A stretch of DNA of 64,000 nucleotides from Acidovorax carolinensis (GTDB lineage: Bacteria > Pseudomonadota > Gammaproteobacteria > Burkholderiales > Burkholderiaceae_C), in assembly GCF_002157145.1 (NCBI RefSeq), contig NZ_CP021361.1, positions 1,488,001-1,552,000 of the forward strand. The letters are read 5' to 3'. Below the pieces are notes generated by a model. The model had not been told where the DNA came from and made no database searches. It saw nothing but the letters and a program-made list of their open reading frames with translations. Of this stretch, positions 1 through 64,000 are shown piece after piece. Position 1 is the first letter of the stretch. Each line of letters starts with the position of its first letter. A program made the position numbers and the translations under genes.

Positions 1-1
1 C

Positions 2-217
2 GGCACGGTGACCATTGCCCATGGTCCCATACCCTCCCTCAAATGGCCTGCAATGTCCATGGAGTTCAAGGTCTCCAACAATGGGCTGATGGCGGGCTTG
101 CAACCTGGCGCAGCGGTGGTCTTCGAGTTCGTTGAGCGTGGACAGGGTGAATGGGTGGTCACCTCCGTGAAACCCATGGGCAAAGCGGCGGCCACTCCGC
201 ACGCCGGCCATAACTGA
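2..217 (+). CDS. cusB: C-terminal end of a CusB-like RND efflux periplasmic adaptor (partial)
   Basis: The reading frame is open from the window edge, so only the last 71 residues are present. They read as a CusF-like copper-binding tail: a W-x-A-M-x-M-x-F core (KWPAMSMEFKV), followed by the Gly-Leu-Gln-Pro-Gly turn and an FEF strand. A CusF-type domain fused to the C-terminus is known in some CusB/CzcB-type adaptors, where it hands Cu(I)/Ag(I) to the pump. The tail ends in His residues (HAGHN). It lies 15 bp upstream of cusA in the same direction, which fits a cusBA operon. The N-terminal hairpin and lipoyl domains lie outside the window. Confidence 0.8.
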   Translation, partial: GTVTIAHGPIPSLKWPAMSMEFKVSNNGLMAGLQPGAAVVFEFVERGQGEWVVTSVKPMGKAAATPHAGHN

Positions 218-232
218 TCTTCAGGGAACAAC

Positions 233-3200
233 ATGCTCGCGAAGATCATTGACTGGTCAGGAAGAAACAGCTTCCTGGTGCTCCTGGCCACGCTGTTTGT
301 CATTGTCGCAGGGGTATTCGCGGTGTTGCGAACGCCTTTGGACGCCCTGCCGGACTTGTCCGACGTGCAGGTCATCGTCTACACCGAATACCCTGGACAA
401 GCGCCCCAGGTGGTTGAGGATCAGGTCACCTATCCCTTGACCACCGCCATGCTGTCGGTACCCAAGTCCAAGGTGGTGCGCGGCTTTTCGTTCTTTGGAG
501 CGTCCTTCGTCTACATCATCTTTGAGGATGACACAGACATCTATTGGGCGCGTTCGCGCGTGCTGGAATACCTCAATTTCGCATCCAGTCGAATGCCCAA
601 GGGGGTCACGCCCCAAATTGGCCCTGATGCCACCGGTGTGGGTTGGGTCTACCAGTACGCTTTGATCGCCAAAGACCGGACGCTGGCCGAGTTGAGAACT
701 TTGCAGGATTGGTACCTGCGCTACCAGCTGACCAAGGCGCATGGCGTCGCTGAGGTGGCATCCGTCGGTGGCTTTGTCCAGACCTACCAGATCACCGTCG
801 ACCCGGTGAAGCTGCGGGCCTACGGCATTCCTTTGGCCAAAGTGTCACAGGTCGTGCGCGACTCCAATCGTGACGTCGGCGGCCGTGTGGTGGAGATGGC
901 CGAGACAGAGTACATGGTGCGCGGAAAGGGCTATCTGCGCGGCGCGGCGGACATTGAGAACCTGGTCGTCAAGGCCGAAAAAGGCACACCAGTATTGATT
1001 CGAGACATCGCTCGCGTTGAACTCGCTCCCGATGAACGGCGCGGCCTGACCGAACTCAACGGGGAGGGGGAGGTGGTCTCGGGCATCGCCATGGCCCGCT
1101 ATGGCCAAAACGCCCTGGAAGTCATCCATAACCTGAAGGAGAAAATTACCGAAGTTTCGGCAGGGCTGCCGCAGGGCGTCAGCATCCAGGCTGTTTACGA
1201 CCGATCTGACCTGATTCATCGGGCCATCGATACGCTCAAGCGAACGCTGATTGAGGAGAGCCTGATCGTTGCCTTGGTCTGCATGGTCTTTCTCATGCAC
1301 ATCCGTTCAGCCCTCGTGGCTATCTTGATGTTGCCCGTAGGGGTGCTGATCTCATTCATCGCGATGCGCTTGCTGGGTATGAATTCCAACCTGATGAGTC
1401 TAGGCGGTATCGCCATTGCGATCGGTGCCATGGTGGATGCGGCCATCGTCATGATCGAGAACGCCCATAAACACCTGGAGCGGCTCCCACCCGAGCACAA
1501 CAGCAAGCAGCGGGTCGAGGCCATGATCGCCGCCTGCAAAGAGGTTGGCCCGGCACTGTTCTTCTCGCTGCTGATCATCACCGTGTCGTTTCTGCCCGTG
1601 TTCACGCTCGAATCACAGGAGGGGCGCATGTTCTCACCGCTGGCGTTCACCAAGACGTTTTCTATGGCAGGAGCGGCGCTGTTGTCGGTGACGCTGGTGC
1701 CGGTGCTCATGATGATTTTCATTCGCGGACGCATCATGCCGGAGTCCCGTAACCCGGTGAACCGGTTCCTGATCTGGGTCTACCGACCCATCATCGCTGG
1801 CGTGATGCGCTGGAAGAAGGTGACCATTGCCATTGCCCTGGTCGTGCTTGGGGTGTCGTTCTATCCGGCCAGCAAGCTGGGGTCCGAATTCATGCCGACA
1901 CTCAATGAAGGCACTTTGCTCTACATGCCTGCTTCGCTGCCGGGCATGTCGATCACCAAGGCCGCCGAGTTGCTTCAGACGCAAAACAAGATCATCAAGA
2001 GTTTTCCTGAGGTTGAATCGGTCTACGGTAAGGCAGGACGGGCCAACACGGCCACCGACCCGGCACCGACCGAGATGTTCGAGACGGTCATCAACCTCAA
2101 GCCGGAGTCAGCGTGGCGATCTGGCATGACCACCGACAAATTGATCGCCGAGATGGACAAGGCACTGCAATTTCCTGGCGTCTCCAATGCCTGGACCATG
2201 CCCATCAAGGCGCGCATCGACATGCTGTCCACCGGTATCCGCACACCCATTGGTATCAAGGTCTTTGGCAAGGACTTGAACGAAATGGAACGCCTGGCGC
2301 GGGAGATCGAGACCGTAGTGAAATCCGTGCCCGGCACCACCTCGGCATTCGCGGAGCGGATCACAGGCGGCTTCTACCTGAACATCGAGCCCGACCGCGC
2401 CCAACTGGCACGCTACGGTCTGGCGGTGGGTGATCTGCAGGAGGTCATTGGTACGGCGCTCGGCGGTGACATGGTGACCACCACGGTGGAAGGGCGAGAG
2501 CGTTTTGGCGTTACGGTTCGCTACCCACGCGAATTGCGGTCTGACCCGCAGCAGATCGCCCGCGAAGTGCTGGTGCCGACCATGGATGGAGCCATGATTC
2601 CGCTGGGCCAGGTTGCCCGCGTGGAGGTGGCCAAGGGCGCCCCTGGCATCCGTACCGAAAATGCGTTGCTATCTGCCTACATTTTTGTGGACATCCGTGA
2701 GCGTGACATCGGTGGCTACGTCGCCGAGGCGCGCAAAGCAGTGAATGACCAGGTCAAGTTCCCGCCCGGCTACTACGCCACATGGAGCGGTCAGTTTGAG
2801 TCTATGGAGCGTGCCATCGAGAAAATGAAACTCGTTGTGCCAGTAACGCTGTTGCTCATTTTCCTGCTGCTGTACCTGAACTTCAGGCGACTGACGGAGA
2901 CTTTGATCGTCATGCTGTCGGTGCCGTTCGCGTTGGTTGGCGGCGTCTGGCTGATGTGGTGGCTTGGCTACAACCTCTCTGTCGCAGTTGCTGTGGGCTT
3001 CATTGCCCTGGCTGGTGTGGCCGCTGAAACCGGGGTCGTCATGCTGATCTACCTGGACCACGCCTGGGAAGAGATCAAGGAAAAACGCCGCTCTGAAGGG
3101 AAAGAGCCAGGAGTTGGTGACCTTTACGAGGCAGTCATGGAGGGCGCTGTCGAACGGGTTCGTCCTAAAATGATGACGGTCGTTGCCATCATGGCGGGCC

Positions 3201-3412
3201 TGCTGCCCATCATGTGGGGGACCGGCACCGGCTCGGAAGTGATGAGTCGCATTGCCGCACCGATGGTCGGTGGCATGATTTCTTCGACCGTGCTCACGCT
3301 GGCTGTGATTCCGGCGCTTTACGCGCTGGTCAAACAGTTTGAACTTCGAAGGCAGCGTGCTTCGGGAACGGATTCGCATCCATCCGACCCAGTCTGGAGC
3401 CGTGAAGTTTGA
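233..3412 (+). CDS. cusA: CusA-type heavy-metal RND efflux pump
   Basis: This is a complete 1059-residue inner-membrane RND transporter, the usual length for the heavy-metal (HME) subfamily. It starts with a membrane helix at about residues 10-30. Helix 4 carries the signature AIGAMVDAAIVMIEN with D402 and E409. This A-x-x-D-A form is the one linked to monovalent Cu(I)/Ag(I) export (CusA/SilA group), unlike the DFGIIIDGAVVIVEN form of the CzcA pump near 48-51 kb. It would work with the adaptor just upstream and an outer-membrane CusC channel in a proton-driven tripartite complex. Start ATG follows CAGGGAAC. No CusC lies in this part of the window; the nearest is near 32.6 kb. Confidence 0.95.
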   Translation: MLAKIIDWSGRNSFLVLLATLFVIVAGVFAVLRTPLDALPDLSDVQVIVYTEYPGQAPQVVEDQVTYPLTTAMLSVPKSKVVRGFSFFGASFVYIIFEDDTDIYWARSRVLEYLNFASSRMPKGVTPQIGPDATGVGWVYQYALIAKDRTLAELRTLQDWYLRYQLTKAHGVAEVASVGGFVQTYQITVDPVKLRAYGIPLAKVSQVVRDSNRDVGGRVVEMAETEYMVRGKGYLRGAADIENLVVKAEKGTPVLIRDIARVELAPDERRGLTELNGEGEVVSGIAMARYGQNALEVIHNLKEKITEVSAGLPQGVSIQAVYDRSDLIHRAIDTLKRTLIEESLIVALVCMVFLMHIRSALVAILMLPVGVLISFIAMRLLGMNSNLMSLGGIAIAIGAMVDAAIVMIENAHKHLERLPPEHNSKQRVEAMIAACKEVGPALFFSLLIITVSFLPVFTLESQEGRMFSPLAFTKTFSMAGAALLSVTLVPVLMMIFIRGRIMPESRNPVNRFLIWVYRPIIAGVMRWKKVTIAIALVVLGVSFYPASKLGSEFMPTLNEGTLLYMPASLPGMSITKAAELLQTQNKIIKSFPEVESVYGKAGRANTATDPAPTEMFETVINLKPESAWRSGMTTDKLIAEMDKALQFPGVSNAWTMPIKARIDMLSTGIRTPIGIKVFGKDLNEMERLAREIETVVKSVPGTTSAFAERITGGFYLNIEPDRAQLARYGLAVGDLQEVIGTALGGDMVTTTVEGRERFGVTVRYPRELRSDPQQIAREVLVPTMDGAMIPLGQVARVEVAKGAPGIRTENALLSAYIFVDIRERDIGGYVAEARKAVNDQVKFPPGYYATWSGQFESMERAIEKMKLVVPVTLLLIFLLLYLNFRRLTETLIVMLSVPFALVGGVWLMWWLGYNLSVAVAVGFIALAGVAAETGVVMLIYLDHAWEEIKEKRRSEGKEPGVGDLYEAVMEGAVERVRPKMMTVVAIMAGLLPIMWGTGTGSEVMSRIAAPMVGGMISSTVLTLAVIPALYALVKQFELRRQRASGTDSHPSDPVWSREV

Positions 3413-3510
3413 GCCATGGACGCTGGCCCTTGGCGTCGACGCGGAGCGTGGGACAGGGTCTAAAAGGAGGCGCTTTACTTGTTTCACCAACTGCTCTGAC
3501 CCCTCTCTCA

Positions 3511-5160
3511 ATGCACAACACATCAAACTGCGAGTTGACCTCCTTTGAGCGGCTCAACCGCGACTGCTTCTGTCTGAGCCTGGATCCTGCGGCGCTGGCG
3601 GCTGCGCTCGATGCCGAGTTGGGCTCTCCGAGCTTGTCGCAGCTAGTGCGCGACCGATGCCCCTACCTGTTTGCTGCGCAGCCGGTCTTCGTGGCGCGGC
3701 CTCCTCTCGAACGAATGGCCCGCGTCGTGCAAGCCATCGAGGCAGTGGTGGCACTCCCGGCCTACCGGGAGCAGGTCTTGGCGGATGCCCCCGCCATTGC
3801 GCGGGACGGCACCGGTGGCTCCCAGGGCGTGTTCTTCGGCTATGACTTCCATCTGGACCAAGACCGTCTCGGTTTGATCGAAATCAACACGAACGCTGGT
3901 GGTGCGATGCTGAATGCGGTGCTGGCCCGTGCTCAGCGCAGCTGCTGTCAGGCTGTGCATGCAATGGTGCCCGGCCGAGCAGGCGTCACAACGTTCGAGC
4001 AGCGGCTGGTGGACATGTTCCGCCGTGAGTGGCGGCTGGCCGGTCACTCACGGCCGTTGGTCTCGATCGCTATCGTGGACGAAGCGCCGCAGCAGCAATA
4101 CCTGTATCCAGAGTTCCTGCTGTTCCGGCAGCTGTTTGAGCGCCATGGACTGCAGGCCATCATTGTCGATCCCTCCGAGCTGGCGTGCCGTCACGGCAGG
4201 CTCTGGCACGGCGAACTCGCCATCGACGTGGTTTACAACCGTGTCACAGATTTTTATCTGGATCTGCCTGCCAACGCCGTGCTGCGACAGGCTTGGCTGG
4301 AACAGGCAGCGGTTCTCACGCCCCATCCGACGGCGCACGCGCTATACGCCGACAAGCGGCGACTGGCCTTGTTCAGTGACGATGGTGCGCTGCGGGAGCT
4401 GGGCGTTGCTGACGACGACAGGAAGGTGCTGCTGGCGAACGTGCCGCGCACCGAAGTGGTCGATGAGGCACATGGTGACCGGCTGTGGGCGGCTCGTCGT
4501 AGCCTGTTCTTCAAACCCGCGGCGGGCTTCGGTAGCCGCGCCGCGTACCGAGGTGACAAACTCACGCGCCGGGTCTGGCAGGAGATCATGACGGGAGCCT
4601 ATGTAGCACAGGCCCTCGTGCCTCCGGGCGAACGCGTCATTGCGAATACGGAGGGACTGCAGTCCATGAAATTCGATTTGCGCGCCTACGCCTATGCCGG
4701 CGACGTTCAGTGGGTTGCTGCACGCGTGTATCAGGGACAAACCACGAACTTCCGCCAGCCGGGCAGTGGCTTTGCCCCCGTCTACACCACCGTGGATGGC
4801 TCCGGCCGCGGAATGTGCGACTCGGATGGTGAACACGCGTCCTATGTGTTCCTGCTCGACGAGGCGGGCGAGGTGCACGCGTTGCCGCATGTGCTGTATG
4901 TGGCGCTTGCCAGGGGCCAGGCCTTGGCACCGATATTTGCGGACCAAACTCTGCGCCTAGCGGACTGGTATGTACGGCTTCGGGCCGATGGGGTGCCGGG
5001 TGCTGTGGTCAACGAGACCTATGGGTTTGTTCGCTTCGACCGAGAGGGGCGGTTCAAATTGGAGGCTGCGCCAGGAGATGCAGCATGGCCTACTCCTGAG
5101 GAGCGCCGACGGATGCAGGAGCTGCTATTCTCCATAGACTTGGAGCCCAACGGCGCCTGA
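3511..5160 (+). CDS. ATP-grasp domain protein of unknown substrate
   Basis: This 549-residue protein looks like a circular or glutathione-synthetase-like ATP-grasp ligase. Visible markers are an E-x-N patch near the N-terminal third (GLIEINTNAGG), a glycine-rich FFKPAAGFGSRAAYRG loop that could bind ATP phosphates, a VAQALVPPGE strand, and a KFDLRAYAYAG segment typical of ATP-grasp metal/ATP sites. No signal peptide or membrane helix is seen, so it is probably cytoplasmic. An upstream in-frame start at 3409 would add 34 residues overlapping the cusA stop; I prefer ATG 3511, where family-like sequence begins. It follows cusA by 98 bp in the same direction and may be co-transcribed. The reaction is unknown; carboxylate-amine ligation is the family's general chemistry. 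Confidence 0.75.
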   Translation: MHNTSNCELTSFERLNRDCFCLSLDPAALAAALDAELGSPSLSQLVRDRCPYLFAAQPVFVARPPLERMARVVQAIEAVVALPAYREQVLADAPAIARDGTGGSQGVFFGYDFHLDQDRLGLIEINTNAGGAMLNAVLARAQRSCCQAVHAMVPGRAGVTTFEQRLVDMFRREWRLAGHSRPLVSIAIVDEAPQQQYLYPEFLLFRQLFERHGLQAIIVDPSELACRHGRLWHGELAIDVVYNRVTDFYLDLPANAVLRQAWLEQAAVLTPHPTAHALYADKRRLALFSDDGALRELGVADDDRKVLLANVPRTEVVDEAHGDRLWAARRSLFFKPAAGFGSRAAYRGDKLTRRVWQEIMTGAYVAQALVPPGERVIANTEGLQSMKFDLRAYAYAGDVQWVAARVYQGQTTNFRQPGSGFAPVYTTVDGSGRGMCDSDGEHASYVFLLDEAGEVHALPHVLYVALARGQALAPIFADQTLRLADWYVRLRADGVPGAVVNETYGFVRFDREGRFKLEAAPGDAAWPTPEERRRMQELLFSIDLEPNGA

Positions 5161-5335
5161 TCATAGGAGCCGGTAGGAGGGTGGGCCGCCCAACGAAGTG
5201 AATCATTTGGGTTGCTGCAAGAATGGTCAGACGATGATGCGTGGCTTCTGGCCTGGCAAAATGCAGATGGTCACGTCGCATGGGCGAGGACCAACTCCCA
5301 CCAGATGCACGCAGCGACCAATCCCATCTCAAAAG

Positions 5336-5575
5336 TTACGGGGCACAGGTTTCTTTGGCGGCTTTTGCGCCATCTTTGCAGGCCTTGACTTCGGCCTCAT
5401 AACGCGCCTTGCGCAATTGGTTCAGGTATGGCGTCGTCTGTGCGCGCGGGCCATGGTCGAGCTGCAATACGAGTTTCTTGGGAGGGCAGACCTTTTCTTG
5501 GTCTGGAGCGGCACTGGCCGAGAGACTGAAGCCAAGGGTCGTGGCGCCAACGAGAGCGATGAGCAAGTATTTCAT
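5336..5575 (-). CDS. Small secreted protein, function unknown
   Basis: A 79-residue protein with a clear Sec signal peptide (MKYLLIALVGATTLGFSLSASA, cleavage near Ala-Ala-Pro). The mature part is short, highly charged and contains two cysteines (KVCPPKK and KACKDG) plus one near the end (ETCAP). The conserved CPPKKLVLQLDHGPR stretch does not match a family I can name. A purine-rich AAGGAGTTCATC ribosome binding site precedes the ATG. It sits between the cusA locus and a DUF4148-like gene, both of which are metal-resistance companions, so a periplasmic role is plausible but unproven. Confidence 0.6.
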   Translation of the reverse strand: MKYLLIALVGATTLGFSLSASAAPDQEKVCPPKKLVLQLDHGPRAQTTPYLNQLRKARYEAEVKACKDGAKAAKETCAP

Positions 5576-5800
5576 GATGAACTCCTTGGATAGGAAAACC
5601 GAACATATGAATCAGCGAGGCACAGGGCTGCCGGCTGACTGCGCCAACAGCGGTACGCGAAGCGCAAGGGCACGCTTTTTTCTGTTTTTGACAGATCCCG
5701 GGGTTTCTGTGCCAACGTCGAAGGTTTTTTCCGCAGTTGCCACGCCGCCTGTTTAGATTCCTCGGCCTCCCCGGAAACCCGCTGCAACCCCAACTGGCAA

Positions 5801-6151
5801 TCAACCCCGGTAGTAGAGACGCAGACGCGCGTCGCGTTCGGCAGGTGACTCGTTCCGCAACTCGTTGACTACTTGCTCACGCGTCTTGCCTGGACCTGCC
5901 GCATCAGGTGTGCGGATAGGGTAGTTGCTTTCGCCGTAAGAAAGGAGGCCTTGCCGCATGGCAGCCTCGGCTTCTGTTTTGACTTGAGCACGGGTTTTAT
6001 CGCTCTTGAAGTGTTCCGGGTGAACGATGACGCCCATTTCGTTGTTGGCGGGATGCTCGTACGCTGCCGAAGCCATCCCTGGAAGGCCCAGGGTAACCAC
6101 TGCGGCCGCGGCGGCAATCATGGAAGAAAGGGAGAGGCGTTTTTGGATCAT
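5801..6151 (-). CDS. DUF4148-like small periplasmic protein (copy 1)
   Basis: A 116-residue protein with signal peptide (about residues 1-29, cut after MASA) and a mature domain beginning AYEHPANNE. The conserved pattern H-P-A-N-N-E-x-G-x-x-V-H-P-E-H-x-K-S, then K-T-R-x-Q-V and a repeat GPGKTREQVVNEL, resembles DUF4148 proteins of Burkholderiales. Two close paralogues lie at 38402-38752 and 57412-57759 and a more distant one at 54550-54888, all next to metal-resistance genes. The upstream region is also almost identical to that of the 38-kb copy. Histidines could bind metal in the periplasm; this is inference. Confidence 0.75.
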   Translation of the reverse strand: MIQKRLSLSSMIAAAAAVVTLGLPGMASAAYEHPANNEMGVIVHPEHFKSDKTRAQVKTEAEAAMRQGLLSYGESNYPIRTPDAAGPGKTREQVVNELRNESPAERDARLRLYYRG

Positions 6152-6298
6152 GGTTGAAGCTCCTAGCGATAGTGAATAAAACTTGCATCTCTCATGCCTT
6201 GCTTGGGCGTTGAGGAGATGTGTTCATCGTAGGGAGCGCACCCCAACAGAATCTAGACAGCCCGATGATATTTTTGTCAGGGAGCGGCGCGAACTGGA
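6152..6298 (-). repeat. Conserved upstream region shared with the 38-kb DUF4148-like gene
   Basis: The reverse complement of this stretch matches 38255-38401 almost base for base, including AGATGCAAGTTTTATT close to the start codon and the TCTAGACAGCCCGATGA segment further out. A less similar version lies at about 57290-57411. Together with the coding region it forms a roughly 0.5-kb inverted duplication. Identity in non-coding DNA suggests recent duplication or a conserved metal-responsive promoter. Confidence 0.7.
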
Positions 6299-6443
6299 GC
6301 GCAAGTTGGTGGACCTGCGCGGGGGGTAAACACGGAGGACGGAGAATCTACCTCAAGGATACGCGCCTATCACGGCAGCAGTCCGGGTGCCATTGGGCAG
6401 CCCCTGGCTTACGCGCACCCTCCAGCGATGTGGCTCCAGCGAG

Positions 6444-6911
6444 CTATCGCAAGCGATTGATAGGTGGTTGTGGGTCCGCAGGCGTGCCAACAAGTGCAGC
6501 GATGATGGGGCAGGGAAACGCCTGCCCCGTCTCCTCGCACCGCGCGAGCATGTCACGCAGTGCACCTCGCATGCGCTCCAGATCCCCGACCTTCTCATCG
6601 ATTTGCTCAAGGCGTCGCTGCGTCACCGTCTGGATGGCCCGGCGATTCCGTCCGTCCTCCAGGTCTAGCAGCGATCCCACCTCATCCAACGAGAAGCCCA
6701 GGCTCTGCGCCCGCTTGATAAAGCCGATCCGCTGAACCATTGAAGCGGGGTAACGCCGGAAACTGCCTGCGGCCTTCGGGACCGGCAAAAGCCCGCGACC
6801 CTGGTAGTAGCGAATCGTCTCTACGCCGACGCCAGCGACTTTGGCCAGTCTGCCGACCGTCATCCAATCGCCCGGGCCTTCGTTCATCGAGGGATCTACC
6901 GTTTTCTTCAT
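6444..6911 (-). CDS. MerR-family transcriptional regulator, divergent from the 7-23 kb operon
   Basis: A 155-residue MerR-type protein: an N-terminal winged helix (WMTVGRLAKVAGVGVETIRYYQ), a dimerisation coiled coil, and a C-terminal loop CEETGQAFPCP. Aligned by eye to Hg(II)-sensing MerR, the two cysteines match C117 and C126, but the position of C82 (EDG-T-H-C in MerR) reads EDG-R-N-R, so the third mercury ligand is missing. It is therefore probably not a standard mercury sensor; a two-cysteine thiolate site of another kind is possible. I chose ATG 6911 (MKKTVDP); a longer frame to 7253 has no family-like sequence. It is transcribed away from the PPK2-ATPase operon and shares its promoter region with an FNR-type box. 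Confidence 0.85.
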   Translation of the reverse strand: MKKTVDPSMNEGPGDWMTVGRLAKVAGVGVETIRYYQGRGLLPVPKAAGSFRRYPASMVQRIGFIKRAQSLGFSLDEVGSLLDLEDGRNRRAIQTVTQRRLEQIDEKVGDLERMRGALRDMLARCEETGQAFPCPIIAALVGTPADPQPPINRLR

Positions 6912-6959
6912 AGCCATGGCAGGATAACGCTGTACCGCGTAGTTGACCCCTGTCTCCAT

Positions 6960-6973
6960 TTGATTAAGATCAA
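6960..6973. promoter_or_regulatory. Perfect FNR/Anr-type binding site
   Basis: The sequence TTGATTAAGATCAA matches the FNR/Anr consensus TTGAT-N4-ATCAA at every defined base. It lies in the gap between the leftward MerR gene and the rightward operon. Its centre (6966.5) is 41.5 bp upstream of position 7008, the start expected from the TAGGAT -10-like hexamer at 6996-7001. That is the spacing of a class II FNR-activated promoter. This suggests oxygen-limited activation of the long rightward operon. Confidence 0.75.
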
Positions 6974-6995
6974 GATCTCGCAGCTTGCCTAAGCA

Positions 6996-7001
6996 TAGGA
7001 T
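6996..7001 (+). promoter_or_regulatory. Putative -10 element of the rightward operon
   Basis: TAGGAT matches four of six bases of TATAAT and lies about 11 bp before the predicted start near 7008. No good -35 hexamer is present at the right distance, as expected for a promoter in which FNR/Anr bound at -41.5 replaces it. A separate TTGACC (6943-6948) with TAAGAT (6965-6970) could form a weaker sigma70 promoter overlapping the FNR site. Confidence 0.45.
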
Positions 7002-7028
7002 TGGTGTCATTGGGTATATAGGCCGCAC

Positions 7029-7462
7029 ATGCGCACACATCTCAACCCTCGTAGGATTCGTGCCATCGCGTGGATGGTGCTGGGGTATGGTTTTTTGCGC
7101 TTGCGGCCGGGATGGCGAATGCCTGCCTGTTGGAGTCCCCGGAGCCGCACCACTATGCGTCAGGGTATGAGCACGGCAATGGCCACTCCCATGGGGGTCA
7201 TGAGGGCGCCCACGAAAAGCATGAAGAGGGGAGCCAGGACCCGTCGAAGGCACCTTGCCTGAAACTTTGCGGAGAGGTCAACCAGTCGGCAATGCAGAAG
7301 ACGCCGACCTTTGCGTTCGACCTTATTGGGCTTCCGCCCCCTTCCTATACTGCCTGGGAACCGGCCCCGGCGCTGGCTCTGCGAGCCATCCTATTGAGGA
7401 GCCCCCAGCGGGCTCACCCACAGCCGCCTGCTTGGCTGCTGTTTGCACGTCTCGCGTTATAG
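7029..7462 (+). pseudogene. Secreted His/Cys-rich protein gene with a frameshift in its signal peptide
   Basis: Two overlapping frames together make one protein. Frame 7029 gives MRTHLNPRRIRAIAWMVLGYG, the start of a signal peptide; frame 7070 continues as FFALAAGMANACLLE and then a His-rich stretch (HGNGHSHGGHEG), a CLKLC pair and a C-terminus ending FARLAL. The switch is at a run of six T at 7091-7096; seven T would join the frames. This could be a real mutation, a sequencing error in a homopolymer, or slippage. The protein resembles small exported proteins I associate with efflux loci, but I cannot name the family. It is the first gene after the FNR-type promoter. Confidence 0.55.
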
Positions 7463-7616
7463 CCCCTCCTGTGAGCGCTGTGCCGGCTATGTCCCGCACG
7501 CGTCTCGTACGCCTTGACTCTGTACCCGGCTACGGAGTTCTCATATGGGATTTGTCTTCTGGAAGCGCCACTTGGCTCGACCAGACGACAAAAACCAGCG
7601 GCTAAAGGAGAAAGAA

Positions 7617-7811
7617 ATGACATTCGTGCGCTCCATCGCGGTCGTCTTCGGCGCCGCCCTCGTCAGTTTGTTTTCATTCGGGCAAGACGACCATCAGGCC
7701 CATCATCCTGCGGGTTCGAGCGCCCCTGGGACTTCGGCTCTAGTGGCGCCGAGCTTCGAGGGCATCCCGGAGCACTCGCGGATCAATGCTGCCTGGAACG
7801 AGCAGGCGTAA
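7617..7811 (+). CDS. Small exported His-containing peptide
   Basis: A 64-residue product with a hydrophobic N-terminus (VRSIAVVFGAALVSLFSFG) that looks like a signal or anchor, followed by a DDHQAHHPAG histidine cluster. ATG 7617 is preceded by AAAGGAGAAAGAA, a strong ribosome binding site, which decides this start over the upstream in-frame ATG at 7545. It ends 11 bp before the PPK2 start. The His cluster suggests a metal-binding periplasmic peptide acting with the P-type ATPase two genes downstream; function unproven. Confidence 0.6.
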   Translation: MTFVRSIAVVFGAALVSLFSFGQDDHQAHHPAGSSAPGTSALVAPSFEGIPEHSRINAAWNEQA

Positions 7812-7822
7812 CGGAGAACCCC

Positions 7823-8686
7823 ATGGCAAAGAACAAGAAGGCCGCGACAGGCGCGAAGAACAAGGCTCATGCGGACGTGACCGATGTCGCGCACAACCCG
7901 TCGCGCGACGAGGCAACGGAACGCTCGATCGGCCGCGAGGACTATGAGGCGCAGTTGCACATGCTGCAGATAGAACTCGTGAAGCTGCAGCGTCACTTCA
8001 TCAAATGTAGCGACCGCATCCTCATCCTCTTGGAGGGACGGGACAGTGCGGGCAAGGATGGCAGCATCAAGCGACTCGTCGAACACCTGAGTCCGCGGGA
8101 AACCCGGGTCGTCGCGCTCAGCAAACCCTCCGATCGGGACCGCACCAGTTGGTACTTCCAGCGCTACGTGCCGCACCTACCGGTCGGCGAAGAACTCGTT
8201 GTGTTCAACCGCAGCTGGTACAACCGCGCCGGCGTGGAGCCGGTGATGGGTTTCTGCACGGCTGAGCAGCACGAGGAGTTCATGAACTCCGTGCCGAAGT
8301 TCGAGGAGATGCTGGTCAACTCCGGCATCAAGCTGCTGAAGTATTACCTCGACATCGGGAAGAAAGAGCAGACCCGCCGGCTCAGTGAACGCCGCCGTGA
8401 CCCGCTCAAGCAATGGAAATCAAGTCCGGTCGACGCCGTGGCGCTGAAGCACTGGGACGGCTACACGCGTGCGCGCGACGAGATGTTCATACGCACGCAC
8501 ACCGCTGCCGCTCCCTGGTCCGTCGTGCTCGCCGACAACAAGCGAGTCGCCAGGCTCAACCTGATCAGGGACGTCCTCTCGCGGCTCCACTACGCGGGCA
8601 AGAAGCACAAGCTCATCGCACCCGACCGGGAGATCGTCTTCGAGTTCTCGCAGGACTGCCTGGATTCCGGCCGACTCGCACGTTGA
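7823..8686 (+). CDS. ppk2: Polyphosphate kinase 2 family protein
   Basis: A 287-residue PPK2 enzyme that transfers phosphate between polyphosphate and nucleotides in the cytoplasm. Visible motifs are Walker A GRDSAGKDGS near residues 72-81, the FNRSWYNRAG Walker-B-like segment, and the lid RRRDPLKQWKSSPVD. The N-terminal 35 residues are Lys/Ala-rich and probably flexible. ATG 7823 follows GGAGAACCCC; an upstream frame to 7514 lacks family sequence. The phosphorylated species (NMP, NDP) cannot be decided from sequence here. In this operon it could make nucleotides from polyphosphate when respiration is blocked, feeding ATP-consuming neighbours such as PRPP synthetase. Confidence 0.92.
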   Translation: MAKNKKAATGAKNKAHADVTDVAHNPSRDEATERSIGREDYEAQLHMLQIELVKLQRHFIKCSDRILILLEGRDSAGKDGSIKRLVEHLSPRETRVVALSKPSDRDRTSWYFQRYVPHLPVGEELVVFNRSWYNRAGVEPVMGFCTAEQHEEFMNSVPKFEEMLVNSGIKLLKYYLDIGKKEQTRRLSERRRDPLKQWKSSPVDAVALKHWDGYTRARDEMFIRTHTAAAPWSVVLADNKRVARLNLIRDVLSRLHYAGKKHKLIAPDREIVFEFSQDCLDSGRLAR

Positions 8687-8719
8687 TACATCGAACAGAA
8701 CCAACAGGATGAACCATCT

Positions 8720-11167
8720 ATGAAGTCAATCAACGTTGAAGTCGGAGGGCTCATATCGAGCCTGAGCGCGGAGGGAGTACGTCGCAAGTTGCTGCAGCTT
8801 CCCGGCGTCCATCACGCGGATGTCAACTACGTTGCGGGAAGCGCAACGGTCCATCTCGACGAACGGCAGCTCAGTGTCGAGGATCTGCGCCGCCGGATCG
8901 TGGAGTGCGGCTATCACTGCAGTGGCGAGCAGACGCCTAAGCATGTGTGCGATCCCGCCACGGGCAGTACGGCGGGCCAGCGCCATGACGGACACGCCGA
9001 TCACGCCGTGTCTGCGAAGCAGGAGGATCACGCGGTGCATTCGGGGCATGCCCATGCAGTCGGAGCGACTGCGACGATGGCCGCCTCGCCGGCCTCCCAT
9101 GCCGGGCACCAGGGCCACGCAGGCGAGCCCGTCATGGACGACATGATGCACGACATGGGGCACGGGTCTGGGTCGATGCAGGACATGGCCCGGGACATGC
9201 GCAATCGGTTCTTCGTGTCCCTGATCTTTTCGATTCCGGTGTTTCTCTATTCGCCGATGGGGAAGATGTTCGGCGACTTCCAGACACCGTTCGGGCTGGA
9301 CAACAAGCTCTTTCTTTTCATCTTCGCGAGCGCGGCGATCCTCTATCCCGGCTGGCCTTTCTGCATCGCTGCGTGGCGCGCTTTGCGCAACGGTGTCGCC
9401 AACATGGCCACGCTGGTCGTGCTGTCGGTGGGCGTGGGATACCTGTTCAGCGTCGGAGCGACCTTCTTCTACGAGGGTGAGGTGTTCTATGAAGCGGCGT
9501 CAGTGCTGCTGGTTTTCATCCTGCTGGGCCACTGGTTAGAGATGCGCGCCCGCGCGGGTGCGTCCGACGCGATTCGCGCGCTGATGGATCTCGCGCCACC
9601 GATGGCCACCGTCGTGCGCAACGGTGTCGAGACCAAGGTGCCAACCGCCGAGGTCGTGGCCGGTGAACTGGTGGTGATCAAGCCCGGCGACAAGATCCCG
9701 GTGGATGGCGAGATCGTCGAAGGAGCCTCGCAGGTCGACGAGTCGATGCTGACCGGCGAGTCGATGCCGGTCAAGAAGGTGGTAGGCAGCACCGTCGTTG
9801 GCGCCAGCATCAACAAGAGCGGGAGCTTCCGCTACAAGGCCACGAAGGTCGGTGCGGACACGGCATTGGCCCAGATCGTCAAGCTGGTCCAGGAGGCCCA
9901 GAACTCGAAGGCACCCGGCCAGCTGCTGGCCGACCAGGCGTCGCAGTGGCTGGTGCTGGCGGCGATCGTGATTGGCTTGTTGACCTTCAGCGTCTGGTAC
10001 TGGGTGATGGGCCAGACGCTGCTATTCGCACTCACCTTGACCATCACGGTATTCGTGATCGCATGCCCTGATGCGCTGGGCCTGGCCACGCCGATGGCCA
10101 TCATGGTCGGGACCGGCCTGGGTGCGATGAACGGCATCCTCTTCAAGAACGCGGCCGCGCTGGAGAACGCTACCAAGCTGACAGTGGTGGTGTTCGACAA
10201 AACCGGCACCTTGACACTCGGGCAGCCCGATGTCGTCGAGATCGTGGCCGCGCCCGGTTTCGAAGAGGCGCGGCTTCTGGCGACGGCCGCCGCGGTGGAG
10301 AAGTTCTCCGAGCACCCCCTTGCACTCGCAGTGCTCAAGCGTGCGGGGGACATGCCGACGGAGGTCACCGAGAACTTCACCAACATCGATGGGCAAGGTG
10401 CACGGGCCACCATCGGGGGCGAGAGGGTGCTGCTCGGGAACCGGCTGCTGATGCAGTCGGAGCAGGTAGACCTGACCGTCCTCGCCAGCGAGGCAACGCG
10501 GCTGCAAGGCGGCGGGCGCACGGTGGTCTATGTCGCGCGCGGCGGCCGGCTGATCGGCCTCATCGCAATCGCGGACGCCGTCCGGCCGACCTCGCGCGAG
10601 ACGATCTCCAAGCTGCAGGCGCGGGGCGTGAAGGTCGCGATGCTGACCGGCGACAACCAGGCGACCGCCGAGCGCATCGGCAAGGAACTGGGCATCGACA
10701 TCGTCCTTGCGGACGTGCTGCCCGGCCAGAAGGCATCCAAGATCAAGGAGTTGCAGCAGCAGGGCCACAAGGTGGGCATGGTCGGCGACGGCATCAACGA
10801 CGCTCCAGCGCTGACCCAGGCCGACGTCGGTTTTGCGATCGGCGCCGGGACGGATGTCGCCATGGAAAGCGCCCAGGTGGTGTTGATGAAAAGCGACCCG
10901 TACGACGTCGTCGGGGCCATCGAGCTCTCTCGCGCAACGCTGCGCAAGATGCACCAGAACCTATGGTGGGCCGTGGGCTACAACGTGGTCGCCTTCCCGC
11001 TTGCGGCTGGGGTGTTGTACCCCTTCACGCTGTCGCCGGAGGTTGCCGCGTTGTCGATGTCCGGCAGTTCTGCGATAGTGGCCATCAATGCACTAATGCT
11101 CAAACGCACGCGCTTACCGGGCATCAAGCGCGTCACGTCGCGCACCTCCGCTCAAGCGGTCGCGTGA
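8720..11167 (+). CDS. P1B-type heavy-metal ATPase with a CPD membrane motif
   Basis: An 815-residue metal-exporting ATPase. Residues 1-70 form an HMA-like fold, but the usual C-x-x-C is absent ([11 protein letters not shown]). Residues 80-160 are His/Met-rich. The core has TGES, D493 in DKTGTLT, SEHPLA and GDGINDAP. The sixth-helix metal motif reads C449-P450-D451 rather than CPC or CPH. Other helices look copper-type (YN in helix 7, MSGSS in helix 8), so Cu export is likely but the altered ligand may change specificity. It follows ppk2 by 33 bp. ATP supply by neighbouring energy genes would fit. Confidence 0.92.
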
Positions 11168-11171
11168 GCCC

Positions 11172-12515
11172 GTGCTGCGAGCCACCATGGTCGAGAGCCG
11201 CCCGATGAGATCGCCGCCGTCCAAAGCCAGGCTGGCCCGTCAGGACGATCTGGGCGTCGTTCAGCTGGGCTGGCTGGCGGCGGCCGTGTTCGTTGTCTCG
11301 GCCGGGTACGGCGCGTTGATGCCCTTGATTCCCGACTGGCTGCGCCCTCTGATGGGTGACGCCGACCCAGCGGTGCTCGCGCGCCATGTCGGCTACCTCA
11401 GCGGCATCTACACGGCCGGGATCCTTGTGGGGGCGCCACTGTGGGGCGTGCTGGCGGACAGGCTGGGACGCGCCCGCGTGTTGCTGGTCGGGCTGGTCGG
11501 CTATGTGGCGAGCCTGCTTCCGCTGCTGCGCCCCGAATCTGTGGGCGTGGTCGGCATCTATGCGCTGCGCGGCGCTGCGGGCTTCTTTGTCGCCGCAGTC
11601 GTGCCCGTGGTGCCGGCGCTCGTCGCGCAGTACACGCCGCAGGCGATACGCGCCAAGCGCTTCGCATGGTTGGGCGCGATGTCGCTGCTCGGGTTCCTGT
11701 TCGGACCCGGCCTCAACGCCGTCGCGGATCGCCTTGCCGGCTTGGGCGTCTTCGCCGCCCTCGTGCAGGGGTCATCGACCAAGCTCGTGATCGGACTCTC
11801 GGCCGCGCTGGGTGCGTTGATGATGCTGGGCCTGGCCGCCACGCTTCCCGCGCCGTCCAGCACTCTGGATGCGGGCCCGAGCGATGACGACGGCCCGCCC
11901 GAGAGCCGGTCCTTCACGCTCTGGCTGCTCAATGGCGTGGTCATGTTCGTGCTCGCTGGCTTTGAACTCGGCATCGTGCTGCAGGGCCAGCGTCATCCCG
12001 AACTCACGTCGCGCGAGGTGTCGTGGATGTTCGCCGCATGCAGCCTGGTGATGTTGGGCGTCAACGCGGTCCTGTTTTTCACCGGCTTGCTTGAGCGCGC
12101 TGATCCCCGTCGCATGTTGGCTGCCGGCATGGTCCTGGGTATCGCGGGACTCGCGGTGCTTGCTCGCCATGGCAGCGAGACCTGGATGTACGTTGGCGTC
12201 AGTTTCACAGCGGCGGGCACCGGTATCGTGCTGCCGACCGTTGCCTACCTCGCCGCAGGCTCCGCACGTCGGCGGCTCGGAACCGCGATGGGCGGCCTAG
12301 CGGCAGCAGCCGGCTTCGGGCAGACGCTTGGATCGGCAGTCGCCGGCTGGCTGTTCGGCACCGTCATGCAGAGCAGCTTCGCATGGCTCTCCATCCCGCT
12401 CGTGGCCACCCTCGCATTCTTGCTGATTCCCCGGCAGTGGTGGCCAGCGAACCCGGCCCTGCTGACAGCTTCACCTTCCTCCACTTCACCCACCTCCACG
12501 GAGACCGAACCATGA
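11172..12515 (+). CDS. Major facilitator superfamily transporter
   Basis: A 447-residue protein with about 12 hydrophobic segments and an MFS motif-A-like loop (GVLADRLGRARVLLVG, near residue 93). A His/Asp-poor central loop (about 235-250, PSDDDGPPESRS) separates the two halves. The substrate is not readable; drug or metabolite efflux is possible. The N-terminal 30 residues are basic and the true start could be one of several ATGs (11172, 11187, 11205). Its stop overlaps the lemA start as ATGA, so the two are probably translationally coupled. Confidence 0.85.
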   Translation: MLRATMVESRPMRSPPSKARLARQDDLGVVQLGWLAAAVFVVSAGYGALMPLIPDWLRPLMGDADPAVLARHVGYLSGIYTAGILVGAPLWGVLADRLGRARVLLVGLVGYVASLLPLLRPESVGVVGIYALRGAAGFFVAAVVPVVPALVAQYTPQAIRAKRFAWLGAMSLLGFLFGPGLNAVADRLAGLGVFAALVQGSSTKLVIGLSAALGALMMLGLAATLPAPSSTLDAGPSDDDGPPESRSFTLWLLNGVVMFVLAGFELGIVLQGQRHPELTSREVSWMFAACSLVMLGVNAVLFFTGLLERADPRRMLAAGMVLGIAGLAVLARHGSETWMYVGVSFTAAGTGIVLPTVAYLAAGSARRRLGTAMGGLAAAAGFGQTLGSAVAGWLFGTVMQSSFAWLSIPLVATLAFLLIPRQWWPANPALLTASPSSTSPTSTETEP

Positions 12516-13123
12516 GACTTATCCTGACGACCCTGCTCGCAGCGCTTGCCCTGTCGCTGAGCGGATGCGGCTACAACGACTTCCAGCGGTTGGACGAACA
12601 GACCAAGTCTGCCTGGTCCGAGGTGCTGAACCAGTACCAGCGACGCGCAGATCTGATACCGAACATCGTCGCGACGGTGAAAGGAGAGACCAACTTCGAA
12701 CAAGAGACGCTGACCCGGGTCGTCGAAGCGCGCGCCAAGGCCACCTCGATCCAGGCTACTCCGGAACTCGTCAACAACCCCGAGGCGTTCCAGAAGTTCC
12801 AGGCGGTGCAGGGCGAGCTGTCCGGCGCGCTGAGCAGGCTGCTGGTCGTGAGCGAGAACTACCCGCAGCTCAAAGCCAACCAGGGCTTCCAGGAACTGCG
12901 CGCGCAGCTTGAAGGCACCGAGAACCGCATCACCGTGGCCCGCGGGCGCTATGTGAAGGTGGTGCAGGACTACAACGTCCTCACGCGCAGCTTCCCGACC
13001 AACATCACGGCCAAGGTGTTCAGCTACGACGTCAAGCCGAACTTCTCCGTCGCCGACGAGAAGGCGATGGCCACGCCGCCCCAGGTCAACTTCGGCGCCT
13101 CGGCACCGGCGGCGCGCCCCTGA
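12512..13123 (+). CDS. lemA: LemA family lipoprotein
   Basis: A 203-residue LemA protein. The N-terminus MRLILTTLLAALALSLSGCG is a lipoprotein signal with lipobox LSGC, so it is membrane-anchored in the periplasm. The LemA core shows QRRADLIPNIVATVKG and the helical ENYPQLKANQGFQELRAQLEGTENRI segment typical of the four-helix bundle. LemA is often encoded beside TPM-domain proteins, as here: the next two genes carry TPM domains. The exact role of LemA is unsettled; envelope stress or maturation has been suggested. ATGA overlap with the transporter gene upstream. Confidence 0.93.
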   Translation: MRLILTTLLAALALSLSGCGYNDFQRLDEQTKSAWSEVLNQYQRRADLIPNIVATVKGETNFEQETLTRVVEARAKATSIQATPELVNNPEAFQKFQAVQGELSGALSRLLVVSENYPQLKANQGFQELRAQLEGTENRITVARGRYVKVVQDYNVLTRSFPTNITAKVFSYDVKPNFSVADEKAMATPPQVNFGASAPAARP

Positions 13124-13124
13124 T

Positions 13125-14030
13125 ATGAGCACGCTGAGAACAGCGGTGCCGTACCCGGCCGCCCACCTGCGCCTGGCCCGCATGTTGGTCTGGCTGTTGC
13201 TGAGCCTGTTCCTGGTGGTCGCGTCCGCGCAGGAGCTGGTCGCTATTCCGCCGCTGCAGGCGCGTGTCACCGACCTCACGGGGACGCTCGCCGCCGATCG
13301 GGTCGCCTCGCTGGATGCGCAGCTTCGTGCCTTCGAGGAACGCAAGGGCGTGCAGATCGCGGTGCTGATGGTCGGCTCCACGCGGCCTGAACCGGTCGAG
13401 CAGTACGCCATGCGGGTGGTCGAGCAGTGGAAGCTCGGCCGCCGCAAGGTGGACGATGGCGCACTGCTGCTGGTTGCCAAGGAAGATCGCGCCGTGCGCA
13501 TCGAGGTTGGCTACGGCATCGAGGGCGCGCTGAGCGACCTGGTGGCGCGGCGCATCATCGACGAAGTAATCACGCCGCGCTTTCGCCAGGGCGATTTCGA
13601 CGGTGGCATCGCGGCAGGCGCCGAACAGATCATGCGCGTCGTCGACGGCGAAGCCCTGCCTGCGGCGGATCCACGGCGGCAAGGCCGGACCAACGACATC
13701 GGCCAGGCCTGGCCCTTCCTGTTCATCGTGGCTTTGATGCTGGGCGGATTGCTGCGCAACGCGCTCGGTCGGGTCCCTGGCGCCGTGGTCACAGCCGGGG
13801 TATTGGGTGCTGCGGCGTGGCTGGTGGTGGGCACCCTCGCGGTAGCCGCGCTGGCCGGATTGGCGGGATTCTTCGTCACGCTGCTAGGCATCGGCATGGG
13901 CGGCCACGGCGGCATGCATGGGCACCATCGGGGTGGTGGGTGGCCTGGTGGCGGATTCGGCGGCGGCGGAGGAGGATTCCGCGGCGGTGGCGGTGGCTTT
14001 GGTGGCGGTGGCGCCTCAGGACGGTGGTGA
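13125..14030 (+). CDS. TPM-domain membrane protein with Gly-rich tail
   Basis: A 301-residue protein of the YgcG/TPM family: N-terminal signal or anchor (about residues 14-35), a TPM domain (about 40-165, with VTDLTGTLAADRVASLDAQL and VEQWKLGRRKVDDGALLLVA), one or two membrane helices around 195-255, and a final 40 residues of Gly/His/Phe-rich sequence. This layout is typical of the TPM partner of LemA. The start is 2 bp after the lemA stop. TPM domains are probably periplasmic and have been linked to protein quality control; that is family knowledge, not visible here. Confidence 0.9.
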   Translation: MSTLRTAVPYPAAHLRLARMLVWLLLSLFLVVASAQELVAIPPLQARVTDLTGTLAADRVASLDAQLRAFEERKGVQIAVLMVGSTRPEPVEQYAMRVVEQWKLGRRKVDDGALLLVAKEDRAVRIEVGYGIEGALSDLVARRIIDEVITPRFRQGDFDGGIAAGAEQIMRVVDGEALPAADPRRQGRTNDIGQAWPFLFIVALMLGGLLRNALGRVPGAVVTAGVLGAAAWLVVGTLAVAALAGLAGFFVTLLGIGMGGHGGMHGHHRGGGWPGGGFGGGGGGFRGGGGGFGGGGASGRW

Positions 14031-14031
14031 G

Positions 14032-14529
14032 ATGAACATTCAACGACTTCTTCGCCACCTCGCCACCACCGGCGGCGCGGTACGCCGCGCCTTCCCGCCG
14101 CGCACTCTGGACGCCATCGAGCAAGCCATCCGTGCGGGAGAGTCCCAGCATGGCGGCCAGTTGCGCTTTGTGGTCGAGGGCGCGCTGGATGGATCGCCGC
14201 TGTGGCGAGACCAGTCGCCGCGCGAGCGAGCGCTGGATCTGTTTGCCCGTATGGGCGTATGGGACACGGCGCATAACAGCGGCGTGCTCATCTACGTGCT
14301 GCTGGCCGATCGGGCGGTGGAGGTCGTGGCCGATCGCGGCATCCATGCCTGTTGCGGTGCCGACATGTGGTCAGGTGTGTGCCAGCGCATGGAAGCCCAG
14401 TTCGCGCAGGGGCACTTCGAGGCCGGTTCCATGGAAGGCATCGCCGCCGTCAGCCATCTGTTGATGCAGCACTTTCCGCGCGACGCGGGCGACGGAAACG
14501 AGTTGCCCGATCGGCCAGTTCTTTTTTGA
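14032..14529 (+). CDS. Second, short TPM-domain protein
   Basis: A 165-residue TPM-domain protein with no Gly-rich tail and no clear signal peptide. It shows the family stretch ALDLFARMGVWDTAHNSGVLIY followed by DRAVEVVADRGIH and a final FEAGSMEGIAAVSHLL. It starts 2 bp after the previous TPM gene stop. Having a long and a short TPM protein next to LemA is a recurrent arrangement. ATG 14032 is preceded by GGTGGTGAG; an in-frame extension to 13918 lies wholly inside the upstream gene. Confidence 0.88.
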   Translation: MNIQRLLRHLATTGGAVRRAFPPRTLDAIEQAIRAGESQHGGQLRFVVEGALDGSPLWRDQSPRERALDLFARMGVWDTAHNSGVLIYVLLADRAVEVVADRGIHACCGADMWSGVCQRMEAQFAQGHFEAGSMEGIAAVSHLLMQHFPRDAGDGNELPDRPVLF

Positions 14530-14554
14530 ACGACAACATCCTTGGAGACTTTCC

Positions 14555-15913
14555 ATGCAACTTCAGTTTTTGGGTGCCACGGGCACCGTGACCGGTTCGA
14601 AATTCCTCCTGCGCCATGGCGACTCGACAATCCTGGTGGACAGCGGCCTGTTCCAGGGCTTTAAGCAGCTGCGGCTGCGCAATTGGGAGCCGCTGCCGGT
14701 CGCGCCCAAGACGATCGATGCTGTCGTGCTCACCCACGCCCACATCGATCACAGCGGCTACCTGCCGCTGCTGGCGCGGCAGGGTTTTCGCGGGCGGGTC
14801 TATTGCACGTCCGCGACGCATGAGCTATGCAAGATCCTGCTCACCGACAGTGGTCATTTGCAAGAAGAAGATGCGAAGTTCGCCAACCGCTACGGCTTCT
14901 CCAAGCACAAGCCCGCGTTGCCGCTGTACACGCGGGAGGATGCCGAGCGCTGCCTGAAGCTTTTCTCACCGCGTCCGTTTGCCGAGGCCTTCGAGGCTCT
15001 GCCCGGACTCACAGCCCGGCTGGAGCCCTCGGGGCACATGCTCGGCTCCGCCTTCGTGCACCTCAGCGATGGGCAGCGGTCGGTGCTCTTCTCCGGCGAC
15101 ATCGGCCGCCCGAACGACCCGGTGCTGCGCCCGCCGGTGCAGGTTCCGGGCGCAGACTACCTGCTGGTGGAGTCTACCTACGGCAACCGCAAGCATGAAG
15201 AGACTGACGCGCTGGAAAAACTGGAGACCGTGATCAATCAGACCGCCGCCCGCGGCGGTGTCGTGGTCATCCCAGCGTTCGCGGTCGGCCGCGCCCAAAG
15301 CCTGATGTATGGCATCTACCAACTCAAGAAGCAGGGCCGCATCCACCACCTGCCGGTGTACCTCGACAGCCCGATGGCCATCGATGCGACGCAGCTGTAT
15401 CACGCCCATCGTGACGAGCATCGGCTCTCGCCCGAGGAGTGCGAGGGCATGTGCCACGCCGCGAAGATCGTCAACAAGGTCGAGGAGTCCAAGGCGCTCA
15501 GTGCCAGCCGCGGGCCGATGGTGATCATCTCCGCCAGCGGCATGGCCACGGGTGGCCGGGTGGTTCACCACCTGAAGTCCTTCGCACCCGATCGGCGCAA
15601 CACGATCCTGTTCGCCGGTTACCAGGCGGGTGGAACCCGCGGCGCGGCGATCCTGCATGGTGCGTCCACCGTTCGCATCCATGGCGAAGACGTGCCGATT
15701 CGCGCCGAGGTGGCCTCGCTCGACAACCTCTCCGCCCATGCCGATGCCGACGAGATCATCGCGTGGCTGCGCGGCTTCACGCAAACGCCGCGCCGCACGT
15801 TCGTGACGCACGGCGAGCCCGAAGCGGCCGATGCGATGCGCTCGCGGATCGACCATGAACTCGGCTGGGCGGTCTCGGTGCCCGACTACCTGCAGACCGT
15901 GGAGCTTGCATGA
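14555..15913 (+). CDS. MBL-fold beta-CASP ribonuclease
   Basis: A 452-residue metallo-beta-lactamase/beta-CASP nuclease of the CPSF-73-like bacterial type. Metal ligands are visible in THAHIDHSGYLP (near residue 65), in the SGHMLGSAFV motif and in LFSGDIGR; the beta-CASP part carries VVIPAFAVGRAQ, SASGMATGGR and the C-terminal LSAHADADEI. Such enzymes cut or trim RNA. Here it sits directly before a nucleoside/nucleotide phosphorylase and PRPP synthetase, so it could release nucleotides from RNA for salvage; that link is inference. ATGA-type overlap with the next gene. Confidence 0.92.
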   Translation: MQLQFLGATGTVTGSKFLLRHGDSTILVDSGLFQGFKQLRLRNWEPLPVAPKTIDAVVLTHAHIDHSGYLPLLARQGFRGRVYCTSATHELCKILLTDSGHLQEEDAKFANRYGFSKHKPALPLYTREDAERCLKLFSPRPFAEAFEALPGLTARLEPSGHMLGSAFVHLSDGQRSVLFSGDIGRPNDPVLRPPVQVPGADYLLVESTYGNRKHEETDALEKLETVINQTAARGGVVVIPAFAVGRAQSLMYGIYQLKKQGRIHHLPVYLDSPMAIDATQLYHAHRDEHRLSPEECEGMCHAAKIVNKVEESKALSASRGPMVIISASGMATGGRVVHHLKSFAPDRRNTILFAGYQAGGTRGAAILHGASTVRIHGEDVPIRAEVASLDNLSAHADADEIIAWLRGFTQTPRRTFVTHGEPEAADAMRSRIDHELGWAVSVPDYLQTVELA

Positions 15914-17451
15914 CAGCGCAAATGCATGAAGCCGGCCGCACCAAGGAGGCCGGGAACAGGCTGCAGGCGTGGCGCACGGGCATCGACACCTATCAGGAGC
16001 CGGTGGTCTACATGCGGCGCGATTGCCCGGTCTGTCGATCGGAGGGTTTCACGACCCAGGCGCGCGTGCAATTGACGGCCGGCGGCCGAAGCATCGTGGC
16101 GACGCTCAGTGTCGTCGACGGTGATTGGCTGGCCGAGAACGTCGCCGGTCTGTCCGAGTCCGCGTGGGCATCGCTGGGTGCGCAGCCGGGTGAGCCGGTC
16201 GCGGTCACCCATGCGCCACCGCTGGATTCGCTCAGCCATGTCCGGGCCAAGGTCTACGGCAACTCCCTTGGCGACGCCCAGTTCGGCGCGATCATCTCCG
16301 ACGTCGCGGCGGGCCGTTACTCGGACCTGCACCTCGCCACCTTCATCACCGCCTGCGCGGGTGATCGCCTTGACCTGGCGGAGACGGTCTCGCTCACGAA
16401 AGCCATGATCGCCGTCGGCGACCGCATCGATTGGGGTCGTCCGCTGGTCGTGGACAAGCACTGCGTCGGCGGCCTGCCGGGGAATCGCACGACCCTGCTC
16501 GTGGTGCCCATCGTGACCGCCTGCGGCCTCATGATGCCCAAGACCTCCTCGCGCGCCATCACCTCACCGGCCGGGACGGCCGACACGATGGAGGTGCTGG
16601 CACCGGTCAACCTGGATGTGCCGAGCATGCGACGCGTGGTCGAGCGCACGGGCGGCTGCATCGTGTGGGGCGGCTCGGTCCGGCTCAGCCCCGCCGACGA
16701 CATCCTTATCCGCGTCGAGCGGCCACTCGATCTCGACAGCGAAGGGCAGCTCGTGGCCTCGGTCCTGTCCAAGAAGGCCGCTGCGGGTTCGACCCATGTG
16801 CTGATCGATCTGCCCGTGGGCGCCACCGCGAAAGTGCGCAGCGCACACGCCGCGGCGTCGCTCGGCCGGCGCCTGCAGGAGGTGGGTGGCGCCATAGGCC
16901 TGCAGGTGTTCTTGCGCGTCACCGACGGCGAACAGCCGGTTGGCCGCGGGATCGGTCCCGCACTGGAAGCCCGCGACGTGCTGGCCGTCCTGCAAGGGAC
17001 GCGCGAGGCCCCGGCCGACCTGCGAGAGCGGGCGCTGCGGCTGGCGGCGGACATCCTCGAAATGGGCGGCGCGGCGCCGGCCGGCGGCGGCCTGAAGCTC
17101 GCCACCGAGGTGCTGGCCGATGGCCGGGCCTGGGCCAAGTTCCAGGCAATCTGCTCTGAGCAGGGCGGCCTTCGCAGCCTCCCGATGGCGGCGCATCTGC
17201 ACACCGTCGAATCGCCGGGCACGGGCCGTGTCACCCGCATCGACAACCGCCTGCTCGCGCGGGCGGCCAAGCTCGCCGGTGCGCCGACCGCCCCGGCCGC
17301 CGGCATCGATGTGCACGCGCGCCTTGGCGATCGCGTCGAAGCCGGACAGCCGCTGTTCACGCTGCATGCCCAGGCACCAGGCGAACTGGCCTATGCCCTG
17401 GAGTTCGTCCGCGCGCGCCCACCGATCTTCCAGATTTCAGAGAACGTATGA
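15910..17451 (+). CDS. deoA: Thymidine phosphorylase family protein of the long, AMP-phosphorylase-like type
   Basis: A 513-residue pyrimidine/AMP phosphorylase family enzyme, longer than classical DeoA (about 440) and close to archaeal AMP phosphorylases. Family motifs are KHCVGGLPGNRTTLLV, PKTSSRAITSPAGTADTMEV and GGCIVWGG. The reaction would be phosphorolysis of a nucleoside (ribose or deoxyribose 1-phosphate) or of AMP (ribose 1,5-bisphosphate). No RuBisCO or ribose-1,5-bisphosphate isomerase is present, so full archaeal AMP catabolism is not supported here. It overlaps the upstream RNase gene (ATGA) and the downstream prs gene (ATGA). Confidence 0.9.
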   Translation: MTAQMHEAGRTKEAGNRLQAWRTGIDTYQEPVVYMRRDCPVCRSEGFTTQARVQLTAGGRSIVATLSVVDGDWLAENVAGLSESAWASLGAQPGEPVAVTHAPPLDSLSHVRAKVYGNSLGDAQFGAIISDVAAGRYSDLHLATFITACAGDRLDLAETVSLTKAMIAVGDRIDWGRPLVVDKHCVGGLPGNRTTLLVVPIVTACGLMMPKTSSRAITSPAGTADTMEVLAPVNLDVPSMRRVVERTGGCIVWGGSVRLSPADDILIRVERPLDLDSEGQLVASVLSKKAAAGSTHVLIDLPVGATAKVRSAHAAASLGRRLQEVGGAIGLQVFLRVTDGEQPVGRGIGPALEARDVLAVLQGTREAPADLRERALRLAADILEMGGAAPAGGGLKLATEVLADGRAWAKFQAICSEQGGLRSLPMAAHLHTVESPGTGRVTRIDNRLLARAAKLAGAPTAPAAGIDVHARLGDRVEAGQPLFTLHAQAPGELAYALEFVRARPPIFQISENV

Positions 17452-18347
17452 AACCACTCATTTTTCACCTGCCGGGCGACGAAGACTTCGCCGATGGACT
17501 GATCCGGGCGTTGGGCGCGCAGCGGGCTGCCCTGCAGCTGCACCGGTTCCCGGACGGCGAGTCGCTGGTGCGGCTGGACGCCGACGTCACCGGCCGCACC
17601 GTCGTGATCGTGGCCAGCCTGGCACAGCCGGACGCCAAGGCGCTGCCCTTGTTGTTCGCCGCGGACGCAGCGCGCGACCTCGGCGCCACCCGCGTGTTGC
17701 TGGCTGCCCCGTACCTGGCGTACCTGCGTCAGGACCGGCGCTTCAACACGGGCGAAGCCATCACGTCCCGCACGTTCGCTGCGCTGGTGTCGACGGTGTT
17801 CGACGGTATCGTCACCGTCGATCCCCATCTGCACCGCTACCGCTCGCTCGGCGAGGTCTACCGGGTGCCGACCCGTGTGGTCCAGTCCGCGCCCGCCATC
17901 GCGGCCTGGGTCGCAGCCCATGTGGACCGTCCCGTGTTGATCGGACCCGATGCGGAAAGCGAGCAATGGGTCCAGGAAGTCGCGCGCTTGGCTGGCGCGC
18001 CGTTCACGGTGTTGCAGAAGATCCGCCGGGGCGACAAGGACGTGGAGGTCAGCCTTCCCGACACCGCGGCCCTGGCAGACCGCCAGCCCGTGCTCATCGA
18101 TGACATCGTGTCCAGCGCGCGCACGATGATCCAGGCAATCGTCAGTGTGCGCAGCGTGGGATTGCCGCCACCGGTGTGCATCGGGGTGCACGCCCTGTTC
18201 GCCGCCGACGCGTACCACGCACTTCTTGCGGCAGGGCCCCAGCGGGTGGTGACCTGCGACACCGTGCCGCATGTCTCCAACGGCATCAGCGTGGTGGCAC
18301 CGCTGGCGACAGCGGTGCAGGAACTGATGGAAGTCGGCGCGCCATGA
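17448..18347 (+). CDS. prs: Ribose-phosphate pyrophosphokinase (PRPP synthetase)
   Basis: A 299-residue PRPP synthetase making PRPP from ribose 5-phosphate and ATP. Visible are the HRFPDGESLVRL segment, the flexible-loop/active-site region RQDRRFNTGEAI, DPHLHRY, and the PRPP-binding motif VLIDDIVSSARTM. It is slightly shorter than the housekeeping enzyme (about 315 residues), consistent with an accessory paralogue. ATGA overlap with the phosphorylase gene. With that enzyme and PPK2 it links pentose phosphate, nucleobase and polyphosphate pools. Confidence 0.93.
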   Translation: MKPLIFHLPGDEDFADGLIRALGAQRAALQLHRFPDGESLVRLDADVTGRTVVIVASLAQPDAKALPLLFAADAARDLGATRVLLAAPYLAYLRQDRRFNTGEAITSRTFAALVSTVFDGIVTVDPHLHRYRSLGEVYRVPTRVVQSAPAIAAWVAAHVDRPVLIGPDAESEQWVQEVARLAGAPFTVLQKIRRGDKDVEVSLPDTAALADRQPVLIDDIVSSARTMIQAIVSVRSVGLPPPVCIGVHALFAADAYHALLAAGPQRVVTCDTVPHVSNGISVVAPLATAVQELMEVGAP

Positions 18348-18400
18348 GCCGCTGCGCCACGCTCGTCATGACGCTCACGATCGAGGGGAGATGACTGCCC

Positions 18401-19045
18401 ATGTGCTTTTCCGCACCCGCCAGTTTCACGGCCGCAGCGGTTCTGCTGGGCCTGGGGACCGTCACCATGCGCCGGGCCCGCTCACGGCGCGAACTGCCGT
18501 ATGCCGCCATCCCGCTGCTGTTCGGGGTCCAGCAACTGCTCGAAGGCATGCTGTGGCTGACGTTCCCCGACCGCGCGCCCTTGCTGAACGTGGCGCTAAC
18601 GCATCTCTACTCGTTCTTCTCGCACGTCCTGTGGCCGATCTACGTCCCGCTGGCTGCGCTGGCGCTGGAGAGCGTCCGTTGGCGCCGTCGGGTTCTGGTG
18701 GCCATTGCAGTCGCGGGCGCGCTCGTCGGTCTGTACCTGCTGGCGATGCTGGTGAAGCTGCCCATCACGGCCCGCGTGGTCGGCCAGCACATCCTCTACG
18801 ACTCTCCGCACTTCTACGTGATGACCACGATGGCCCTGTATCTGATCGGCACCTGCGCAAGCCTGATGGTTTCTAGCCACCGGCGCGTGGCGGCTTTTGG
18901 GGTGGCCGCCTTTGTCTCCGCAATCGCCGCCTACATGTTCTATGCAACCTGGTTCATCTCGGTGTGGTGCTTCTTTGCCGCTGTGCTCAGCTTCATCGTG
19001 CTGTGGCAGTTCCGTGAGCCCCGAGCGAGGCTGGCCGTGCCATGA
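18401..19045 (+). CDS. Seven-helix-like integral membrane protein (DUF6629-like)
   Basis: A 214-residue protein made almost entirely of hydrophobic segments, beginning MCFSAPASFTAAAVLL and containing LFGVQQLLEGMLW. The MCFSA start and the QQ-x-x-EG motif fit what I recall of DUF6629 proteins, which have no known function. It lies 53 bp after prs and overlaps the next small gene by ATGA. Confidence 0.75.
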   Translation: MCFSAPASFTAAAVLLGLGTVTMRRARSRRELPYAAIPLLFGVQQLLEGMLWLTFPDRAPLLNVALTHLYSFFSHVLWPIYVPLAALALESVRWRRRVLVAIAVAGALVGLYLLAMLVKLPITARVVGQHILYDSPHFYVMTTMALYLIGTCASLMVSSHRRVAAFGVAAFVSAIAAYMFYATWFISVWCFFAAVLSFIVLWQFREPRARLAVP

Positions 19046-19296
19046 CGAATCCTCCGGCCAGATTCAAGCCCGCACTGGCCTACGCGGACTGCGGCCGCAC
19101 GCAGGGCCCGATGCGCCGCGCGGCGTTCTTCACGGTTCAGTTGCTCGACGGATTCGAGACCATGCGCGATGCGGTCGCCGGCCGGCTGCCGACGGTATTC
19201 GCGCAAGCGGAACTCGCGCAAGGCACCAAGACCGGGCACTTCATCGCCGCGTTCTGCATCCTGTCCCTGCACCGGGTAATCGAGGAGGGCTCATGA
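19042..19296 (+). CDS. Small protein of unknown function, translationally coupled
   Basis: An 84-residue protein with no recognised motif. Its start overlaps the stop of the membrane-protein gene (ATGA) and its stop overlaps the start of the dehydrogenase gene (ATGA), strong support that it is real. Composition is ordinary, with a central amphipathic stretch (FFTVQLLDGFETMRDAVAG) and no signal peptide. Confidence 0.65.
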   Translation: MTNPPARFKPALAYADCGRTQGPMRRAAFFTVQLLDGFETMRDAVAGRLPTVFAQAELAQGTKTGHFIAAFCILSLHRVIEEGS

Positions 19297-20324
19297 CCGC
19301 ACAAAACCGTCTGTCCGTTCTGTTCTCCGACATCGCACCGGCGGACCAGGCCGCGCTGCAGCAAAGGCTTCCGACCCACTGGCACGCGCACTTCGTCCAG
19401 AACGAACGCCTGGTGGTATCCGATGTCGGCGATGAAGACACCGAGGTGCTGTGCGTCTTCGTGCGCACGCGCGTTGACGAATCGGTGCTCCGGTTGCTGC
19501 CGCGCGTGCGGCTCGTGGCAACGCGCTCCGCGGGCTTCGATCACATCGACCTGCAGGCTTGCCGCCGACGCGGCATTGCCGTGTGCCACGTGCCGGACTA
19601 TGGGTCTGCCAGCGTCGCCGAACATGCCTTCGCGCTGCTGCTGGGCGTGGCTCGCCATCTGACACAAGCCCACGAGCGGGCGCGCCAAGGTTCGTTCGCT
19701 TACCGCGGCCTCACCGGCTTCGAGCTGGAAGGCAAGACGCTGGGCATCGTCGGGCTGGGCCGGATCGGGCGCCACGTGGCCCGTATCGCCCTGGGCTTCG
19801 GCATGGAAGTTCTCGCGTACGACCCGGCCCTCGCCCCATCGCTCGACATCACGGCAGCACCCATCGCCGGCGTCCGCGTGGTGACGTGGGAGCAGATCCT
19901 GCAAAGCAGCGATGTTCTGAGCCTTCATGTTCCGGCCACGCAGGCCACGCACCACCTTCTCGATGGCCAGGCCTTCGCGCGCATGAAACCGGGCATGGTA
20001 CTGATCAACACGGCACGGGGTGCGCTCATCGACGAGGCCGCCCTGCTGCACGCACTGGAGGCAGGTACCGTCGCCGCAGCAGGACTGGACGTGCTGGAAC
20101 AGGAAGGGGATCTGTCTCCCGAAGTGCCCACGGGCTGCGGCGGACTGGGTTGCGATACCGGCTGGTCGGCATCCAGCCCACTGCTGACGCATCCGCGTGT
20201 GCTCGTGACACCGCATGTCGGGTTCAATACGTCGGAGGCGATCGCGCGCATCCTCGACGAGACCATCTCGAACATCGCAGCCTGGCATGCGGGCCGCCTG
20301 CGCAACAGGTTGGATGAGCCATGA
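19293..20324 (+). CDS. D-isomer-specific 2-hydroxyacid dehydrogenase, D-lactate-dehydrogenase-like
   Basis: A 343-residue cytoplasmic NAD-dependent dehydrogenase. The Rossmann motif GLGRIGRHVARIALG lies near residue 152, the substrate loop is TRSAGFDHIDL, and the catalytic trio can be seen as the Arg of NTARGALID, the Glu of DVLEQEGD and the His of TPHVGFN. The overall pattern is like fermentative D-lactate dehydrogenases, so pyruvate to D-lactate with NAD+ regeneration is likely but not certain. A Cys/Gly insert (VPTGCGGLGCDTGW) near the C-terminus recalls the variable loop of this group. Confidence 0.88.
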   Translation: MTAQNRLSVLFSDIAPADQAALQQRLPTHWHAHFVQNERLVVSDVGDEDTEVLCVFVRTRVDESVLRLLPRVRLVATRSAGFDHIDLQACRRRGIAVCHVPDYGSASVAEHAFALLLGVARHLTQAHERARQGSFAYRGLTGFELEGKTLGIVGLGRIGRHVARIALGFGMEVLAYDPALAPSLDITAAPIAGVRVVTWEQILQSSDVLSLHVPATQATHHLLDGQAFARMKPGMVLINTARGALIDEAALLHALEAGTVAAAGLDVLEQEGDLSPEVPTGCGGLGCDTGWSASSPLLTHPRVLVTPHVGFNTSEAIARILDETISNIAAWHAGRLRNRLDEP

Positions 20325-21943
20325 CGCGACCGAACCGCCCCGTTTCCACCGTGCGTCTTGCGGGCCGCCCAACGCAACGCTCGGCGCTGCGCCGGGCCAC
20401 GCAGATCGCTATGGCCCTGAGCGGGTTCCTGCTCTGGGTGGCCTGGCACCGGGGCCTGATGCGCTGCGATACCCACCGGGCGGCCGACCGCTTCGCCGAA
20501 GTGCTGCAGCGATTGGGCACGACCTTCGTGAAGCTGGGCCAGCATCTCAGCCTGCGGGCCGACATTCTGGCGCCCGATGCGCAAGAGGCTCTGGCCAGCC
20601 TGCAGGCCAATGTGGCGCCGTTTCCTCCCGAGCAGGCGGTCCAGGAGGTCGAGGCGGCGCTCGGCCGCCCATGGCAGCAGGTCTTCGCACGCTTCGACAT
20701 GCACGCGCTCGCCGCGGCCTCGATCGCCCAGATTCATCGTGCAGCCCTGCCGGACGGAACGGAAGTGGTGGTGAAGATCCGCCGCCCTGGCGCGGCCGAG
20801 CAGGCCGAGATCGACATGCGCATCCTGCGCCGCATCGTCCTGGTCATGCAGGGGCTCGTGCCCTCGCTGCGTCGCTGGGGGCTGGCAGCCATCGTGGACG
20901 AGGTTGCGGCCAACTTCCGCTACGAGATGGATTTGTCGCGCGAGGCAGCTTCCGTGCGACGTTTCGCCGACGCCTGGCGCGGCTCTGCCGACATCGTGAT
21001 CCCCGACGTGGTGGACGGCCTGTGCACGCCGACCGTCATGGTCCAGCAGTTCAGCCACGGAGCTCACCTGCACGGTCTGCCTTCGCCCACCGCGGTGGCG
21101 GCCGCGGGCAAACTCGTGGACAGCTACGTCGCCCAGATCTTCCGCGATGGCTTCTTCCACGGCGACCCCCATCCCGGCAACGTCTTCGTGATGGACGATG
21201 GCCGCATCTGCCTGCACGACTTCGGCATCGTGGGCCGGGTCGACGGCAACATGCGGCGGGCGCTGGTGGCGTTCGCCCTGGCCTTCGTCGAGCAGGATGC
21301 CGAATGGGTGGTCGACGCCTGGCTGGACCTGGGCCTGCTCGGCGACGGCACCGATCGGGCCGTGTTCGTGCCTGTCGTGCGTGCCCTGGTCGCAGACTGC
21401 GCACAGAGGCCGCTGAAGGACTGGTCGCTCTCAGGTGCTCTCGCGCAGCTCGTGGCGGCGGGCCGGACCCAGGAAGTCCGGCTGCCCAGGGACCTCCTCG
21501 TGCTCACGCGTACCCTGTTGTTGCTCGAAGGGACGGTGCGCCTGCTGGCACCCGAGTTTTCCATCATCGAAGCCATCTCTCGCCACACGACCACGGGCGT
21601 CTTCGACGAGCCCAAGTCTGCGGCATCGCAGCGTCTGCCCTATGAACTGGGGAACGCGGCCCACGCCCTGCCCACGCTGCTGGCGCGGCGCCTGCACAGC
21701 GTACTGCGGCAGCGTGAGTTGCTGCAACTGTCGATCAAGCCCGACGCCCGGATGCTGAGCGGTATCGACCGCCTCGGCCGCCGCATCGCCCTCGCGCTCG
21801 TGACGCTGGGCCTGTACATCGCGTCAAGCTTGCTGATGCAGCACGCCGTAGGCCCTCGCTGGGGCGACATGCCGGTGCTCGCGCTGCTGGGCTATGCGCT
21901 GGCGATCCGGTTCACGTTTTTCATTGCGCGCAGCCGTGGCTGA
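20321..21943 (+). CDS. ABC1/AarF (UbiB-like) atypical kinase
   Basis: A 540-residue UbiB-family protein-kinase-like protein. It has the diagnostic FVKLGQHLSLRADIL (KxGQ) motif near residue 67, an Ala-rich nucleotide loop AAASIAQIH, VVVKIRRPG with the conserved lysine, GFFHGDPHPGNVFV, and LHDFGIVGRV as the metal motif. Two C-terminal membrane helices are visible (about 485-535). UbiB proteins support ubiquinone biosynthesis or lipid transport. ATGA overlap with the dehydrogenase gene puts it in the same operon. The quinone/lipid target here is unknown. Confidence 0.88.
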   Translation: MTRPNRPVSTVRLAGRPTQRSALRRATQIAMALSGFLLWVAWHRGLMRCDTHRAADRFAEVLQRLGTTFVKLGQHLSLRADILAPDAQEALASLQANVAPFPPEQAVQEVEAALGRPWQQVFARFDMHALAAASIAQIHRAALPDGTEVVVKIRRPGAAEQAEIDMRILRRIVLVMQGLVPSLRRWGLAAIVDEVAANFRYEMDLSREAASVRRFADAWRGSADIVIPDVVDGLCTPTVMVQQFSHGAHLHGLPSPTAVAAAGKLVDSYVAQIFRDGFFHGDPHPGNVFVMDDGRICLHDFGIVGRVDGNMRRALVAFALAFVEQDAEWVVDAWLDLGLLGDGTDRAVFVPVVRALVADCAQRPLKDWSLSGALAQLVAAGRTQEVRLPRDLLVLTRTLLLLEGTVRLLAPEFSIIEAISRHTTTGVFDEPKSAASQRLPYELGNAAHALPTLLARRLHSVLRQRELLQLSIKPDARMLSGIDRLGRRIALALVTLGLYIASSLLMQHAVGPRWGDMPVLALLGYALAIRFTFFIARSRG

Positions 21944-21970
21944 CGCGTCTCATCAAGTCAGGAGCAAGGA

Positions 21971-23014
21971 ATGAACAAGGTCAGAGTGGCGGTGAACGGG
22001 TACGGTGTGATCGGCAAGCGGGTGGCAGACGCGGTCGCGCTCCAGGAGGACATGGCACTTGCCGGCGTCGCAGACGTGGTGCACGACTATCGACTACAGG
22101 TCGCCGCGCAGCGCGGCTTCGCCATCCACGCGGCAACCTTTGAAGCTGAAGGAGCGATGCGCGCCGCAGGTCTTGCTTTGGCGGGCAATCTGGCAGAACT
22201 GCTCGCGAAGGCCGATGTCGTGGTCGACTGCACGCCCAAGAAAGTCGCTGCGGTCAACAAAGAGGTGTACGCCGCGGCCGGCGTGAAGTCGATCTTCCAC
22301 GGTGGTGAGTCTCATGCGCTGACGGGGCACTCATTCGTCGCGCAAGCGAACTATGCGTCGGCCATCGGCCGCGAGTCCACTCGCGTGGTCTCCTGCAACA
22401 CCACGTCCATCGTGCGAACGCTGGGGGCGCTGCGGACGGCCGGCCTGCTCAAGCGTGCACGCGGCACGCTCATCCGCCGCGCATCCGACCCCTGGGAAGC
22501 GCATGCTGAGGGCATCATTAACACGCTCGTGCCGGAGAAGACGATCCCCAGCCATCAGGGACCGGACGCGCGCACTGTGATCCCGGACCTGGACGTCGTC
22601 ACGATCGCGGTCAAGGCGCCGCACAACAGCAGCCACCTGCACACCTGGTGGGTCGAACTGACGAGGCCGGCCACGCGCGACGAGGTGCTGGCGGCCTTCC
22701 GTGCGGCACCACGGATCGCGTTCGTGCGTTCCTCGGATGGCCTCGTGGCACTCAACAGTACGGTGGAGCTGATGTCCGATCTTGGCCGCCCGCGCGGCGA
22801 CATGTGGGAGGTCGCCCTGTGGGAGGACGTCCTCGCGGTAGATGGCGACCAAGCGTACTACACCTACCAGGTCTTCAACCAGGCGATCGTGATTCCCGAA
22901 ACCATCGATGCGATCCGCGCGCTGAGCGGCATCGAGTCCGATCCGTCAGCGTCAATCGCTCGGACGGATGCCGCACTCGGCTTGCGGCACGACTTCATCC
23001 ACGACCGCGACTAG
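21971..23014 (+). CDS. Type II (archaeal-type) glyceraldehyde-3-phosphate dehydrogenase
   Basis: A 347-residue protein that matches the archaeal phosphorylating GAPDH family rather than bacterial GapA. It has the NAD(P) motif VNGYGVIGKRVADA at the N-terminus, the catalytic cysteine in SCNTTSIVRTLG, then RRASDPWEAHAEGIIN, and PHNSSHLHTWWVEL. The reaction is oxidation of glyceraldehyde 3-phosphate with phosphate to 1,3-bisphosphoglycerate. Such a gene is unusual in Proteobacteria. AGGAGCAAGGA ribosome binding site precedes ATG. It is the last gene of the rightward train and faces the phosphoketolase block. Confidence 0.88.
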   Translation: MNKVRVAVNGYGVIGKRVADAVALQEDMALAGVADVVHDYRLQVAAQRGFAIHAATFEAEGAMRAAGLALAGNLAELLAKADVVVDCTPKKVAAVNKEVYAAAGVKSIFHGGESHALTGHSFVAQANYASAIGRESTRVVSCNTTSIVRTLGALRTAGLLKRARGTLIRRASDPWEAHAEGIINTLVPEKTIPSHQGPDARTVIPDLDVVTIAVKAPHNSSHLHTWWVELTRPATRDEVLAAFRAAPRIAFVRSSDGLVALNSTVELMSDLGRPRGDMWEVALWEDVLAVDGDQAYYTYQVFNQAIVIPETIDAIRALSGIESDPSASIARTDAALGLRHDFIHDRD

Positions 23015-23079
23015 GCGTCGATTCACGCTTGGGCGGTACATTCTGCCGCTGGTGCCGATCGTGCCTCGACGACCGTGCA

Positions 23080-24342
23080 TCACAGCAGGTGCGATATCTC
23101 GTTCAACGGCTTTAGGCCTGAGCCGAATCTGCCGATCGCATCGCGATGCGCGCCAAGCTCGCTGTAGGGGAGGTAGCGAATTCCCAGCTCCGCCACCCGC
23201 GTGAATGCCGGCCGACGCAACTGGCTGCGGACATCCTCGCGGCGAGCGTCCGGCGCCACCAGGAACATCGATACGCCCGCTCCCAGTTCCGTTCCCAAGG
23301 CCAGGTCGAGCATGCGCACGATGCCGGAATAGATCGAGGTCGAGTGCTCGACCTCGAAGGCAGCGGCGACCTTCGAGCCGTCGGCCTCCACCCAAATGAC
23401 GTCGATCAGGCGAACAGAGTCCAGACCGGCCCGGGCCTGCGCGGGGAGCTGCGTCAGACAGCCGTCTCCAAGGCGACCTCCCTGATAACTGCGCCCCTGA
23501 TCGTTGGACGCAATCCAGACACCGTAGCCGAGCGACTTGCCCAGGTCGCGCAGCCATCCCTGAATTTCGGTGTGGGTCGCGTCGCTCTCGCGCTCCGCGG
23601 CCCAGCGTTTGTGGGCCGCGGCCGATTCCTCGCGCACCTTTTCGAGATCGGCCTCCCAGCCCTGGAGGGCGGCCGCATCGTCATCGCGCGGTGGCGCCGC
23701 GTACCGGCCCGAGCCGATGTCGAACAGCAGCCCAGCCAGTGCCCCCATGTCGTTCGACAACGCGTTGCGGTGCTGGGCATTGAGGCGAAGGCCGCCTTCG
23801 CGCATCGAGAGGTAGTGCTCCCACTTGCCGAGCTTGACGCTGCTGCCCGTGACCGCGTTGTAGCCCTTCACGATCGCGGTGTTGAACGGCATCACGATCG
23901 TGGGGTGAACGAAGTACAGGAGATTCGCCACGGCGGGGCCCAGACCCTTGATCTGACGAGCGTCGATCCGCCGTATTGCTTCGATCACTTCCTCTGCGCT
24001 GTTGCAGCAGTCGCAGGTGTGCAACAACCGGGCAAAGGCCTGTTGGTTGGTCGCGTTCTCGTAGATGTCGGGAATGCGCAGCTTGGGCTTCCACAGGAAT
24101 GCATGGTCTGCCCCCTTGAAGATCTGGCGCTGCTCTGCCACCGAGCCGACCACCGTTTCGAGCGAGGAACCGCGGAATGCGCTACCGAAGGTGCCCGCAT
24201 CGATGTCCTTGACCACCTGCGCCAGGCCGCGGCGAATCGAGCGGAAGTTCTTCAGCCGTTCTTCCCAAAGGAACCAGGTGTTGTAGGTGCTCAGCGGATC
24301 GGCTTTCCAGTGACCGATGAGAGTTTCAAGCGCGTGGGACAT
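23080..24342 (-). CDS. Nuclease-like protein with helix-hairpin-helix and PD-(D/E)XK-like regions
   Basis: A 420-residue protein (from ATG 24342, MSHALETL). The N-terminal half has a helix-hairpin-helix-like stretch IKGLGPAVANLLYFVHP, as in DNA-glycosylase-type domains. The C-terminal half contains DVIWVEADGSKVAAAFEVEH, which fits a PD-(D/E)XK core (D...E-V-E-H). It looks like a restriction or repair-type nuclease, but no methyltransferase is adjacent and I cannot name a family. The frame extends to GTG 24384. A degraded copy of its C-terminus lies at 31793-31942. Confidence 0.55.
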   Translation of the reverse strand: MSHALETLIGHWKADPLSTYNTWFLWEERLKNFRSIRRGLAQVVKDIDAGTFGSAFRGSSLETVVGSVAEQRQIFKGADHAFLWKPKLRIPDIYENATNQQAFARLLHTCDCCNSAEEVIEAIRRIDARQIKGLGPAVANLLYFVHPTIVMPFNTAIVKGYNAVTGSSVKLGKWEHYLSMREGGLRLNAQHRNALSNDMGALAGLLFDIGSGRYAAPPRDDDAAALQGWEADLEKVREESAAAHKRWAAERESDATHTEIQGWLRDLGKSLGYGVWIASNDQGRSYQGGRLGDGCLTQLPAQARAGLDSVRLIDVIWVEADGSKVAAAFEVEHSTSIYSGIVRMLDLALGTELGAGVSMFLVAPDARREDVRSQLRRPAFTRVAELGIRYLPYSELGAHRDAIGRFGSGLKPLNEISHLL

Positions 24343-24447
24343 GGTCTCGATAAATGGGCGGGCACAGGGTTCCAATTGGACCACGGCCTCGTACCGATCG
24401 GCGCCGGAAACGACGTTATTCTTGTCCCTATGGGGAGAACAGGGGAA

Positions 24448-26868
24448 TCATGCCGAGACCATCACCGCCCGCGGGTCGCCGTGGCCTCCCACCGCGGCCA
24501 ACTCCTCGGCGGTCAATATGCTCGCGGGATCGACGCCGAGCGCCTGCGCTGCCTCGGTCGCGACGTGCGCCCACGTGCAGCGGTTCGCGAACAGCATGCC
24601 GGCAACGTCGAGCGTCCCACCGCGCGCCTGGTAGCCCAGTGCACGGGTCTGCCGAGGCCCTGTATCGATGCGGCGCAACAGGCCCAGCGTCGGCTCCGGC
24701 CGCATGTGCGAGACGATGACGCGCACCGCAGCGGTGTCCGGGAACAGCGAGCGCAATGCCGCGTCGCCCGCCACGAAAGCCCGCTCGCGCTCGTCGCGTG
24801 GCAGCCGGAAGCGGCCCGGCTCGATGACGCAGGTGACTGCCGTCCGATGCCCGGCGTCGTCCAGCCGCCGCGCCGCGAGCAGCGCCTGCTGTAGCTGGTA
24901 CGCACCGATGGCGACCAGCAAGACATCGGGTGCGTCGCAGGGCTTCACCACGCAGGCACCCTCATCGGCCAGACGCTGGGCCTGTTCGCCGCTCAGTTGG
25001 CTGGCCATGGCCCGCTTTGGAACGACCAGTGTCCAGAACTGGCCATGCGAGGTGTAGGCGGCTCGCAGCGCCGCGACGGCACTGTTGGCATCCACCGGGA
25101 ACAACACACGTGCGGTGTCGGACATCTCGCCCAGCAGCGCTTCGGCCAGTGTCGGGTCCTGATGGGACTGCTCGTTTTTGCCGTTCTCCCAGGTGTGGGA
25201 TGTCGCCACCGTCACTACCGACAGCCAGCCCGGAGGCATGCCGGCCTCCGCCTGGTGGCGCGCGAACAGGATTTCCTGCCGCAGTGCACCCAGCATCTTC
25301 ACGGCAAAGGCCTCGTAAGAAACAACGAGGTTGATGCCGCCCTTGTTACCCAGCGCCGCACTGACCACAGCCTCTTCGTTGAGGGCCGTGATCACGGCAC
25401 CATCCACGGCTTCAGCCAAGCCCGGTTCGGGCGTGAAGACGCGGTGTTTGAGCAGGTCCAAGGTCTGGCCCATGCGGTTGCTGCGCAGCTCGTCGGGATT
25501 GCCGACGCGCGGGCGCAGTTGAGTATTGGCCTTGATGATTGCGGCGAAGGCCCCGTCGAGCGCGCCCATCGGCGAGACATCGTTGTCGTGCCACTGCGGC
25601 TCCGGAAGCCTCGGCGCTGCGACCTGGCGATGCGCTAGGGCATGCTCCCGCTCAAGGGGACGGCGCTGCACCTCATGCCTGCAGAGCAGGGCCACCGCTT
25701 GGTCGATTTCACCCGGCGGTACAAACAACGCGCGCGCGCCCTCGTTGAACTGCTGCCGTGCTGACGGGTCGAGACGGGGATTGCCCGCCAGCGGCAGGTT
25801 GTGCGCGGCGTTGGTTCCGGCACCGGGAAAACCGAATCCTTTGGGCGCTTCGGCGATGGTGTAGTGAAGTGGCACCGGGTACTGAACGGTTCCACGCGAA
25901 ACCCCCGTAGCGCAGGCCGCCAGCCGTTCCTCCATCGCGTGGATGGCCCAGGCGAATGCGGCGGGGTCGGTGCCGTCGATCTCCATAGGGTCGAAGCCGT
26001 TCAGGCGCAGATGCTGCTGGAACCATTCGAGGCCGCCCTGCTGCTGCATGGTGCTGCGCTGCTCAATGCGACGGCCGTTGAGGATCATGAACGGAGCCAC
26101 GAATCCACTGTCCTCGGCGCGCCACCAGCGCGGCGCCCAGTCGCTGCCGCGCTGCTCCTCGAATGCACCGTCGCTGAGGAACACCACCAGCCGTTCGCCG
26201 GGCAGGGGCATGTGCACGTACTGCAGTTCGGCAAAGCCGAGATAGCCCCCCTCGGACAGGCCGCCTGCCGTGTTCGGGCCGACGTGGCTGCCCAGCGGCG
26301 AGGCCGGGCGCCCCTGCGCGTCGATCGCGTAGCTGTAGAAGTCCCGAGCGAAGCGCGTAAGGCCGTTCTCGCTTCGGTCGTACCGCTCGGCGTGGCGCGG
26401 CGTCATGTTGCCAACAAGCAGGTTGCAGGCGTCGATGCCCGCCACGCAATGGCCTTGACCCATCAGCCAGCCGCGTGTCAGGCCGCTGAGCGCGTTCGCG
26501 GCAAGGTAGCCGACATAGGCCGGCACGATGTTCAGTGATCCGCCGGTGTGGCCTTCAGGCGTCTCCTTGAAGTCCTCGGCCGCCATTTCCCGGCCGTCGG
26601 TATAGACCCGATCGGCATAGGTCATGTGAACCGTTAGCCACATCCCGGCCACGGCCAATCGGTCTGCGGCCCACAGCGTGCGGTAGATCGCGGATGTGTC
26701 GCTCGCCTTGCCTTCGGCGACCAGCACCTGTGCGAGGTCGTGGATTCGCAGCTGCGTGAGGTCGTTGTGGGCGATGGGGCCATGCCCGCGCGCCCAGCGC
26801 GCGAACTCGGGATCGAATTCGCGGAACAGTCGCACCCGCTCGGCGACCCAGGGGAGGTTGTGATTCAT
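24448..26868 (-). CDS. xfp: Phosphoketolase family protein (Xu5P/F6P)
   Basis: An 806-residue TPP-dependent phosphoketolase, splitting xylulose 5-phosphate (or fructose 6-phosphate) with phosphate into acetyl phosphate and glyceraldehyde 3-phosphate (or erythrose 4-phosphate). Visible are the EGHTGGSLNIVPAYVGY segment, GQGHCVAGIDACNLL, the DGAFEEQRGSDWAPRWW metal/TPP motif and the C-terminal HTWENGKNEQSHQDP stretch. It belongs to a divergent branch that databases sometimes label xylulose-5-phosphate 3-epimerase. ATG 26868 follows AAGGACCTTCAAA; upstream frame to 27075 is not family-like. Acetate kinase, which would use its product, is encoded 3 kb upstream on the same strand. Confidence 0.88.
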   Translation of the reverse strand: MNHNLPWVAERVRLFREFDPEFARWARGHGPIAHNDLTQLRIHDLAQVLVAEGKASDTSAIYRTLWAADRLAVAGMWLTVHMTYADRVYTDGREMAAEDFKETPEGHTGGSLNIVPAYVGYLAANALSGLTRGWLMGQGHCVAGIDACNLLVGNMTPRHAERYDRSENGLTRFARDFYSYAIDAQGRPASPLGSHVGPNTAGGLSEGGYLGFAELQYVHMPLPGERLVVFLSDGAFEEQRGSDWAPRWWRAEDSGFVAPFMILNGRRIEQRSTMQQQGGLEWFQQHLRLNGFDPMEIDGTDPAAFAWAIHAMEERLAACATGVSRGTVQYPVPLHYTIAEAPKGFGFPGAGTNAAHNLPLAGNPRLDPSARQQFNEGARALFVPPGEIDQAVALLCRHEVQRRPLEREHALAHRQVAAPRLPEPQWHDNDVSPMGALDGAFAAIIKANTQLRPRVGNPDELRSNRMGQTLDLLKHRVFTPEPGLAEAVDGAVITALNEEAVVSAALGNKGGINLVVSYEAFAVKMLGALRQEILFARHQAEAGMPPGWLSVVTVATSHTWENGKNEQSHQDPTLAEALLGEMSDTARVLFPVDANSAVAALRAAYTSHGQFWTLVVPKRAMASQLSGEQAQRLADEGACVVKPCDAPDVLLVAIGAYQLQQALLAARRLDDAGHRTAVTCVIEPGRFRLPRDERERAFVAGDAALRSLFPDTAAVRVIVSHMRPEPTLGLLRRIDTGPRQTRALGYQARGGTLDVAGMLFANRCTWAHVATEAAQALGVDPASILTAEELAAVGGHGDPRAVMVSA

Positions 26869-26974
26869 TTTGAAGGTCCTTGGAACCGACCCGCAATGAC
26901 GAGCGTCGGTGGGGTTGGGAACGCCGGCGTCTCGGATCGCCGGCGCAGAAACGAATGGCATGGCGCTGGGCACG

Positions 26975-27373
26975 TCAGACCTGCCTCGCATATAGCACCG
27001 CGGCCACGGCCCACAGCAAGGCAGGCAGCAATAGCACCCAGCGGAAGTCCGAGTGGAGGACGAAGTCCATCGCACTCATCAGCCCGACCGTCACAAGCCC
27101 GGAGAACGCGACGGCCCCGCCGGTACCGCCTTGCCGCTCGCGCATGGCCATGCGCGCCAGGTGGACGATCAGTACGCACGCGCCCGTCATGAAGCCGCCC
27201 ATCACCGTGAACACGATTCGCCGCCATGCCTCCAGACCGGGTGCCAATCCACGAAGCCGATCCAGCGGCACGCTGATGAAGCGCGGATCCTCGGGCAGCA
27301 GCGCCGGCCGCAGGAACACGAAGTAGGCGCCCAGCCTGACGAGCCAGACGCCGCAGGCCATGAACAGCGACAT
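26975..27373 (-). CDS. Small integral membrane protein
   Basis: A 132-residue protein with about four hydrophobic segments (near 5-20, 50-70, 85-105 and 112-130), starting MSLFMACGVWLVRLG. No motif I recognise. It is co-directional with, and 106 bp upstream of, the phosphoketolase gene. The start at 27373 was chosen because the longer frame is Arg-rich and not membrane-like. Confidence 0.6.
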   Translation of the reverse strand: MSLFMACGVWLVRLGAYFVFLRPALLPEDPRFISVPLDRLRGLAPGLEAWRRIVFTVMGGFMTGACVLIVHLARMAMRERQGGTGGAVAFSGLVTVGLMSAMDFVLHSDFRWVLLLPALLWAVAAVLYARQV

Positions 27374-27639
27374 GGAGGTGCGCGGCGCCTGCGTGCGCAG
27401 AGGTGCCACCGCGCTGTGTCGGCGGGCGTCTCGGCGTGCTTGTCGGCGGCTCACGGCGTACCATCGCTGCGGCGACCGCGTCACTGCGACCACGCGAAGC
27501 CGAACTGCGGATAGGGCGAACGCAGGTCTGCTGACCGTCCACCTCCACGCCCTCACATTGACCTGCATCGGGCAGAAGAATACAACTCGCGCAAACCGGT
27601 CAGCGGGTCTGCTCATCGTTCGCGCACCGTCATTGGCGT
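27374..27639. other. Intergenic region without a supported gene
   Basis: No convincing ORF, repeat or FNR-like site was seen here. It separates the cyclopropane-synthase stop from the small membrane protein start and may hold the promoter for the phosphoketolase pair. Confidence 0.4.
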
Positions 27640-28968
27640 TCATGGGGTAGTACCCGAGTAAAGATCGCGGCGCGTCAAAGGAACGGGCCATCTTCCGTCG
27701 TCTCGTTTGGACGCTACGATCTGGTAGATCCCTGTGCCGCCCGCCTCGAATTCCAGCGCGCATGCCGCCATGTACAGGCGCCAGACGCGGAAGGTCACCT
27801 CATCGACTTCCTGCAGGGCCTCCTCTCGGCGCGCTTCGAGTCGCTGAACCCAATGACGCAACGTCAGCGCGTAGTGGGATCGAAGACCTTCGACATCATG
27901 GATTTCGAAGCCGGACCGCTCCATCCCGAGCTGGATGTTGCTCACGCAGTCCAATTCGCCGTCAGGGAAGACATAGCGGTTGATGAACTCGGTCGCGACA
28001 GTTCGGTTCCAGCCCTCTTCGTCATGGGTGATCCCATGGTTGAGGAAGAGCCCGCCCGGCCGCAAAACACGCTGCACTACGGCGTAGTAGGCCGGCAGAT
28101 TAGCGAGGCCCACATGCTCGAACATGCCGATGCTGGACACCTTGTCGAATACGGCAGTGCCCTCGAGGTCACGGTAGTCGTGCAGCTCAACCGTGACGAG
28201 GTCCTGCAAGCCTTCTGATCGGATGCGCTCGCGCGCGTATTCGAGCTGCTGCTGGCTGAGAGTGATGCCGTGCGCGCGGACGCCATGTTCTCGTGCCGCC
28301 CAGCACACGAGCGCGCCCCAGCCGCAGCCGATGTCGAGCAGACGTTCGCCGGGCTGCAGCCGCAGCTTGCGGCAGATGTGCTCCAGCTTGTTGCACTGCG
28401 CCTGGTCCAGCGTGTCGTCCGGCGTCTCGAAGTAGGCGCAGGAATAGACTCTCTCGGCATCGAGCCAGAGACCATAGAACACGTTTGAAACGTCGTAGTG
28501 GAACGAAATTGCTGCTCGGTCGGTTTGGCGCGAATGTCGATGGGAGTAGCGGCGGGCAACGCGCGAGGCCAGACTCCGCGATGGTTTCAAACCATCCTGG
28601 TCAGACACGCGCAGTATCAGAGCGTCGCGCAACAGGGCCAGCTTGTCGCGCCAGGAGAGCGAGAACTTCTCGAAGTGCGCCTTGAGCCCAAGCGCGGTGT
28701 ACAGGTCTCCTTCGATGTCGATGGTGCCGCGGAAGTAGGCCTCCGCCAGCAGCAGCGGATCCGGCCGCAGGACAAGGCGTCGAAGAAGACCCGGGTCGCG
28801 GATGATCAGGGTGTACTCTGGATGCGACTCGAACTCGTGCAGGAGCACATCGCCCAGACGCAACGCCGGCTGGCGCTCGATGCCGGCCAGCAACCGGCGC
28901 AGGATGCGCAGCGCGGCGGCATTCATGTCTGGTGACGGGGGTTGCGCAAGTGTCTTGGATTGGTTCAT
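27640..28968 (-). CDS. cfa: Cyclopropane-fatty-acyl-phospholipid synthase family methyltransferase
   Basis: A 442-residue SAM-dependent enzyme of the CFA synthase family that adds a methylene bridge to unsaturated membrane lipids. The SAM motif LLDIGCGWGALVCWAA is clear, preceded by ISFHYDVSNVFYGLWLD and YSCAYFETPDD, and followed by VSSIGMFEHVG and the FPDGELDCVSN loop. Length fits the family (about 380-440). Cyclopropanation protects membranes under acid, metal or stationary-phase stress. ATG 28968 starts MNQSKTLAQ; the frame extends upstream without homologous-looking sequence. Confidence 0.9.
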   Translation of the reverse strand: MNQSKTLAQPPSPDMNAAALRILRRLLAGIERQPALRLGDVLLHEFESHPEYTLIIRDPGLLRRLVLRPDPLLLAEAYFRGTIDIEGDLYTALGLKAHFEKFSLSWRDKLALLRDALILRVSDQDGLKPSRSLASRVARRYSHRHSRQTDRAAISFHYDVSNVFYGLWLDAERVYSCAYFETPDDTLDQAQCNKLEHICRKLRLQPGERLLDIGCGWGALVCWAAREHGVRAHGITLSQQQLEYARERIRSEGLQDLVTVELHDYRDLEGTAVFDKVSSIGMFEHVGLANLPAYYAVVQRVLRPGGLFLNHGITHDEEGWNRTVATEFINRYVFPDGELDCVSNIQLGMERSGFEIHDVEGLRSHYALTLRHWVQRLEARREEALQEVDEVTFRVWRLYMAACALEFEAGGTGIYQIVASKRDDGRWPVPLTRRDLYSGTTP

Positions 28969-29121
28969 CTGGGGCACCTCAGTTGCTCGTGTGCAGCGCA
29001 AGCTGCGATGTAGGCAGACGACTCTTTTTCGCGCCGGCACGATCGACATGACCAACGCCACTTTTTTGCATGTCCGTAGAGCCTCATGATGTCTGGGAAT
29101 ATCAAAATCGATCAAAGTCGG

Positions 29122-29574
29122 TCATGCGCGTACACGACTAGACTTCGCTCGCACAGATTTGCGCTGAACGTCCGCTGCCGCTCCTTCGATCAGACTGCAG
29201 ACGGAATGGCCATCCGGTACTCCGTCAGGGAGTCGCGTCCAGTCGCGGTCTGCCTGCTGCATGCGCAGATGCAGCTCCGTCGCTTCCTTCAGTCGTCGAG
29301 CCTGTTCGTCAAGCCGCTCGCTCAGCAGCGCCCGAGCGCGCGGACAAGGAGATGTTCCGCGTTGACTCATCTCAACGAACTCCGCGGCGTCCTTGAGCGT
29401 GAAGCCGAGCGCCAATGCGTTGCGGATGAACCGCACCCGCGCCACGCTGCGCTCGGAGAACGCGCGATAGCCGTTCGCGCCGCGACCATCCGGCACCAGG
29501 AGGCCAACCCGCAGGTAATGGCGCAGCGTGTCTGGGGTCACACCTGCCTCCCGGGCGCATTCAATGAGTTGCAT
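29122..29574 (-). CDS. MerR-family metal-type regulator
   Basis: A 150-residue MerR protein: N-terminal MQLIECAREAGVTPDTLRHYLRVGLL helix-turn-helix, coiled coil, and cysteines in TSPCPRARALL (the position of the Cys79-type ligand of ZntR/PbrR) and HSVCSLIEG near the C-terminus. That pair suggests a thiolate-binding metal sensor. ATG 29574; the longer frame to 29643 runs through its own promoter. It lies between acetate kinase and the CFA synthase gene, on the same strand. Confidence 0.82.
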   Translation of the reverse strand: MQLIECAREAGVTPDTLRHYLRVGLLVPDGRGANGYRAFSERSVARVRFIRNALALGFTLKDAAEFVEMSQRGTSPCPRARALLSERLDEQARRLKEATELHLRMQQADRDWTRLPDGVPDGHSVCSLIEGAAADVQRKSVRAKSSRVRA

Positions 29575-29619
29575 CACCGTTCTCCAGCGGGGTAGTCTCG
29601 CGTCGAAACGCATGGCAGG

Positions 29620-29650
29620 AGTTTGAACCCAGGTGCCGCACATAGGTCAA
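29620..29650 (-). promoter_or_regulatory. MerR-type promoter with 19-bp spacer before the regulator
   Basis: On the minus strand, TTGACC (29650-29645) and CAAACT (29625-29620) are separated by 19 bp, the overlong spacer typical of MerR-controlled promoters. It lies 46 bp upstream of the MerR start, so the regulator probably controls its own gene and those downstream (cfa). Confidence 0.5.
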
Positions 29651-29787
29651 GAGCGTGGGTGTTTGATCGGCTGTGATCCCATTGTCCGTGCGCTTTCGGA
29701 AGTACAACCGGCAGAACACGGTGACAGGGGTGGACCGGCTTGTGGGCGACGCCGAAAGCGGGGCTGTTGCTGACCACGGTGCTCTCC

Positions 29788-30933
29788 CTATTCATCGATT
29801 TCGTGTTCGGCACTTACCGAACCATTCAACAACCTGGCAGTCTCGTGCGCGATCACCCACTGTTCGCGCGCACGCACGGCCAGCACCGCGACCGAGGACC
29901 TTGACGCCTGAAGCTGGGCGACTTCGGATGCCGGACTGAAGGCGAGATTGCGCTCCTCGTCCAGATGCAGGCCAAGGAATTCCAAGCCGTCCAGAATGCG
30001 GCAACGCAGCGTCGGGGAGTTTTCCCCTGCTCCGCCAGTGAAAGCCACCGCATCGCAGCCGCCCATCGCCGCGGCGTAGGCACCGATGTACTTGCGCACG
30101 CGGTAGGCATGGACCTGCAACGCCATTTGGGCAGCAGCATGACCATCCCGCGCGCGACTCTCGATCTCGCGCAGGTCCGAGCCCACACCCGACAACGCCT
30201 TCAGTCCACTGTCGCTGTAAAGCGCCGCTTCGATTTGCACCAGTGACAAGCCCAGGGTACGCGCGACATAGCCTGGCACGCCGGGGTCGAGGTCCCCGCT
30301 GCGTGTGCCCATCACCAGACCTTCCAGGGCCGTCATCCCCATCGAGGTGTCGACAGAGCGGCCACGGTCGATCGCGCAGACACTTGCCCCATTGCCGATG
30401 TGGCAGCTCACGATGCGCAGTTCGGATGGAGGCCGCATCAACGCGGAACTGACAGCCGCCAGTACGCTCTGGTGCGACAGGCCATGAAACCCGAATCGCC
30501 GCACCCCAACTGCGCGCCATGACTGCGGAACGGCATAGCATGAGGCGTGTTCTGGCATGCCGGCATGAAAAGCGGTGTCGAAGACCGCCACGTGGCGCAC
30601 GCCTGGCCAACGCTCGCGCGCGATGCGGATGCCGGCCAGTGCAACGGGGTTGTGCTGCGGCGCCAGCGCAGCAGCCTGGTCGATCTCGTGCTCGACTTTC
30701 GCGTCCACGAAAGCCGCCTCGCGCAAGAAGGGGCCACCGTGTGCGACACGGTGGCCGATGGCATCGAGCGACGTCACGCCGGACCTTCGTACTCGCTGCT
30801 CGATCTCGTCAAACGCCGCGACATCAACTGCGGGATGGTCGATCGTCGACTCGATCACAGTCGTGGCCGATGCCGGGTCGAAAACCCCGAACTTGAGGGT
30901 CGCACTGCCGGCGTTGATGGCTAGGATGTGCAT
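29788..30933 (-). CDS. ackA: Acetate kinase
   Basis: A 381-residue acetate kinase converting acetyl phosphate and ADP to acetate and ATP. Family signatures are LAINAGSATLKFGVFD at the start, AVFDTAFHAGMPEHA, SCHIGNGASVCAI, DTSMGMTALEGLVMGTRSGD and FTGGAGENSP. ATG 30933 is set by MHILAINAGS; the frame continues to 31053 without similarity. Slightly shorter than Escherichia coli AckA (400). No phosphotransacetylase gene is in the window, so acetyl phosphate is most simply supplied by the phosphoketolase encoded nearby. Confidence 0.95.
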   Translation of the reverse strand: MHILAINAGSATLKFGVFDPASATTVIESTIDHPAVDVAAFDEIEQRVRRSGVTSLDAIGHRVAHGGPFLREAAFVDAKVEHEIDQAAALAPQHNPVALAGIRIARERWPGVRHVAVFDTAFHAGMPEHASCYAVPQSWRAVGVRRFGFHGLSHQSVLAAVSSALMRPPSELRIVSCHIGNGASVCAIDRGRSVDTSMGMTALEGLVMGTRSGDLDPGVPGYVARTLGLSLVQIEAALYSDSGLKALSGVGSDLREIESRARDGHAAAQMALQVHAYRVRKYIGAYAAAMGGCDAVAFTGGAGENSPTLRCRILDGLEFLGLHLDEERNLAFSPASEVAQLQASRSSVAVLAVRAREQWVIAHETARLLNGSVSAEHEIDE

Positions 30934-30946
30934 GTCTTGGTCGCCG

Positions 30947-31195
30947 TCAGTGCAGATCGACGTCGCGACTGCCGGCCTCGGCAGTATGAGCCAGCCAGTA
31001 CAACAGGACAACACACAGTGCGAGCAGCGCATGGAGCCACCAGCCCAGTTCATGGGCTCGGTGCTCCAACACCCCGGTACTAAAACGGCTCTTCAGGCGA
31101 TCAGCAGTCAAAGCTGGAGGGGCCTTTGTCAAAAAGGCTCCAACTCCAGCTTGTTCGCCACGTGAGCCGGCGATTTCAGCAACGAGTGCGCTCAT
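30947..31195 (-). CDS. Possible small membrane protein downstream of fliE
   Basis: From ATG 31195 (MSALVAEIAG) this frame encodes about 82 residues with a single strong hydrophobic helix (WWLHALLALCVVLLYWLAH) near the C-terminus. It lies between orphan fliE and acetate kinase, with 13 bp to the latter. It may be a real tail-anchored peptide or a fragment of a broken membrane-protein gene; no family is recognised. Confidence 0.3.
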   Translation of the reverse strand: MSALVAEIAGSRGEQAGVGAFLTKAPPALTADRLKSRFSTGVLEHRAHELGWWLHALLALCVVLLYWLAHTAEAGSRDVDLH

Positions 31196-31228
31196 TACCT
31201 GCATTTGTACTGCTTCGCCTTCCGAGCA

Positions 31229-31537
31229 TCAGACCTGCATGTTCATTACATCGGTGTAAGCCTGAACAATTCGGTTTCGGCTCTGCAGCGTGGCCTGAAA
31301 TGCAATGTTCGACTTGACTCCTGCAAGCATCGTTTCTTCAAGACTGACAGTGGGGTTGTCTAAGGTGACCTCGCGGCTCAGGCGCCCAGATTCACTTTGC
31401 AATTGGCTCGTGGTCGCTAACGCTTGCTTCATCGCGTCCAAAAATCCACCGTCTTGAACTGTGGATGCTTTGGACACCAACTTGCCCACCGGATTGAATG
31501 GCAGTAGTGCGTCAAGCGAGTTTGTGGTGACGTTCAT
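31229..31537 (-). CDS. fliE: Flagellar hook-basal body protein FliE-like, orphan
   Basis: A 102-residue protein whose C-terminus is a textbook FliE: NPTVSLEETMLAGVKSNIAF followed by QATLQSRNRIVQAYTDVMNM. FliE joins the flagellar MS ring to the rod. No other flagellar gene is in the window, so this copy is out of context: it could be a leftover, a FliE-like part of another secretion system, or recruited with the neighbouring acetate kinase. ATG 31537 begins MNVTTNSLDALL; the longer frame has no FliE similarity. The following ORF and ackA are co-directional. Confidence 0.8.
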   Translation of the reverse strand: MNVTTNSLDALLPFNPVGKLVSKASTVQDGGFLDAMKQALATTSQLQSESGRLSREVTLDNPTVSLEETMLAGVKSNIAFQATLQSRNRIVQAYTDVMNMQV

Positions 31538-31792
31538 GGTGTGTCCATTGTCGAACTGACGGAGGTTATGAGGGGCCTTTTTTGCTGGAGATCGAGACCA
31601 GCGATCGATACGAAATAGTAAGTGTCGCCAGCCGATCAAGAAGCCCTGCAACTGGTGCGTCAGTCGTTCAATTGCACAGCTATGGATAACAGAAACGTCA
31701 TCTTGCCGACATCGCCGTGAGTTGCCGGTACGCGTAGTGGTGCGCACCGCAAAGCATGAAGGTTGGCAGGTGCCACGCAAAGGGAGCGTGGT

Positions 31793-31942
31793 CTACGGCC
31801 GTTGCGCAATCTCCAGCAACGGTTTGATGCTGGAGCCAAAGCGGCTCCTGGACGCGTGGTTCTGCTCCAGTTGGCTGTCGGGCAGATAACGGATCTTCAG
31901 CTCCGACACCCGGGAGCGCAGTGGAAGCGGCCACTGACGCGA
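31793..31942 (-). pseudogene. Fragment of the nuclease-like gene C-terminus
   Basis: The last 49 codons encode RVSELKIRYLPDSQL and RFGSSIKPLLEIA, matching RVAELGIRYLPYSEL and RFGSGLKPLNEIS at the end of the complete gene at 23080-24342. Similarity stops upstream where group II intron sequence begins, so it is a truncated remnant of a second family member. Confidence 0.65.
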
Positions 31943-32198
31943 GAAGCGCAGATGCGACGCTACGGGCTTGATGCCCTGCGCGCACGGCGCTCCAGCGTCA
32001 ACTGGCGCGGCCCCTGGTGGAACCCCGGGCCAGGCACATGGTCGCCGCACTGCCGCCCAAATACTTCACAGGCGTGGGGCTTGTATCGGTAGTTGACCAT
32101 CCACCAACACCTCCAGCGTTTCACTTGAACCGCCGTAGGCGGAACCGCACGTACGGTGGTGTAAGAGGGGTGAGGGGTTACCCCTCACCCCTCTCGAT
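31943..32198 (+). mobile_element. Degenerate 3' end of a group II intron
   Basis: Plus-strand reading gives the end of an intron-encoded protein with a frameshift (NWRGPWWNPG in one frame, RHMVAALPPKYFTGVGLVSV in another). Then a domain-V-like hairpin follows at about 32127-32161 (ACCGCCGTA pairing with TACGGTGGT around GCGG-AA-CCGC), and a perfect 14-bp domain-VI-like stem at 32164-32194, ending CTCTCGAT. The usual AGC triad position reads AAC and no bulged adenosine is seen in the last stem, so it is almost certainly inactive. Confidence 0.65.
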
Positions 32199-32268
32199 CA
32201 TGACAAAGATGTAATGAAGCCGTTATGCTTTTGACAGCTAGTCGTTTGCACAATGACAAAAGTCAAAA

Positions 32269-32610
32269 ATGCATCACAAATCCATGAACAATCTCTGGCT
32301 TTCACGACCTACCTCAAGCCTCTGGCTGGGCGCCGCACTAATGGTGCCGTCCCTGGCATTTGCACAGATGTCAGAGGGCGAAACCGCGAAGGTGGGCTAC
32401 CTGCTCTCGTACCGATCAGCCCTCTCGGGTTACGAGGCCTACAAGGAGCAGTCCGTCCAGCCCTGGAAGGCGGCGAACGACAAGGTGGGTGAAATCGGCG
32501 GCTGGCGCGCCTATGCGAAGGAAATCAAGTCGGGCCAGCCCGGGTCCGCCAAGGACGCTGCTCCCGTCACCGACCCGCATTCTGGCCATCACGGGGGAGA
32601 AAAACCATGA
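32269..32610 (+). CDS. Periplasmic protein of a copper-resistance locus, function unknown
   Basis: A 113-residue protein with a signal peptide (about residues 1-32, cut after SLAFA) and a mature, mostly helical domain (GETAKVGYLLSYRSALSGYE, then WRAYAKEIKSG) ending in a His-rich tail DPHSGHHGGEKP. It overlaps the CusC-like gene start as ATGA, so it is the first gene of this copper operon. TTGACA at 32231-32236 could be part of the promoter. The His tail suggests metal binding. Confidence 0.7.
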   Translation: MHHKSMNNLWLSRPTSSLWLGAALMVPSLAFAQMSEGETAKVGYLLSYRSALSGYEAYKEQSVQPWKAANDKVGEIGGWRAYAKEIKSGQPGSAKDAAPVTDPHSGHHGGEKP

Positions 32611-34037
32611 TGCGTTTGCGTGCCACTCACGCCAAACTCGCTCTATCTGCACTCGGACTGGCGGTGCTGACCGGCTGTGCCAGCGTCAGCCTGGATCAGA
32701 ACATCAATCGTGTCAACGTCGAAGCGGGCAGCTTTACCGAAGGCAAACTCGCCTTGGCTCGTACCCAGGAGGAAAGCGACCAGCGGGCGCAGGCCGCTCA
32801 AGCCTTGCTTGCGCAGCCTCTGGGTCAGAAAGAAACCGTTCAGTTGGCTTTGGTTAACAGCCCGTCTTTGCAGGCCCTGCTGGCGCAAGGCTGGGCGGAG
32901 TCTGCCGATGCCGCGCAGGTGGGGCGGATTGCCAACCCCATCTTCAGTTTTGAGCGCATGACGGCCGGCACTGAGCTGGACTTGGGGCGTGCGCTGTCCT
33001 TTGGCCTGTTGGATCTGCTGACCCTGCCGACCCGGTACGGTGTCGCCACCCGGCGTATCGAGCAATCTCAATTGCGCCTGACCGGCAGCGTGGTGGACCA
33101 GGTCACCGGGGTGCGCCAGGCTTGGGTACGGGCCGTGGCCGCGCAGCAGGCGCTCCAGTATGCCAAGCAGGTCTATGACAGCGCCGAAGCGGGCGCCGAA
33201 TTGGCCCGGCGCATGCAGGGCGTGGGCAACTTCAACCGCATTACCCGCGCACGCGAGCAGGCTTTTTATGCCGATGCCGCCACCCGACTGAGCACGGCCC
33301 AGCACCAGGTCACGGCCAGCCGGGAAGAACTGGTACGTTTGCTGGGGCTCGATGAAAGCCAAGCGCAAGCGCTGAAGCTTCCCGAACGTCTACCCGATCT
33401 CCCCAAGCAAGCACTGGATCCGCAGGCGGTTGGCTCGCTGGCGACCAAGGCGCGGCTGGACATCCGTCTGGCGCAGGCTGCGCTGGATGGCGCTGCCAAG
33501 GCCCAGGGCTTGAACATGGTGACCAGCTTCACCGATATCGAACTCACTGGGCGCCGCAATACCACCTTCGACAATGCCGAGGGCACCCGCTCTACCGCGC
33601 GCGGCTGGGAAGTCGCGGTACGCCTGCCCATCTTTGACTGGGGCGGAATGCAACGCGATGCGATGAACGCTCGAACGCTGGCGGCCGCCAACCAGCTTGA
33701 AGGCACGGTGCGTTCCGCGGGCTCCAGCCTGCGCGAAAGCTATTCGGCCTATCGAACGGCCTACGACGTGGCGCGGCACTACCGCGACGAAGTGGTTCCG
33801 GTGCGTAAGGTGATCGCGGAGGAGAACCAGCTTCGCTACAACGGCATGCTGATCAGCGCGTTCGAACTGCTGGCCGATGCGCGCGACCAGGTCGGTGCCG
33901 TCACGGCGGCCCTGGACTCGCAGCAGCAATTCTGGCTGGCCGATGCCGCATTGCAGGCAGCCGTAATCGGACGCCCCACCAACACCACCTTGTCGGTCAC
34001 CACCAGCGCCCCCAGCGACGCGGGTGCCGGTCACTGA
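32607..34037 (+). CDS. cusC: CusC/TolC-family outer-membrane efflux lipoprotein
   Basis: A 476-residue outer-membrane channel of the TolC/CusC group. The N-terminus has a lipobox (LAVLTGCAS, Cys near residue 24). The long helical hairpin domains show YDSAEAGAELARRMQGVGNFN and the repeat-like ANQLEGTVRSAGSSLRESYSAYR. It forms the exit duct for an RND pump. No RND pump or adaptor is directly downstream; those genes may have been lost at the truncation near 36.6 kb or the channel may serve the pump at 0.2-3.4 kb. Its gene overlaps the small gene before it. Confidence 0.88.
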   Translation: MMRLRATHAKLALSALGLAVLTGCASVSLDQNINRVNVEAGSFTEGKLALARTQEESDQRAQAAQALLAQPLGQKETVQLALVNSPSLQALLAQGWAESADAAQVGRIANPIFSFERMTAGTELDLGRALSFGLLDLLTLPTRYGVATRRIEQSQLRLTGSVVDQVTGVRQAWVRAVAAQQALQYAKQVYDSAEAGAELARRMQGVGNFNRITRAREQAFYADAATRLSTAQHQVTASREELVRLLGLDESQAQALKLPERLPDLPKQALDPQAVGSLATKARLDIRLAQAALDGAAKAQGLNMVTSFTDIELTGRRNTTFDNAEGTRSTARGWEVAVRLPIFDWGGMQRDAMNARTLAAANQLEGTVRSAGSSLRESYSAYRTAYDVARHYRDEVVPVRKVIAEENQLRYNGMLISAFELLADARDQVGAVTAALDSQQQFWLADAALQAAVIGRPTNTTLSVTTSAPSDAGAGH

Positions 34038-34053
34038 TGCAGAGACGATTGCC

Positions 34054-35466
34054 ATGACATCCAGAAGAGATTTTTTCAAGGTCGCCGGTATTGCTGGCGG
34101 CGCCGTTGCGGCCGGCGCGGTCAGCCGTGTCGCCATGGCGGCCCTGCCTGAGCCCGTCATTCAGACCAGCCCGAACACCATGGCCCCGCTGATGCCCAAT
34201 TCGGGACGGCCGTACAACCCAGTGGTGACGCTCAACGGCTGGACGCTGCCCTGGCGCATGAATCAGGGCATCAAGGAGTTCCACCTGGTCGCCGAACCGG
34301 TGGTGCGCGAAGTGGCACCAGGGATGAAGGCCCACCTGTGGGGCTACAACGGACAGAGCCCCGGCCCGACCATCGAGGTCGTCGAGGGCGACCGTGTGCG
34401 CATCTTCGTGACCAATAGGCTGCCCGAGCACACCAGTGTTCACTGGCACGGCCAGCGCCTGCCCAGCGGCATGGATGGCGTGACCGGTCTGACGCAGCCG
34501 GCGATTCCGTCGGGCAAAACCTTTGTCTACGAGTTCGTGGCGCGCCGCCCGGGCACCTTCATGTACCACCCGCACGGCGACGAGATGGTGCAAATGGCCA
34601 TGGGCATGATGGGTTTCTGGGTCACGCACCCGAAAGCTAGGCACCCGCTGATCGACGAGGTGCAACGGGACTTTTGCTTCCTGCTCAGTGCCTATGACAT
34701 TGAGCCCGGCGCGGCTACACCCAAGGTCGCGGAGATGACGAACTTCAACCTGTGGACCTGGAATAGCCGTGTCTTTCCTGGCATCGACTCTCTGAACGTG
34801 CGTCTCAACGACAAGGTGCGCATCCGCATGGGCAACCTCACCATGACCAATCACCCGATGCACGTGCATGGCCACGAATTCGTGGTCACGGGCACCGATG
34901 GCGGCCCCACGCCCAAAAGCACGCGCTGGCATGAAGTAACCACCGACGTGGCCGTGGGGCAGATGCGCCAAATCGAGTTCGTCGCCGACGAGGAGGGCGA
35001 CTGGGCTTTCCACTGCCACAAGAGCCACCACACCATGAACGCCATGGGGCACGACATTCCCACCATGATTGGCGTGGATCACAGCGGCCTTGCCAAGAAA
35101 GTCAACAAGCTCATCCCCGACTACATGGTCATGGGCGAGCGCGGCATGGCCGACATGACGGAGATGGAAATGCCGATTCCCGACAACACCATCCCGATGA
35201 TGACCGGCCAGGGGCCGTTCGGCTCGGTGGAGATGGGTGGCATGTTCAGCGTGCTCAAGGTACGCCGCGACCAGAAGCCGGGCGACTACAAGGATCCGGG
35301 CTGGTACAAGCATCCCGCAGGCACGGTGGCGCATGAGTACACCGGCCCCATGGCCGAGCCCGCGCGCTTCAGCGCCGAGGGCGGCCAGTCCATGCCGCGC
35401 GCTCGCAAGCCAGCAACGCCGACCGAAGTCAAGGTGCGCAAGCCCACTTCGCATGGCGAGCATTGA
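34054..35466 (+). CDS. Tat-exported multicopper oxidase
   Basis: A 470-residue periplasmic multicopper oxidase (CopA/CueO-like). The start at ATG 34054 gives a twin-arginine signal (TSRRDFFKVAGIAGG). All copper ligand motifs are present: HWHGQRLP, YHPHGDE, HPMHVHGHEF and HCHKSHHTMNAM, giving the type 1, 2 and 3 sites. It would oxidise Cu(I) to less toxic Cu(II). A Met-rich stretch (GMADMTEMEMPIPDN, near 370) may bind extra copper. An alternative start at 34024 would overlap cusC. Ribosome binding site is weak (AGAGACGATTGCC). Confidence 0.92.
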   Translation: MTSRRDFFKVAGIAGGAVAAGAVSRVAMAALPEPVIQTSPNTMAPLMPNSGRPYNPVVTLNGWTLPWRMNQGIKEFHLVAEPVVREVAPGMKAHLWGYNGQSPGPTIEVVEGDRVRIFVTNRLPEHTSVHWHGQRLPSGMDGVTGLTQPAIPSGKTFVYEFVARRPGTFMYHPHGDEMVQMAMGMMGFWVTHPKARHPLIDEVQRDFCFLLSAYDIEPGAATPKVAEMTNFNLWTWNSRVFPGIDSLNVRLNDKVRIRMGNLTMTNHPMHVHGHEFVVTGTDGGPTPKSTRWHEVTTDVAVGQMRQIEFVADEEGDWAFHCHKSHHTMNAMGHDIPTMIGVDHSGLAKKVNKLIPDYMVMGERGMADMTEMEMPIPDNTIPMMTGQGPFGSVEMGGMFSVLKVRRDQKPGDYKDPGWYKHPAGTVAHEYTGPMAEPARFSAEGGQSMPRARKPATPTEVKVRKPTSHGEH

Positions 35467-35506
35467 GTTTTCCCTGCAATCTTCAATATTCAACTGGAAA
35501 CTACCC

Positions 35507-36004
35507 ATGAAATTCACGCGATCCACTGTTTCTCAACTCTTCGCCATGATCGCGTTGGCCGCATCGGGGGCAGCCTTCGCCAGCGGCAACCATGCGGGCG
35601 GCCACGGCCATGATGAGGGTGGCGAGACGGCCGTTGGCAAGCCCGGCGTCGCCGCCAAAGCCAGTCGCACCATCACCATCGAAATGAGCGACAACATGCG
35701 GTACACGCCGTCGAACATTCAGGTCAAACAAGGCGAGACCGTGCGCTTCATCGTCAAGAACACAGGACAGGTCAAGCACGAACTCAGCCTGGGCACCGAG
35801 AAGGAATTGCTGGAGCACCTGGAGCAGATGAAGAAATTCCCCGACATGGAGCACGACGAGCCCAGCAAGATCACCTTGGGGCCGGGCAAGCAAGGCGACA
35901 TCGTCTGGCAGTTCACCAAGGCGGGAGCCGTGAACTTCGCCTGCCTGATGCCTGGCCACTATGAGGCCGGCATGAAGGGCGCCATCAAGGTGGGCCGCAA
36001 ATGA
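35507..36004 (+). CDS. Periplasmic cupredoxin (plastocyanin-like copper protein)
   Basis: A 165-residue exported protein: signal peptide to about residue 25, a His/Gly-rich linker (GNHAGGHGHDEGGE), then a cupredoxin domain with VKHELSLG supplying the first His ligand and FACLMPGHYEAGM supplying Cys, His and Met. This is the CopI-like group found beside multicopper oxidases. It could buffer or transfer periplasmic copper. It lies 40 bp after the oxidase gene. Confidence 0.88.
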   Translation: MKFTRSTVSQLFAMIALAASGAAFASGNHAGGHGHDEGGETAVGKPGVAAKASRTITIEMSDNMRYTPSNIQVKQGETVRFIVKNTGQVKHELSLGTEKELLEHLEQMKKFPDMEHDEPSKITLGPGKQGDIVWQFTKAGAVNFACLMPGHYEAGMKGAIKVGRK

Positions 36005-36025
36005 TGGCCTGAAACGCACACCACA

Positions 36026-36051
36026 GCTGGCCCGGCCATGGCCGGGCCAGC
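36026..36051. terminator. Perfect 26-bp palindrome between cupredoxin and cusF genes
   Basis: GCTGGCCCGGCC followed by its reverse complement forms a GC-only stem lying 22 bp after the cupredoxin stop. No T tract follows, so it may be an mRNA-stabilising or attenuating hairpin rather than a full terminator. Confidence 0.5.
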
Positions 36052-36083
36052 CCATAGATCCATCCATTTACCCAGAGGTCACC

Positions 36084-36425
36084 ATGAACACCATCCAACG
36101 TCTGCTCACCATTTCCGCCCTGGCCATGGGCGTTGCCCTGCCGATGGCGGGCCATGCCCAGGTCAGTCCCAATTCAGGCCAGACTGCGGCGCCCGCACCC
36201 GCATCCATGACCGACGGCGAGGTCAAGAAGGTCGATCCGGACAACGGCAAGATCACCCTCAAGCATGGGGACATCAAGAACCTGGACATGCCCGGAATGA
36301 CCATGGTCTTCACCGTCCGCGACAAGGGGCAGCTCACCAACCTCAAGCCCGGCGACAAGGTGCAATTCATGGTCGTCCAGGAAGGCGGGAAGATGATCGT
36401 CACCGATATCCAGTCCGTGCGCTGA
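36084..36425 (+). CDS. cusF: CusF-like periplasmic copper chaperone
   Basis: A 113-residue protein with signal peptide (about 1-25) and a CusF OB-fold domain: VDPDNGKITLKHGDI, then LDMPGMTMVFTV (the Met-x-x-Met-x-Met ligands), then LKPGDKVQF. The aromatic Trp that caps the Cu(I) site in E. coli CusF is not at the usual place. It would carry Cu(I)/Ag(I) to a Cus-type adaptor. A GAGGTCACC ribosome binding site precedes ATG. Confidence 0.9.
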   Translation: MNTIQRLLTISALAMGVALPMAGHAQVSPNSGQTAAPAPASMTDGEVKKVDPDNGKITLKHGDIKNLDMPGMTMVFTVRDKGQLTNLKPGDKVQFMVVQEGGKMIVTDIQSVR

Positions 36426-36499
36426 GCAAATTCACAACCGCGCCATCTCGTGGGGCGCGGCAGACCTAGTCAGCCCCTCCACCACAAGGAGGAGGCATC

Positions 36500-36613
36500 A
36501 TGGTTCACATTCGCCATACCCTGATCGGCCTCTGTGTCGCCGCCGCCTCCATGGGCGTGCTGGCGCACGGCTCCGACGAGCACAAGGACCAACCTTGGCG
36601 ACGTGCGGTTTGA
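36500..36613 (+). pseudogene. Truncated exported copper-locus protein
   Basis: ATG 36500 follows a very strong AAGGAGGAGG ribosome binding site. The first 30 residues are a signal peptide and the start of a mature protein (AHGSDEHKD). At about 36590 the reading frame runs into the inside of an IS110-type transposase gene and stops 23 bp later. The lost gene probably encoded a small His-containing periplasmic protein, as expected after cusF. Confidence 0.7.
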
Positions 36614-36921
36614 GCGCTGTCACGATCGAGGTGGTGTTTCCTGCGGCTTCGAGCACTACTTCGTCGTAGGCTTGCAAGCCTTGAGCAGACTTTTGCAGCG
36701 CGTCGTGCTGAAGCATGACTCGGCCGCCGGCTCGCAAGTGGTCGTCCTTCAGATAGGCAATCTCGCCAAAGGTTCGCGAGACATTCAGTCCGATCACTCT
36801 CATTGTCAAAGCTCCTTTCTGTGGGTTGAACACGTCACCGTGGGAGCTTGTGGGCAACACGACAACTACGGAATCGCGCGCGCAGCGAAACCCGGCGGCC
36901 CGCAGGGGCGGCCAGCTACTA

Positions 36922-38136
36922 TTGATCCGGCCCTTTTGTGTATGAACGCTCACACTGAGCTTGTCGAGGGCGCAGCCTTATTGCTTCGGCCCCATGAAGT
37001 CTCAACCTGCGGCATATTTGACCCTGGGGTCCTGAAAGTAGCTCATCACCCGCTCGGGTGACTTCTCCAACATCGCCATATGCTCGTTGGCTGCATCGCG
37101 CAACTTGGCCTTGGTTCTGACGGGCACCCGCTTGCCTATGGCCTGCTTGAGGTCGGCGTTGAGCCGTTCTTCCGGGTTGAGCTCGGGGCTGTAGCTGGGC
37201 AGGTAGAACACTTCGATTTGTTGGGTTCTCTGTGCCAACCAGGCCTTCACTGGTTTACTGTGGTGGACGCGCAGGTTGTCCATAATCAGAAACACCTTCT
37301 TGCCCGCGTCCTTGATCAGCGCTTGCAGGAACTCGATCAGCCGCTCGCTGTTGAAGGCCTCGTCAATGATCATCCAGCGCGCCTTGCCCCGGTTGGTCAC
37401 GGTGGCGATCATGGACAACTTCTGACGTGTGCTGCCCACGGTGTAAGCCACGGGTTTTTCACCCGCTGGTGCATAGCTCCAGCCGCGCACATCGGTGTTG
37501 ACCAGTGCGGTTTCATCGCCCCAGTGAATTTCGCCACCCTCTGCGCTGGCCTTTGCCTCGATGGCCGGGTAGTGCTCATCCAGCCAGGCCTTGACCGCCT
37601 CGGGTCGCTGCTCGTATGCCTTCTTGATGGGCTTTTGTGGGGTAAAGCCCCAGCGCGCCAGGTATTTTCCCACAGTGCGCACGCCCAGCTTCAAGCCGCA
37701 TTCCTGCTCGATGAGTTGCATGACAGCAGCGCGACTCCACAGGAAGAAATCTATCTTCAACTGCTCGGGACGCTTGTCAGAGATGGTCTTTTGAATGTGG
37801 GCTTCCTGCTGCGGTGTGAGCAATCGGGCATCCCCTTTGGCTCGCCCACGGCCTGCGGGTTTGATGCCAGCCCAGCCGCCTTGCTCAAACAGGTCCAGCA
37901 CCCGGCGCACTGCCGGGTAGCTCAAGCCCGTCATCTGCACCAACTGCATGACTTTGATGCCTCGTTTGTGCAGCCGCACGACTTGCTTTCGCCGCTCGTG
38001 CAACTGCTCCAGTGTCTGGTAACGCGCGTCTTCTTTGTCCATGGAGGTTGGAGAAAACAAACACCCAGAAATTCAATCTTTATGAGGCCGGATCAATAGC
38101 ACTGGCGAAAGTGCAAACATCATGAGGCCGGAGCAA
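36922..38136 (-). mobile_element. IS630-family insertion sequence
   Basis: The 1.2-kb element is flanked by a TA duplication (36920-36921 and 38137-38138), shown by comparison with uninterrupted IS110 copy 1. Ends are TTGATCCGGCC (left) and TTGCTCCGGCC (right, minus strand). A second, slightly different copy of the end sequence lies about 40-60 bp inside each end (near 36979-36998 and 38078-38097), so each end carries paired sub-terminal repeats. Confidence 0.8.
37002..38060 (-). CDS. IS630-family transposase
   Basis: A 352-residue transposase: N-terminal helix-turn-helix (RLHKRGIKVMQLVQMTGLSY), a central linker, and a DDE domain with IHWGDETALVNTDVRGW, KVFLIMDNLRVHHSKPV and SYSPELNPEERLNADLK supplying the catalytic acids. 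Full length for the family. ATG at 38060 or 38042 (MDKEDARY). Intact, so the element may be active. Confidence 0.9.
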   Translation of the reverse strand: MFSPTSMDKEDARYQTLEQLHERRKQVVRLHKRGIKVMQLVQMTGLSYPAVRRVLDLFEQGGWAGIKPAGRGRAKGDARLLTPQQEAHIQKTISDKRPEQLKIDFFLWSRAAVMQLIEQECGLKLGVRTVGKYLARWGFTPQKPIKKAYEQRPEAVKAWLDEHYPAIEAKASAEGGEIHWGDETALVNTDVRGWSYAPAGEKPVAYTVGSTRQKLSMIATVTNRGKARWMIIDEAFNSERLIEFLQALIKDAGKKVFLIMDNLRVHHSKPVKAWLAQRTQQIEVFYLPSYSPELNPEERLNADLKQAIGKRVPVRTKAKLRDAANEHMAMLEKSPERVMSYFQDPRVKYAAG

Positions 38137-38401
38137 TAACTCGAGCTATCGGCTCATTGAATAAATCGGCCTGCCCACGCTACGTGCTGCCAGGTGCTCC
38201 CGTCCCGGATGGGCTCATCCATACGCGGAGGTCGGCCGGGACTGTGGGGCTCCGCCCAGTTCGCGCCGCTCCCTGATAAAAATGTCATCGGGCTGTCTAG
38301 ATTCTGTTGGGGTGCGCTCTCTACGATCAACACATCTCCTCAACGCCCAAGCAAGGCATGAGAGATGCAAGTTTTATTCACCATCGCTAGGAGCTTCAAC
38401 C

Positions 38402-38752
38402 ATGATCCAACAACGCCTCTCCCTTTCTTCCATGATTGCCGCCGCGGCCGCAGTGGTTACCTTGGGCCTTCCAGGGATTGCTTCGGCAGCGTACGAGCAT
38501 CCCGCCAACAACGAAAAGGGCTTCATCGTTCACCCGGAACATTTCAAGAGCGAGAAGACGCGAGAGCAAGTCATCGCAGAAACCAAGGCAGCTATGCAGC
38601 AAGGACGCCTTTCTTACGGCCAAAGCAACTTCCCGCTTCGCACACCTGATGCGGCAGGTCCAGGCAAGACGCGTGAGCAAGTAATCAACGAATTGCGGAG
38701 CGAGTCCCCTGAAGAGCGCGACGCGCGTCTGCGTCTCTACTCCCCGGGTTGA
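38402..38752 (+). CDS. DUF4148-like small periplasmic protein (copy 2)
   Basis: A 116-residue exported protein about 85% identical by eye to the product at 5801-6151, with the same signal peptide and AYEHPANNEKGFIVHPEHFK motif. Inverted relative to copy 1. Downstream, the stretch ATTCTGTGGGAT (around 38793) recurs after copy 3 at 57.8 kb, so the duplicated unit extends past the gene. It stands between two insertion sequences rather than in an intact operon, but keeps its own upstream region. Confidence 0.78.
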   Translation: MIQQRLSLSSMIAAAAAVVTLGLPGIASAAYEHPANNEKGFIVHPEHFKSEKTREQVIAETKAAMQQGRLSYGQSNFPLRTPDAAGPGKTREQVINELRSESPEERDARLRLYSPG

Positions 38753-39041
38753 TTGCCCACGTTTGGGATGCGGAAAATTGCTTGGAATACATTCTGTGGG
38801 ATTGTTGGCGTCGGGCTGACTGATAGAAATCTAGTCTAAACAGTTCATTCCAAAATGATCGCAGGCCAATGCTCCTCGGCTTTCGGTAAAATTGTCGGCG
38901 CCGCGCGTGTCTATCTGGTCGGTTAGATTGCCTCGATTGTCCTGGCAAGACGTTAGCGATCCAACCGGCCGCGCATCCGGACTCCGAGCCGAAGAAACGT
39001 GATTTTTAGTACGTTGATTTTTAAAGATATTTTTTAAGTTT
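38753..39041. other. Intergenic region, no gene seen
   Basis: AT-richer than its surroundings towards the right. The first 80 bp resemble the sequence after the DUF4148-like gene at 57.8 kb. No ORF, tRNA or other repeat was recognised. Confidence 0.5.
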
Positions 39042-40395
39042 CTTAACAGGCTGCTGAAATACTCCCCTGCGGTCGAACCTGCTCATCGGCTGCAGCCACA
39101 TTTTTCGCAGAAGCTTTCCGTATGCTGGAAGTCAGCCCGCAAACACGCGTGTTTTCAGCCGCAAAGCACGGTTTTCTGATCCTTTTCCCTTCACATCTGC
39201 CCCTGCAGACGGATTTGCCCCAAGCTGCGCAGTCGCGTGAGGTTGTAGCCAGCCATCGTCAGCACAAACATCTGGTCAACTTTCTTGATCCCGCGCACCA
39301 GCACTTGGCGCATATGCCCCACCGTCTTGGCCCAGCCAAAGCCCTGTTCGATCAGCTTTCTCTTTTGCTGCGAGATGGCATAGCCTTCGCTGCCTGCGAT
39401 CCTGTCAGATACCGCAGATTGGCGCCCCGTTTTGTTCTGCGCTACGTGGGGCAGTACGTTCATCTCTTGCAGGGCTTCAATGAATTCCTTGGCGTCGTAG
39501 CCCTTGTCCGCGCCCAGCGTGATCGTGATGGACTCATCGCCCGGTAGTGCTTGGCGCGCATCGTTGATCATGACCTTGGCCGCTTCGCGCTCTGCATAGC
39601 CATCGGCCTGGGTGACCACAGCACTGACCACCAGCCCGTGGCGGTTGTCGGTGAGCGTGTGGCCCATGAAGCGCAGTTCGCTGGCGGTCTTGCCCTTGCG
39701 GTACGGCCGCGCATCCCCATCCGTAGTGGATTCATGGGTGTCATTGCTGCGCTTTTGGTCTTTGAAGTTGCCCGCGTCGGTGCCGTCATCGTCCTTGCGG
39801 TCTTTGCGCACAAAGCTCTTGTGGCCCGCCCAGGCCTGGATCAGGGTGCCGTCCACGCTGAAGTGCTCGCCCGAGAGCAGTTCCTGCTCCTGGGCTTGTT
39901 GCACGATCTGATTGAAGAACTCGATGACCGCATCGTGCTCGATCAGGCGTTCGCGGTTCTTGCTGAAGACGGTGGGCACCCAAACGGCATCGTCCATGGC
40001 CAGGCCAATGAACCAGCGAAACAGAAGGTTTTATTGGGTCTGCTCCATGAGCTGGCGCTCCGAGCGCACGCTGTAGAGCACCTGAATGAGCATGGCGCGC
40101 AGCAGCTTCTCGGGGGCAATGCTGGGGCGCCCGCCTTTGATGTCGGCCGCATACATCTGAGCAAACAGCTCGTCCATGTTCGCCAGGGCCTTGTTGACCA
40201 TGATGCGGATCACCCGCAGGGGGTGATCAGAGGGCACGAAGTCATCGAGGTGGCGCATCGTGAACAGGCTCTCGGTGAAGGTGTCGGCTCCGCGCATGTC
40301 TGGCTTGTCTGTATGGTCGGTTGGTTTGCCTCGATTGTCCTGGCAAGGCGTCAACCGGGAGGTGACGGCGGGGAGTATTTCAGCAGCCTGTTAAG
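39042..40395 (-). mobile_element. IS5-family insertion sequence
   Basis: Perfect 26-bp terminal inverted repeats, starting CTTAACAGGCTGCTGAAATA at 39042 and mirrored at 40370-40395, enclose one transposase gene. Just outside the right end a partial second copy of the end (GGGGAGTATTTC-TGTTAAG, about 40409-40426) suggests remains of an adjacent element. Confidence 0.88.
39191..40354 (-). pseudogene. IS5-family transposase interrupted by a stop codon
   Basis: One continuous frame of 388 codons encodes an IS5 transposase (N-terminal RHLDDFVPSDHPLRVIRIMV; DDE region with VDGTLIQAWAGHKSF and GADKGYDAKEFI), except for TAA at 40031-40033, between QLMEQTQ and NLLFRWFIG, where family members usually have Tyr. 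A single base change from TAC or TAT explains it. The transposase should be inactive unless the stop is read through. Confidence 0.85.
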
Positions 40396-40548
40396 AGCTG
40401 GGCGCGGCGGGGAGTATTTCTGTTAAGCATTTACCAAGGGTGATGCGTCATTTATAGATCACCTCGATTGCATCAATTCAGACAGACACATGCGTGCCGC
40501 GATCCCTTTTTTCGCCGATACAACCATTTCCGCCGAAAAATCCAACTC

Positions 40549-41628
40549 TCATTGATGTCCAGAGTCTGACGCAACAGCCTTGCCTTGATGCATCGCAGCA
40601 GCAAGTAAGCAGGCCGCGCCAAATGCGATCGCAACGTCAGCCAAATTGAAAGCCGGCCAATGCGCTCCCTGCCAATGGAAATCCAGGAAGTCGACTACAG
40701 CCCCTCGCAACAGTCGGTCCACTGCATTACCCAGCGCCCCACCTAAGATTAGGCAATAACCAACGCCTTCCCATTTCGACACGCCCTGACGCAACAGGCG
40801 GATCAGCCAGAGCGAGACTCCCAGCGCTAGCGCGGCAAATCCGAAGCGCGCCCAGTCGCCTGCACCAGCCAGCAGGCTGAAAGCGGCACCGTTATTCCTG
40901 AAATGGACGAGATTGAAGAAGGAGGTTACAGCGACTTGGTCGCCATAACCGTAAAGGAGCGAGACGACGGCCTTTGCGAATTGATCGCCGAGTAGCACTG
41001 CGGCAGCCAAGCCATACCAGATGCCGGCCGCTCGAAGAACCGTCAACCTCCCTGCAACCGGCAGCATCGTCAGCAGCGAGCCAGCAAACACCAGGCTACC
41101 GGAGGCAATCCCCCAGCCGGCCAACACATCAGCCGGAAAGTGCATGCCCGCTGCAATGCGCGACCAGCCGACCAGAACGACATAAGCAACTAATACCATT
41201 CGCTGGCGAACACCGGCCAGCGGCCACAACGCCCCGACAACAAGTGCGGCGTAGGTGGAGTGACCGCTCGGTAGGCTATAGTGCGCCTCCACCGTGCCAA
41301 GCACGTGATCCAACTGACCAAATACCGCCGCCGGTCGCGGAAAATCGAGCCAGAGCTTCAAGATGGAGGTGATCGCAAATGCGATGCCGAAGCTGATCAC
41401 GAATTGAAGAAGCTGCCGCCGAATCGCCAAGGCGCGCCCCGTCACCACCGTTGATCTTGACCATGCCCACAGTGTGAGCAGGACCAAAGGCGCAGTCCAG
41501 TAGTTGCCCAGGACGTTGCTGAAGAGCCAGGCCAGTGGCATCAAAATCGGCGGCGTGGCCTCGTTGATGAACTGAAACAAGGCGCCATTCAAGCCACCCC
41601 AATCATAGAGAACGGACTTCCAGCTCAT
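40549..41628 (-). CDS. pbrBC: PAP2 phosphatase-LspA signal peptidase fusion (PbrB-PbrC-like)
   Basis: A 359-residue fusion. Residues 1-190 form a PAP2 (undecaprenyl-pyrophosphate phosphatase) domain with KLWLDFPRP, YSLPSGHSTYAA and SRIAAGMHFPADVLAGW. Residues about 205-345 are a lipoprotein signal peptidase II with GDQFAKAVV, FFNLVHFRNNGAAFSLL, GGALGNAVDRLLRGAVVDFLDF and FNLADVAI carrying the aspartate pair. In Cupriavidus pbr operons the phosphatase releases phosphate that precipitates exported Pb(II). Start ATG 41628 overlaps the ATPase stop (ATGA), so they are coupled. Confidence 0.92.
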   Translation of the reverse strand: MSWKSVLYDWGGLNGALFQFINEATPPILMPLAWLFSNVLGNYWTAPLVLLTLWAWSRSTVVTGRALAIRRQLLQFVISFGIAFAITSILKLWLDFPRPAAVFGQLDHVLGTVEAHYSLPSGHSTYAALVVGALWPLAGVRQRMVLVAYVVLVGWSRIAAGMHFPADVLAGWGIASGSLVFAGSLLTMLPVAGRLTVLRAAGIWYGLAAAVLLGDQFAKAVVSLLYGYGDQVAVTSFFNLVHFRNNGAAFSLLAGAGDWARFGFAALALGVSLWLIRLLRQGVSKWEGVGYCLILGGALGNAVDRLLRGAVVDFLDFHWQGAHWPAFNLADVAIAFGAACLLAAAMHQGKAVASDSGHQ

Positions 41629-43862
41629 CGGCGCAGGAGCCTCAAGCCGTTGCCGACCACCAGTAGACTGGCCCCCATGTCGGCAAACACCGCCATCCAC
41701 ATCGTCGCGCTGCCGAATACGGCCAACACCAGGAACACTGCCTTGATGCCCAAGGCCAGCGCAATGTTCTGCCACAGCACCGCATGGGTCTTGCGCGAGA
41801 GACGGATGGTGCTCGCCAGACGCCGCAGATCGTCATTCATGATGATGACATCGGCCGCCTCCATGGCGATGTCGGTGCCAGCGCCGCCCATCGCAAATCC
41901 GATGTCGGCCTGCGCCAATGACGGCGCGTCGTTGATGCCGTCGCCCACCATGGCGGTCATGCCATGCGCGCGCTGCAATTCGCCGATGGCGGCTTGTTTG
42001 TCCTGTGGCAGCAGGTCGCCTCGGGCGTCGGCAATACCGGCCTGAGCTGCGATGGCACGCGCCGTGGCAGGGTTGTCGCCGGTCAACATGACGGTTTTGA
42101 CGCCCATCGCGTTGAGTTCAGCAACCGCTTGGGTTGAAGAGTCCTTCAAGGTATCCGCCACGGCGAACAATGCCAGCACCCGGTCTTCGGCGGCGAGCAG
42201 CGTGATCGTGCGACCGAGAGCCTCATGCTCTGCCAACTTGGCTTCGAGTTCGGCGCTGCACAGGCCCTGGTCATGAATCAGGCGGTGGTTGCCCAGCACG
42301 AAGCGCTGGCCTTGCAGGCTGCCTTGCACGCCTTTGCCGACCAAGGCCTCGAAGGCTTCCACATCCAGCCGCTCGCCAGCCAGCGATTCCGCTATGGCTT
42401 TCGATACCGGATGGTCGGAGCGTGCTGCCAAGCTTGCGCCGACTACCGCAGGGTCGAGATCCCCGGCGGACCAAGGCAGGGCTTCCCAGTGCACCAGACG
42501 CGGCTTGCCTTGCGTGATCGTGCCGGTCTTGTCCAGCGCCACGGCCTTGATCTGCCGGGCTTGCTCCAGATAGATGCCGCCCTTGATCAAGATGCCTTTG
42601 CGCACGGCGGCGGCAAGCCCACTGACCACCGTGACCGGCGTCGAAATCACCAAGGCGCACGGGCAGGCAATGACCAGCAGCACCAGGGCCTTGTAAGCCG
42701 CCTGCATCCAGGTCAGATCGGCCAGCAAAGGCATCAGCACCGCCACGGCCAACGCAATCCCGAACACGGCCGGCGTATAGATTGCCGCGAAACGGTCGAC
42801 AAAGCGCTGCGTTGGGGCACGGATCCCTTGAGCCTGCTCCACCGCGTGGATGATGCGAGCCAGCGTCGAGTCGTTCGCTGCGGCGGTCACGCGGATCTCC
42901 AACGCACCAGTCTGGTTGATGGTGCCAGCGAACACCGGGTCACCCACGGCCTTGTCAACGGGAATGCTCTCGCCAGTGACGCTGGCTTGGTCCACGGCAC
43001 TGTTGCCTGATGTCACCAAGCCATCCAGGGGCACCCGCTCGCCCGGTTTGATGCGTACGGTGGCGTCGATCGCAATCGACTTCGAGGCCTGGGCCTGCCA
43101 ACTGCCGTCGGGCTGCTTCACCTCGGCTTCAGTCGGTGCAAGCGCCATCAGGCCCTTGATGGCGTTACGTGCCCGATCCACCGCACGCGCTTCAATCAGC
43201 TCCGCGATGGCGTATAGCGCCATCACCATTGCCGCTTCCGGCCATTGCCCGATCACGAAAGCACCGGTGACAGCCACGGTCATCAGCGCGTTGATGTTGA
43301 GCCGGCCCTGGCGCAACGCCTTGAGACCCTTGGTGTAAGTATCCAGCCCAGCCAACCAAATCGCGATAGCTGCGACGGCCATGCCGGCCAGTTTCCAGAT
43401 CAGTAGATCCGGCGCGAAGAAAGACACAGCTTCCGCTGCGATGGCCATCCCCAGCGCAGCGCCCATCCGCCCAATGCCCACTTCGAAACCATGATCGTGG
43501 TCATGAGCGCCTTCGCCTGCATCCCCGTGCTCAGCCGTCGGGGTCAAAGGCTTGGGATCGAAACCGGCCTTGCGGATCGCTTCCAGCGCTTGAGGCAAGT
43601 CTTTCGGATTGGCGTCGATAGTCAGGGTGCGGGCGCCAAGTTGGAAGCTCAGGCGGCGGATGCCCGCCAAGGGCTCAAGGGCCCGGCGGATCTCACCCTC
43701 CTCGGAGGCGCAGTCCATGGTCGCGATCCGAAAAGTCGTAATCCCAGCCGCTTGCGCCGCAGGTGGAACCGGTGCAGCCATGGTCACATCGCTAGCGCAA
43801 TGTGAACAGACAGATCCGCCGCACGATGCGATTTCAGATGTGGGCTTGGCAATAGTGTTCAT
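41625..43862 (-). CDS. pbrA: Zn/Cd/Pb-exporting P1B-type ATPase
   Basis: A 745-residue ATPase (748 from an ATG at 43871). The N-terminus has two Cys-rich parts (CGGSVCSHCASD and an HMA domain with ATMDCASEEGEI), then the membrane and catalytic core with TGES, CPCALVISTPVTVV in helix 6, DKTGTITQGKPR, SDHPVS and [16 protein letters not shown]. The CPC motif plus MDCASEE HMA marks the ZntA/CadA/PbrA group. The gene is divergent from a MerR regulator with a shared operator. Start choice is discussed in the promoter entry. Confidence 0.93.
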   Translation of the reverse strand: MNTIAKPTSEIASCGGSVCSHCASDVTMAAPVPPAAQAAGITTFRIATMDCASEEGEIRRALEPLAGIRRLSFQLGARTLTIDANPKDLPQALEAIRKAGFDPKPLTPTAEHGDAGEGAHDHDHGFEVGIGRMGAALGMAIAAEAVSFFAPDLLIWKLAGMAVAAIAIWLAGLDTYTKGLKALRQGRLNINALMTVAVTGAFVIGQWPEAAMVMALYAIAELIEARAVDRARNAIKGLMALAPTEAEVKQPDGSWQAQASKSIAIDATVRIKPGERVPLDGLVTSGNSAVDQASVTGESIPVDKAVGDPVFAGTINQTGALEIRVTAAANDSTLARIIHAVEQAQGIRAPTQRFVDRFAAIYTPAVFGIALAVAVLMPLLADLTWMQAAYKALVLLVIACPCALVISTPVTVVSGLAAAVRKGILIKGGIYLEQARQIKAVALDKTGTITQGKPRLVHWEALPWSAGDLDPAVVGASLAARSDHPVSKAIAESLAGERLDVEAFEALVGKGVQGSLQGQRFVLGNHRLIHDQGLCSAELEAKLAEHEALGRTITLLAAEDRVLALFAVADTLKDSSTQAVAELNAMGVKTVMLTGDNPATARAIAAQAGIADARGDLLPQDKQAAIGELQRAHGMTAMVGDGINDAPSLAQADIGFAMGGAGTDIAMEAADVIIMNDDLRRLASTIRLSRKTHAVLWQNIALALGIKAVFLVLAVFGSATMWMAVFADMGASLLVVGNGLRLLRR

Positions 43863-43868
43863 GGAGGG

Positions 43869-43900
43869 CATTTGAAACCCTGTACCTGCTTCAGAGTCAA
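43869..43900 (-). promoter_or_regulatory. MerR-type operator-promoter of pbrA
   Basis: On the minus strand TTGACT (43900-43895), a 20-bp spacer with the imperfect dyad CTGAAGCAGGTACAGGG, and a -10-like CAAATG ending at 43869 resemble Pb/Cd operators of the PbrR/CadR group. The -10 falls on the first possible pbrA ATG (43871), so transcription would begin near 43862, the second ATG. The mRNA may be leaderless. Confidence 0.6.
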
Positions 43901-43947
43901 GTGCCTACAATGAAATTCTTGTTCTCGGCCCACCCACGGAAGTTGTC

Positions 43948-44394
43948 ATGAAGATTGGTCAGTTGTCGGAAGTCGCGCGTACGCAGGTCGAGACGATCCG
44001 CTTCTACGAGCGCGAAGGGCTCTTGGCGGAGCCGAAGCGCACGGCGGGGAACTACCGCATCTACGATCAGACGCATCTGGATCGTCTCTTGTTCATTCGC
44101 CATTGCCGTGCCTTGGACATGACGCTGGACGAGATCCGGGTGCTGCTGCGTTTCCTGGACGCCCCCACCGAGAACTGCTCTGCGGTGAATGCTCTGATTG
44201 ACGCACATCTTGGCCATGTGGCCGCGCGCGTCAAGGAGTTGCACCTGCTGGAAATCCAACTCAGATCGCTTCAGCAACGCTGCCAAGCGGGGCACGTTGT
44301 CAGTGAATGTGGAATTCTCAACGAGTTGACGCAGCAATCTCGAATTGGCCAGTCGGGGGCGCCTGAGTTGCTCGGACGGGGGCGTGGACTCTAA
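43948..44394 (+). CDS. pbrR: MerR-family Cd(II)/Pb(II)-responsive regulator
   Basis: A 148-residue regulator of the CadR/PbrR type: MKIGQLSEVARTQVETIRFY helix-turn-helix, a long dimerisation helix, and cysteines in TENCSAVN (position near 78), RCQAGH (near 112) and ECGILN (near 122), the three ligands known for CadR. Cys14 of PbrR is absent (ART in place of TAC), which favours a CadR-like site. No His-rich tail. Divergent from pbrA with 76 bp between the starts. Confidence 0.9.
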   Translation: MKIGQLSEVARTQVETIRFYEREGLLAEPKRTAGNYRIYDQTHLDRLLFIRHCRALDMTLDEIRVLLRFLDAPTENCSAVNALIDAHLGHVAARVKELHLLEIQLRSLQQRCQAGHVVSECGILNELTQQSRIGQSGAPELLGRGRGL

Positions 44395-44442
44395 AAACGA
44401 GGTGAGGGGCGTGTCCGGAATTTTGTGTAAACGGTTCGGACT

Positions 44443-44646
44443 TCAATTAACGGAGAAGCGGTCTCCAAACTGAATGGTAAAGCGCGTCAGCGCAGCCTTC
44501 CAATCGCGGATGGGCATGGTCCACTTCTGACTGATGTTGCGCAGGGCCAGGTAGAACAGCTTGGTCAGCGCCTCATCGCTGGGGAATGAGCCTCGGTTTT
44601 TGGTCAGCTTCCTCAGCCCCATGTTCACCGACTCGATGGCATTGGT
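44443..44646 (-). pseudogene. IS256 transposase, C-terminal fragment
   Basis: Encodes TNAIESVNMGLRKLTKNRG and the rest of the IS256 C-terminus to DRFSVN, continuing the frame of the fragment at 46149-47173 once the inserted element is removed. The catalytic Glu of the DDE triad is expected in this part. Confidence 0.85.
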
Positions 44647-44890
44647 AACCGGCATGATGCGCTTTGGCGCCCCAGCGTCCCCGCCGATTCCAGCATATGG
44701 TGAGCCCATCCGGGACAGGGGCACCGGGAAGCATGAAACGTGGGCAGGCCGTTTTATACGATGAGCCGAGAGCTCGAGTTAGTAGCTGGCCGCCCCTGCG
44801 ACCCGCCCGGTTGCGCTGCGCGCGCGAATCCGTAGTTGTCGTGCTGCCCACAGCTTCCATGGTGAGGTGTTCCAACCCACGCAAGGAGGT
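44647..44890 (+). ncRNA. Candidate bridge-RNA region of the IS110-type element
   Basis: IS110-family transposases are guided by a structured RNA from a non-coding end. This 244-bp upstream segment has no ORF on the sense strand, contains short stems (for example GAGCCCATCCGGGACAGGGG and GAGCTCGAG), and is conserved with compensating changes in copy 2 (36804-36919 plus 38139-38255) although its coding part is truncated. Location upstream of the gene is that of the IS110 group rather than IS1111. Confidence 0.45.
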
Positions 44891-44895
44891 TGACC

Positions 44896-46119
44896 ATGAG
44901 AGTGATTGGACTGGACGTCTCGCGCACCTTTGGCGAGATTGCCTACCTGGAGAATGGCCTGCTGCGCCCTGGCGGGCGAGTGGTGCTGCAACACGCCGAG
45001 CTCGAGCGCTTCGCACAGAGCTTGCGGGCCAGCGACGAAGTGGTTCTTGAAGCCACCGGCAATACGGCTGCCATCGTGACGGCTCTGAAGCCGCACGTGG
45101 CCAAAGTGGTGATCGCCAATCCGCTGCAGGTCCGGCTGATCGCAGAAGCCCGGGTCAAGACGGACAAGATCGACGCGGCGATCCTGGCGCAGTTGTACGC
45201 CAGCGGCTTTTTGCCGCAGGTGTGGATGCCCGACGAGCGAACGCTGACGCTGCGCCGTCAGGTGGCGCGCCGCTCGCAAATCGTCAGGCACCGGACACGG
45301 CTGAAGAATGAGATTCATGGCGTGCTGGCTTCTCACCTGATTCCCCATTGTCCCGCAACCGACCTGTTCGGCAACAAAGGCCGCGCCTGGCTTGGCCAGC
45401 AGCCGCTTCCGATGGATGAACGCCTGGCTGTGGAGCAGCGCCTGCGTGAACTCGATCGGCTGCAGGAGGACCTGGCAGCGATCGAGAACCTGCTGTGCAA
45501 ATCCGTTTTGCAAGAGGAGCAAGTCAAACGGCTGCTGACCATCACGGGTGTGAACTGTATTGTGGCCATCGGCCTGCTGGCTGCGATTGGCGACATCGGC
45601 CGCTTTGCAAGCGCCGCCAAGCTGGTGAGCTACTTCGGGCTCAACCCGCGGGTGCGCCAGTCTGGCTTGCAGCCGGCCCAGCACGGACACATCAGCAAGG
45701 TCGGGCGCGCCCACGCCCGCGCGATGCTGGTGGAAGCCGCATGGTCGGCCGCCAACGCGCCTGGCCCGCTGCGCGCGTTCTTCCTTCGAATCCGGGGCAG
45801 GCGTGGCCAGCAAATCGCCGCTGTCGCAACAGCGCGCAAACTGGCGGTGATCGCCTGGCATGTGCTCACCGGGCAGGAGGACTTTGCGTGGACCCGTCCA
45901 GCGCTGGCAGCCAGGAAGCGTCGTGAACTTGAGCTGCGTGCCGGGCTGCCAGTCAAGAAAGGGCATCGCGGCCCGGCGGCCGACTACAACGGCAAGGAAA
46001 TACGTGAACGCGAACACGCTGCAGCGCAGCTCGCCGAGCAAGCCTACACGCGCTTCGTCGCCAACTGGCAACCCAGAAACAAGTCTTCGCCACCCCCTTT
46101 GACCCCGTTGGGAAGATGA
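44896..46119 (+). CDS. IS110-family transposase
   Basis: A 407-residue DEDD/serine transposase: GLDVSRTFGEIAYLE (first Asp), VVLEATGNTAAIVTAL (Glu), RVKTDKIDAAILAQLYASGF (Asp), and C-terminal Tnp20 domain with LLTITGVNCIVAIGLLAAIG and FGLNPRVRQSG, where the serine is the expected catalytic residue. ATG 44896 follows AAGGAGGTTGACC, an excellent ribosome binding site. Intact. Confidence 0.92.
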   Translation: MRVIGLDVSRTFGEIAYLENGLLRPGGRVVLQHAELERFAQSLRASDEVVLEATGNTAAIVTALKPHVAKVVIANPLQVRLIAEARVKTDKIDAAILAQLYASGFLPQVWMPDERTLTLRRQVARRSQIVRHRTRLKNEIHGVLASHLIPHCPATDLFGNKGRAWLGQQPLPMDERLAVEQRLRELDRLQEDLAAIENLLCKSVLQEEQVKRLLTITGVNCIVAIGLLAAIGDIGRFASAAKLVSYFGLNPRVRQSGLQPAQHGHISKVGRAHARAMLVEAAWSAANAPGPLRAFFLRIRGRRGQQIAAVATARKLAVIAWHVLTGQEDFAWTRPALAARKRRELELRAGLPVKKGHRGPAADYNGKEIREREHAAAQLAEQAYTRFVANWQPRNKSSPPPLTPLGR

Positions 46120-46148
46120 CTTCTCCAAAAAGGTTGTCAATTTCATCC

Positions 46149-47173
46149 GTGGTGTAGATGACCTTGCGGATGTCGGGCGGGTAATCAAAGAACGGGGTCA
46201 GCCGAGCCCAGTTCCTGCGCCAGGACTGGCCAATGGGCAGGTACTCCTGGTCCCATTTTTCTTCAAACTCCCCGAGCATCAGTTCGGCCTCCTCCAGGGT
46301 GGCGGCGGCGTAAATGCAGCGCAGGTCAGCGGCCACCTCTTTCCTGCGTTTCCACGACACGTAGTTCAGGCTGTGGCGCACCATGTGCACGATGCACAGC
46401 TGCACCACCGCCTTGGGGAACACGGCCTCGATGGCTTCGGGGAAGCCCTTGAGCCCGTCAACGCAGGCAATGAAGATGTCCTGCACGCCCCGGTTGCGCA
46501 GTTCCGTCACGACCTGCAGCCAGAACTTGGCGCCCTCGGTCTGGGCCAGCCACAGGCCCAGCACCTCCTTGTTGCCTTCCATGGTGATGCCGATGGCCAG
46601 GTACACCGCCTTGACCCGCACCGCCCCTTCGCGCACCTTCACGTGGATGCAGTCCATGTAAACAATGGGGTAGATGGCGTCCAGCGGACGGGACTGCCAG
46701 GCCTTGACCTCCTCGCTGACAGCGTCCGTCGCCGATGAAATCAGGCTGGGCGAGACTTCAGCGCCGTACATCTCCTGCAGGTGGCTTTGAATCTCGCGCA
46801 CCGTCATGCCGCGGGCGTACAGCGAGATGATTTTGTCGTCGAAGCCGTTCCAGCGGGTCTGGTGCTTGGGGATGAGCTGGGGCTCGAAGCTGCCATGGCG
46901 GTCGCGGGGCACCTCGATGGGCAATTCGCCGAAATCGCCCTTGAGGGTCTTCCTGCTCTTGCCGTTGCGGGTGTTGCCAGCTTCGTTGGCCACCGTTTCA
47001 TGCCGGTCGTGGCCCAGGTGCTCGGTCAGTTCGGCGTCCAGCGCCTTCTCCACCAGCAGCTTGGTCAGCTGCTTGAGCAGGCCGTTCTCGCCGATGAGGT
47101 CTTCGGGCTTCTTGTAGTTGGCCAGCAGGCCAGACAGCAGTTCTTTGGGTACGTCGTGTTTCTTGGTGCTCAT
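46149..47173 (-). pseudogene. IS256 transposase, N-terminal fragment
   Basis: From ATG 47173 (MSTKKHDVPKELLSGLLANY) to KVIYTT, with VYMDCIHVKVREG and FIACVDGLKGFPEAI supplying the first two catalytic acids. The frame then runs into the IS110-type element and ends at 45953. Confidence 0.88.
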
Positions 47174-47346
47174 GGTGCTTACGGACAGGCCGGCTTGCGC
47201 CGGCAGTGGATTGTCCGTTTACACAAAATTTTGCACACCCTCGAGGTGAGCTCCATGGGCGCGTCTCGAGCGGAGCATTTTGGGGAGTTCCGGCTCACGC
47301 CTGCTCGTTGCCCACCCCGCAGCAGCGAGTCCGGGCCTCCTTTGCG

Positions 47347-47727
47347 CTACTTCAGGATGAAGCGGACAGACGCAACGGAGTTACCCGCCTTTGAGACTGC
47401 GATAACAGCTTTGGTACCCGCTGGGACTTTGAAACTGCCCGAGCTTTCCAGTTTGCCGTCACCAGCCTGAAGTTGGATGTCCTGCTTGTCGCTACCAGAC
47501 AAAAGCGTGACCTTTGCGGTCATCCCCGCGACGGCAACGGGCTTGCCGTGGTCGCGCATATAGAGCTGCAACTTGTCCGCTGTGGCGACAAATTCGTATT
47601 CGACATCCTTTGCTTCAGCAACAGCGCCTCCGTGCATGGGCTTTGCATCGTGACCATGATTGTCAGCCGCGAAGGCCATGCCCGAGATCGACACCGCCAG
47701 GGTGAGAATGAGTTGGGAGAGTTTCAT
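47347..47727 (-). CDS. Small periplasmic protein of the czc locus
   Basis: A 126-residue protein with signal peptide (about 1-21, MAFA-A) and a His-containing start (DNHGHDAKPMHGG). The rest is a beta-rich domain (YEFVATADKLQLYMRDHGKP, VTLLSGSDKQDIQLQAGDG). The pattern HGG followed by such strands also occurs near residues 95-155 of CzcB in the same operon, so the two may share a fold. It lies 65 bp after czcA, beyond a hairpin, and is co-directional. Confidence 0.75.
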   Translation of the reverse strand: MKLSQLILTLAVSISGMAFAADNHGHDAKPMHGGAVAEAKDVEYEFVATADKLQLYMRDHGKPVAVAGMTAKVTLLSGSDKQDIQLQAGDGKLESSGSFKVPAGTKAVIAVSKAGNSVASVRFILK

Positions 47728-47761
47728 GGGATTACCTTTGGAAAGAGGTTTCAGGGAAGGA

Positions 47762-47786
47762 AAGGTCCCGCGATCAGCGGGACCTT
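47762..47786. terminator. Hairpin between czcA and the downstream small gene
   Basis: AAGGTCCCGC and GCGGGACCTT form a perfect 10-bp stem around a 5-base loop, 7 bp after the czcA stop. On the czc strand it is followed by TTCCTTCCC rather than a T run, so partial termination is more likely than full. Confidence 0.55.
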
Positions 47787-47792
47787 CTACAG

Positions 47793-50700
47793 CTACACGG
47801 GAGTGGAAGCGACCGGGTGAGAAGGTTCGGCCGAAACATCCTCCTCTTCCTCATCGGGCCTGTGGGCCAGACGGTAAAGAATCGGCAGAACGAGCAACGT
47901 GAGCAGTGTGGAAGAAAGAATTCCACCGATCACGACGGTTGCCAAAGGACGCTGGACTTCAGCGCCGGTGCCAGTAGCGATTGCCATGGGAATGAAGCCC
48001 AGGGAGGCCACGAGCGCCGTCATGAGAACGGGGCGCAATCGTGTCAGAGCGCCTTCGCGGATTGCATCGTCAAGCCCAACACCTTCTTCCCTCAAGCTGC
48101 GAATGTAGGAAATCATCACCAGCCCGTTGAGCACGGCGACCCCTGAAAGCGCGATGAACCCAACGGCAGCTGAGATGGACATCGGAATGTCGCGAAGCCA
48201 AAGCGCCAGGATGCCCCCCGTCAAAGCGAATGGGATGCCGGTGAAGACCAGCAATCCGTCCTTGGCGTTTCCGAACATCGCGAACAGCAGTACAAAGACC
48301 AGCAGCAGGGACACTGGCACAACGATCTGCAGGCGCTTAGTGGCCGATTGCAGGTTCTCAAAGGTTCCGCCCCAGCTCGTCCAGTAGCCCGTAGGAATCT
48401 TGATCTGAGCCAAGCCTTGCTCGGCCTCCGCTACAAAGGAACCCACATCGCGTCCCCGCACGTTGGTGCTCACCACGATACGTCGCTTGCCGTTCTCGCG
48501 GCTGACCTGGTTGGGGCCGGGCGCAAGTTCGAATGTGGCGACTTCACCCAGTGGGATGAAATTCGTCCTGGCTTCCGCAGAACGCGGCAGCGGTATGGGC
48601 AGCCGCTTCATGCCTTCCAGGTCATTGCGCAGGGCCTCAGGGAGGCGAACAAGAATGTCGAATCGACGGTCTCCCTCGAACATGGTGCCGGCCTCGCGCC
48701 CGCCAATGGCAGTAGCCACGGTGTCCTGGATGTCAGCAACGTTCAATCCATAGCGCGCGGCCTTCTGCCGGTCTATGTTCACAGTGAGCATCGGCAGGCC
48801 CGTCGTCTGCTCGACCTTCACCTCGGATGAGCCCTGGATCTTCTGCAGCATTGCAGACACTTCTTCAGCAGACTTGTTCAACACTTCCATGTCGTCACCG
48901 AAGATTTTTACTGCCACGTCACTGCGCACACCCGAGATCAGCTCGTTGAAGCGCAGCTGAATGGGTTGAGAAAACTCATAGTTGTTGCCGGGAATTTTCC
49001 CAAGGATCTCCTGGATCGCCGCGAGCAGTTCGTCCCTGGTCTTGCGAGGCTCCGGCCATTCGTCCATCGGCTTGAGCATGATGTACCCGTCTGAGATGTT
49101 CGGCGGCATGGGGTCCGAGGCAATCTCCGCAGTTCCGGTCCTGGCGAAGATTCGTTCGATCTCGGGGAACTTCGCTTTCAAGGTGCTTTCGATCTGCTGC
49201 TGCATTGCAACCGACTGGGATAGGCTGGTGCCCGGAATGCGCAGTGCCTGAATTGCAAAGTCACCTTCATTGAGATTGGGAACAAACTCGCTGCCCATGC
49301 GGGTCGCGATCACTCCACACAAGATCACCGCGACGGCGGCGATGGTGAGAACGAGCGCTTTGGCGGACATTACGCGATCGAGCATGGGCGCATAGAGGCG
49401 CTTGGCATGGCCCAGGAGAAAATTCTCCTTTTCGCTAACCCGATTGCCGATGAAGAGCGCTACGGCTGCAGGGATGAACGTCACGGACAAAATCATCGCG
49501 CCCACCAGGGCGGCGACAACGGTGAATGCCATCGGGTGAAACATCTTTCCCTCAACGCCCGTGAGCGCGAAGATGGGCAGATACACCACCATGATGATCA
49601 GCTGTCCGAACAGCAAGGGACGGCGCGACTCCTGGGATGCCAGGAACACTTCATGGAAGCGCTCTGCTCGCGTCAGCGGTCGGCCGTGATGCGCCTGCGC
49701 ATGGGCCAGACGCCGCACGCAGTTCTCCACGATCACGACAGCACCGTCAATGATGATGCCGAAGTCCAGGGCTCCTAGGCTCATCAGGTTGGCGCTCACC
49801 TTGTACTGGACCATGCCTGTGAACGTGAAGAGCATCGACAAGGGGATGACCATTGCCGTGATGATCGCTGCACGGATGTTCCCCAGAAAAAGGAACAGGA
49901 TCACGATCACGAGAACGGCACCTTCTAACAGGTTCTTCTTCACCGTACTGATGGCCTTGTCGACGAGCACGGTACGGTCGTAGACCGTCACCGCGTGGAC
50001 TCCTTCGGGAAGGCTCTTGTTGACCTCGACCATCTTCTTGCTCACGGCCTGCGAGACGGTCCGGCTGTTTTCGCCGATCAGCATGAACACGGTACCGAGA
50101 ACCACTTCTCGCCCGTTGTCCGTTGCGGCGCCCGTTCGCAGCTCCCGGCCAATACCCACTTCAGCCACGTCCCGGATGCGCACGGGCACGCCGTTGGCAC
50201 TACTAAGGATCACGTCGCCAATGTCTTCCAAGGACTTCACCTGTCCTGGTGCTCGAATGAGGTACTGTTCACCGCGCTTTTCGATGTAGCCCGCGCCCAC
50301 GTTTCCGTTGTTGCGGTCCAGAGCGGTGACCACATCCTGCAGCGTCACGCCTAGTGAAGCCAGGCGCTCGGGGATTGGCGCTATCTGATACTCCTTGGCG
50401 AAGCCACCAATGGAGTTGATTTCCGTCACGCCAGGAACATTTCGCAGTTGCGGCTTGATGATCCAATCCTGGATCTCTCGCAGGTCCGTAGCGGTGTAGG
50501 GACTCCCATCAGGTTTCTTCGCGCCGTCTTTTGTTTCTACTGTCCAGAGATAGATTTCTCCCAGCCCGGTCGAGATGGGCCCCAGGGCCGGTGTGATGCC
50601 TGCAGGCAATTTGTCCCGAGCCTCCTGGATACGCTCGTTCACAAGCTGGCGTGCGAAATAGATGTCGGTACCGTCCTTGAAAATGACGGTTACCTGCGAC

Positions 50701-50969
50701 AGTCCATACCGTGAAAGCGACCTGGTTTGTTCCAGGTTCGGCAAGCCGGCCATGACCGTCTCGATAGGGTAGGTGACCCGCTGCTCCGTCTCCAGCGGCG
50801 AGTAACCCGGTGCCTGCGTGTTGATCTGAACCTGTACGTTCGTGATGTCAGGGACAGCGTCGATGGGCAGCTTTTGATAGCTGAAAACGCCGAGCGCAGC
50901 CATGGCAAGGGCCGCAAGTAGCACCAACCATCGTTGTTCGATTGAAAATCGAATGAGTTTTTCAAACAT
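47793..50969 (-). CDS. czcA: CzcA-type Co/Zn/Cd RND efflux pump
   Basis: A 1058-residue inner-membrane RND pump. Helix 4 reads ALDFGIIIDGAVVIVENCVR with D402, D408 and E415, the same residue numbers as the proton-relay acids described for Cupriavidus metallidurans CzcA. This is the divalent-cation (HME1) signature. It would export Zn, Cd and Co with CzcB and CzcC, whose genes lie directly upstream (15 bp from czcB). Full length, no frame disturbance. Confidence 0.96.
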   Translation of the reverse strand: MFEKLIRFSIEQRWLVLLAALAMAALGVFSYQKLPIDAVPDITNVQVQINTQAPGYSPLETEQRVTYPIETVMAGLPNLEQTRSLSRYGLSQVTVIFKDGTDIYFARQLVNERIQEARDKLPAGITPALGPISTGLGEIYLWTVETKDGAKKPDGSPYTATDLREIQDWIIKPQLRNVPGVTEINSIGGFAKEYQIAPIPERLASLGVTLQDVVTALDRNNGNVGAGYIEKRGEQYLIRAPGQVKSLEDIGDVILSSANGVPVRIRDVAEVGIGRELRTGAATDNGREVVLGTVFMLIGENSRTVSQAVSKKMVEVNKSLPEGVHAVTVYDRTVLVDKAISTVKKNLLEGAVLVIVILFLFLGNIRAAIITAMVIPLSMLFTFTGMVQYKVSANLMSLGALDFGIIIDGAVVIVENCVRRLAHAQAHHGRPLTRAERFHEVFLASQESRRPLLFGQLIIMVVYLPIFALTGVEGKMFHPMAFTVVAALVGAMILSVTFIPAAVALFIGNRVSEKENFLLGHAKRLYAPMLDRVMSAKALVLTIAAVAVILCGVIATRMGSEFVPNLNEGDFAIQALRIPGTSLSQSVAMQQQIESTLKAKFPEIERIFARTGTAEIASDPMPPNISDGYIMLKPMDEWPEPRKTRDELLAAIQEILGKIPGNNYEFSQPIQLRFNELISGVRSDVAVKIFGDDMEVLNKSAEEVSAMLQKIQGSSEVKVEQTTGLPMLTVNIDRQKAARYGLNVADIQDTVATAIGGREAGTMFEGDRRFDILVRLPEALRNDLEGMKRLPIPLPRSAEARTNFIPLGEVATFELAPGPNQVSRENGKRRIVVSTNVRGRDVGSFVAEAEQGLAQIKIPTGYWTSWGGTFENLQSATKRLQIVVPVSLLLVFVLLFAMFGNAKDGLLVFTGIPFALTGGILALWLRDIPMSISAAVGFIALSGVAVLNGLVMISYIRSLREEGVGLDDAIREGALTRLRPVLMTALVASLGFIPMAIATGTGAEVQRPLATVVIGGILSSTLLTLLVLPILYRLAHRPDEEEEDVSAEPSHPVASTPV

Positions 50970-50984
50970 GTATGGGCTCCGTGA

Positions 50985-52595
50985 TCAGTGCGTGTGTTCG
51001 GCAGATCCCTTGCCGAGCTCGGATTTCACGACGAAGCTCCCCGATGAGGCGTAGGGCATGCCGGCCTTGAGGCCCTGAAGGACCTCGACCCGCTTGCCGT
51101 CGCTGCGACCAAGTTTCACTGGCTGGGTAATGAAGCCGCCGTTGACCTTGAGGAAGACAACGGGCTTGTCTCCAACGTTCTGCACGGCGTCAGCCGAGAT
51201 CGTCACGGGCGCCGCCGTTTCTTCGGACACAACTTCAACGTTCACGAACAGGCCGGGTCGCCAAGCGCCCTTGGGATTTTCAAGAACCACGCGGGCTTTT
51301 GCTGTGCGGGTTTGCTCGCCGATCAGCGCCCCCACAAATGCGACGGTGCCAGTGGCGGAGGCGTCAAACGCCGTGGCCTTGATGGTGACCTTCTCGCCCA
51401 CCCGCACCGACGGCAGGTCTTTTGCCGGAACGTTGATCTCCGCCCAGACCTGGGTGAGGTCCGAGATGGTGAACACGGCTGCATCTTCCTTCACGGCTTC
51501 GCCGAGACTCAGGTGCTTCTCGATGACGATGCCGTTGAAAGGTGCCCGCAGTTCGATGCGATTCAAACCGGACATCGACGAGGTGGACAGGCCCAGTGCA
51601 CTCAGTTTCTGATTGGCGTTAGCCACAGCCACCTCCGCTTCGCTCAAGGCCTGCTTGGCCTGCAGATAGTCCTGCTCAGCCGAGACCTTCTGCTCCCACA
51701 GCTTCTTCTCCCGCTCGTAAGTGGTCTTGGCCAGCGCCAATCGCTTTTGAGCGGTCTGCAACTCGCTGCGCTGCTCTGAGGCGGTCGGGCTTGCAATGGC
51801 GGCCAGCACCTGCCCTTTCTTGACGACTTGGCCAAGGTTGGCGCTGACACTTTCCACCACTCCCGCAAGACGGGGGACAACGTGCGAAGTGCGGTCTTCG
51901 TTCAGCCGGATCTCGCCGGGCAAAAGCAGTGCCGTCTTGATGTTGGCTGCCGACGCGGTGTCCACACTGATCGATGCCGCCTTTATCTGGGCATCGGTCA
52001 GTTCGATCTTTCCTTCTTCCTTGCTCATCACGAACATGAAGGGCTCGGTGGTAGTCTGCGCAATGATCTCGATGTCGAACGCATGGGGTTCGGCAACGAT
52101 CTCGCGACTGACCAGGTTGTCTTTTTCCGCAGCAAATGTCAGCTTTTGCTTTTCGTCCGTCGGGCGGGTCACTGTTGCCGTGACCGTTGCCGCGTTCAGG
52201 GTTAGCGCCTTGTCTTTGTCGAACAGCCAGATCCGCAGCCTAGGCTCGCCGCCGTCCTCTGAAAGCAGTGCCTCCAAGCTGAAATCCCCCTCTTTGAAGA
52301 CGGTGCCGCCGTGGGCGCCCTTGGCTTCGCTCTTTTCGTGGTGTTCGCCGTCAGCATGGCCCTTGTCATCGTCGTGGCCCTTTTCACCGCCTTGGCCATG
52401 GTGCTCTCCGTCACCATGCCCCTTGGCCTCGGTGTGGCCTCCGTGACCGTGGCCATCGCCCTCGGCGGCCGCCGCTTTCGGCTTGCCTCCGCCCTGCAAG
52501 ATGAAGGCTCCTGCCCCGACTCCCAATGCCAGGACGACGGCAATGGCGATCAAGTGCTTTTTGCTGATGGTGGATTTGATGGTGTTCATGGTCAT
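50985..52595 (-). CDS. czcB: CzcB-type membrane fusion protein with His-rich N-terminus
   Basis: A 536-residue periplasmic adaptor: membrane anchor (about 11-32), a His/Gly/Glu-rich metal-binding stretch (about 40-93), an extra beta domain (about 95-185), then the adaptor core with barrel-sandwich and alpha-hairpin parts (QRSELQTAQKRLALAKTTYE; EAEVAVANANQKLSALGLS) and a C-terminal beta-barrel. It ends SAEHTH. The His cluster could bind Zn before hand-over to CzcA. It is 2 bp downstream of czcC. Confidence 0.94.
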   Translation of the reverse strand: MTMNTIKSTISKKHLIAIAVVLALGVGAGAFILQGGGKPKAAAAEGDGHGHGGHTEAKGHGDGEHHGQGGEKGHDDDKGHADGEHHEKSEAKGAHGGTVFKEGDFSLEALLSEDGGEPRLRIWLFDKDKALTLNAATVTATVTRPTDEKQKLTFAAEKDNLVSREIVAEPHAFDIEIIAQTTTEPFMFVMSKEEGKIELTDAQIKAASISVDTASAANIKTALLLPGEIRLNEDRTSHVVPRLAGVVESVSANLGQVVKKGQVLAAIASPTASEQRSELQTAQKRLALAKTTYEREKKLWEQKVSAEQDYLQAKQALSEAEVAVANANQKLSALGLSTSSMSGLNRIELRAPFNGIVIEKHLSLGEAVKEDAAVFTISDLTQVWAEINVPAKDLPSVRVGEKVTIKATAFDASATGTVAFVGALIGEQTRTAKARVVLENPKGAWRPGLFVNVEVVSEETAAPVTISADAVQNVGDKPVVFLKVNGGFITQPVKLGRSDGKRVEVLQGLKAGMPYASSGSFVVKSELGKGSAEHTH

Positions 52596-52597
52596 TC

Positions 52598-53953
52598 TCA
52601 GTTCTGCGGTGCGGTCAGGCGGGGGGCGTGGGGGCCGCCGAGCAGGCGATCAACATCGGCTGCTGCACGATGTGCCTCGCCAAGTGCTTTGAGATATTGG
52701 GATTTGGCGGTGAAGTAGGTGCGCTGCGCATCGAGCACCTCCAGGAAATTGAACTTGCCGTTCTCAAAGCCAATGGTGGCTGCGTCATAAGCGGACTTCG
52801 CCCCCGGAAGCACGTCCTGCTGCAGAGACTGGATCTCCGCTGCGATTGTCGTAAGTCGCTCCCAGGCCTGCGCCACTTCGCTGTGCAGGCGCACGGTGGC
52901 CCCCTGCAACTCGTCTCGGGCCTTGTCCTCCAGCTTCAGTGCTTCGAGGAGATTGCCTTGGTTGCGGTCAAACACGGGCAGAGGCACAGAGACACCGAAA
53001 AGAAGGACATTTCGTTGTGTCTCGTTACTGCGCTGCATGCCAACGCTGACGGTGACATCCGGCACTCGCTTGCTTTGTTCCAGGTCGGTCAAGGCCTTGC
53101 GCCGATCCACCTCGATCCTTGCCAGGACAATCGCTGGCGAAGAAGAAATAAGGGACTGAAGATCGGCGAGTTTCGGGACAGGGGGGAGGTTCTCGGCCTT
53201 GCCCCCCAGGAGCGTGAAAGGCGCTTCGATCCTTCCCAATAGCGCGAACAGACGAGATAGGGCCTTGCGTTGTTCGCTCGCGGCCTGGGCGAGCTCGACG
53301 CGAATGCCCGCTTCCTCAACCCGGGCCTTGGACTCTTCGACAGGTGACACTTTGCCGGCGGCCACCCGCTTGGCGACAGTGTCGGTTGAAGACTTGGCCA
53401 GCGCCACGCTGTCCTTGGCGAGCACCAGGCGTTCTTGCGCAGTCAGCACGTCGAAATAGGCGGCAGCCACGTTGGCTCGCAAGGTTGCCTTCAGCTCGTT
53501 GAGCTGGGCTTGCGCCTGCTCGCGCGATTTTTCGGCTGCCTTGGTGCGCGCGGCACGCTTTCCTCCCAATTCCACCGGAAGGTTGAGCTGCCAACTTTGC
53601 GTGCGCGTTTTGGAGCGCGCGTCTTCCAGCGAGTAGGCGAGCTCTGGATTGGGGCGTGCGCGCCCTTGCAGAACTTGCCCCTCGGTTGCCTCCAACTGGC
53701 GCGTAGCCGCTGCCACCTCGGGATTTCCCTCCAAAGCCAATTCGATTGCCTTGGTTAGCGACAGTGGCGTAGCGGATGCTGTTACGGCAGTCTGAAGTGC
53801 TTCCTCGCCACCGACGGGCCGTTGTGACACGCCCTGCGAAAAGGCGCTACTGGAAGCGGCCAGCAATATGGCCGCCGCGCTAGCTGCGAGCCTGACTTTC
53901 TTGTGGCCGCGCCATGCGTCCGGCTTTCTTTGAAGGTAAATACCCTTGAACAT
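52598..53953 (-). CDS. czcC: CzcC-type outer-membrane efflux protein
   Basis: A 451-residue TolC-superfamily channel. From ATG 53953 it has a basic lead and a signal peptide (VRLAASAAAILLAASSSAFS), then two helical repeats containing LALEGNPEVAAATRQLEATE and SYLKALGEAHRAAADVDRLL. The 25 codons further upstream (to 54028) show no signal-like sequence and overlap the region before czcI, so the shorter start is preferred. Forms the outer-membrane part of CzcCBA. Confidence 0.92.
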   Translation of the reverse strand: MFKGIYLQRKPDAWRGHKKVRLAASAAAILLAASSSAFSQGVSQRPVGGEEALQTAVTASATPLSLTKAIELALEGNPEVAAATRQLEATEGQVLQGRARPNPELAYSLEDARSKTRTQSWQLNLPVELGGKRAARTKAAEKSREQAQAQLNELKATLRANVAAAYFDVLTAQERLVLAKDSVALAKSSTDTVAKRVAAGKVSPVEESKARVEEAGIRVELAQAASEQRKALSRLFALLGRIEAPFTLLGGKAENLPPVPKLADLQSLISSSPAIVLARIEVDRRKALTDLEQSKRVPDVTVSVGMQRSNETQRNVLLFGVSVPLPVFDRNQGNLLEALKLEDKARDELQGATVRLHSEVAQAWERLTTIAAEIQSLQQDVLPGAKSAYDAATIGFENGKFNFLEVLDAQRTYFTAKSQYLKALGEAHRAAADVDRLLGGPHAPRLTAPQN

Positions 53954-54110
53954 CCGATTCTCCAGTGATTTCAAAACACGAAGGAATCGGCGGAGTGGCA
54001 ACCGTGCAGCTGCCTGGCAACTCGTCACTCATCACAGCCGCGACACGCGCAACTACATCCGCCGGTGGGGCGGACACGAATGACTGAAGGAAGGAGAGAT
54101 GCCCCGCCGA

Positions 54111-54470
54111 TTAGGCGAGGACGGACCACTGAGGGCGGTCAGGGGGAGTGGGCGTTACAGCAGCCAACCGCTCGTTCGGCTGGGCACCCACACTACTGTC
54201 GTGAGAGGCGCCTTGCTTGGCATAGGAAAAGTTGAGGGCGCCGATGCCGGCGCCATGGCAAACCCAGCAATCGACATCAAACTGGTCGGCGCTTTGCCCA
54301 TTCTTATCTGCTTGATCGATCACGCTCTTGGCCTCATGCTTGTGCTCATGATGCCCCACGTGTTGTGTCTGAGCCGTAGCGCGTTCATGCATGCAATAGG
54401 TAGCAACCGCAGACCAGCTGAACTGGAATGGTAGCAATGCAAGCATAAAAACAGCTATCAAGCGGCGCAT
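54111..54470 (-). CDS. czcI: CzcI-like regulatory periplasmic protein
   Basis: A 119-residue exported protein: MRRLIAVFMLALLPFQFSWS signal, then CMHERATAQTQHVGHHEHKH (His-rich) and CWVCHGAG. In Cupriavidus, CzcI precedes czcCBA and affects its expression. Here too it is the first gene of the czc run, 157 bp before czcC. Cys and His residues could sense Zn in the periplasm. Confidence 0.85.
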   Translation of the reverse strand: MRRLIAVFMLALLPFQFSWSAVATYCMHERATAQTQHVGHHEHKHEAKSVIDQADKNGQSADQFDVDCWVCHGAGIGALNFSYAKQGASHDSSVGAQPNERLAAVTPTPPDRPQWSVLA

Positions 54471-54549
54471 TATTTGAGTCTAGCACGCGACCATGAAGTC
54501 TTCGTGTGGGGTACGGATGGACTCTGGATAGAGGCTATGCATTGAAGAA

Positions 54550-54888
54550 TCAGCCACCCGATCCGTACAGTTCCTGGATACGCTGTTTTTCAGCGGCAGA
54601 CATGTTCAGGTATTCCTGTTGCACCTGCTCACGGGTCTTGGAGGGGCCCGTTGCCTTGACAGGCAGAGCACCGCCGCGCGCGAGGATCGCCAGCGTGCCG
54701 TCCTTACGGGCGACGGCCACCGCCTGAAGCACGTCAGCACGGGACATCGTGCTCTGGAAATGGTCGGGATGGGTGGTAAATCCCACTTCGCCATCTGCGG
54801 GGTGATACAGCGAGGATGCAGATGCCAGGCTTGGAGCCGCGATGGCAAGGGCGATCAGGGAAAGCGTGAGGGGTTTGCGAACAATCAT
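54550..54888 (-). CDS. DUF4148-like small periplasmic protein (divergent member)
   Basis: A 112-residue exported protein (signal to about residue 24). The mature start SSLYHPADGEVGFTTHPDHF keeps the Y-H-P-A-(D/N)-x-E-x-G-x-x-x-H-P-x-H-F pattern of the three copies elsewhere, followed by SRADVLQAVAVARKDGT and SKTREQVQQEYLNMS. It is divergent from czcR, so the shared 157-bp gap may hold a CzcR-controlled promoter. Confidence 0.78.
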   Translation of the reverse strand: MIVRKPLTLSLIALAIAAPSLASASSLYHPADGEVGFTTHPDHFQSTMSRADVLQAVAVARKDGTLAILARGGALPVKATGPSKTREQVQQEYLNMSAAEKQRIQELYGSGG

Positions 54889-55045
54889 GGTTTTGTCTCA
54901 GGGTTCAGGGGAGCCCTTGGCGGCTTGCCTGAGCTATGCCTTGCGACACGGGGTGAACTTTAGAAAACGGCCAGCGACAAGGAGCCAACAGTCAGATGAC
55001 AAATTCGTAATATTCGAATGCCCCGCATGCTTCGAGAATGGCGTC

Positions 55046-55732
55046 ATGAAAATCTTGCTCATTGAAGACGAAGTCAAGCTTGCCGAGTACCTGCGCAAGG
55101 GTCTCGGCGAGGTCGGCTACGTGGTGGACGTGGCCCACAACGGCGTGGATGGCCTACACATAGCCCTCGAAGGCGGGCACGACCTGCTGGTGCTGGACGC
55201 AATGCTCCCAGGGATCGACGGTTTCAGCCTCCTTACCGCTTTTCGCAAATCCCGGCAGACACCCGTTTTGATGTTGACAGCGAGGGTGAGCGTCGAGGAC
55301 CGGGTGCTGGGACTGCAGACAGGTGCTGACGACTATCTGGTCAAGCCCTTCGCGTTTTCCGAACTGAACGCACGCATCCAGGTGCTCCTGAGGCGCACCC
55401 ATGGCGCACGGGATGCGGCAGAACCCACGCAACTGCGCCTTGCCGATCTCGAAGTGGACTTGGTGCGGCGCAAGGCGTTCCGTAGCGGTCAGAAGTTGGA
55501 GCTGACCGCCAAGGAGTTCCTGCTTCTGACGCTGTTCCTGCGAAGGAACGGCGAGGTGCTGTCTCGCACTGAAATTGCCGAGCAGGTGTGGGACATGAAT
55601 TTCGACAGCAACACCAACGTGGTAGAGGTCGCCATCCGGCGCTTGCGCAACAAGATTGACGCGCCCTTCGAGAAGGTACTGCTTCACACAGTTCGGGGTA
55701 TGGGTTACATCATGGAAGAGCGCAACGAATGA
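55046..55732 (+). CDS. czcR: OmpR-family response regulator, CzcR-like
   Basis: A 228-residue regulator: receiver domain with the phosphate-accepting D51 in LLVLDAMLPGIDGF, K in YLVKPFAFSEL, and a winged-helix DNA-binding domain (LTAKEFLLLTLFLRRNGEVLS through HTVRGMGYIME). ATG 55046 (MKILLIEDE); the upstream extension is not domain-like. It would activate czc and probably the divergent DUF4148-like gene in response to CzcS. ATGA overlap with czcS. Confidence 0.93.
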   Translation: MKILLIEDEVKLAEYLRKGLGEVGYVVDVAHNGVDGLHIALEGGHDLLVLDAMLPGIDGFSLLTAFRKSRQTPVLMLTARVSVEDRVLGLQTGADDYLVKPFAFSELNARIQVLLRRTHGARDAAEPTQLRLADLEVDLVRRKAFRSGQKLELTAKEFLLLTLFLRRNGEVLSRTEIAEQVWDMNFDSNTNVVEVAIRRLRNKIDAPFEKVLLHTVRGMGYIMEERNE

Positions 55733-57063
55733 AGGCACTGATCCAACATCGCTCACTGCGCCAGAGGCTGTCGTGGTGGTTGGCGTTGCAAAGCTTTGCA
55801 GGCTTGTGCCTGGTCTGCCTGGCCGTGTATCTGGTGACCGAGTTCAACTTTCGCGATCGGCAAGAGGAAACGTTGGCGCAAAAGGAAAACGTCATTCGGC
55901 ATCTGCTGGCGGATGGTAAAGAGCACAGGAATTCTGAAGACCTCGCTCACAAGCTCGACGATTTCCTGGTGGGGCATGGCGATCTATCGCTTGAAGTGAC
56001 CCAGGCCGATGGGGTCGTGCTCTACGCGCACGCGCGCAACCAGAATGCGAAGACGGTATGGCGCCAACGGCAGTTCGAGGTGGAGCAGGTCGCGGGCTCG
56101 GCCTCGAAGAGTTTGCGCGTCCGGCTGTCGCTGGACATCCAAACCGACAATCAGTTGCTTCACCGGCTCGCAGTCACCCTGCTGGTGGCGGCTATCGGGG
56201 GAGCCGTCGTAGTTTCGCTGGGCGGCTTCTCTCTGGTCAACCTCGGGCTTGCGCCCGTGCGAAGGCTGGCCAGCCAAACGCGCGCACTGTCGGCCGGCAA
56301 CCTGCATCACCGGCTCGATGGGGGTGAGCAACCTCTTGAGCTTGTGCCGCTGATTGACCAGTTCAATGCACTCCTGGCACGCATCGAGAAGGCCTACTCA
56401 CAGATGGAGGGCTTCAATGCAGATGTAGCGCACGAGTTGTGCACGCCACTGGCCACGCTCATTGCCAACAATGAACTGGCGCTAAGGCGCCCTGAACAGA
56501 CGGACATGCGGGAGGTCCTCGCCTCCAACCTGGAGGAACTGCATCGCCTGACCGGCATCGTCAACGACATGCTGTTCCTATCCCAGGCGGATCGGGGCGT
56601 GGGCGCACGCCGCGCTCCCGTAGCGAGCCTTGCAGCGGTGGCTGCAGACGTGCTGGACTACCACGAGGCGGCGCTGGCCGAGGCCAGTCTCACCGCCAAA
56701 GTGGTGGGCGATGCCCATGGCGCCTTTGACGCGCCGCTGTTGCGCCGGGCCCTGTCAAACCTGCTAGGCAACGCCACCCGATACGCAAAAAATGACTCAA
56801 TCGTCCAGATCACCTTCAAGCCCTCTGATGAGGACCGCGTGCTGATCAGTGTCGCTAACTACGGAGATACCATCGATCCAGAGATACTTCCGCACCTGTT
56901 TGATCGATTCTTCCGCGGCGATCCCGCTCGCAGCCATGGGCAAAGCAACCATGGCCTCGGCTTGGCCATCGTTGGCGCGATCGCTCGCATGCACCAGGGT
57001 GAGCCGGTTGCATGGTCAGAGAACGGGGTGACGATTGTCGGGATGGAAATCCGCGCTCTGTAA
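55729..57063 (+). CDS. czcS: Heavy-metal sensor histidine kinase, CzcS-like
   Basis: A 444-residue membrane kinase: helix at about 15-37, periplasmic sensor (about 38-145), second helix (about 150-172), HAMP (about 175-225), H-box with H235 in DVAHELCTPLATLI, N-box NLLGNATRYAKND, and G-boxes DRFFRGDP and GLGLAIVGAIARMH. The H-box has Cys238 where Arg is usual (HELRTPL). Cognate to czcR by overlap. The final 12 residues end shortly after the ATP lid region, normal for this group. Confidence 0.93.
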   Translation: MKALIQHRSLRQRLSWWLALQSFAGLCLVCLAVYLVTEFNFRDRQEETLAQKENVIRHLLADGKEHRNSEDLAHKLDDFLVGHGDLSLEVTQADGVVLYAHARNQNAKTVWRQRQFEVEQVAGSASKSLRVRLSLDIQTDNQLLHRLAVTLLVAAIGGAVVVSLGGFSLVNLGLAPVRRLASQTRALSAGNLHHRLDGGEQPLELVPLIDQFNALLARIEKAYSQMEGFNADVAHELCTPLATLIANNELALRRPEQTDMREVLASNLEELHRLTGIVNDMLFLSQADRGVGARRAPVASLAAVAADVLDYHEAALAEASLTAKVVGDAHGAFDAPLLRRALSNLLGNATRYAKNDSIVQITFKPSDEDRVLISVANYGDTIDPEILPHLFDRFFRGDPARSHGQSNHGLGLAIVGAIARMHQGEPVAWSENGVTIVGMEIRAL

Positions 57064-57411
57064 CGGGCTCTGGTGCCGGTGATCCCACTTACGCATCCAT
57101 GAGCCCGAACTGTGCTTCTTAGGGGGGCCTGGATCGATTTTCTGATTTATGAGTTCGTGTTTTCCGACTGGCTTTTCTGCAATTGGCCGAAGCGACTCCA
57201 TCGCACTTACTCCAATGCAGGATATTTGCCCATGTCTTCATGGTTGGACCTTGTCACCGCGATAAGGTCAAGGTCCGCAAAAGATGACAGAAAAGTCACC
57301 ATGCTGTCCTCGTTCTGTTGGGTCGGGGTTTCTACGATGAACACATCTTCTCATCGCCTGGCAAAGGCATGGGAGATGCAAGTTTTATTGACTTCTATAA
57401 GGACCTTAGCC
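57064..57411. other. Intergenic region with conserved upstream element
   Basis: The first 170 bp show nothing recognisable. From about 57290 the sequence resembles the upstream regions of DUF4148-like copies 1 and 2 (TTCTGTTGGG, CGATGAACACATCT, AGATGCAAGTTTTATTGA), so it probably carries that gene's promoter. Confidence 0.5.
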
Positions 57412-57759
57412 ATGACTCAACATCGCCTCTCCCTTTCTTCCATGATTGCAGCAGTGGCCGCAGTGGTCACTCTGGGTCTACCGGGGATGGCTTCGGCAGC
57501 ATACGAGCATCCTGCCAACAATGAAAAGGGCATCATCGTTCACCCGGAACACTGGAAGAGCGAGAAGACGCGAGAGCAGGTTATCGCGGAAACCAAGGCT
57601 GCCATGCAGCAAGGACGCCTGTCTTATGGCGAGAGCAACTACCCAATGCCTGTGCCTAATGTGGGTCCAGGGAAAACTCGTCAAGAAGTGATCAACGAAA
57701 TGCTGAACGAGTCACCTGCCGAACGCGACGCGCGCCAGCGTCTCTACTACCCGGGTTGA
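57412..57759 (+). CDS. DUF4148-like small periplasmic protein (copy 3)
   Basis: A 115-residue exported protein nearly the same as copies 1 and 2 (MTQHRLSLSSMIAAVAAVVT start; AYEHPANNEKGIIVHPEHWK). One residue shorter in the SNYPMPVPNVGPGKT part. It follows czcS in the same direction by 348 bp. The matching sequence continues after the gene almost to the relaxase stop at 57828. Confidence 0.78.
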   Translation: MTQHRLSLSSMIAAVAAVVTLGLPGMASAAYEHPANNEKGIIVHPEHWKSEKTREQVIAETKAAMQQGRLSYGESNYPMPVPNVGPGKTRQEVINEMLNESPAERDARQRLYYPG

Positions 57760-57760
57760 T

Positions 57761-57777
57761 AGCCCCCAATTGGGGCT
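57761..57777 (+). terminator. Short hairpin after DUF4148-like copy 3
   Basis: AGCCCC-CAATT-GGGGCT directly follows the TGA. No T run follows. It also faces the end of the convergent relaxase gene. Confidence 0.35.
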
Positions 57778-57827
57778 CCAGCAGAGCACGTTGAATCCAT
57801 TCTGTGGGATCGCTGGCGTCGGCCTGA

Positions 57828-59810
57828 CTAACCTCGGGACAGCCCAGGCCGCCGTCCAATTTCCCATGACATCCCGCCGCCGCGCACGATGGCGGAAAGC
57901 TGTTGTCCCAGCCGTTGCTCTATCACTGGCTTCCACGGCACCAGACTGAAGCCCTTGCCGTCGTCCAGCATGGCGTAGCGTCCACTGACGAGCATGACGG
58001 AGCGCCGATAGATCCCAGCCACGCGCTGGCCGTCGACCAGGGGCCGATGCTCCAGCCCGGTTTCGGCGGCAATGTCCTTGGCGGCTTGCGCCAGTTCCCG
58101 GTTGCGCAGCGTGCTCAGCAGGTTGCGCGCCAGGACCACGCGCTGGCCACGCCGCTCGGCCAGCCCCTGTTCGGTCAGGAAGTCGGCACGCTTCTGTAGT
58201 GCCTCCTTGACCTCGCTGCCAAAGCCCAAATCGCCCAGCCCCTTGTCGCCGCCGATCAACTGCTGATCCAGCCAGGTGACCCCAATCACGCGGGCCTGCC
58301 GCTCAATGGGTAGGTGCGATTTCAGCTCCACGGCCACACCGCCCAAGCGTTGCGCATCGTATTGGCGGCCACGTTCGGGCAGGTCGTCGGGCACCTTCCA
58401 CAGCTCCTCGGTCACACGTTCCACGATGCCGGCCCGGCGCAGCGCTTCGAGGCGGCGGACGTGGGCCGCAACGACTTCCTGCGGATCGCGGCCGGCCTGC
58501 ACCTGCCCCTGGGCCACGGCCAGGTGATAGTCGGTGCGGTACAGGCCATCGCTGGTCAGCGCGGCGATATTGCGGTCAGCGGTCCGTACTTCGGCGGAAC
58601 CGCGCACCTCCACCAGCGCGCCGGTCGGATAGTTTGCGGGTTCGTCGCGGGCATTGAGCGCGACATAGTGGGCCTTGCCGTCCGTGCCGTCGATGACCAG
58701 ATAGCCCCGGTCGCGCAACTCGTCGGCCAACCCCTTGGCGGTCACGCGGCCAATGATGCTGCGCCCATCGTCGCCGGGCTCGAACACCGCCAGTTCGCGC
58801 GGCTGCCCGCTCATCGCCCGCTGCATGGTGCGGATGATGTCGCCGCGCTCGCCCAGGGCGCGCAAGGTCTTCTCGGCGTCGGCATGGATGACCCAGGTGC
58901 CAGGCTGCGTCTCGTCGGCCAGGCCCAGCCGCTGCAAGTGTTGCAGGCGGCCGATCAGCAGCAGGCGCTGGCGTCGCAATTTGGGTTCGTTGAAACGTTC
59001 GATCTGCACCCGGCCATCGTCGCCAGTCTCACGTTTCAGTGTGCGATCCAGGCTCGTCCAGCGCTCCTGCTCCACCTCGCGCTGCAGGCTCTGCTGGATC
59101 TCCAGTTCGGTGCGCGGCCCCAGCCATTCGGTCGCCAGTTCGGCGGCCCGATGGCGGAAGCCATCGGCGATGTAGTCGCCCGCGATGATGAGGTCTTTGC
59201 CGGTGTCGTCGCGCCCCCGCACGATCAGGTGGGTGTGCGGGTTGTCGGTGTTCCAGTGATTGACTGCCACCCATTCCAGCCGCGTGCCCAGGTCGGCCTC
59301 CATGCGGCCCATCAGGTGGCGCGTGTACGTCCGAAGATCGTCCAGTTCAGCGCCATCCTCGGGTGAAATGATGAAGCGGAAGTGGTGCCGGTCATCCTGG
59401 CTGCGTTCCTTGAACGCATCCAGATCGGCTTCGTCCGTCTGCGGCCCATAGGTGCGGCCCGGCTCACCATCGCGGCCCGCGCCATCGCGCTCGATGTAGC
59501 GCAGGTGCTTGGCAAGCGATTGCGGGCTGGCCTGGCGCTGGTTGACCAGCAGCGTCTTGATGGTGACGCGCCGGGACAGCTGCGTGAGTTTCGCACCGGC
59601 GAAGCGCGCCGCCGTATGCCCACGCCCCAGGCGCGAGCCGGGGCGCTTTCCGGTGCCGCCAGCCGACGCCGGGCGGCGCACCGAGGACTTGCCGCCGCTG
59701 GTTTTGCCAACCTGCTTGAGCACCTTGGAGACAAAGCTCTGGCCGCGGTTCTTCGGGGCCTTCGGAGGGTTTGGACGGATGCGGAAATCGTCGTCGCGGC
59801 GGTTGCTCAT
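57828..59810 (-). CDS. Relaxase of a Tn4371-like integrative conjugative element (DUF3363 type)
   Basis: A 660-residue relaxase/mobilisation nuclease. The N-terminal 80 residues are Lys/Arg/Ser-rich; the relaxase domain (about 90-260) has the histidine motif VNHWNTDNPHTHLIVRGRD and an upstream HFRFIISPEDG strand; the C-terminal two-thirds is the DUF3363-like part. It would nick oriT and lead the strand during transfer. ATG 59810 begins MSNRRDDDF. It is the last of the leftward backbone genes, next to the metal cargo. Confidence 0.9.
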   Translation of the reverse strand: MSNRRDDDFRIRPNPPKAPKNRGQSFVSKVLKQVGKTSGGKSSVRRPASAGGTGKRPGSRLGRGHTAARFAGAKLTQLSRRVTIKTLLVNQRQASPQSLAKHLRYIERDGAGRDGEPGRTYGPQTDEADLDAFKERSQDDRHHFRFIISPEDGAELDDLRTYTRHLMGRMEADLGTRLEWVAVNHWNTDNPHTHLIVRGRDDTGKDLIIAGDYIADGFRHRAAELATEWLGPRTELEIQQSLQREVEQERWTSLDRTLKRETGDDGRVQIERFNEPKLRRQRLLLIGRLQHLQRLGLADETQPGTWVIHADAEKTLRALGERGDIIRTMQRAMSGQPRELAVFEPGDDGRSIIGRVTAKGLADELRDRGYLVIDGTDGKAHYVALNARDEPANYPTGALVEVRGSAEVRTADRNIAALTSDGLYRTDYHLAVAQGQVQAGRDPQEVVAAHVRRLEALRRAGIVERVTEELWKVPDDLPERGRQYDAQRLGGVAVELKSHLPIERQARVIGVTWLDQQLIGGDKGLGDLGFGSEVKEALQKRADFLTEQGLAERRGQRVVLARNLLSTLRNRELAQAAKDIAAETGLEHRPLVDGQRVAGIYRRSVMLVSGRYAMLDDGKGFSLVPWKPVIEQRLGQQLSAIVRGGGMSWEIGRRPGLSRG

Positions 59811-60258
59811 CGCTGTCTCCCTGGGAAGTCGTGGCGTGTCCGGTCGTGCGAAGTACGCGGACATGCCTGCATTGGCGCGGGCCTCGCGCCCCACGCGGCA
59901 CGGCGGCGAAGCCGCTGTGTGCCGCGCCACCCCCACGTGCAGACTGGCTTTGCGGGCGGCTGGGTGCCGCCCCCTTTTGTCTTGCCTTCCGCCTTTGCCT
60001 CCCGCTTTCGCTCCCGGCAGCGGCGGCCCAGTGGCGCTGCGCTGCTTGCAGCCAGCCCGCCGGTGAACGCGGTCAGGGCCGCAGCCCGGGCGCGTTCAAG
60101 GCAAGACGCCTGCACGGTGGACGGCTGCGCCGGATGCAGCGCGAAGTGCAATGCGAACGCATTTGCACCGCACGCGCGGCGACACGGCAGCAGCCACTGG
60201 AAAGACACGCCTGATGGCACGACAAGATGCACGGCAACGTGCAGCGAATCGGCGGTCA
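59811..60258. other. Gene-free, GC-rich gap; possible oriT region
   Basis: No family-like ORF on either strand. It lies immediately upstream of the relaxase gene, where oriT often is. Near 60206-60222 it holds CACGCCTGATGGCACGA, one base different from the three iteron-like repeats at 62506-62569. Confidence 0.4.
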
Positions 60259-60858
60259 TCATGGATGTGACTCCAGCCAGACCGGATGCGCCACGCCGAT
60301 CACGGCAGATGCGCTGACCGGCCCGAAATACCGGCTGTCGAACGACGCCGGATTGGTCGTGCTGAGAAGGAACAGTTCGCCAGGGCGAAGCCGCCGACAC
60401 TGCGGCCAGGATGGCAGCGAGCGGCCCAGACGGTCGACTCGCAGCACGGTGGCCGAAGGCACGCCGTCGATGCGGACGCTACCGCCAGTGATGCACACCT
60501 CCTGCGATGCGACCGCACCCACGCGCTTGAGCAGCGGAACCCGCGTCGGCAGGTAGCCACGCTGCGCAGCCAGAGTGGCGGCCTCGGCCGGGAGCGGAAC
60601 CAGCACGATGCTGCCCACGGACAACGGACGTGGCAGCGAGTCGGTCCGGTTGCTGGATGGATCGACGCGATACCAGCCGACCGCCACGCTGTCGGACGGG
60701 TTGTAGATCAGGCGCGGCAGCGGCGACACGAAGGACGCCCAGGCCAGCGCGGCGAGGCCACAGGCGGACAGCGCAGCCAGCACGATGCGAACGCGCAGGC
60801 GCGAGCGAGGATGCGGCGCGGCTTCTGCGGAATGTACGGCGGTGGAATGAGCCGTCAT
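60259..60858 (-). CDS. traF: TraF-like S26 family signal peptidase
   Basis: A 199-residue membrane peptidase: N-terminal helix (about 20-42), then NPSDSVAVGWYRVDP with the catalytic serine, the lysine region PLLKRVGAVASQEV, and the C-terminal LFLLSTTNPASFDSRYFGPV typical of conjugative TraF. In RP4-like systems TraF matures pilin. ATG 60858 overlaps the stop of the upstream gene. Confidence 0.9.
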   Translation of the reverse strand: MTAHSTAVHSAEAAPHPRSRLRVRIVLAALSACGLAALAWASFVSPLPRLIYNPSDSVAVGWYRVDPSSNRTDSLPRPLSVGSIVLVPLPAEAATLAAQRGYLPTRVPLLKRVGAVASQEVCITGGSVRIDGVPSATVLRVDRLGRSLPSWPQCRRLRPGELFLLSTTNPASFDSRYFGPVSASAVIGVAHPVWLESHP

Positions 60859-61400
60859 GGCAGCGCCCTCCCGGCCAGCCAGGCAGCGTGCCGCTCGGCG
60901 CTGTAGCCGGGCAGTGGCAAGCGCGCCGCGAGCCGGTTGCCCAGCGTGCGCCAGTACGCGGGCGATGCGGCGGCGGGCGCGATGCCCAGCGCCTCGATGG
61001 CGTCGATGCGTTCCAGTACGGCGCGCACGGCGTTCTCGCCCTCGGCGTGCAGCAGCAGGCGCGCGCCGGGCTGCACACCGGGAATGCGCTGCGCCGCATC
61101 CAAGGGCGTGCAAGCCTGCATCACCATGAGGTGCCAGCGGATCGTGCCGTAGTCGTTGGACTGCCAGCGGATGCGGCAGAACATGGCGTTCGGCAAGAAG
61201 ATGGCTACGCTGCGCCAGCGGTCGAGCCGCAGAGTGCGCGCGGGATCACCAAAGCGCAGATAGAGCTTGAAGCGGTGCTCAAGGAAGGCCAGCGAAACGC
61301 GCGTCAGCGGCGTTGAGGCAGGCTGGCCGGTGAGCGCAGCAAGTGGTGGTGACGGTGCCGCCGTGGCTGCGGTAGCAGCAGGAAAAGTAGATGCGTTCAT
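60855..61400 (-). CDS. DUF2840-like ICE backbone protein
   Basis: A 181-residue protein with the segment RFKLYLRFGDPARTLRLDRW and IFLPNAMFCRIRWQSNDYGT, which I associate with DUF2840 proteins located between parA and traF in Tn4371-type elements. Function unknown. Its stop overlaps the traF start and its start overlaps the stop of the RHH gene, so the run is one operon. Confidence 0.75.
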   Translation of the reverse strand: MNASTFPAATAATAAPSPPLAALTGQPASTPLTRVSLAFLEHRFKLYLRFGDPARTLRLDRWRSVAIFLPNAMFCRIRWQSNDYGTIRWHLMVMQACTPLDAAQRIPGVQPGARLLLHAEGENAVRAVLERIDAIEALGIAPAAASPAYWRTLGNRLAARLPLPGYSAERHAAWLAGRALP

Positions 61401-61669
61401 GGCGTGTTCTCCGGGAACTCCCGCTCCAGCAGTGCGCGCAGCAGATCGGCCACCGTCACGCCTTGCGTGAAGGCCGACACCTTGATGCGCGAGCGCATGG
61501 CGGGCGTGATGTCGAGGGTCAGGCGGGCGGTGTAGAGGTCGCCTTTCTGGAGCGCATCGGCATCGCCTTGGCGAATCCACGCCTCGGCGTGCGGATTCGC
61601 AGGCGGGCGAGCGCCGATGCCGACGCGCTTGACCGTGCGTTTGCTGTTGGGTGGCGGCTTCGCCGTCAT
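61397..61669 (-). CDS. Ribbon-helix-helix protein linked to ParA
   Basis: A 90-residue basic protein whose second half (ARLTLDITPAMRSRIKVSAF, TVADLLRALLEREF) is a ribbon-helix-helix DNA-binding fold. It overlaps parA (ATGA) and probably serves as the ParB/centromere-binding partner. A GTG 9 bp upstream is less likely as start. Confidence 0.75.
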   Translation of the reverse strand: MTAKPPPNSKRTVKRVGIGARPPANPHAEAWIRQGDADALQKGDLYTARLTLDITPAMRSRIKVSAFTQGVTVADLLRALLEREFPENTP

Positions 61670-62304
61670 GTCGGCCACCGCAACAGCTCATCGACCAGTG
61701 CAGTGATTTCGCGTGCGGCGGCGCTGTCGGGCGCCGTCTCGCGTGCGACCCGGCCGGCGGCCACGCTGTCTGCGAAGACGATGCGCTGGTGCACTTCCGA
61801 GCGCAGCGCAGGAAGTGGCTGCTCGGCCAGCGCGCCGCGTGCTTCGCGCCCAATCACCGTGGTGCTGACGCGCCGGTTGATGACGAAGGCCGCGCGCAGC
61901 GCAGGCCGGAACACCTGCGCCTCACGGATCAGCGCCACCATTTCCGCTGATGCCCACAGGTCGTAAGGGCTGGGCTGCACCGGGATCAGCACCCGCTCAG
62001 CCGCCAGCAGCGCGGAGCGCGCCAGGGCGGCGATCCTGGGTGGCCCATCAATGACGACGTGATCGGCCCGTCTGGCGAATTCTGACGCTTCCTGATGCAG
62101 GGTTTCGCGTGCCAGGCCCACGGCGCTGAACAGCCTTGGAAGACCTTGCTGGCTTCTGCGCTGCGCCCAGTCCAGCGCGGAGCCTTGCGGATCGGCATCC
62201 AGCAGGATGACGGATTGCCCTCGTATCGCCAGCTCGCTGGCGATGTGCGTGGCGAGCGTGGTCTTGCCCACGCCGCCTTTCTGGTTGAGCAAGGCGACGA
62301 TCAT
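61666..62304 (-). CDS. parA: ParA-family partition ATPase
   Basis: A 212-residue Walker-type ATPase beginning MIVALLNQKGGVGKTTLATH (deviant Walker A) with ILLDADPQGSALDW and HVVIDGPPR (Walker B). It helps maintain the excised ICE. ATG 62304 was chosen because the motif starts there; the frame is open to 62409 without similarity. Confidence 0.93.
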   Translation of the reverse strand: MIVALLNQKGGVGKTTLATHIASELAIRGQSVILLDADPQGSALDWAQRRSQQGLPRLFSAVGLARETLHQEASEFARRADHVVIDGPPRIAALARSALLAAERVLIPVQPSPYDLWASAEMVALIREAQVFRPALRAAFVINRRVSTTVIGREARGALAEQPLPALRSEVHQRIVFADSVAAGRVARETAPDSAAAREITALVDELLRWPT

Positions 62305-62505
62305 GGCGCGGCCCTCCAAGCTGGAATGCTGGCCTGTACTTGCCTTGCAGAACGGGGTTGGTTTGGGCTTCTGGCTTGCTGCGCTTTCTGCCTTTCGGCG
62401 GTTGTCCACCGAAACGGCGCGCTTCTACTAAAAGTTAGAGAATTTAAGTTAGGTAAGTTAAGGGAGGCCGAAACCCGCGCCAGCATTGGCTTTGCAGCCG
62501 ATTGG

Positions 62506-62569
62506 CACGCCTGATAGCACGATAGTCCCACGCCCGATAGCACGATACCTGGCACGCCTGATAGCACGA
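62506..62569. repeat. Three iteron-like direct repeats downstream of repA
   Basis: CACGCCTGATAGCACGATA (62506), CACGCCCGATAGCACGATA (62529) and CACGCCTGATAGCACGA (62553) repeat every 23-24 bp, about two helical turns, between repA and parA. Iterons with such spacing bind Rep proteins or control copy number. A fourth, single-mismatch copy is at 60206-60222. Confidence 0.7.
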
Positions 62570-62593
62570 GCCCGTCCACAGGCCGCGCACCTG

Positions 62594-63427
62594 TTATCCC
62601 CGTGCCGTGTACGGCACGGGCCGGAAGGTCAGCAGCTCGGCTCCGGTGTCCGGCATCCGTTCGATGCCAAGGACATAGCCGGGCAACGATTGCCGCGCCA
62701 CCAGAGCGCGCAGGTCGTAGGCGAAGTCGTAGGGCTTGGCCGTGCTGCCCGATTTGCGGTGCAGGTGCCGGAAATCGAACTGCCAGCCGCCGGGCTGATG
62801 TCCCCCATGCTTGCGCACCAGCCGGTACAGCCAGCGCTCGATCCCACCCGTCAGCCGGAAATACGCCGGGTCGATGGTCAGCACCAGGGCCGCATCCAGC
62901 ACGCCCGCATAGAACCAGTCCGGCAGGATCAGCTCGATGCCCAGCGGCGTGCCGCCGGCATCGGCCAGTTCCTTCCACTCGTTGATCCACGAAAACCGAT
63001 GCAATCGCCGCCCGGTCGTCTCCCGGATGGAGGTTGCCACCGTGGTGGACTGCAAGCGATCCAAGGCCGCTTTGAGGCGCTGGTAGTCGCGCAGCGACGT
63101 ACCGCGCCCGACGAAGCGCAGGATCTCGTAGGGCGTGGCCTGCATCAGCCGCGACGGGCGCAAGCCCGCATCGCGCGCTTCGACGATCTGGCTGGCGGCC
63201 CAGATCAGGATGTCGGCATCCCAGATCGTGGCAATGCCGTGCTCGGCCGTCCCTTCCACGCGGATCGTGATGCCGCTGGCGCGGAAGTCGATAGGCGCAA
63301 CACGCCGCGACTTCGCCAGCGAGAAGAACGGAAAGGCCATCAGGTCCTGGCTGTCGCGCGGCGCCATGTCGCCCGGCAAGGCGCGGAACAGATCGAGCTG
63401 TTCGCGCTCCTGCGAAGGCTTGGACAT
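62594..63427 (-). CDS. repA: RepA replication initiator of the ICE
   Basis: A 277-residue initiator-type protein with FPFFSLAKSRRVAPIDFRAS, then WDADILIWAASQI, YEILRFVGRGTSLRDYQRLK and RHLHRKSGSTAKPYDFAYDL. The two winged-helix-like halves are typical of RepA in Tn4371-like elements and broad-host plasmids. ATG 63427 (MSKPSQERE). It may allow replication of the circular form from the nearby iterons. Confidence 0.85.
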   Translation of the reverse strand: MSKPSQEREQLDLFRALPGDMAPRDSQDLMAFPFFSLAKSRRVAPIDFRASGITIRVEGTAEHGIATIWDADILIWAASQIVEARDAGLRPSRLMQATPYEILRFVGRGTSLRDYQRLKAALDRLQSTTVATSIRETTGRRLHRFSWINEWKELADAGGTPLGIELILPDWFYAGVLDAALVLTIDPAYFRLTGGIERWLYRLVRKHGGHQPGGWQFDFRHLHRKSGSTAKPYDFAYDLRALVARQSLPGYVLGIERMPDTGAELLTFRPVPYTARG

Positions 63428-63453
63428 GGCTATGGCCACCCGCGCGCCAGCGA

Positions 63454-63735
63454 TCAGCGCGCACGGCTGTCCGCCGAGTGCTGCTCGGCGTACTCGGGAT
63501 CGGACGTGCTCTCGAAGCTGCGCTCCGCGGCCCAGGCATCGAGGTCGGCTACGGCGTACATGACGCGTCGGCCGAACTTGCGGAACTTCGGACCGCCTCC
63601 GATCACGCGCTGTTTCTCCAGCGTGCGCGGCGACAAGCGCAGGTAGTCGGCGGCTTCGTCGTTGGTCAAATAGCGTTGGGGTTGCGCAGCAGCCGTCGAG
63701 GGTGTGGCAGCAGGTCGCAAGGGAGCAGGACGCAT
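63454..63735 (-). CDS. AlpA-like/MerR-type helix-turn-helix protein
   Basis: A 93-residue DNA-binding protein with YLTNDEAADYLRLSPRTLEK and FRKFGRRVMYAVADLDAWAA, a helix-turn-helix_17 excisionase-type domain. In ICE backbones such genes sit before repA. ATG 63735; an in-frame ATG at 63750 is possible. Confidence 0.85.
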   Translation of the reverse strand: MRPAPLRPAATPSTAAAQPQRYLTNDEAADYLRLSPRTLEKQRVIGGGPKFRKFGRRVMYAVADLDAWAAERSFESTSDPEYAEQHSADSRAR

Positions 63736-63818
63736 GGTGAAAACCTCCATCGGTTAAAAGGCTCCGGCGACACAACGCAACCGGATGGAGGCAGTCTCAG
63801 AAAACGCGGCTGTTCTGC

Positions 63819-64000
63819 TCAGGGTCGATCTGCGCTGGATGCAGAACGACCCTTCTCAAGCGGCGGCAGTTGTGCTAGGCGGCGGTAGCCGCCGCGCATC
63901 AACGCATCGCCGCGCTGCACCAGGCGGCGCACCTTGGAGCGCAGGCCGCCGTCGCTGTACCAGTCGGCCGCCGCATCGACTCCGTACAACCCTTCGGCGA
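63819..64000 (-). CDS. C-terminal part of an ICE accessory protein (partial)
   Basis: An open frame enters from the window edge and ends at 63819. It encodes about 60 residues (YGVDAAADWYSDGGLRSKVR, then LVQRGDALMRGGYRRLAQLP), which look like the end of a conserved ICE accessory gene usually found before the AlpA-like gene. The family (possibly a DUF-type protein) cannot be fixed from this end alone. Confidence 0.6.
   Translation of the reverse strand, partial: AEGLYGVDAAADWYSDGGLRSKVRRLVQRGDALMRGGYRRLAQLPPLEKGRSASSADRP

Follow-up and report, generated by a model that had tools for sequence, protein, structure and literature searches.

A candidate mobile route from RNA and pentose to acetyl phosphate in Acidovorax carolinensis and related Proteobacteria

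Two facing gene sets on a mobile island

The window, a stretch of 64,000 nucleotides of the Acidovorax carolinensis chromosome, carries two gene sets that face each other, one on the forward strand (7.5-23.0 kb) and one on the reverse strand (23.1-31.5 kb), meeting at about 23.05 kb (Table 1). The enzymes named in the initial annotation were each recovered with a significant Pfam match, and all those scanned against NCBIfam were matched likewise (the cyclopropane fatty acid (CFA) synthase was outside that scan). Absent from its list were a UbiB/ABC1 kinase, an MFS transporter, LemA, two TPM proteins, a DUF6629 protein, two MerR regulators and a restriction-endonuclease-like gene. Start codons, and the coordinates of the CFA synthase, were assigned by comparison with plasmid p1-T1.

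The sets lie close to genes for a relaxase, RepA and ParA. The copy on plasmid p1-T1 is 96.8% identical across the whole query, and the relaxase segment of the window is colinear with that plasmid. Sister islands, pairwise 99.2-99.9% identical over about 18-22 kb, are found in Hydrogenophaga, Achromobacter, Stenotrophomonas and two Burkholderiales assemblies. With a near-identical plasmid copy, several hosts and relaxase, ParA and RepA genes nearby, the proposal that the gene set is mobile is upheld. The methyltransferase remnant of the window (residues 148-217 of 220 aligned, at 59% identity) is also carried by sister islands L009, L010 and L012, with 98.6-100% DNA identity.

Table 1 Features of the window and the matches on which their assignment is based.
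Feature	Position	Strand	Basis
MerR-family regulator, divergent from the forward set	6447..6917	-	Pfam MerR-DNA-bind/MerR_1 on longer ORF 6444-7253; 98% identity to p1-T1 MerR protein; C-x8-CP motif close to C terminus
Perfect palindrome TTGAT-N4-ATCAA	6960..6973	.	Upstream of forward set
Polyphosphate kinase 2 (PPK2), accessory	7823..8686	+	TIGR03707 353.9 bits, cut-off 301.8
Heavy-metal P-type ATPase with HMA domain	8720..11167	+	Pfam; CPD motif at the site where CPC or CPH is common
MFS transporter, accessory	11205..12515	+	Pfam MFS_1; start from p1-T1
LemA protein, accessory	12512-13123	+	Pfam
Two TPM-domain proteins, accessory	13125-14030, 14032-14529	+	Pfam
Beta-CASP metallo-beta-lactamase-fold RNase, core	14555..15913	+	Pfam Beta-Casp, RMMBL, Lactamase_B
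AMP/NMP-phosphorylase-type enzyme (thymidine phosphorylase family), core	15910..17451	+	TIGR02645, PRK04350
Divergent PRPP synthetase (PRPS) paralogue, core	17448..18347	+	PRK07199 424.1 bits, cut-off 322
DUF6629 protein, accessory	18401..19045	+	PF20334
Methyltransferase gene remnant (gene whole on p1-T1)	19075..19284	+	tblastn
D-2-hydroxyacid dehydrogenase, D-lactate dehydrogenase (D-LDH)-like, accessory	19293..20324	+	Best PDB match 5z20, 'D-lactate dehydrogenase (Fermentative)', E 5.7e-71
UbiB/ABC1 atypical kinase, often a companion	20411..21943	+	Pfam ABC1
Type II (archaeal-type) GAPDH	21971..23014	+	PRK04207 448.9 bits, cut-off 185
Restriction-endonuclease-like protein, accessory	23080..24342	-	PADLOC REase_II E 7.5e-14; no match in Pfam
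Divergent phosphoketolase, core	24448..26868	-	Pfam XFP and XFP_N on longer ORF 24448-27075
CFA synthase, accessory	27613..28968	-	Pfam CMAS E 5e-96 (longer ORF)
MerR-family regulator, flanked by the genes for CFA synthase and acetate kinase	29122..29574	-	p1-T1 match, 98.7% identity to MerR protein
Acetate kinase	29788..30933	-	Pfam Acetate_kinase E 4.5e-114; TIGR00016 373.8 bits, cut-off 293.4
Relaxase (DUF3363)	57828..59936	-	Pfam
ParA, after relaxase	61666-62409	-	Pfam
RepA, after ParA	62594-63775	-	Pfam

Core enzymes, two of them divergent, and their conserved motifs

The phosphorylase scored above the cut-offs of TIGR02645 (593.9 bits, cut-off 434.6) and PRK04350 (697.2, cut-off 434) and below that of the AMP_phos equivalog TIGR03327 (476.6 bits, cut-off 535). 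It aligned with archaeal 4ga5 over residues 53-506 of 513, N-terminal domain included (E 6.6e-107, 361.4 bits), and reached at most 130.2 bits against pyrimidine-nucleoside phosphorylases in the PDB. Judged by this resemblance to archaeal AMP phosphorylase, the enzyme is likely NMP-specific and its product would be ribose-1,5-bisphosphate (R15P), not ribose-1-phosphate; phosphopentomutase is then not the missing step, and the earlier scheme of a nucleoside phosphorylase plus phosphopentomutase is probably wrong. The host genome held no match to R15P isomerase (PF01008; 9 of 14 control genomes positive) or to the RuBisCO large chain (PF00016; 5 of 14 positive), and did hold matches to Rpe, RpiA and, above cut-off, a PhnN-type kinase.

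The PRPS paralogue belongs to its family by score (TIGR01251 173.6 bits, cut-off 113) and keeps what we take to be the ATP, metal and PRPP motifs: FPD-E, RQD and H127 each in 78 of 78 relatives, and K191, R193, DD and T226 each in 79 of 79. The PD-x-GG motif of the presumed housekeeping enzyme, present as PDVGGVVRA in the other chromosomal copy, is absent from the island protein, which instead has PDxESxQW (E170 and W174 in 79 of 79 relatives, S171 in 78, Q173 in 76). The GG is no family-wide feature, since the archaeal structure 1u9y reads PDKGA. In the RNase, the histidines and aspartate of HxHxDH are kept in 73 of 73 relatives.

The phosphoketolase exceeded the Pfam gathering scores (XFP 135.2 bits against 22; XFP_N 38.9 against 23.7), while its best NCBIfam phosphoketolase score, 114.9 bits, fell short of the cut-off of 777, placing it on a separate divergent branch. 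Fourteen of 16 residues checked were identical in 96 of 96 relatives, among them H107, H140, H195, D233, N264, H356, E498, Y518, N565, H569 and K618. The catalytic histidines, the glutamate and the ThDP/Mg site were matched through an alignment with 8io6, part of the assignment of these canonical positions being our assumption. With bifidobacterial-type xylulose-5-phosphate/fructose-6-phosphate phosphoketolases (8io6, 3ai7) the enzyme has in common the Pfam domains XFP and XFP_N, the ThDP site and the histidine pattern, but its PDB matches reached only about E 1e-16, and at the position of a His within the 8io6 stretch DHNGFSHQDP the island-type enzymes carry Lys (96 of 96). The residue after SN is variable (Arg 40, Lys 34, His 16 and Gln 3 of 96). 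A 6-phosphogluconate dehydrogenase gene follows the phosphoketolase gene in Phenylobacterium, which fits a pentose phosphate substrate.

A four-gene core recurs with varying companions

Conservation was assessed in 80 loci, the best-scoring of at least 562 related loci and not a random draw. The core consists of the beta-CASP RNase, the archaeal-type AMP phosphorylase, the divergent PRPS and the divergent phosphoketolase. When adjacent genes on one strand with a gap below 600 bp were counted, these best 80 loci gave RNase and phosphorylase in 40, phosphorylase and PRPS in 41, PRPS and phosphoketolase (PRPS directly first) in 35, and phosphoketolase and UbiB in 22; phosphorylase and PRPS occurred together in 36 of the 60 genus-level groups represented. 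In 56 of the best 80, a phosphorylase match and the phosphoketolase were no more than about 10 kb apart, against about 0.4-0.6 expected under random placement with an assumed 1.1 phosphorylase copies per genome, so the grouping of the core is beyond chance; in 25 of the 80, some of them cut by contig ends, the phosphorylase was missing at E 1e-20. On plasmids with a phosphoketolase, the phosphorylase was within 10 kb in 13 of 15.

Acetate kinase (46), the UbiB-like kinase (41) and the metal P-type ATPase (47) are often companions of the core in the best 80 loci. Type II GAPDH (21), CFA synthase (19), the D-LDH-like enzyme (11) and PPK2 (2) are accessory and not conserved partners, and the restriction-endonuclease-like gene was present in 4. 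The expectation that the annotated families would co-occur elsewhere was thus borne out for the core genes and not for the accessory enzymes, which vary; with only 2 and 11 of the best 80 loci, PPK2 and the D-LDH-like enzyme are not supported as regular parts of the scheme. The free variation of PPK2, CFA synthase, D-LDH-like, LemA/TPM, MFS and restriction-like genes between islands is what would be expected if unrelated stress genes had simply piled up on mobile elements without joint action. We consider this very improbable as an account of the whole, and unlikely for the core genes, since these recur across Proteobacteria in two orders, RNase-phosphorylase-PRPS-phosphoketolase and PRPS-phosphoketolase-RNase-phosphorylase.

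A link of the phosphoketolase to nucleotides is not universal: among 199 evenly sampled genomes, a phosphorylase lay within 10 kb at only 4 of 10 phosphoketolase places, and the remaining 6 belonged to 6 genomes in which no phosphorylase was matched at E 1e-20. A phylum sample yielded 24 phosphorylase places lacking a phosphoketolase, of which 12 were examined and all 12 had an adjacent PRPS, which also speaks for the main reading given below; the host chromosome itself carries a second phosphorylase-PRPS pair at 2.103-2.105 Mb. Such pairs would suit PRPP and nucleobase salvage under stress, in which RNA, by way of NMP, R15P and PRPP, rebuilds nucleotides or NAD, with the phosphoketolase as a separate pentose outlet sharing the transcript. 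The nicotinate phosphoribosyltransferase in the low-oxygen-activated (lxa)-type cluster of Burkholderia contaminans, as named in the available part of PMC4981469 (Table 2), points the same way. Still, the PRPS stands directly before the phosphoketolase in 35, and acetate kinase is present in 46, of the best 80 loci, and we regard the salvage reading as improbable.

Candidate low-oxygen signals and metal genes

The 4.12-Mb genome holds 14 perfect boxes, among them the palindrome at 6960-6973, which we take to be of the FNR/ANR/FixK type. At this density about 0.002 would be expected per 628-bp gap, and p1-T1 has a perfect box at the same place. Across 115 partly overlapping sequences, 25 perfect boxes were counted against at most one for each of 19 composition-matched palindromes; since each of 40 related genomes carries 1-27 perfect boxes anyway, the enrichment over background is only few-fold. 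The relaxed box (TTGAY) gave 54, with a control median of 1 and values of 34, 31 and 19 for three of 59 permuted control arms. A perfect box was absent from 71 of the 87 loci examined. Plasmid neighbours of phosphoketolase sets include a Crp/Fnr regulator, FixJ/PAS with universal stress proteins, a flavohaemoprotein with universal stress proteins, and cytochrome bd genes close to phosphoketolase-acetate kinase. The box fits low-oxygen control as initially proposed; yet the P-type ATPase in 47 of the best 80 loci means that low oxygen need not be the sole trigger.

The initial annotation had suggested a possible kinship with lxa, the low-oxygen-activated locus of Burkholderia cenocepacia (PMC4981469, PMC6127331, PMC3759415, PMC9104464, PMC4505428, PMC9733578, each as available in part). 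Both have FNR-type regulators and a patchy presence in strains. By the names in the available part of PMC4981469 Table 2, where many lxa genes are hypothetical, the only enzymes in common are acetate kinase, an MBL protein and a cation-transporting ATPase; phosphoketolase, phosphorylase, PRPS and GAPDH do not appear, and lxa, unlike the island, includes PHA/Pta genes and encodes several universal stress proteins. Gene content, compared by name and not by sequence, therefore does not match.

The link to metal ATPase genes holds. In the loci censused, the P-type ATPases carried the motifs CPH (30), CPD (15), CPC (13) and SPC (1). A survey of 124 other neighbouring proteins from 14 loci (84 families, the 25 commonest listed) included RND pumps (5), DUF2933 (4), CusB/HlyD (3), DUF411 (2) and cation efflux proteins (2), DUF2933 and DUF411 being presumably metal-linked families. 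Multicopper oxidase and copper-binding genes adjoin the set in the window and likewise on plasmids, and each gene set of the window has one MerR regulator. These observations argue for the main rival explanation, in which the set would be metal-resistance cargo supplying spare versions of copper-poisoned enzymes (a second PRPS and GAPDH, a way from NMP to R15P/PRPP, and, to avoid Fe-S dependent steps, a phosphoketolase), with low-oxygen energy as a side benefit. Both Prs and GapA are inhibited by copper in Staphylococcus aureus, Prs in vitro as well as in vivo (PMC10249872, as available in part). A bypass of this kind leaves the RNase and acetate kinase unexplained, type II GAPDH occurs in only 21 of the best 80 loci and keeps its SCNTT cysteine, so that copper insensitivity is not obvious, and two plasmid stretches pair the phosphoketolase with stress or oxygen-sensing genes where no copper oxidase is annotated. 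We consider it doubtful. The Pseudomonas aeruginosa copper-resistance islands GI-7 and GI-HMR (PMC8872213, PMC12847981) are likewise mobile metal-resistance elements with copper genes; in the available text, compared as text and not as sequence, neither paper mentions phosphoketolase, xylulose or polyphosphate, and 'phosphorylase' is unmentioned in PMC8872213 and 'thymidine' in PMC12847981.

A proposed route from RNA to acetyl phosphate

The reading that we favour is a mobile energy-maintenance route that leads from RNA and pentose to acetyl phosphate and is switched on when oxygen is low; in our judgement it is about as likely as not. The beta-CASP RNase would cut RNA, with 5'-nucleotides as end products, and the AMP-phosphorylase-type enzyme would convert NMP and phosphate to base and R15P. 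R15P would reach ribose-5-phosphate in the absence of RuBisCO, most likely through PRPP, made by the host PhnN-type kinase or the divergent PRPS itself; the PRPS paralogue would then turn PRPP and AMP into ribose-5-phosphate and ATP. We know of no enzyme that converts R15P to ribose-5-phosphate via PRPP in this manner. Host ribose-5-phosphate isomerase and ribulose-phosphate epimerase would yield xylulose-5-phosphate, the phosphoketolase acetyl phosphate and glyceraldehyde-3-phosphate, and acetate kinase ATP; in some islands type II GAPDH and the D-LDH-like enzyme may extend the route. An FNR/FixK-type regulator would turn the set on at low oxygen. We infer these activities from sequence, the step from R15P to ribose-5-phosphate above all, and the regulation as well. 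Of the initial interpretation, the core grouping, mobility and metal link stand, while the nucleoside step is probably wrong and the roles of PPK2 and D-LDH and the lxa kinship are not supported.

In the archaeal NMP degradation or pentose bisphosphate pathway of Thermococcus, AMP phosphorylase is followed by R15P isomerase and form III RuBisCO; haloarchaea have a non-carboxylating variant (PMC9700705, as available in part). There, as would be the case in the island, an NMP phosphorylase sends nucleotide ribose into central carbon metabolism, but the host lacks R15P isomerase and RuBisCO matches, and a PRPS paralogue and phosphoketolase lie beside the phosphorylase. A bolder reading, which we advance only tentatively and think unlikely as it stands, is that of a transferable RNA fermentation: anoxic bacteria would burn their own RNA to acetate, a repurposed PRPS with the PDxESxQW signature handling R15P, saving its phosphate bond as ATP and yielding ribose-5-phosphate, and the divergent phosphoketolase completing a route that takes the place of the archaeal isomerase and RuBisCO. 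If true, Proteobacteria would ferment nucleotide ribose without RuBisCO by means of genes that travel with metal resistance, the anoxic persistence of aerobes would be tied to metal-resistance elements, and RNA as an emergency fuel would become a directly testable question.

Gene content of the two facing sets

The window lies at positions 1,488,001-1,552,000 of a single-contig, 4.12-Mb chromosome, and the identities of the enzymes named in the initial annotation were borne out by Pfam and NCBIfam. Start codons were taken from the annotation of p1-T1, a plasmid with a near-identical copy of the two facing gene sets (together, the set). The restriction-endonuclease-like gene between the phosphoketolase and GAPDH genes (PADLOC REase_II, E 7.5e-14) is present in 4 of 80 loci, the best of at least 562 phosphoketolase relatives. 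The acetate kinase set is headed by a FliE-like flagellar basal-body gene (72 bits); the scanned ORFs of the window include no other flagellar family. An antiphage role for the RNase, prompted by a Cas14-like score below the model's cut-off, was discarded; PADLOC matched neither the RNase nor the phosphorylase.

Features of the window and of loci compared with it (window coordinates unless a locus or contig is named)
Feature	Position	Strand	Content
Perfect FNR-type box in an ORF upstream of the set	3874 (ORF 3409-5160)
Perfect FNR-type palindrome	6960-6973
First half of plus set, in order		+	PPK2, P-type ATPase, MFS, LemA, TPM, TPM, beta-CASP RNase
P-type ATPase	8720-11167	+	CPD motif
Second half of plus set		+	AMP-type phosphorylase, PRPP synthetase, DUF6629, D-2-hydroxyacid dehydrogenase, UbiB-like kinase, type II GAPDH
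PRPP synthetase to UbiB-like gene	17.4-21.9 kb	+
Methyltransferase remnant	19075-19284		210 bp
Start of minus set, in its own direction		-	FliE-like gene, small protein, acetate kinase, MerR, CFA synthase
End of minus set, in its own direction		-	small protein, phosphoketolase, restriction-endonuclease-like gene
Restriction-endonuclease-like gene	23080-24342	-
FliE-like gene	31229-31537	-
Relaxase, ParA and RepA genes	57.8-63.8 kb
Second phosphorylase-PRPS pair, host chromosome (L096)	G000:C1:2103008-2105451
Sphingobium plasmid (L113)	9001-19527		F0F1 ATP synthase genes a few kb from RNase-phosphorylase-PRPS
Phenylobacterium zucineum plasmid (L115)	11992-16582		phosphoketolase-gnd with FixJ/PAS and stress genes
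Same plasmid (L116)	12055-14363		RNase-phosphorylase-PRPS, ~58 kb from phosphoketolase-gnd

A conserved core and its passengers

Phosphoketolase relatives were collected by a profile scan of genome contigs, and the best 80 of the at least 562 found were analysed as loci; partner and neighbour counts are lower bounds, because 60 of the 80 are flanked by 7 kb or more on each side and the others are truncated by contig ends. Within about 10 kb of phosphoketolase, these loci encoded the phosphorylase (56), the divergent PRPP synthetase paralogue PRPS (53), the RNase (52), a P-type ATPase (47), acetate kinase (46), a UbiB-like protein (41), type II GAPDH (21), CFA synthase (19) and a D-LDH-like enzyme (11); for the phosphorylase, about 0.4-0.6 loci would be expected by chance, assuming 1.1 copies per genome. 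PPK2 occurred in only two, and polyphosphate, which had been proposed as an integral part of the pathway, was accordingly dropped from it. Three of the 56 phosphorylase matches reach merely 37-41% identity, and under a stricter cut-off the phosphorylase was absent from 25 of the 80 loci, while RNase, phosphorylase and PRPS were each found in 39 of 60 genus-level groups. Same-strand pairs less than 600 bp apart were RNase-phosphorylase (40/80), phosphorylase-PRPS (41/80), PRPS-phosphoketolase (35/80) and phosphoketolase-UbiB (22/80). Loci from Thauera, Dechloromonas, Curvibacter and Comamonadaceae CD01 combine RNase, acetate kinase and phosphoketolase without the phosphorylase.

In a less biased sample of 199 genomes spread evenly over the phylum, phosphoketolase was found in nine genomes (the host included) at ten places, four of which had the phosphorylase within 10 kb (the host's own, two in genome G183 and one in G042); the remaining six phosphoketolase genomes had no phosphorylase match. 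The same sample held 28 phosphorylase places at 46% identity or more, 24 of them without phosphoketolase, and the 12 of these that were fetched all had PRPS adjacent, seven with the RNase as well. We therefore infer that phosphorylase and PRPS probably form the wider unit, often joined by the RNase, and that phosphoketolase is an addition in one branch. Five loci of the six phosphoketolase-only genomes were examined, and a distant RNase relative was divergent from phosphoketolase in L100, L101 and L107 and not in L102 or L103. The host chromosome also has another phosphorylase-PRPS pair, at 49% and 40% identity, with no phosphoketolase nearby.

Predicted chemistry

The closest match of the phosphorylase was 4ga5 (E 6.6e-107, residues 53-506), deposited as a putative thymidine phosphorylase and presumably the AMP phosphorylase of Thermococcus; pyrimidine-nucleoside phosphorylases all scored far weaker, and the AMP_phos cut-off was missed (476.6 vs 535). 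Phosphopentomutase had been named in the initial annotation as a missing step, a gap that vanishes if the phosphorylase acts on NMPs, since the product would then be ribose-1,5-bisphosphate (R15P). The host genome had no match to R15P isomerase or RuBisCO, and the classical RuBisCO route was rejected; a PhnN-type R15P kinase match exceeds its family cut-off, and Rpe and RpiA were both matched. PRPS shares 24% identity with the presumed housekeeping copy and retains the motifs for ATP, metal, the catalytic loop and the PRPP loop, with PDxESxQW replacing that copy's PD-x-GG (PDKGA in archaeal 1u9y). Among 79 paralogues the E and W of this motif are invariant, S is kept in 78 and Q in 76. We infer that PRPS would return R15P or PRPP to R5P.

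In phosphoketolase, 14 of 16 checked residues are unchanged across 96 of 96 relatives. The residue following SN is variable, with Arg in 40, Lys in 34, His in 16 and Gln in 3, and all relatives have Lys in place of one His of 8io6, suggesting that the substrate of this divergent enzyme may differ. On the Phenylobacterium plasmid, a gene for an NAD-type 6-phosphogluconate dehydrogenase lies 3' of the phosphoketolase gene.

Metal context

In a survey of neighbours that covered metal genes, those frequently near the set were multicopper oxidase and cupredoxin genes, CusB/RND, DUF2933 and DUF411, the last two of which we take to be linked to metals. The P-type ATPases near phosphoketolase carry CPH (30), CPD (15), CPC (13) or SPC (1) motifs in the loci censused. 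CPD looks like the mark of a subfamily rather than an error, because the 15 loci, p1-T1 included, come from several hosts. The set could also be read as a copper bypass, supplying spare versions of copper-poisoned enzymes, and this is a serious rival to catabolism of RNA-derived ribose, since PRPP synthetase and GapA are both inhibited by copper in S. aureus, as reported in PMC10249872.

FNR-type boxes

The perfect palindrome (TTGAT-N4-ATCAA) beside the set, 43 bases from a MerR start, is one of 14 in the host genome, with 0.002 expected in its gap; another of the 14 lies upstream of the set. The number of boxes in the window is not significant by itself, because with one mismatch allowed 21 of 100 shuffles reach at least two per 64-kb window; the position is significant. 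Across 115 partly overlapping sequences, the window included, 25 perfect boxes were counted, with at most one for any of 19 composition-matched palindromes, and the relaxed form TTGAY gave 54 against a Markov expectation of 4.3. This 12-fold enrichment was undercut by permuted relaxed arms (three of 59 reach 34, 31 and 19; median 1), by genome background and by duplicate sites. Enrichment over genome background is only few-fold, because perfect boxes number 1-27 in each of 40 related genomes and the 25 include copies of one site, in the window and p1-T1 and in six sister islands (L009-L012, L015, L021).

Mobility and mosaic structure

The 7.0-31.5 kb stretch is matched in full (100%) by p1-T1 (NZ_CP021649), with 96.8% identity, and colinearity with this plasmid continues in blocks as far as the relaxase. 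Among the matches listed, the closest named relatives are Acidovorax, with a phosphoketolase 100% identical in A. delafieldii 2AN. Within the genus, 4 of 24 genomes, the host included, have phosphoketolase (one other 100% identical, two 61-66%). A sister island of about 18-22 kb is 99.2-99.9% identical pairwise between Hydrogenophaga, Achromobacter, Stenotrophomonas and two Burkholderiales assemblies (an Aquabacterium copy, ~98.7%), an identity between different hosts that argues for recent transfer across families and, in NCBI's naming, across Beta-/Gammaproteobacteria. Among 72,556 plasmid records, 15 carry phosphoketolase at E 1e-30, predicted to be conjugative (10), mobilizable (2) or non-mobilizable (3).

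From PRPS to the UbiB-like gene, identity is 97.7-99.8% with the sister island of Hydrogenophaga/Achromobacter but 84-96% with p1-T1. The genes flanking this stretch on either side are nearer p1-T1, and from GAPDH to acetate kinase the figures are 97.7-99.9% for p1-T1 and 78-88% for the sister island. The window is a mosaic, formed by recombination between two versions of the island. The methyltransferase remnant is 98.6-100% identical in sister islands and 76% to p1-T1, where the gene is whole and is accompanied by trypsin-like and VTT genes absent from the window. Phosphoketolase cluster P0001, 91% identical to the window's enzyme, has 401 members, with Pseudomonas aeruginosa behind one of the source names, and the sister island may be common in that species. 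The P. aeruginosa copper islands GI-7/GI-HMR were considered as possible carriers; none of the enzymes looked for is named in the texts of PMC8872213 and PMC12847981.

Relation to the lxa locus

For the lxa locus, Table 2 of PMC4981469 lists acetate kinase (BCAM0293), an MBL protein (BCAM0300) and a cation ATPase (BCAM0318), three named enzyme functions in which lxa and the set are alike, together with FNR-type regulators, universal stress proteins and PHA/Pta genes; phosphoketolase, thymidine/AMP phosphorylase, PRPS and GAPDH are absent from it by name. Close kinship was rejected on this comparison, and lxa is a relative in kind, by likeness of gene names in that table, and not evidently one by descent. 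No description of this gene combination was found in the open-licence literature searched. The component parts are known families, and their combination looks like a new form of nucleotide-ribose catabolism, carried on a mobile stress element of a type already described.
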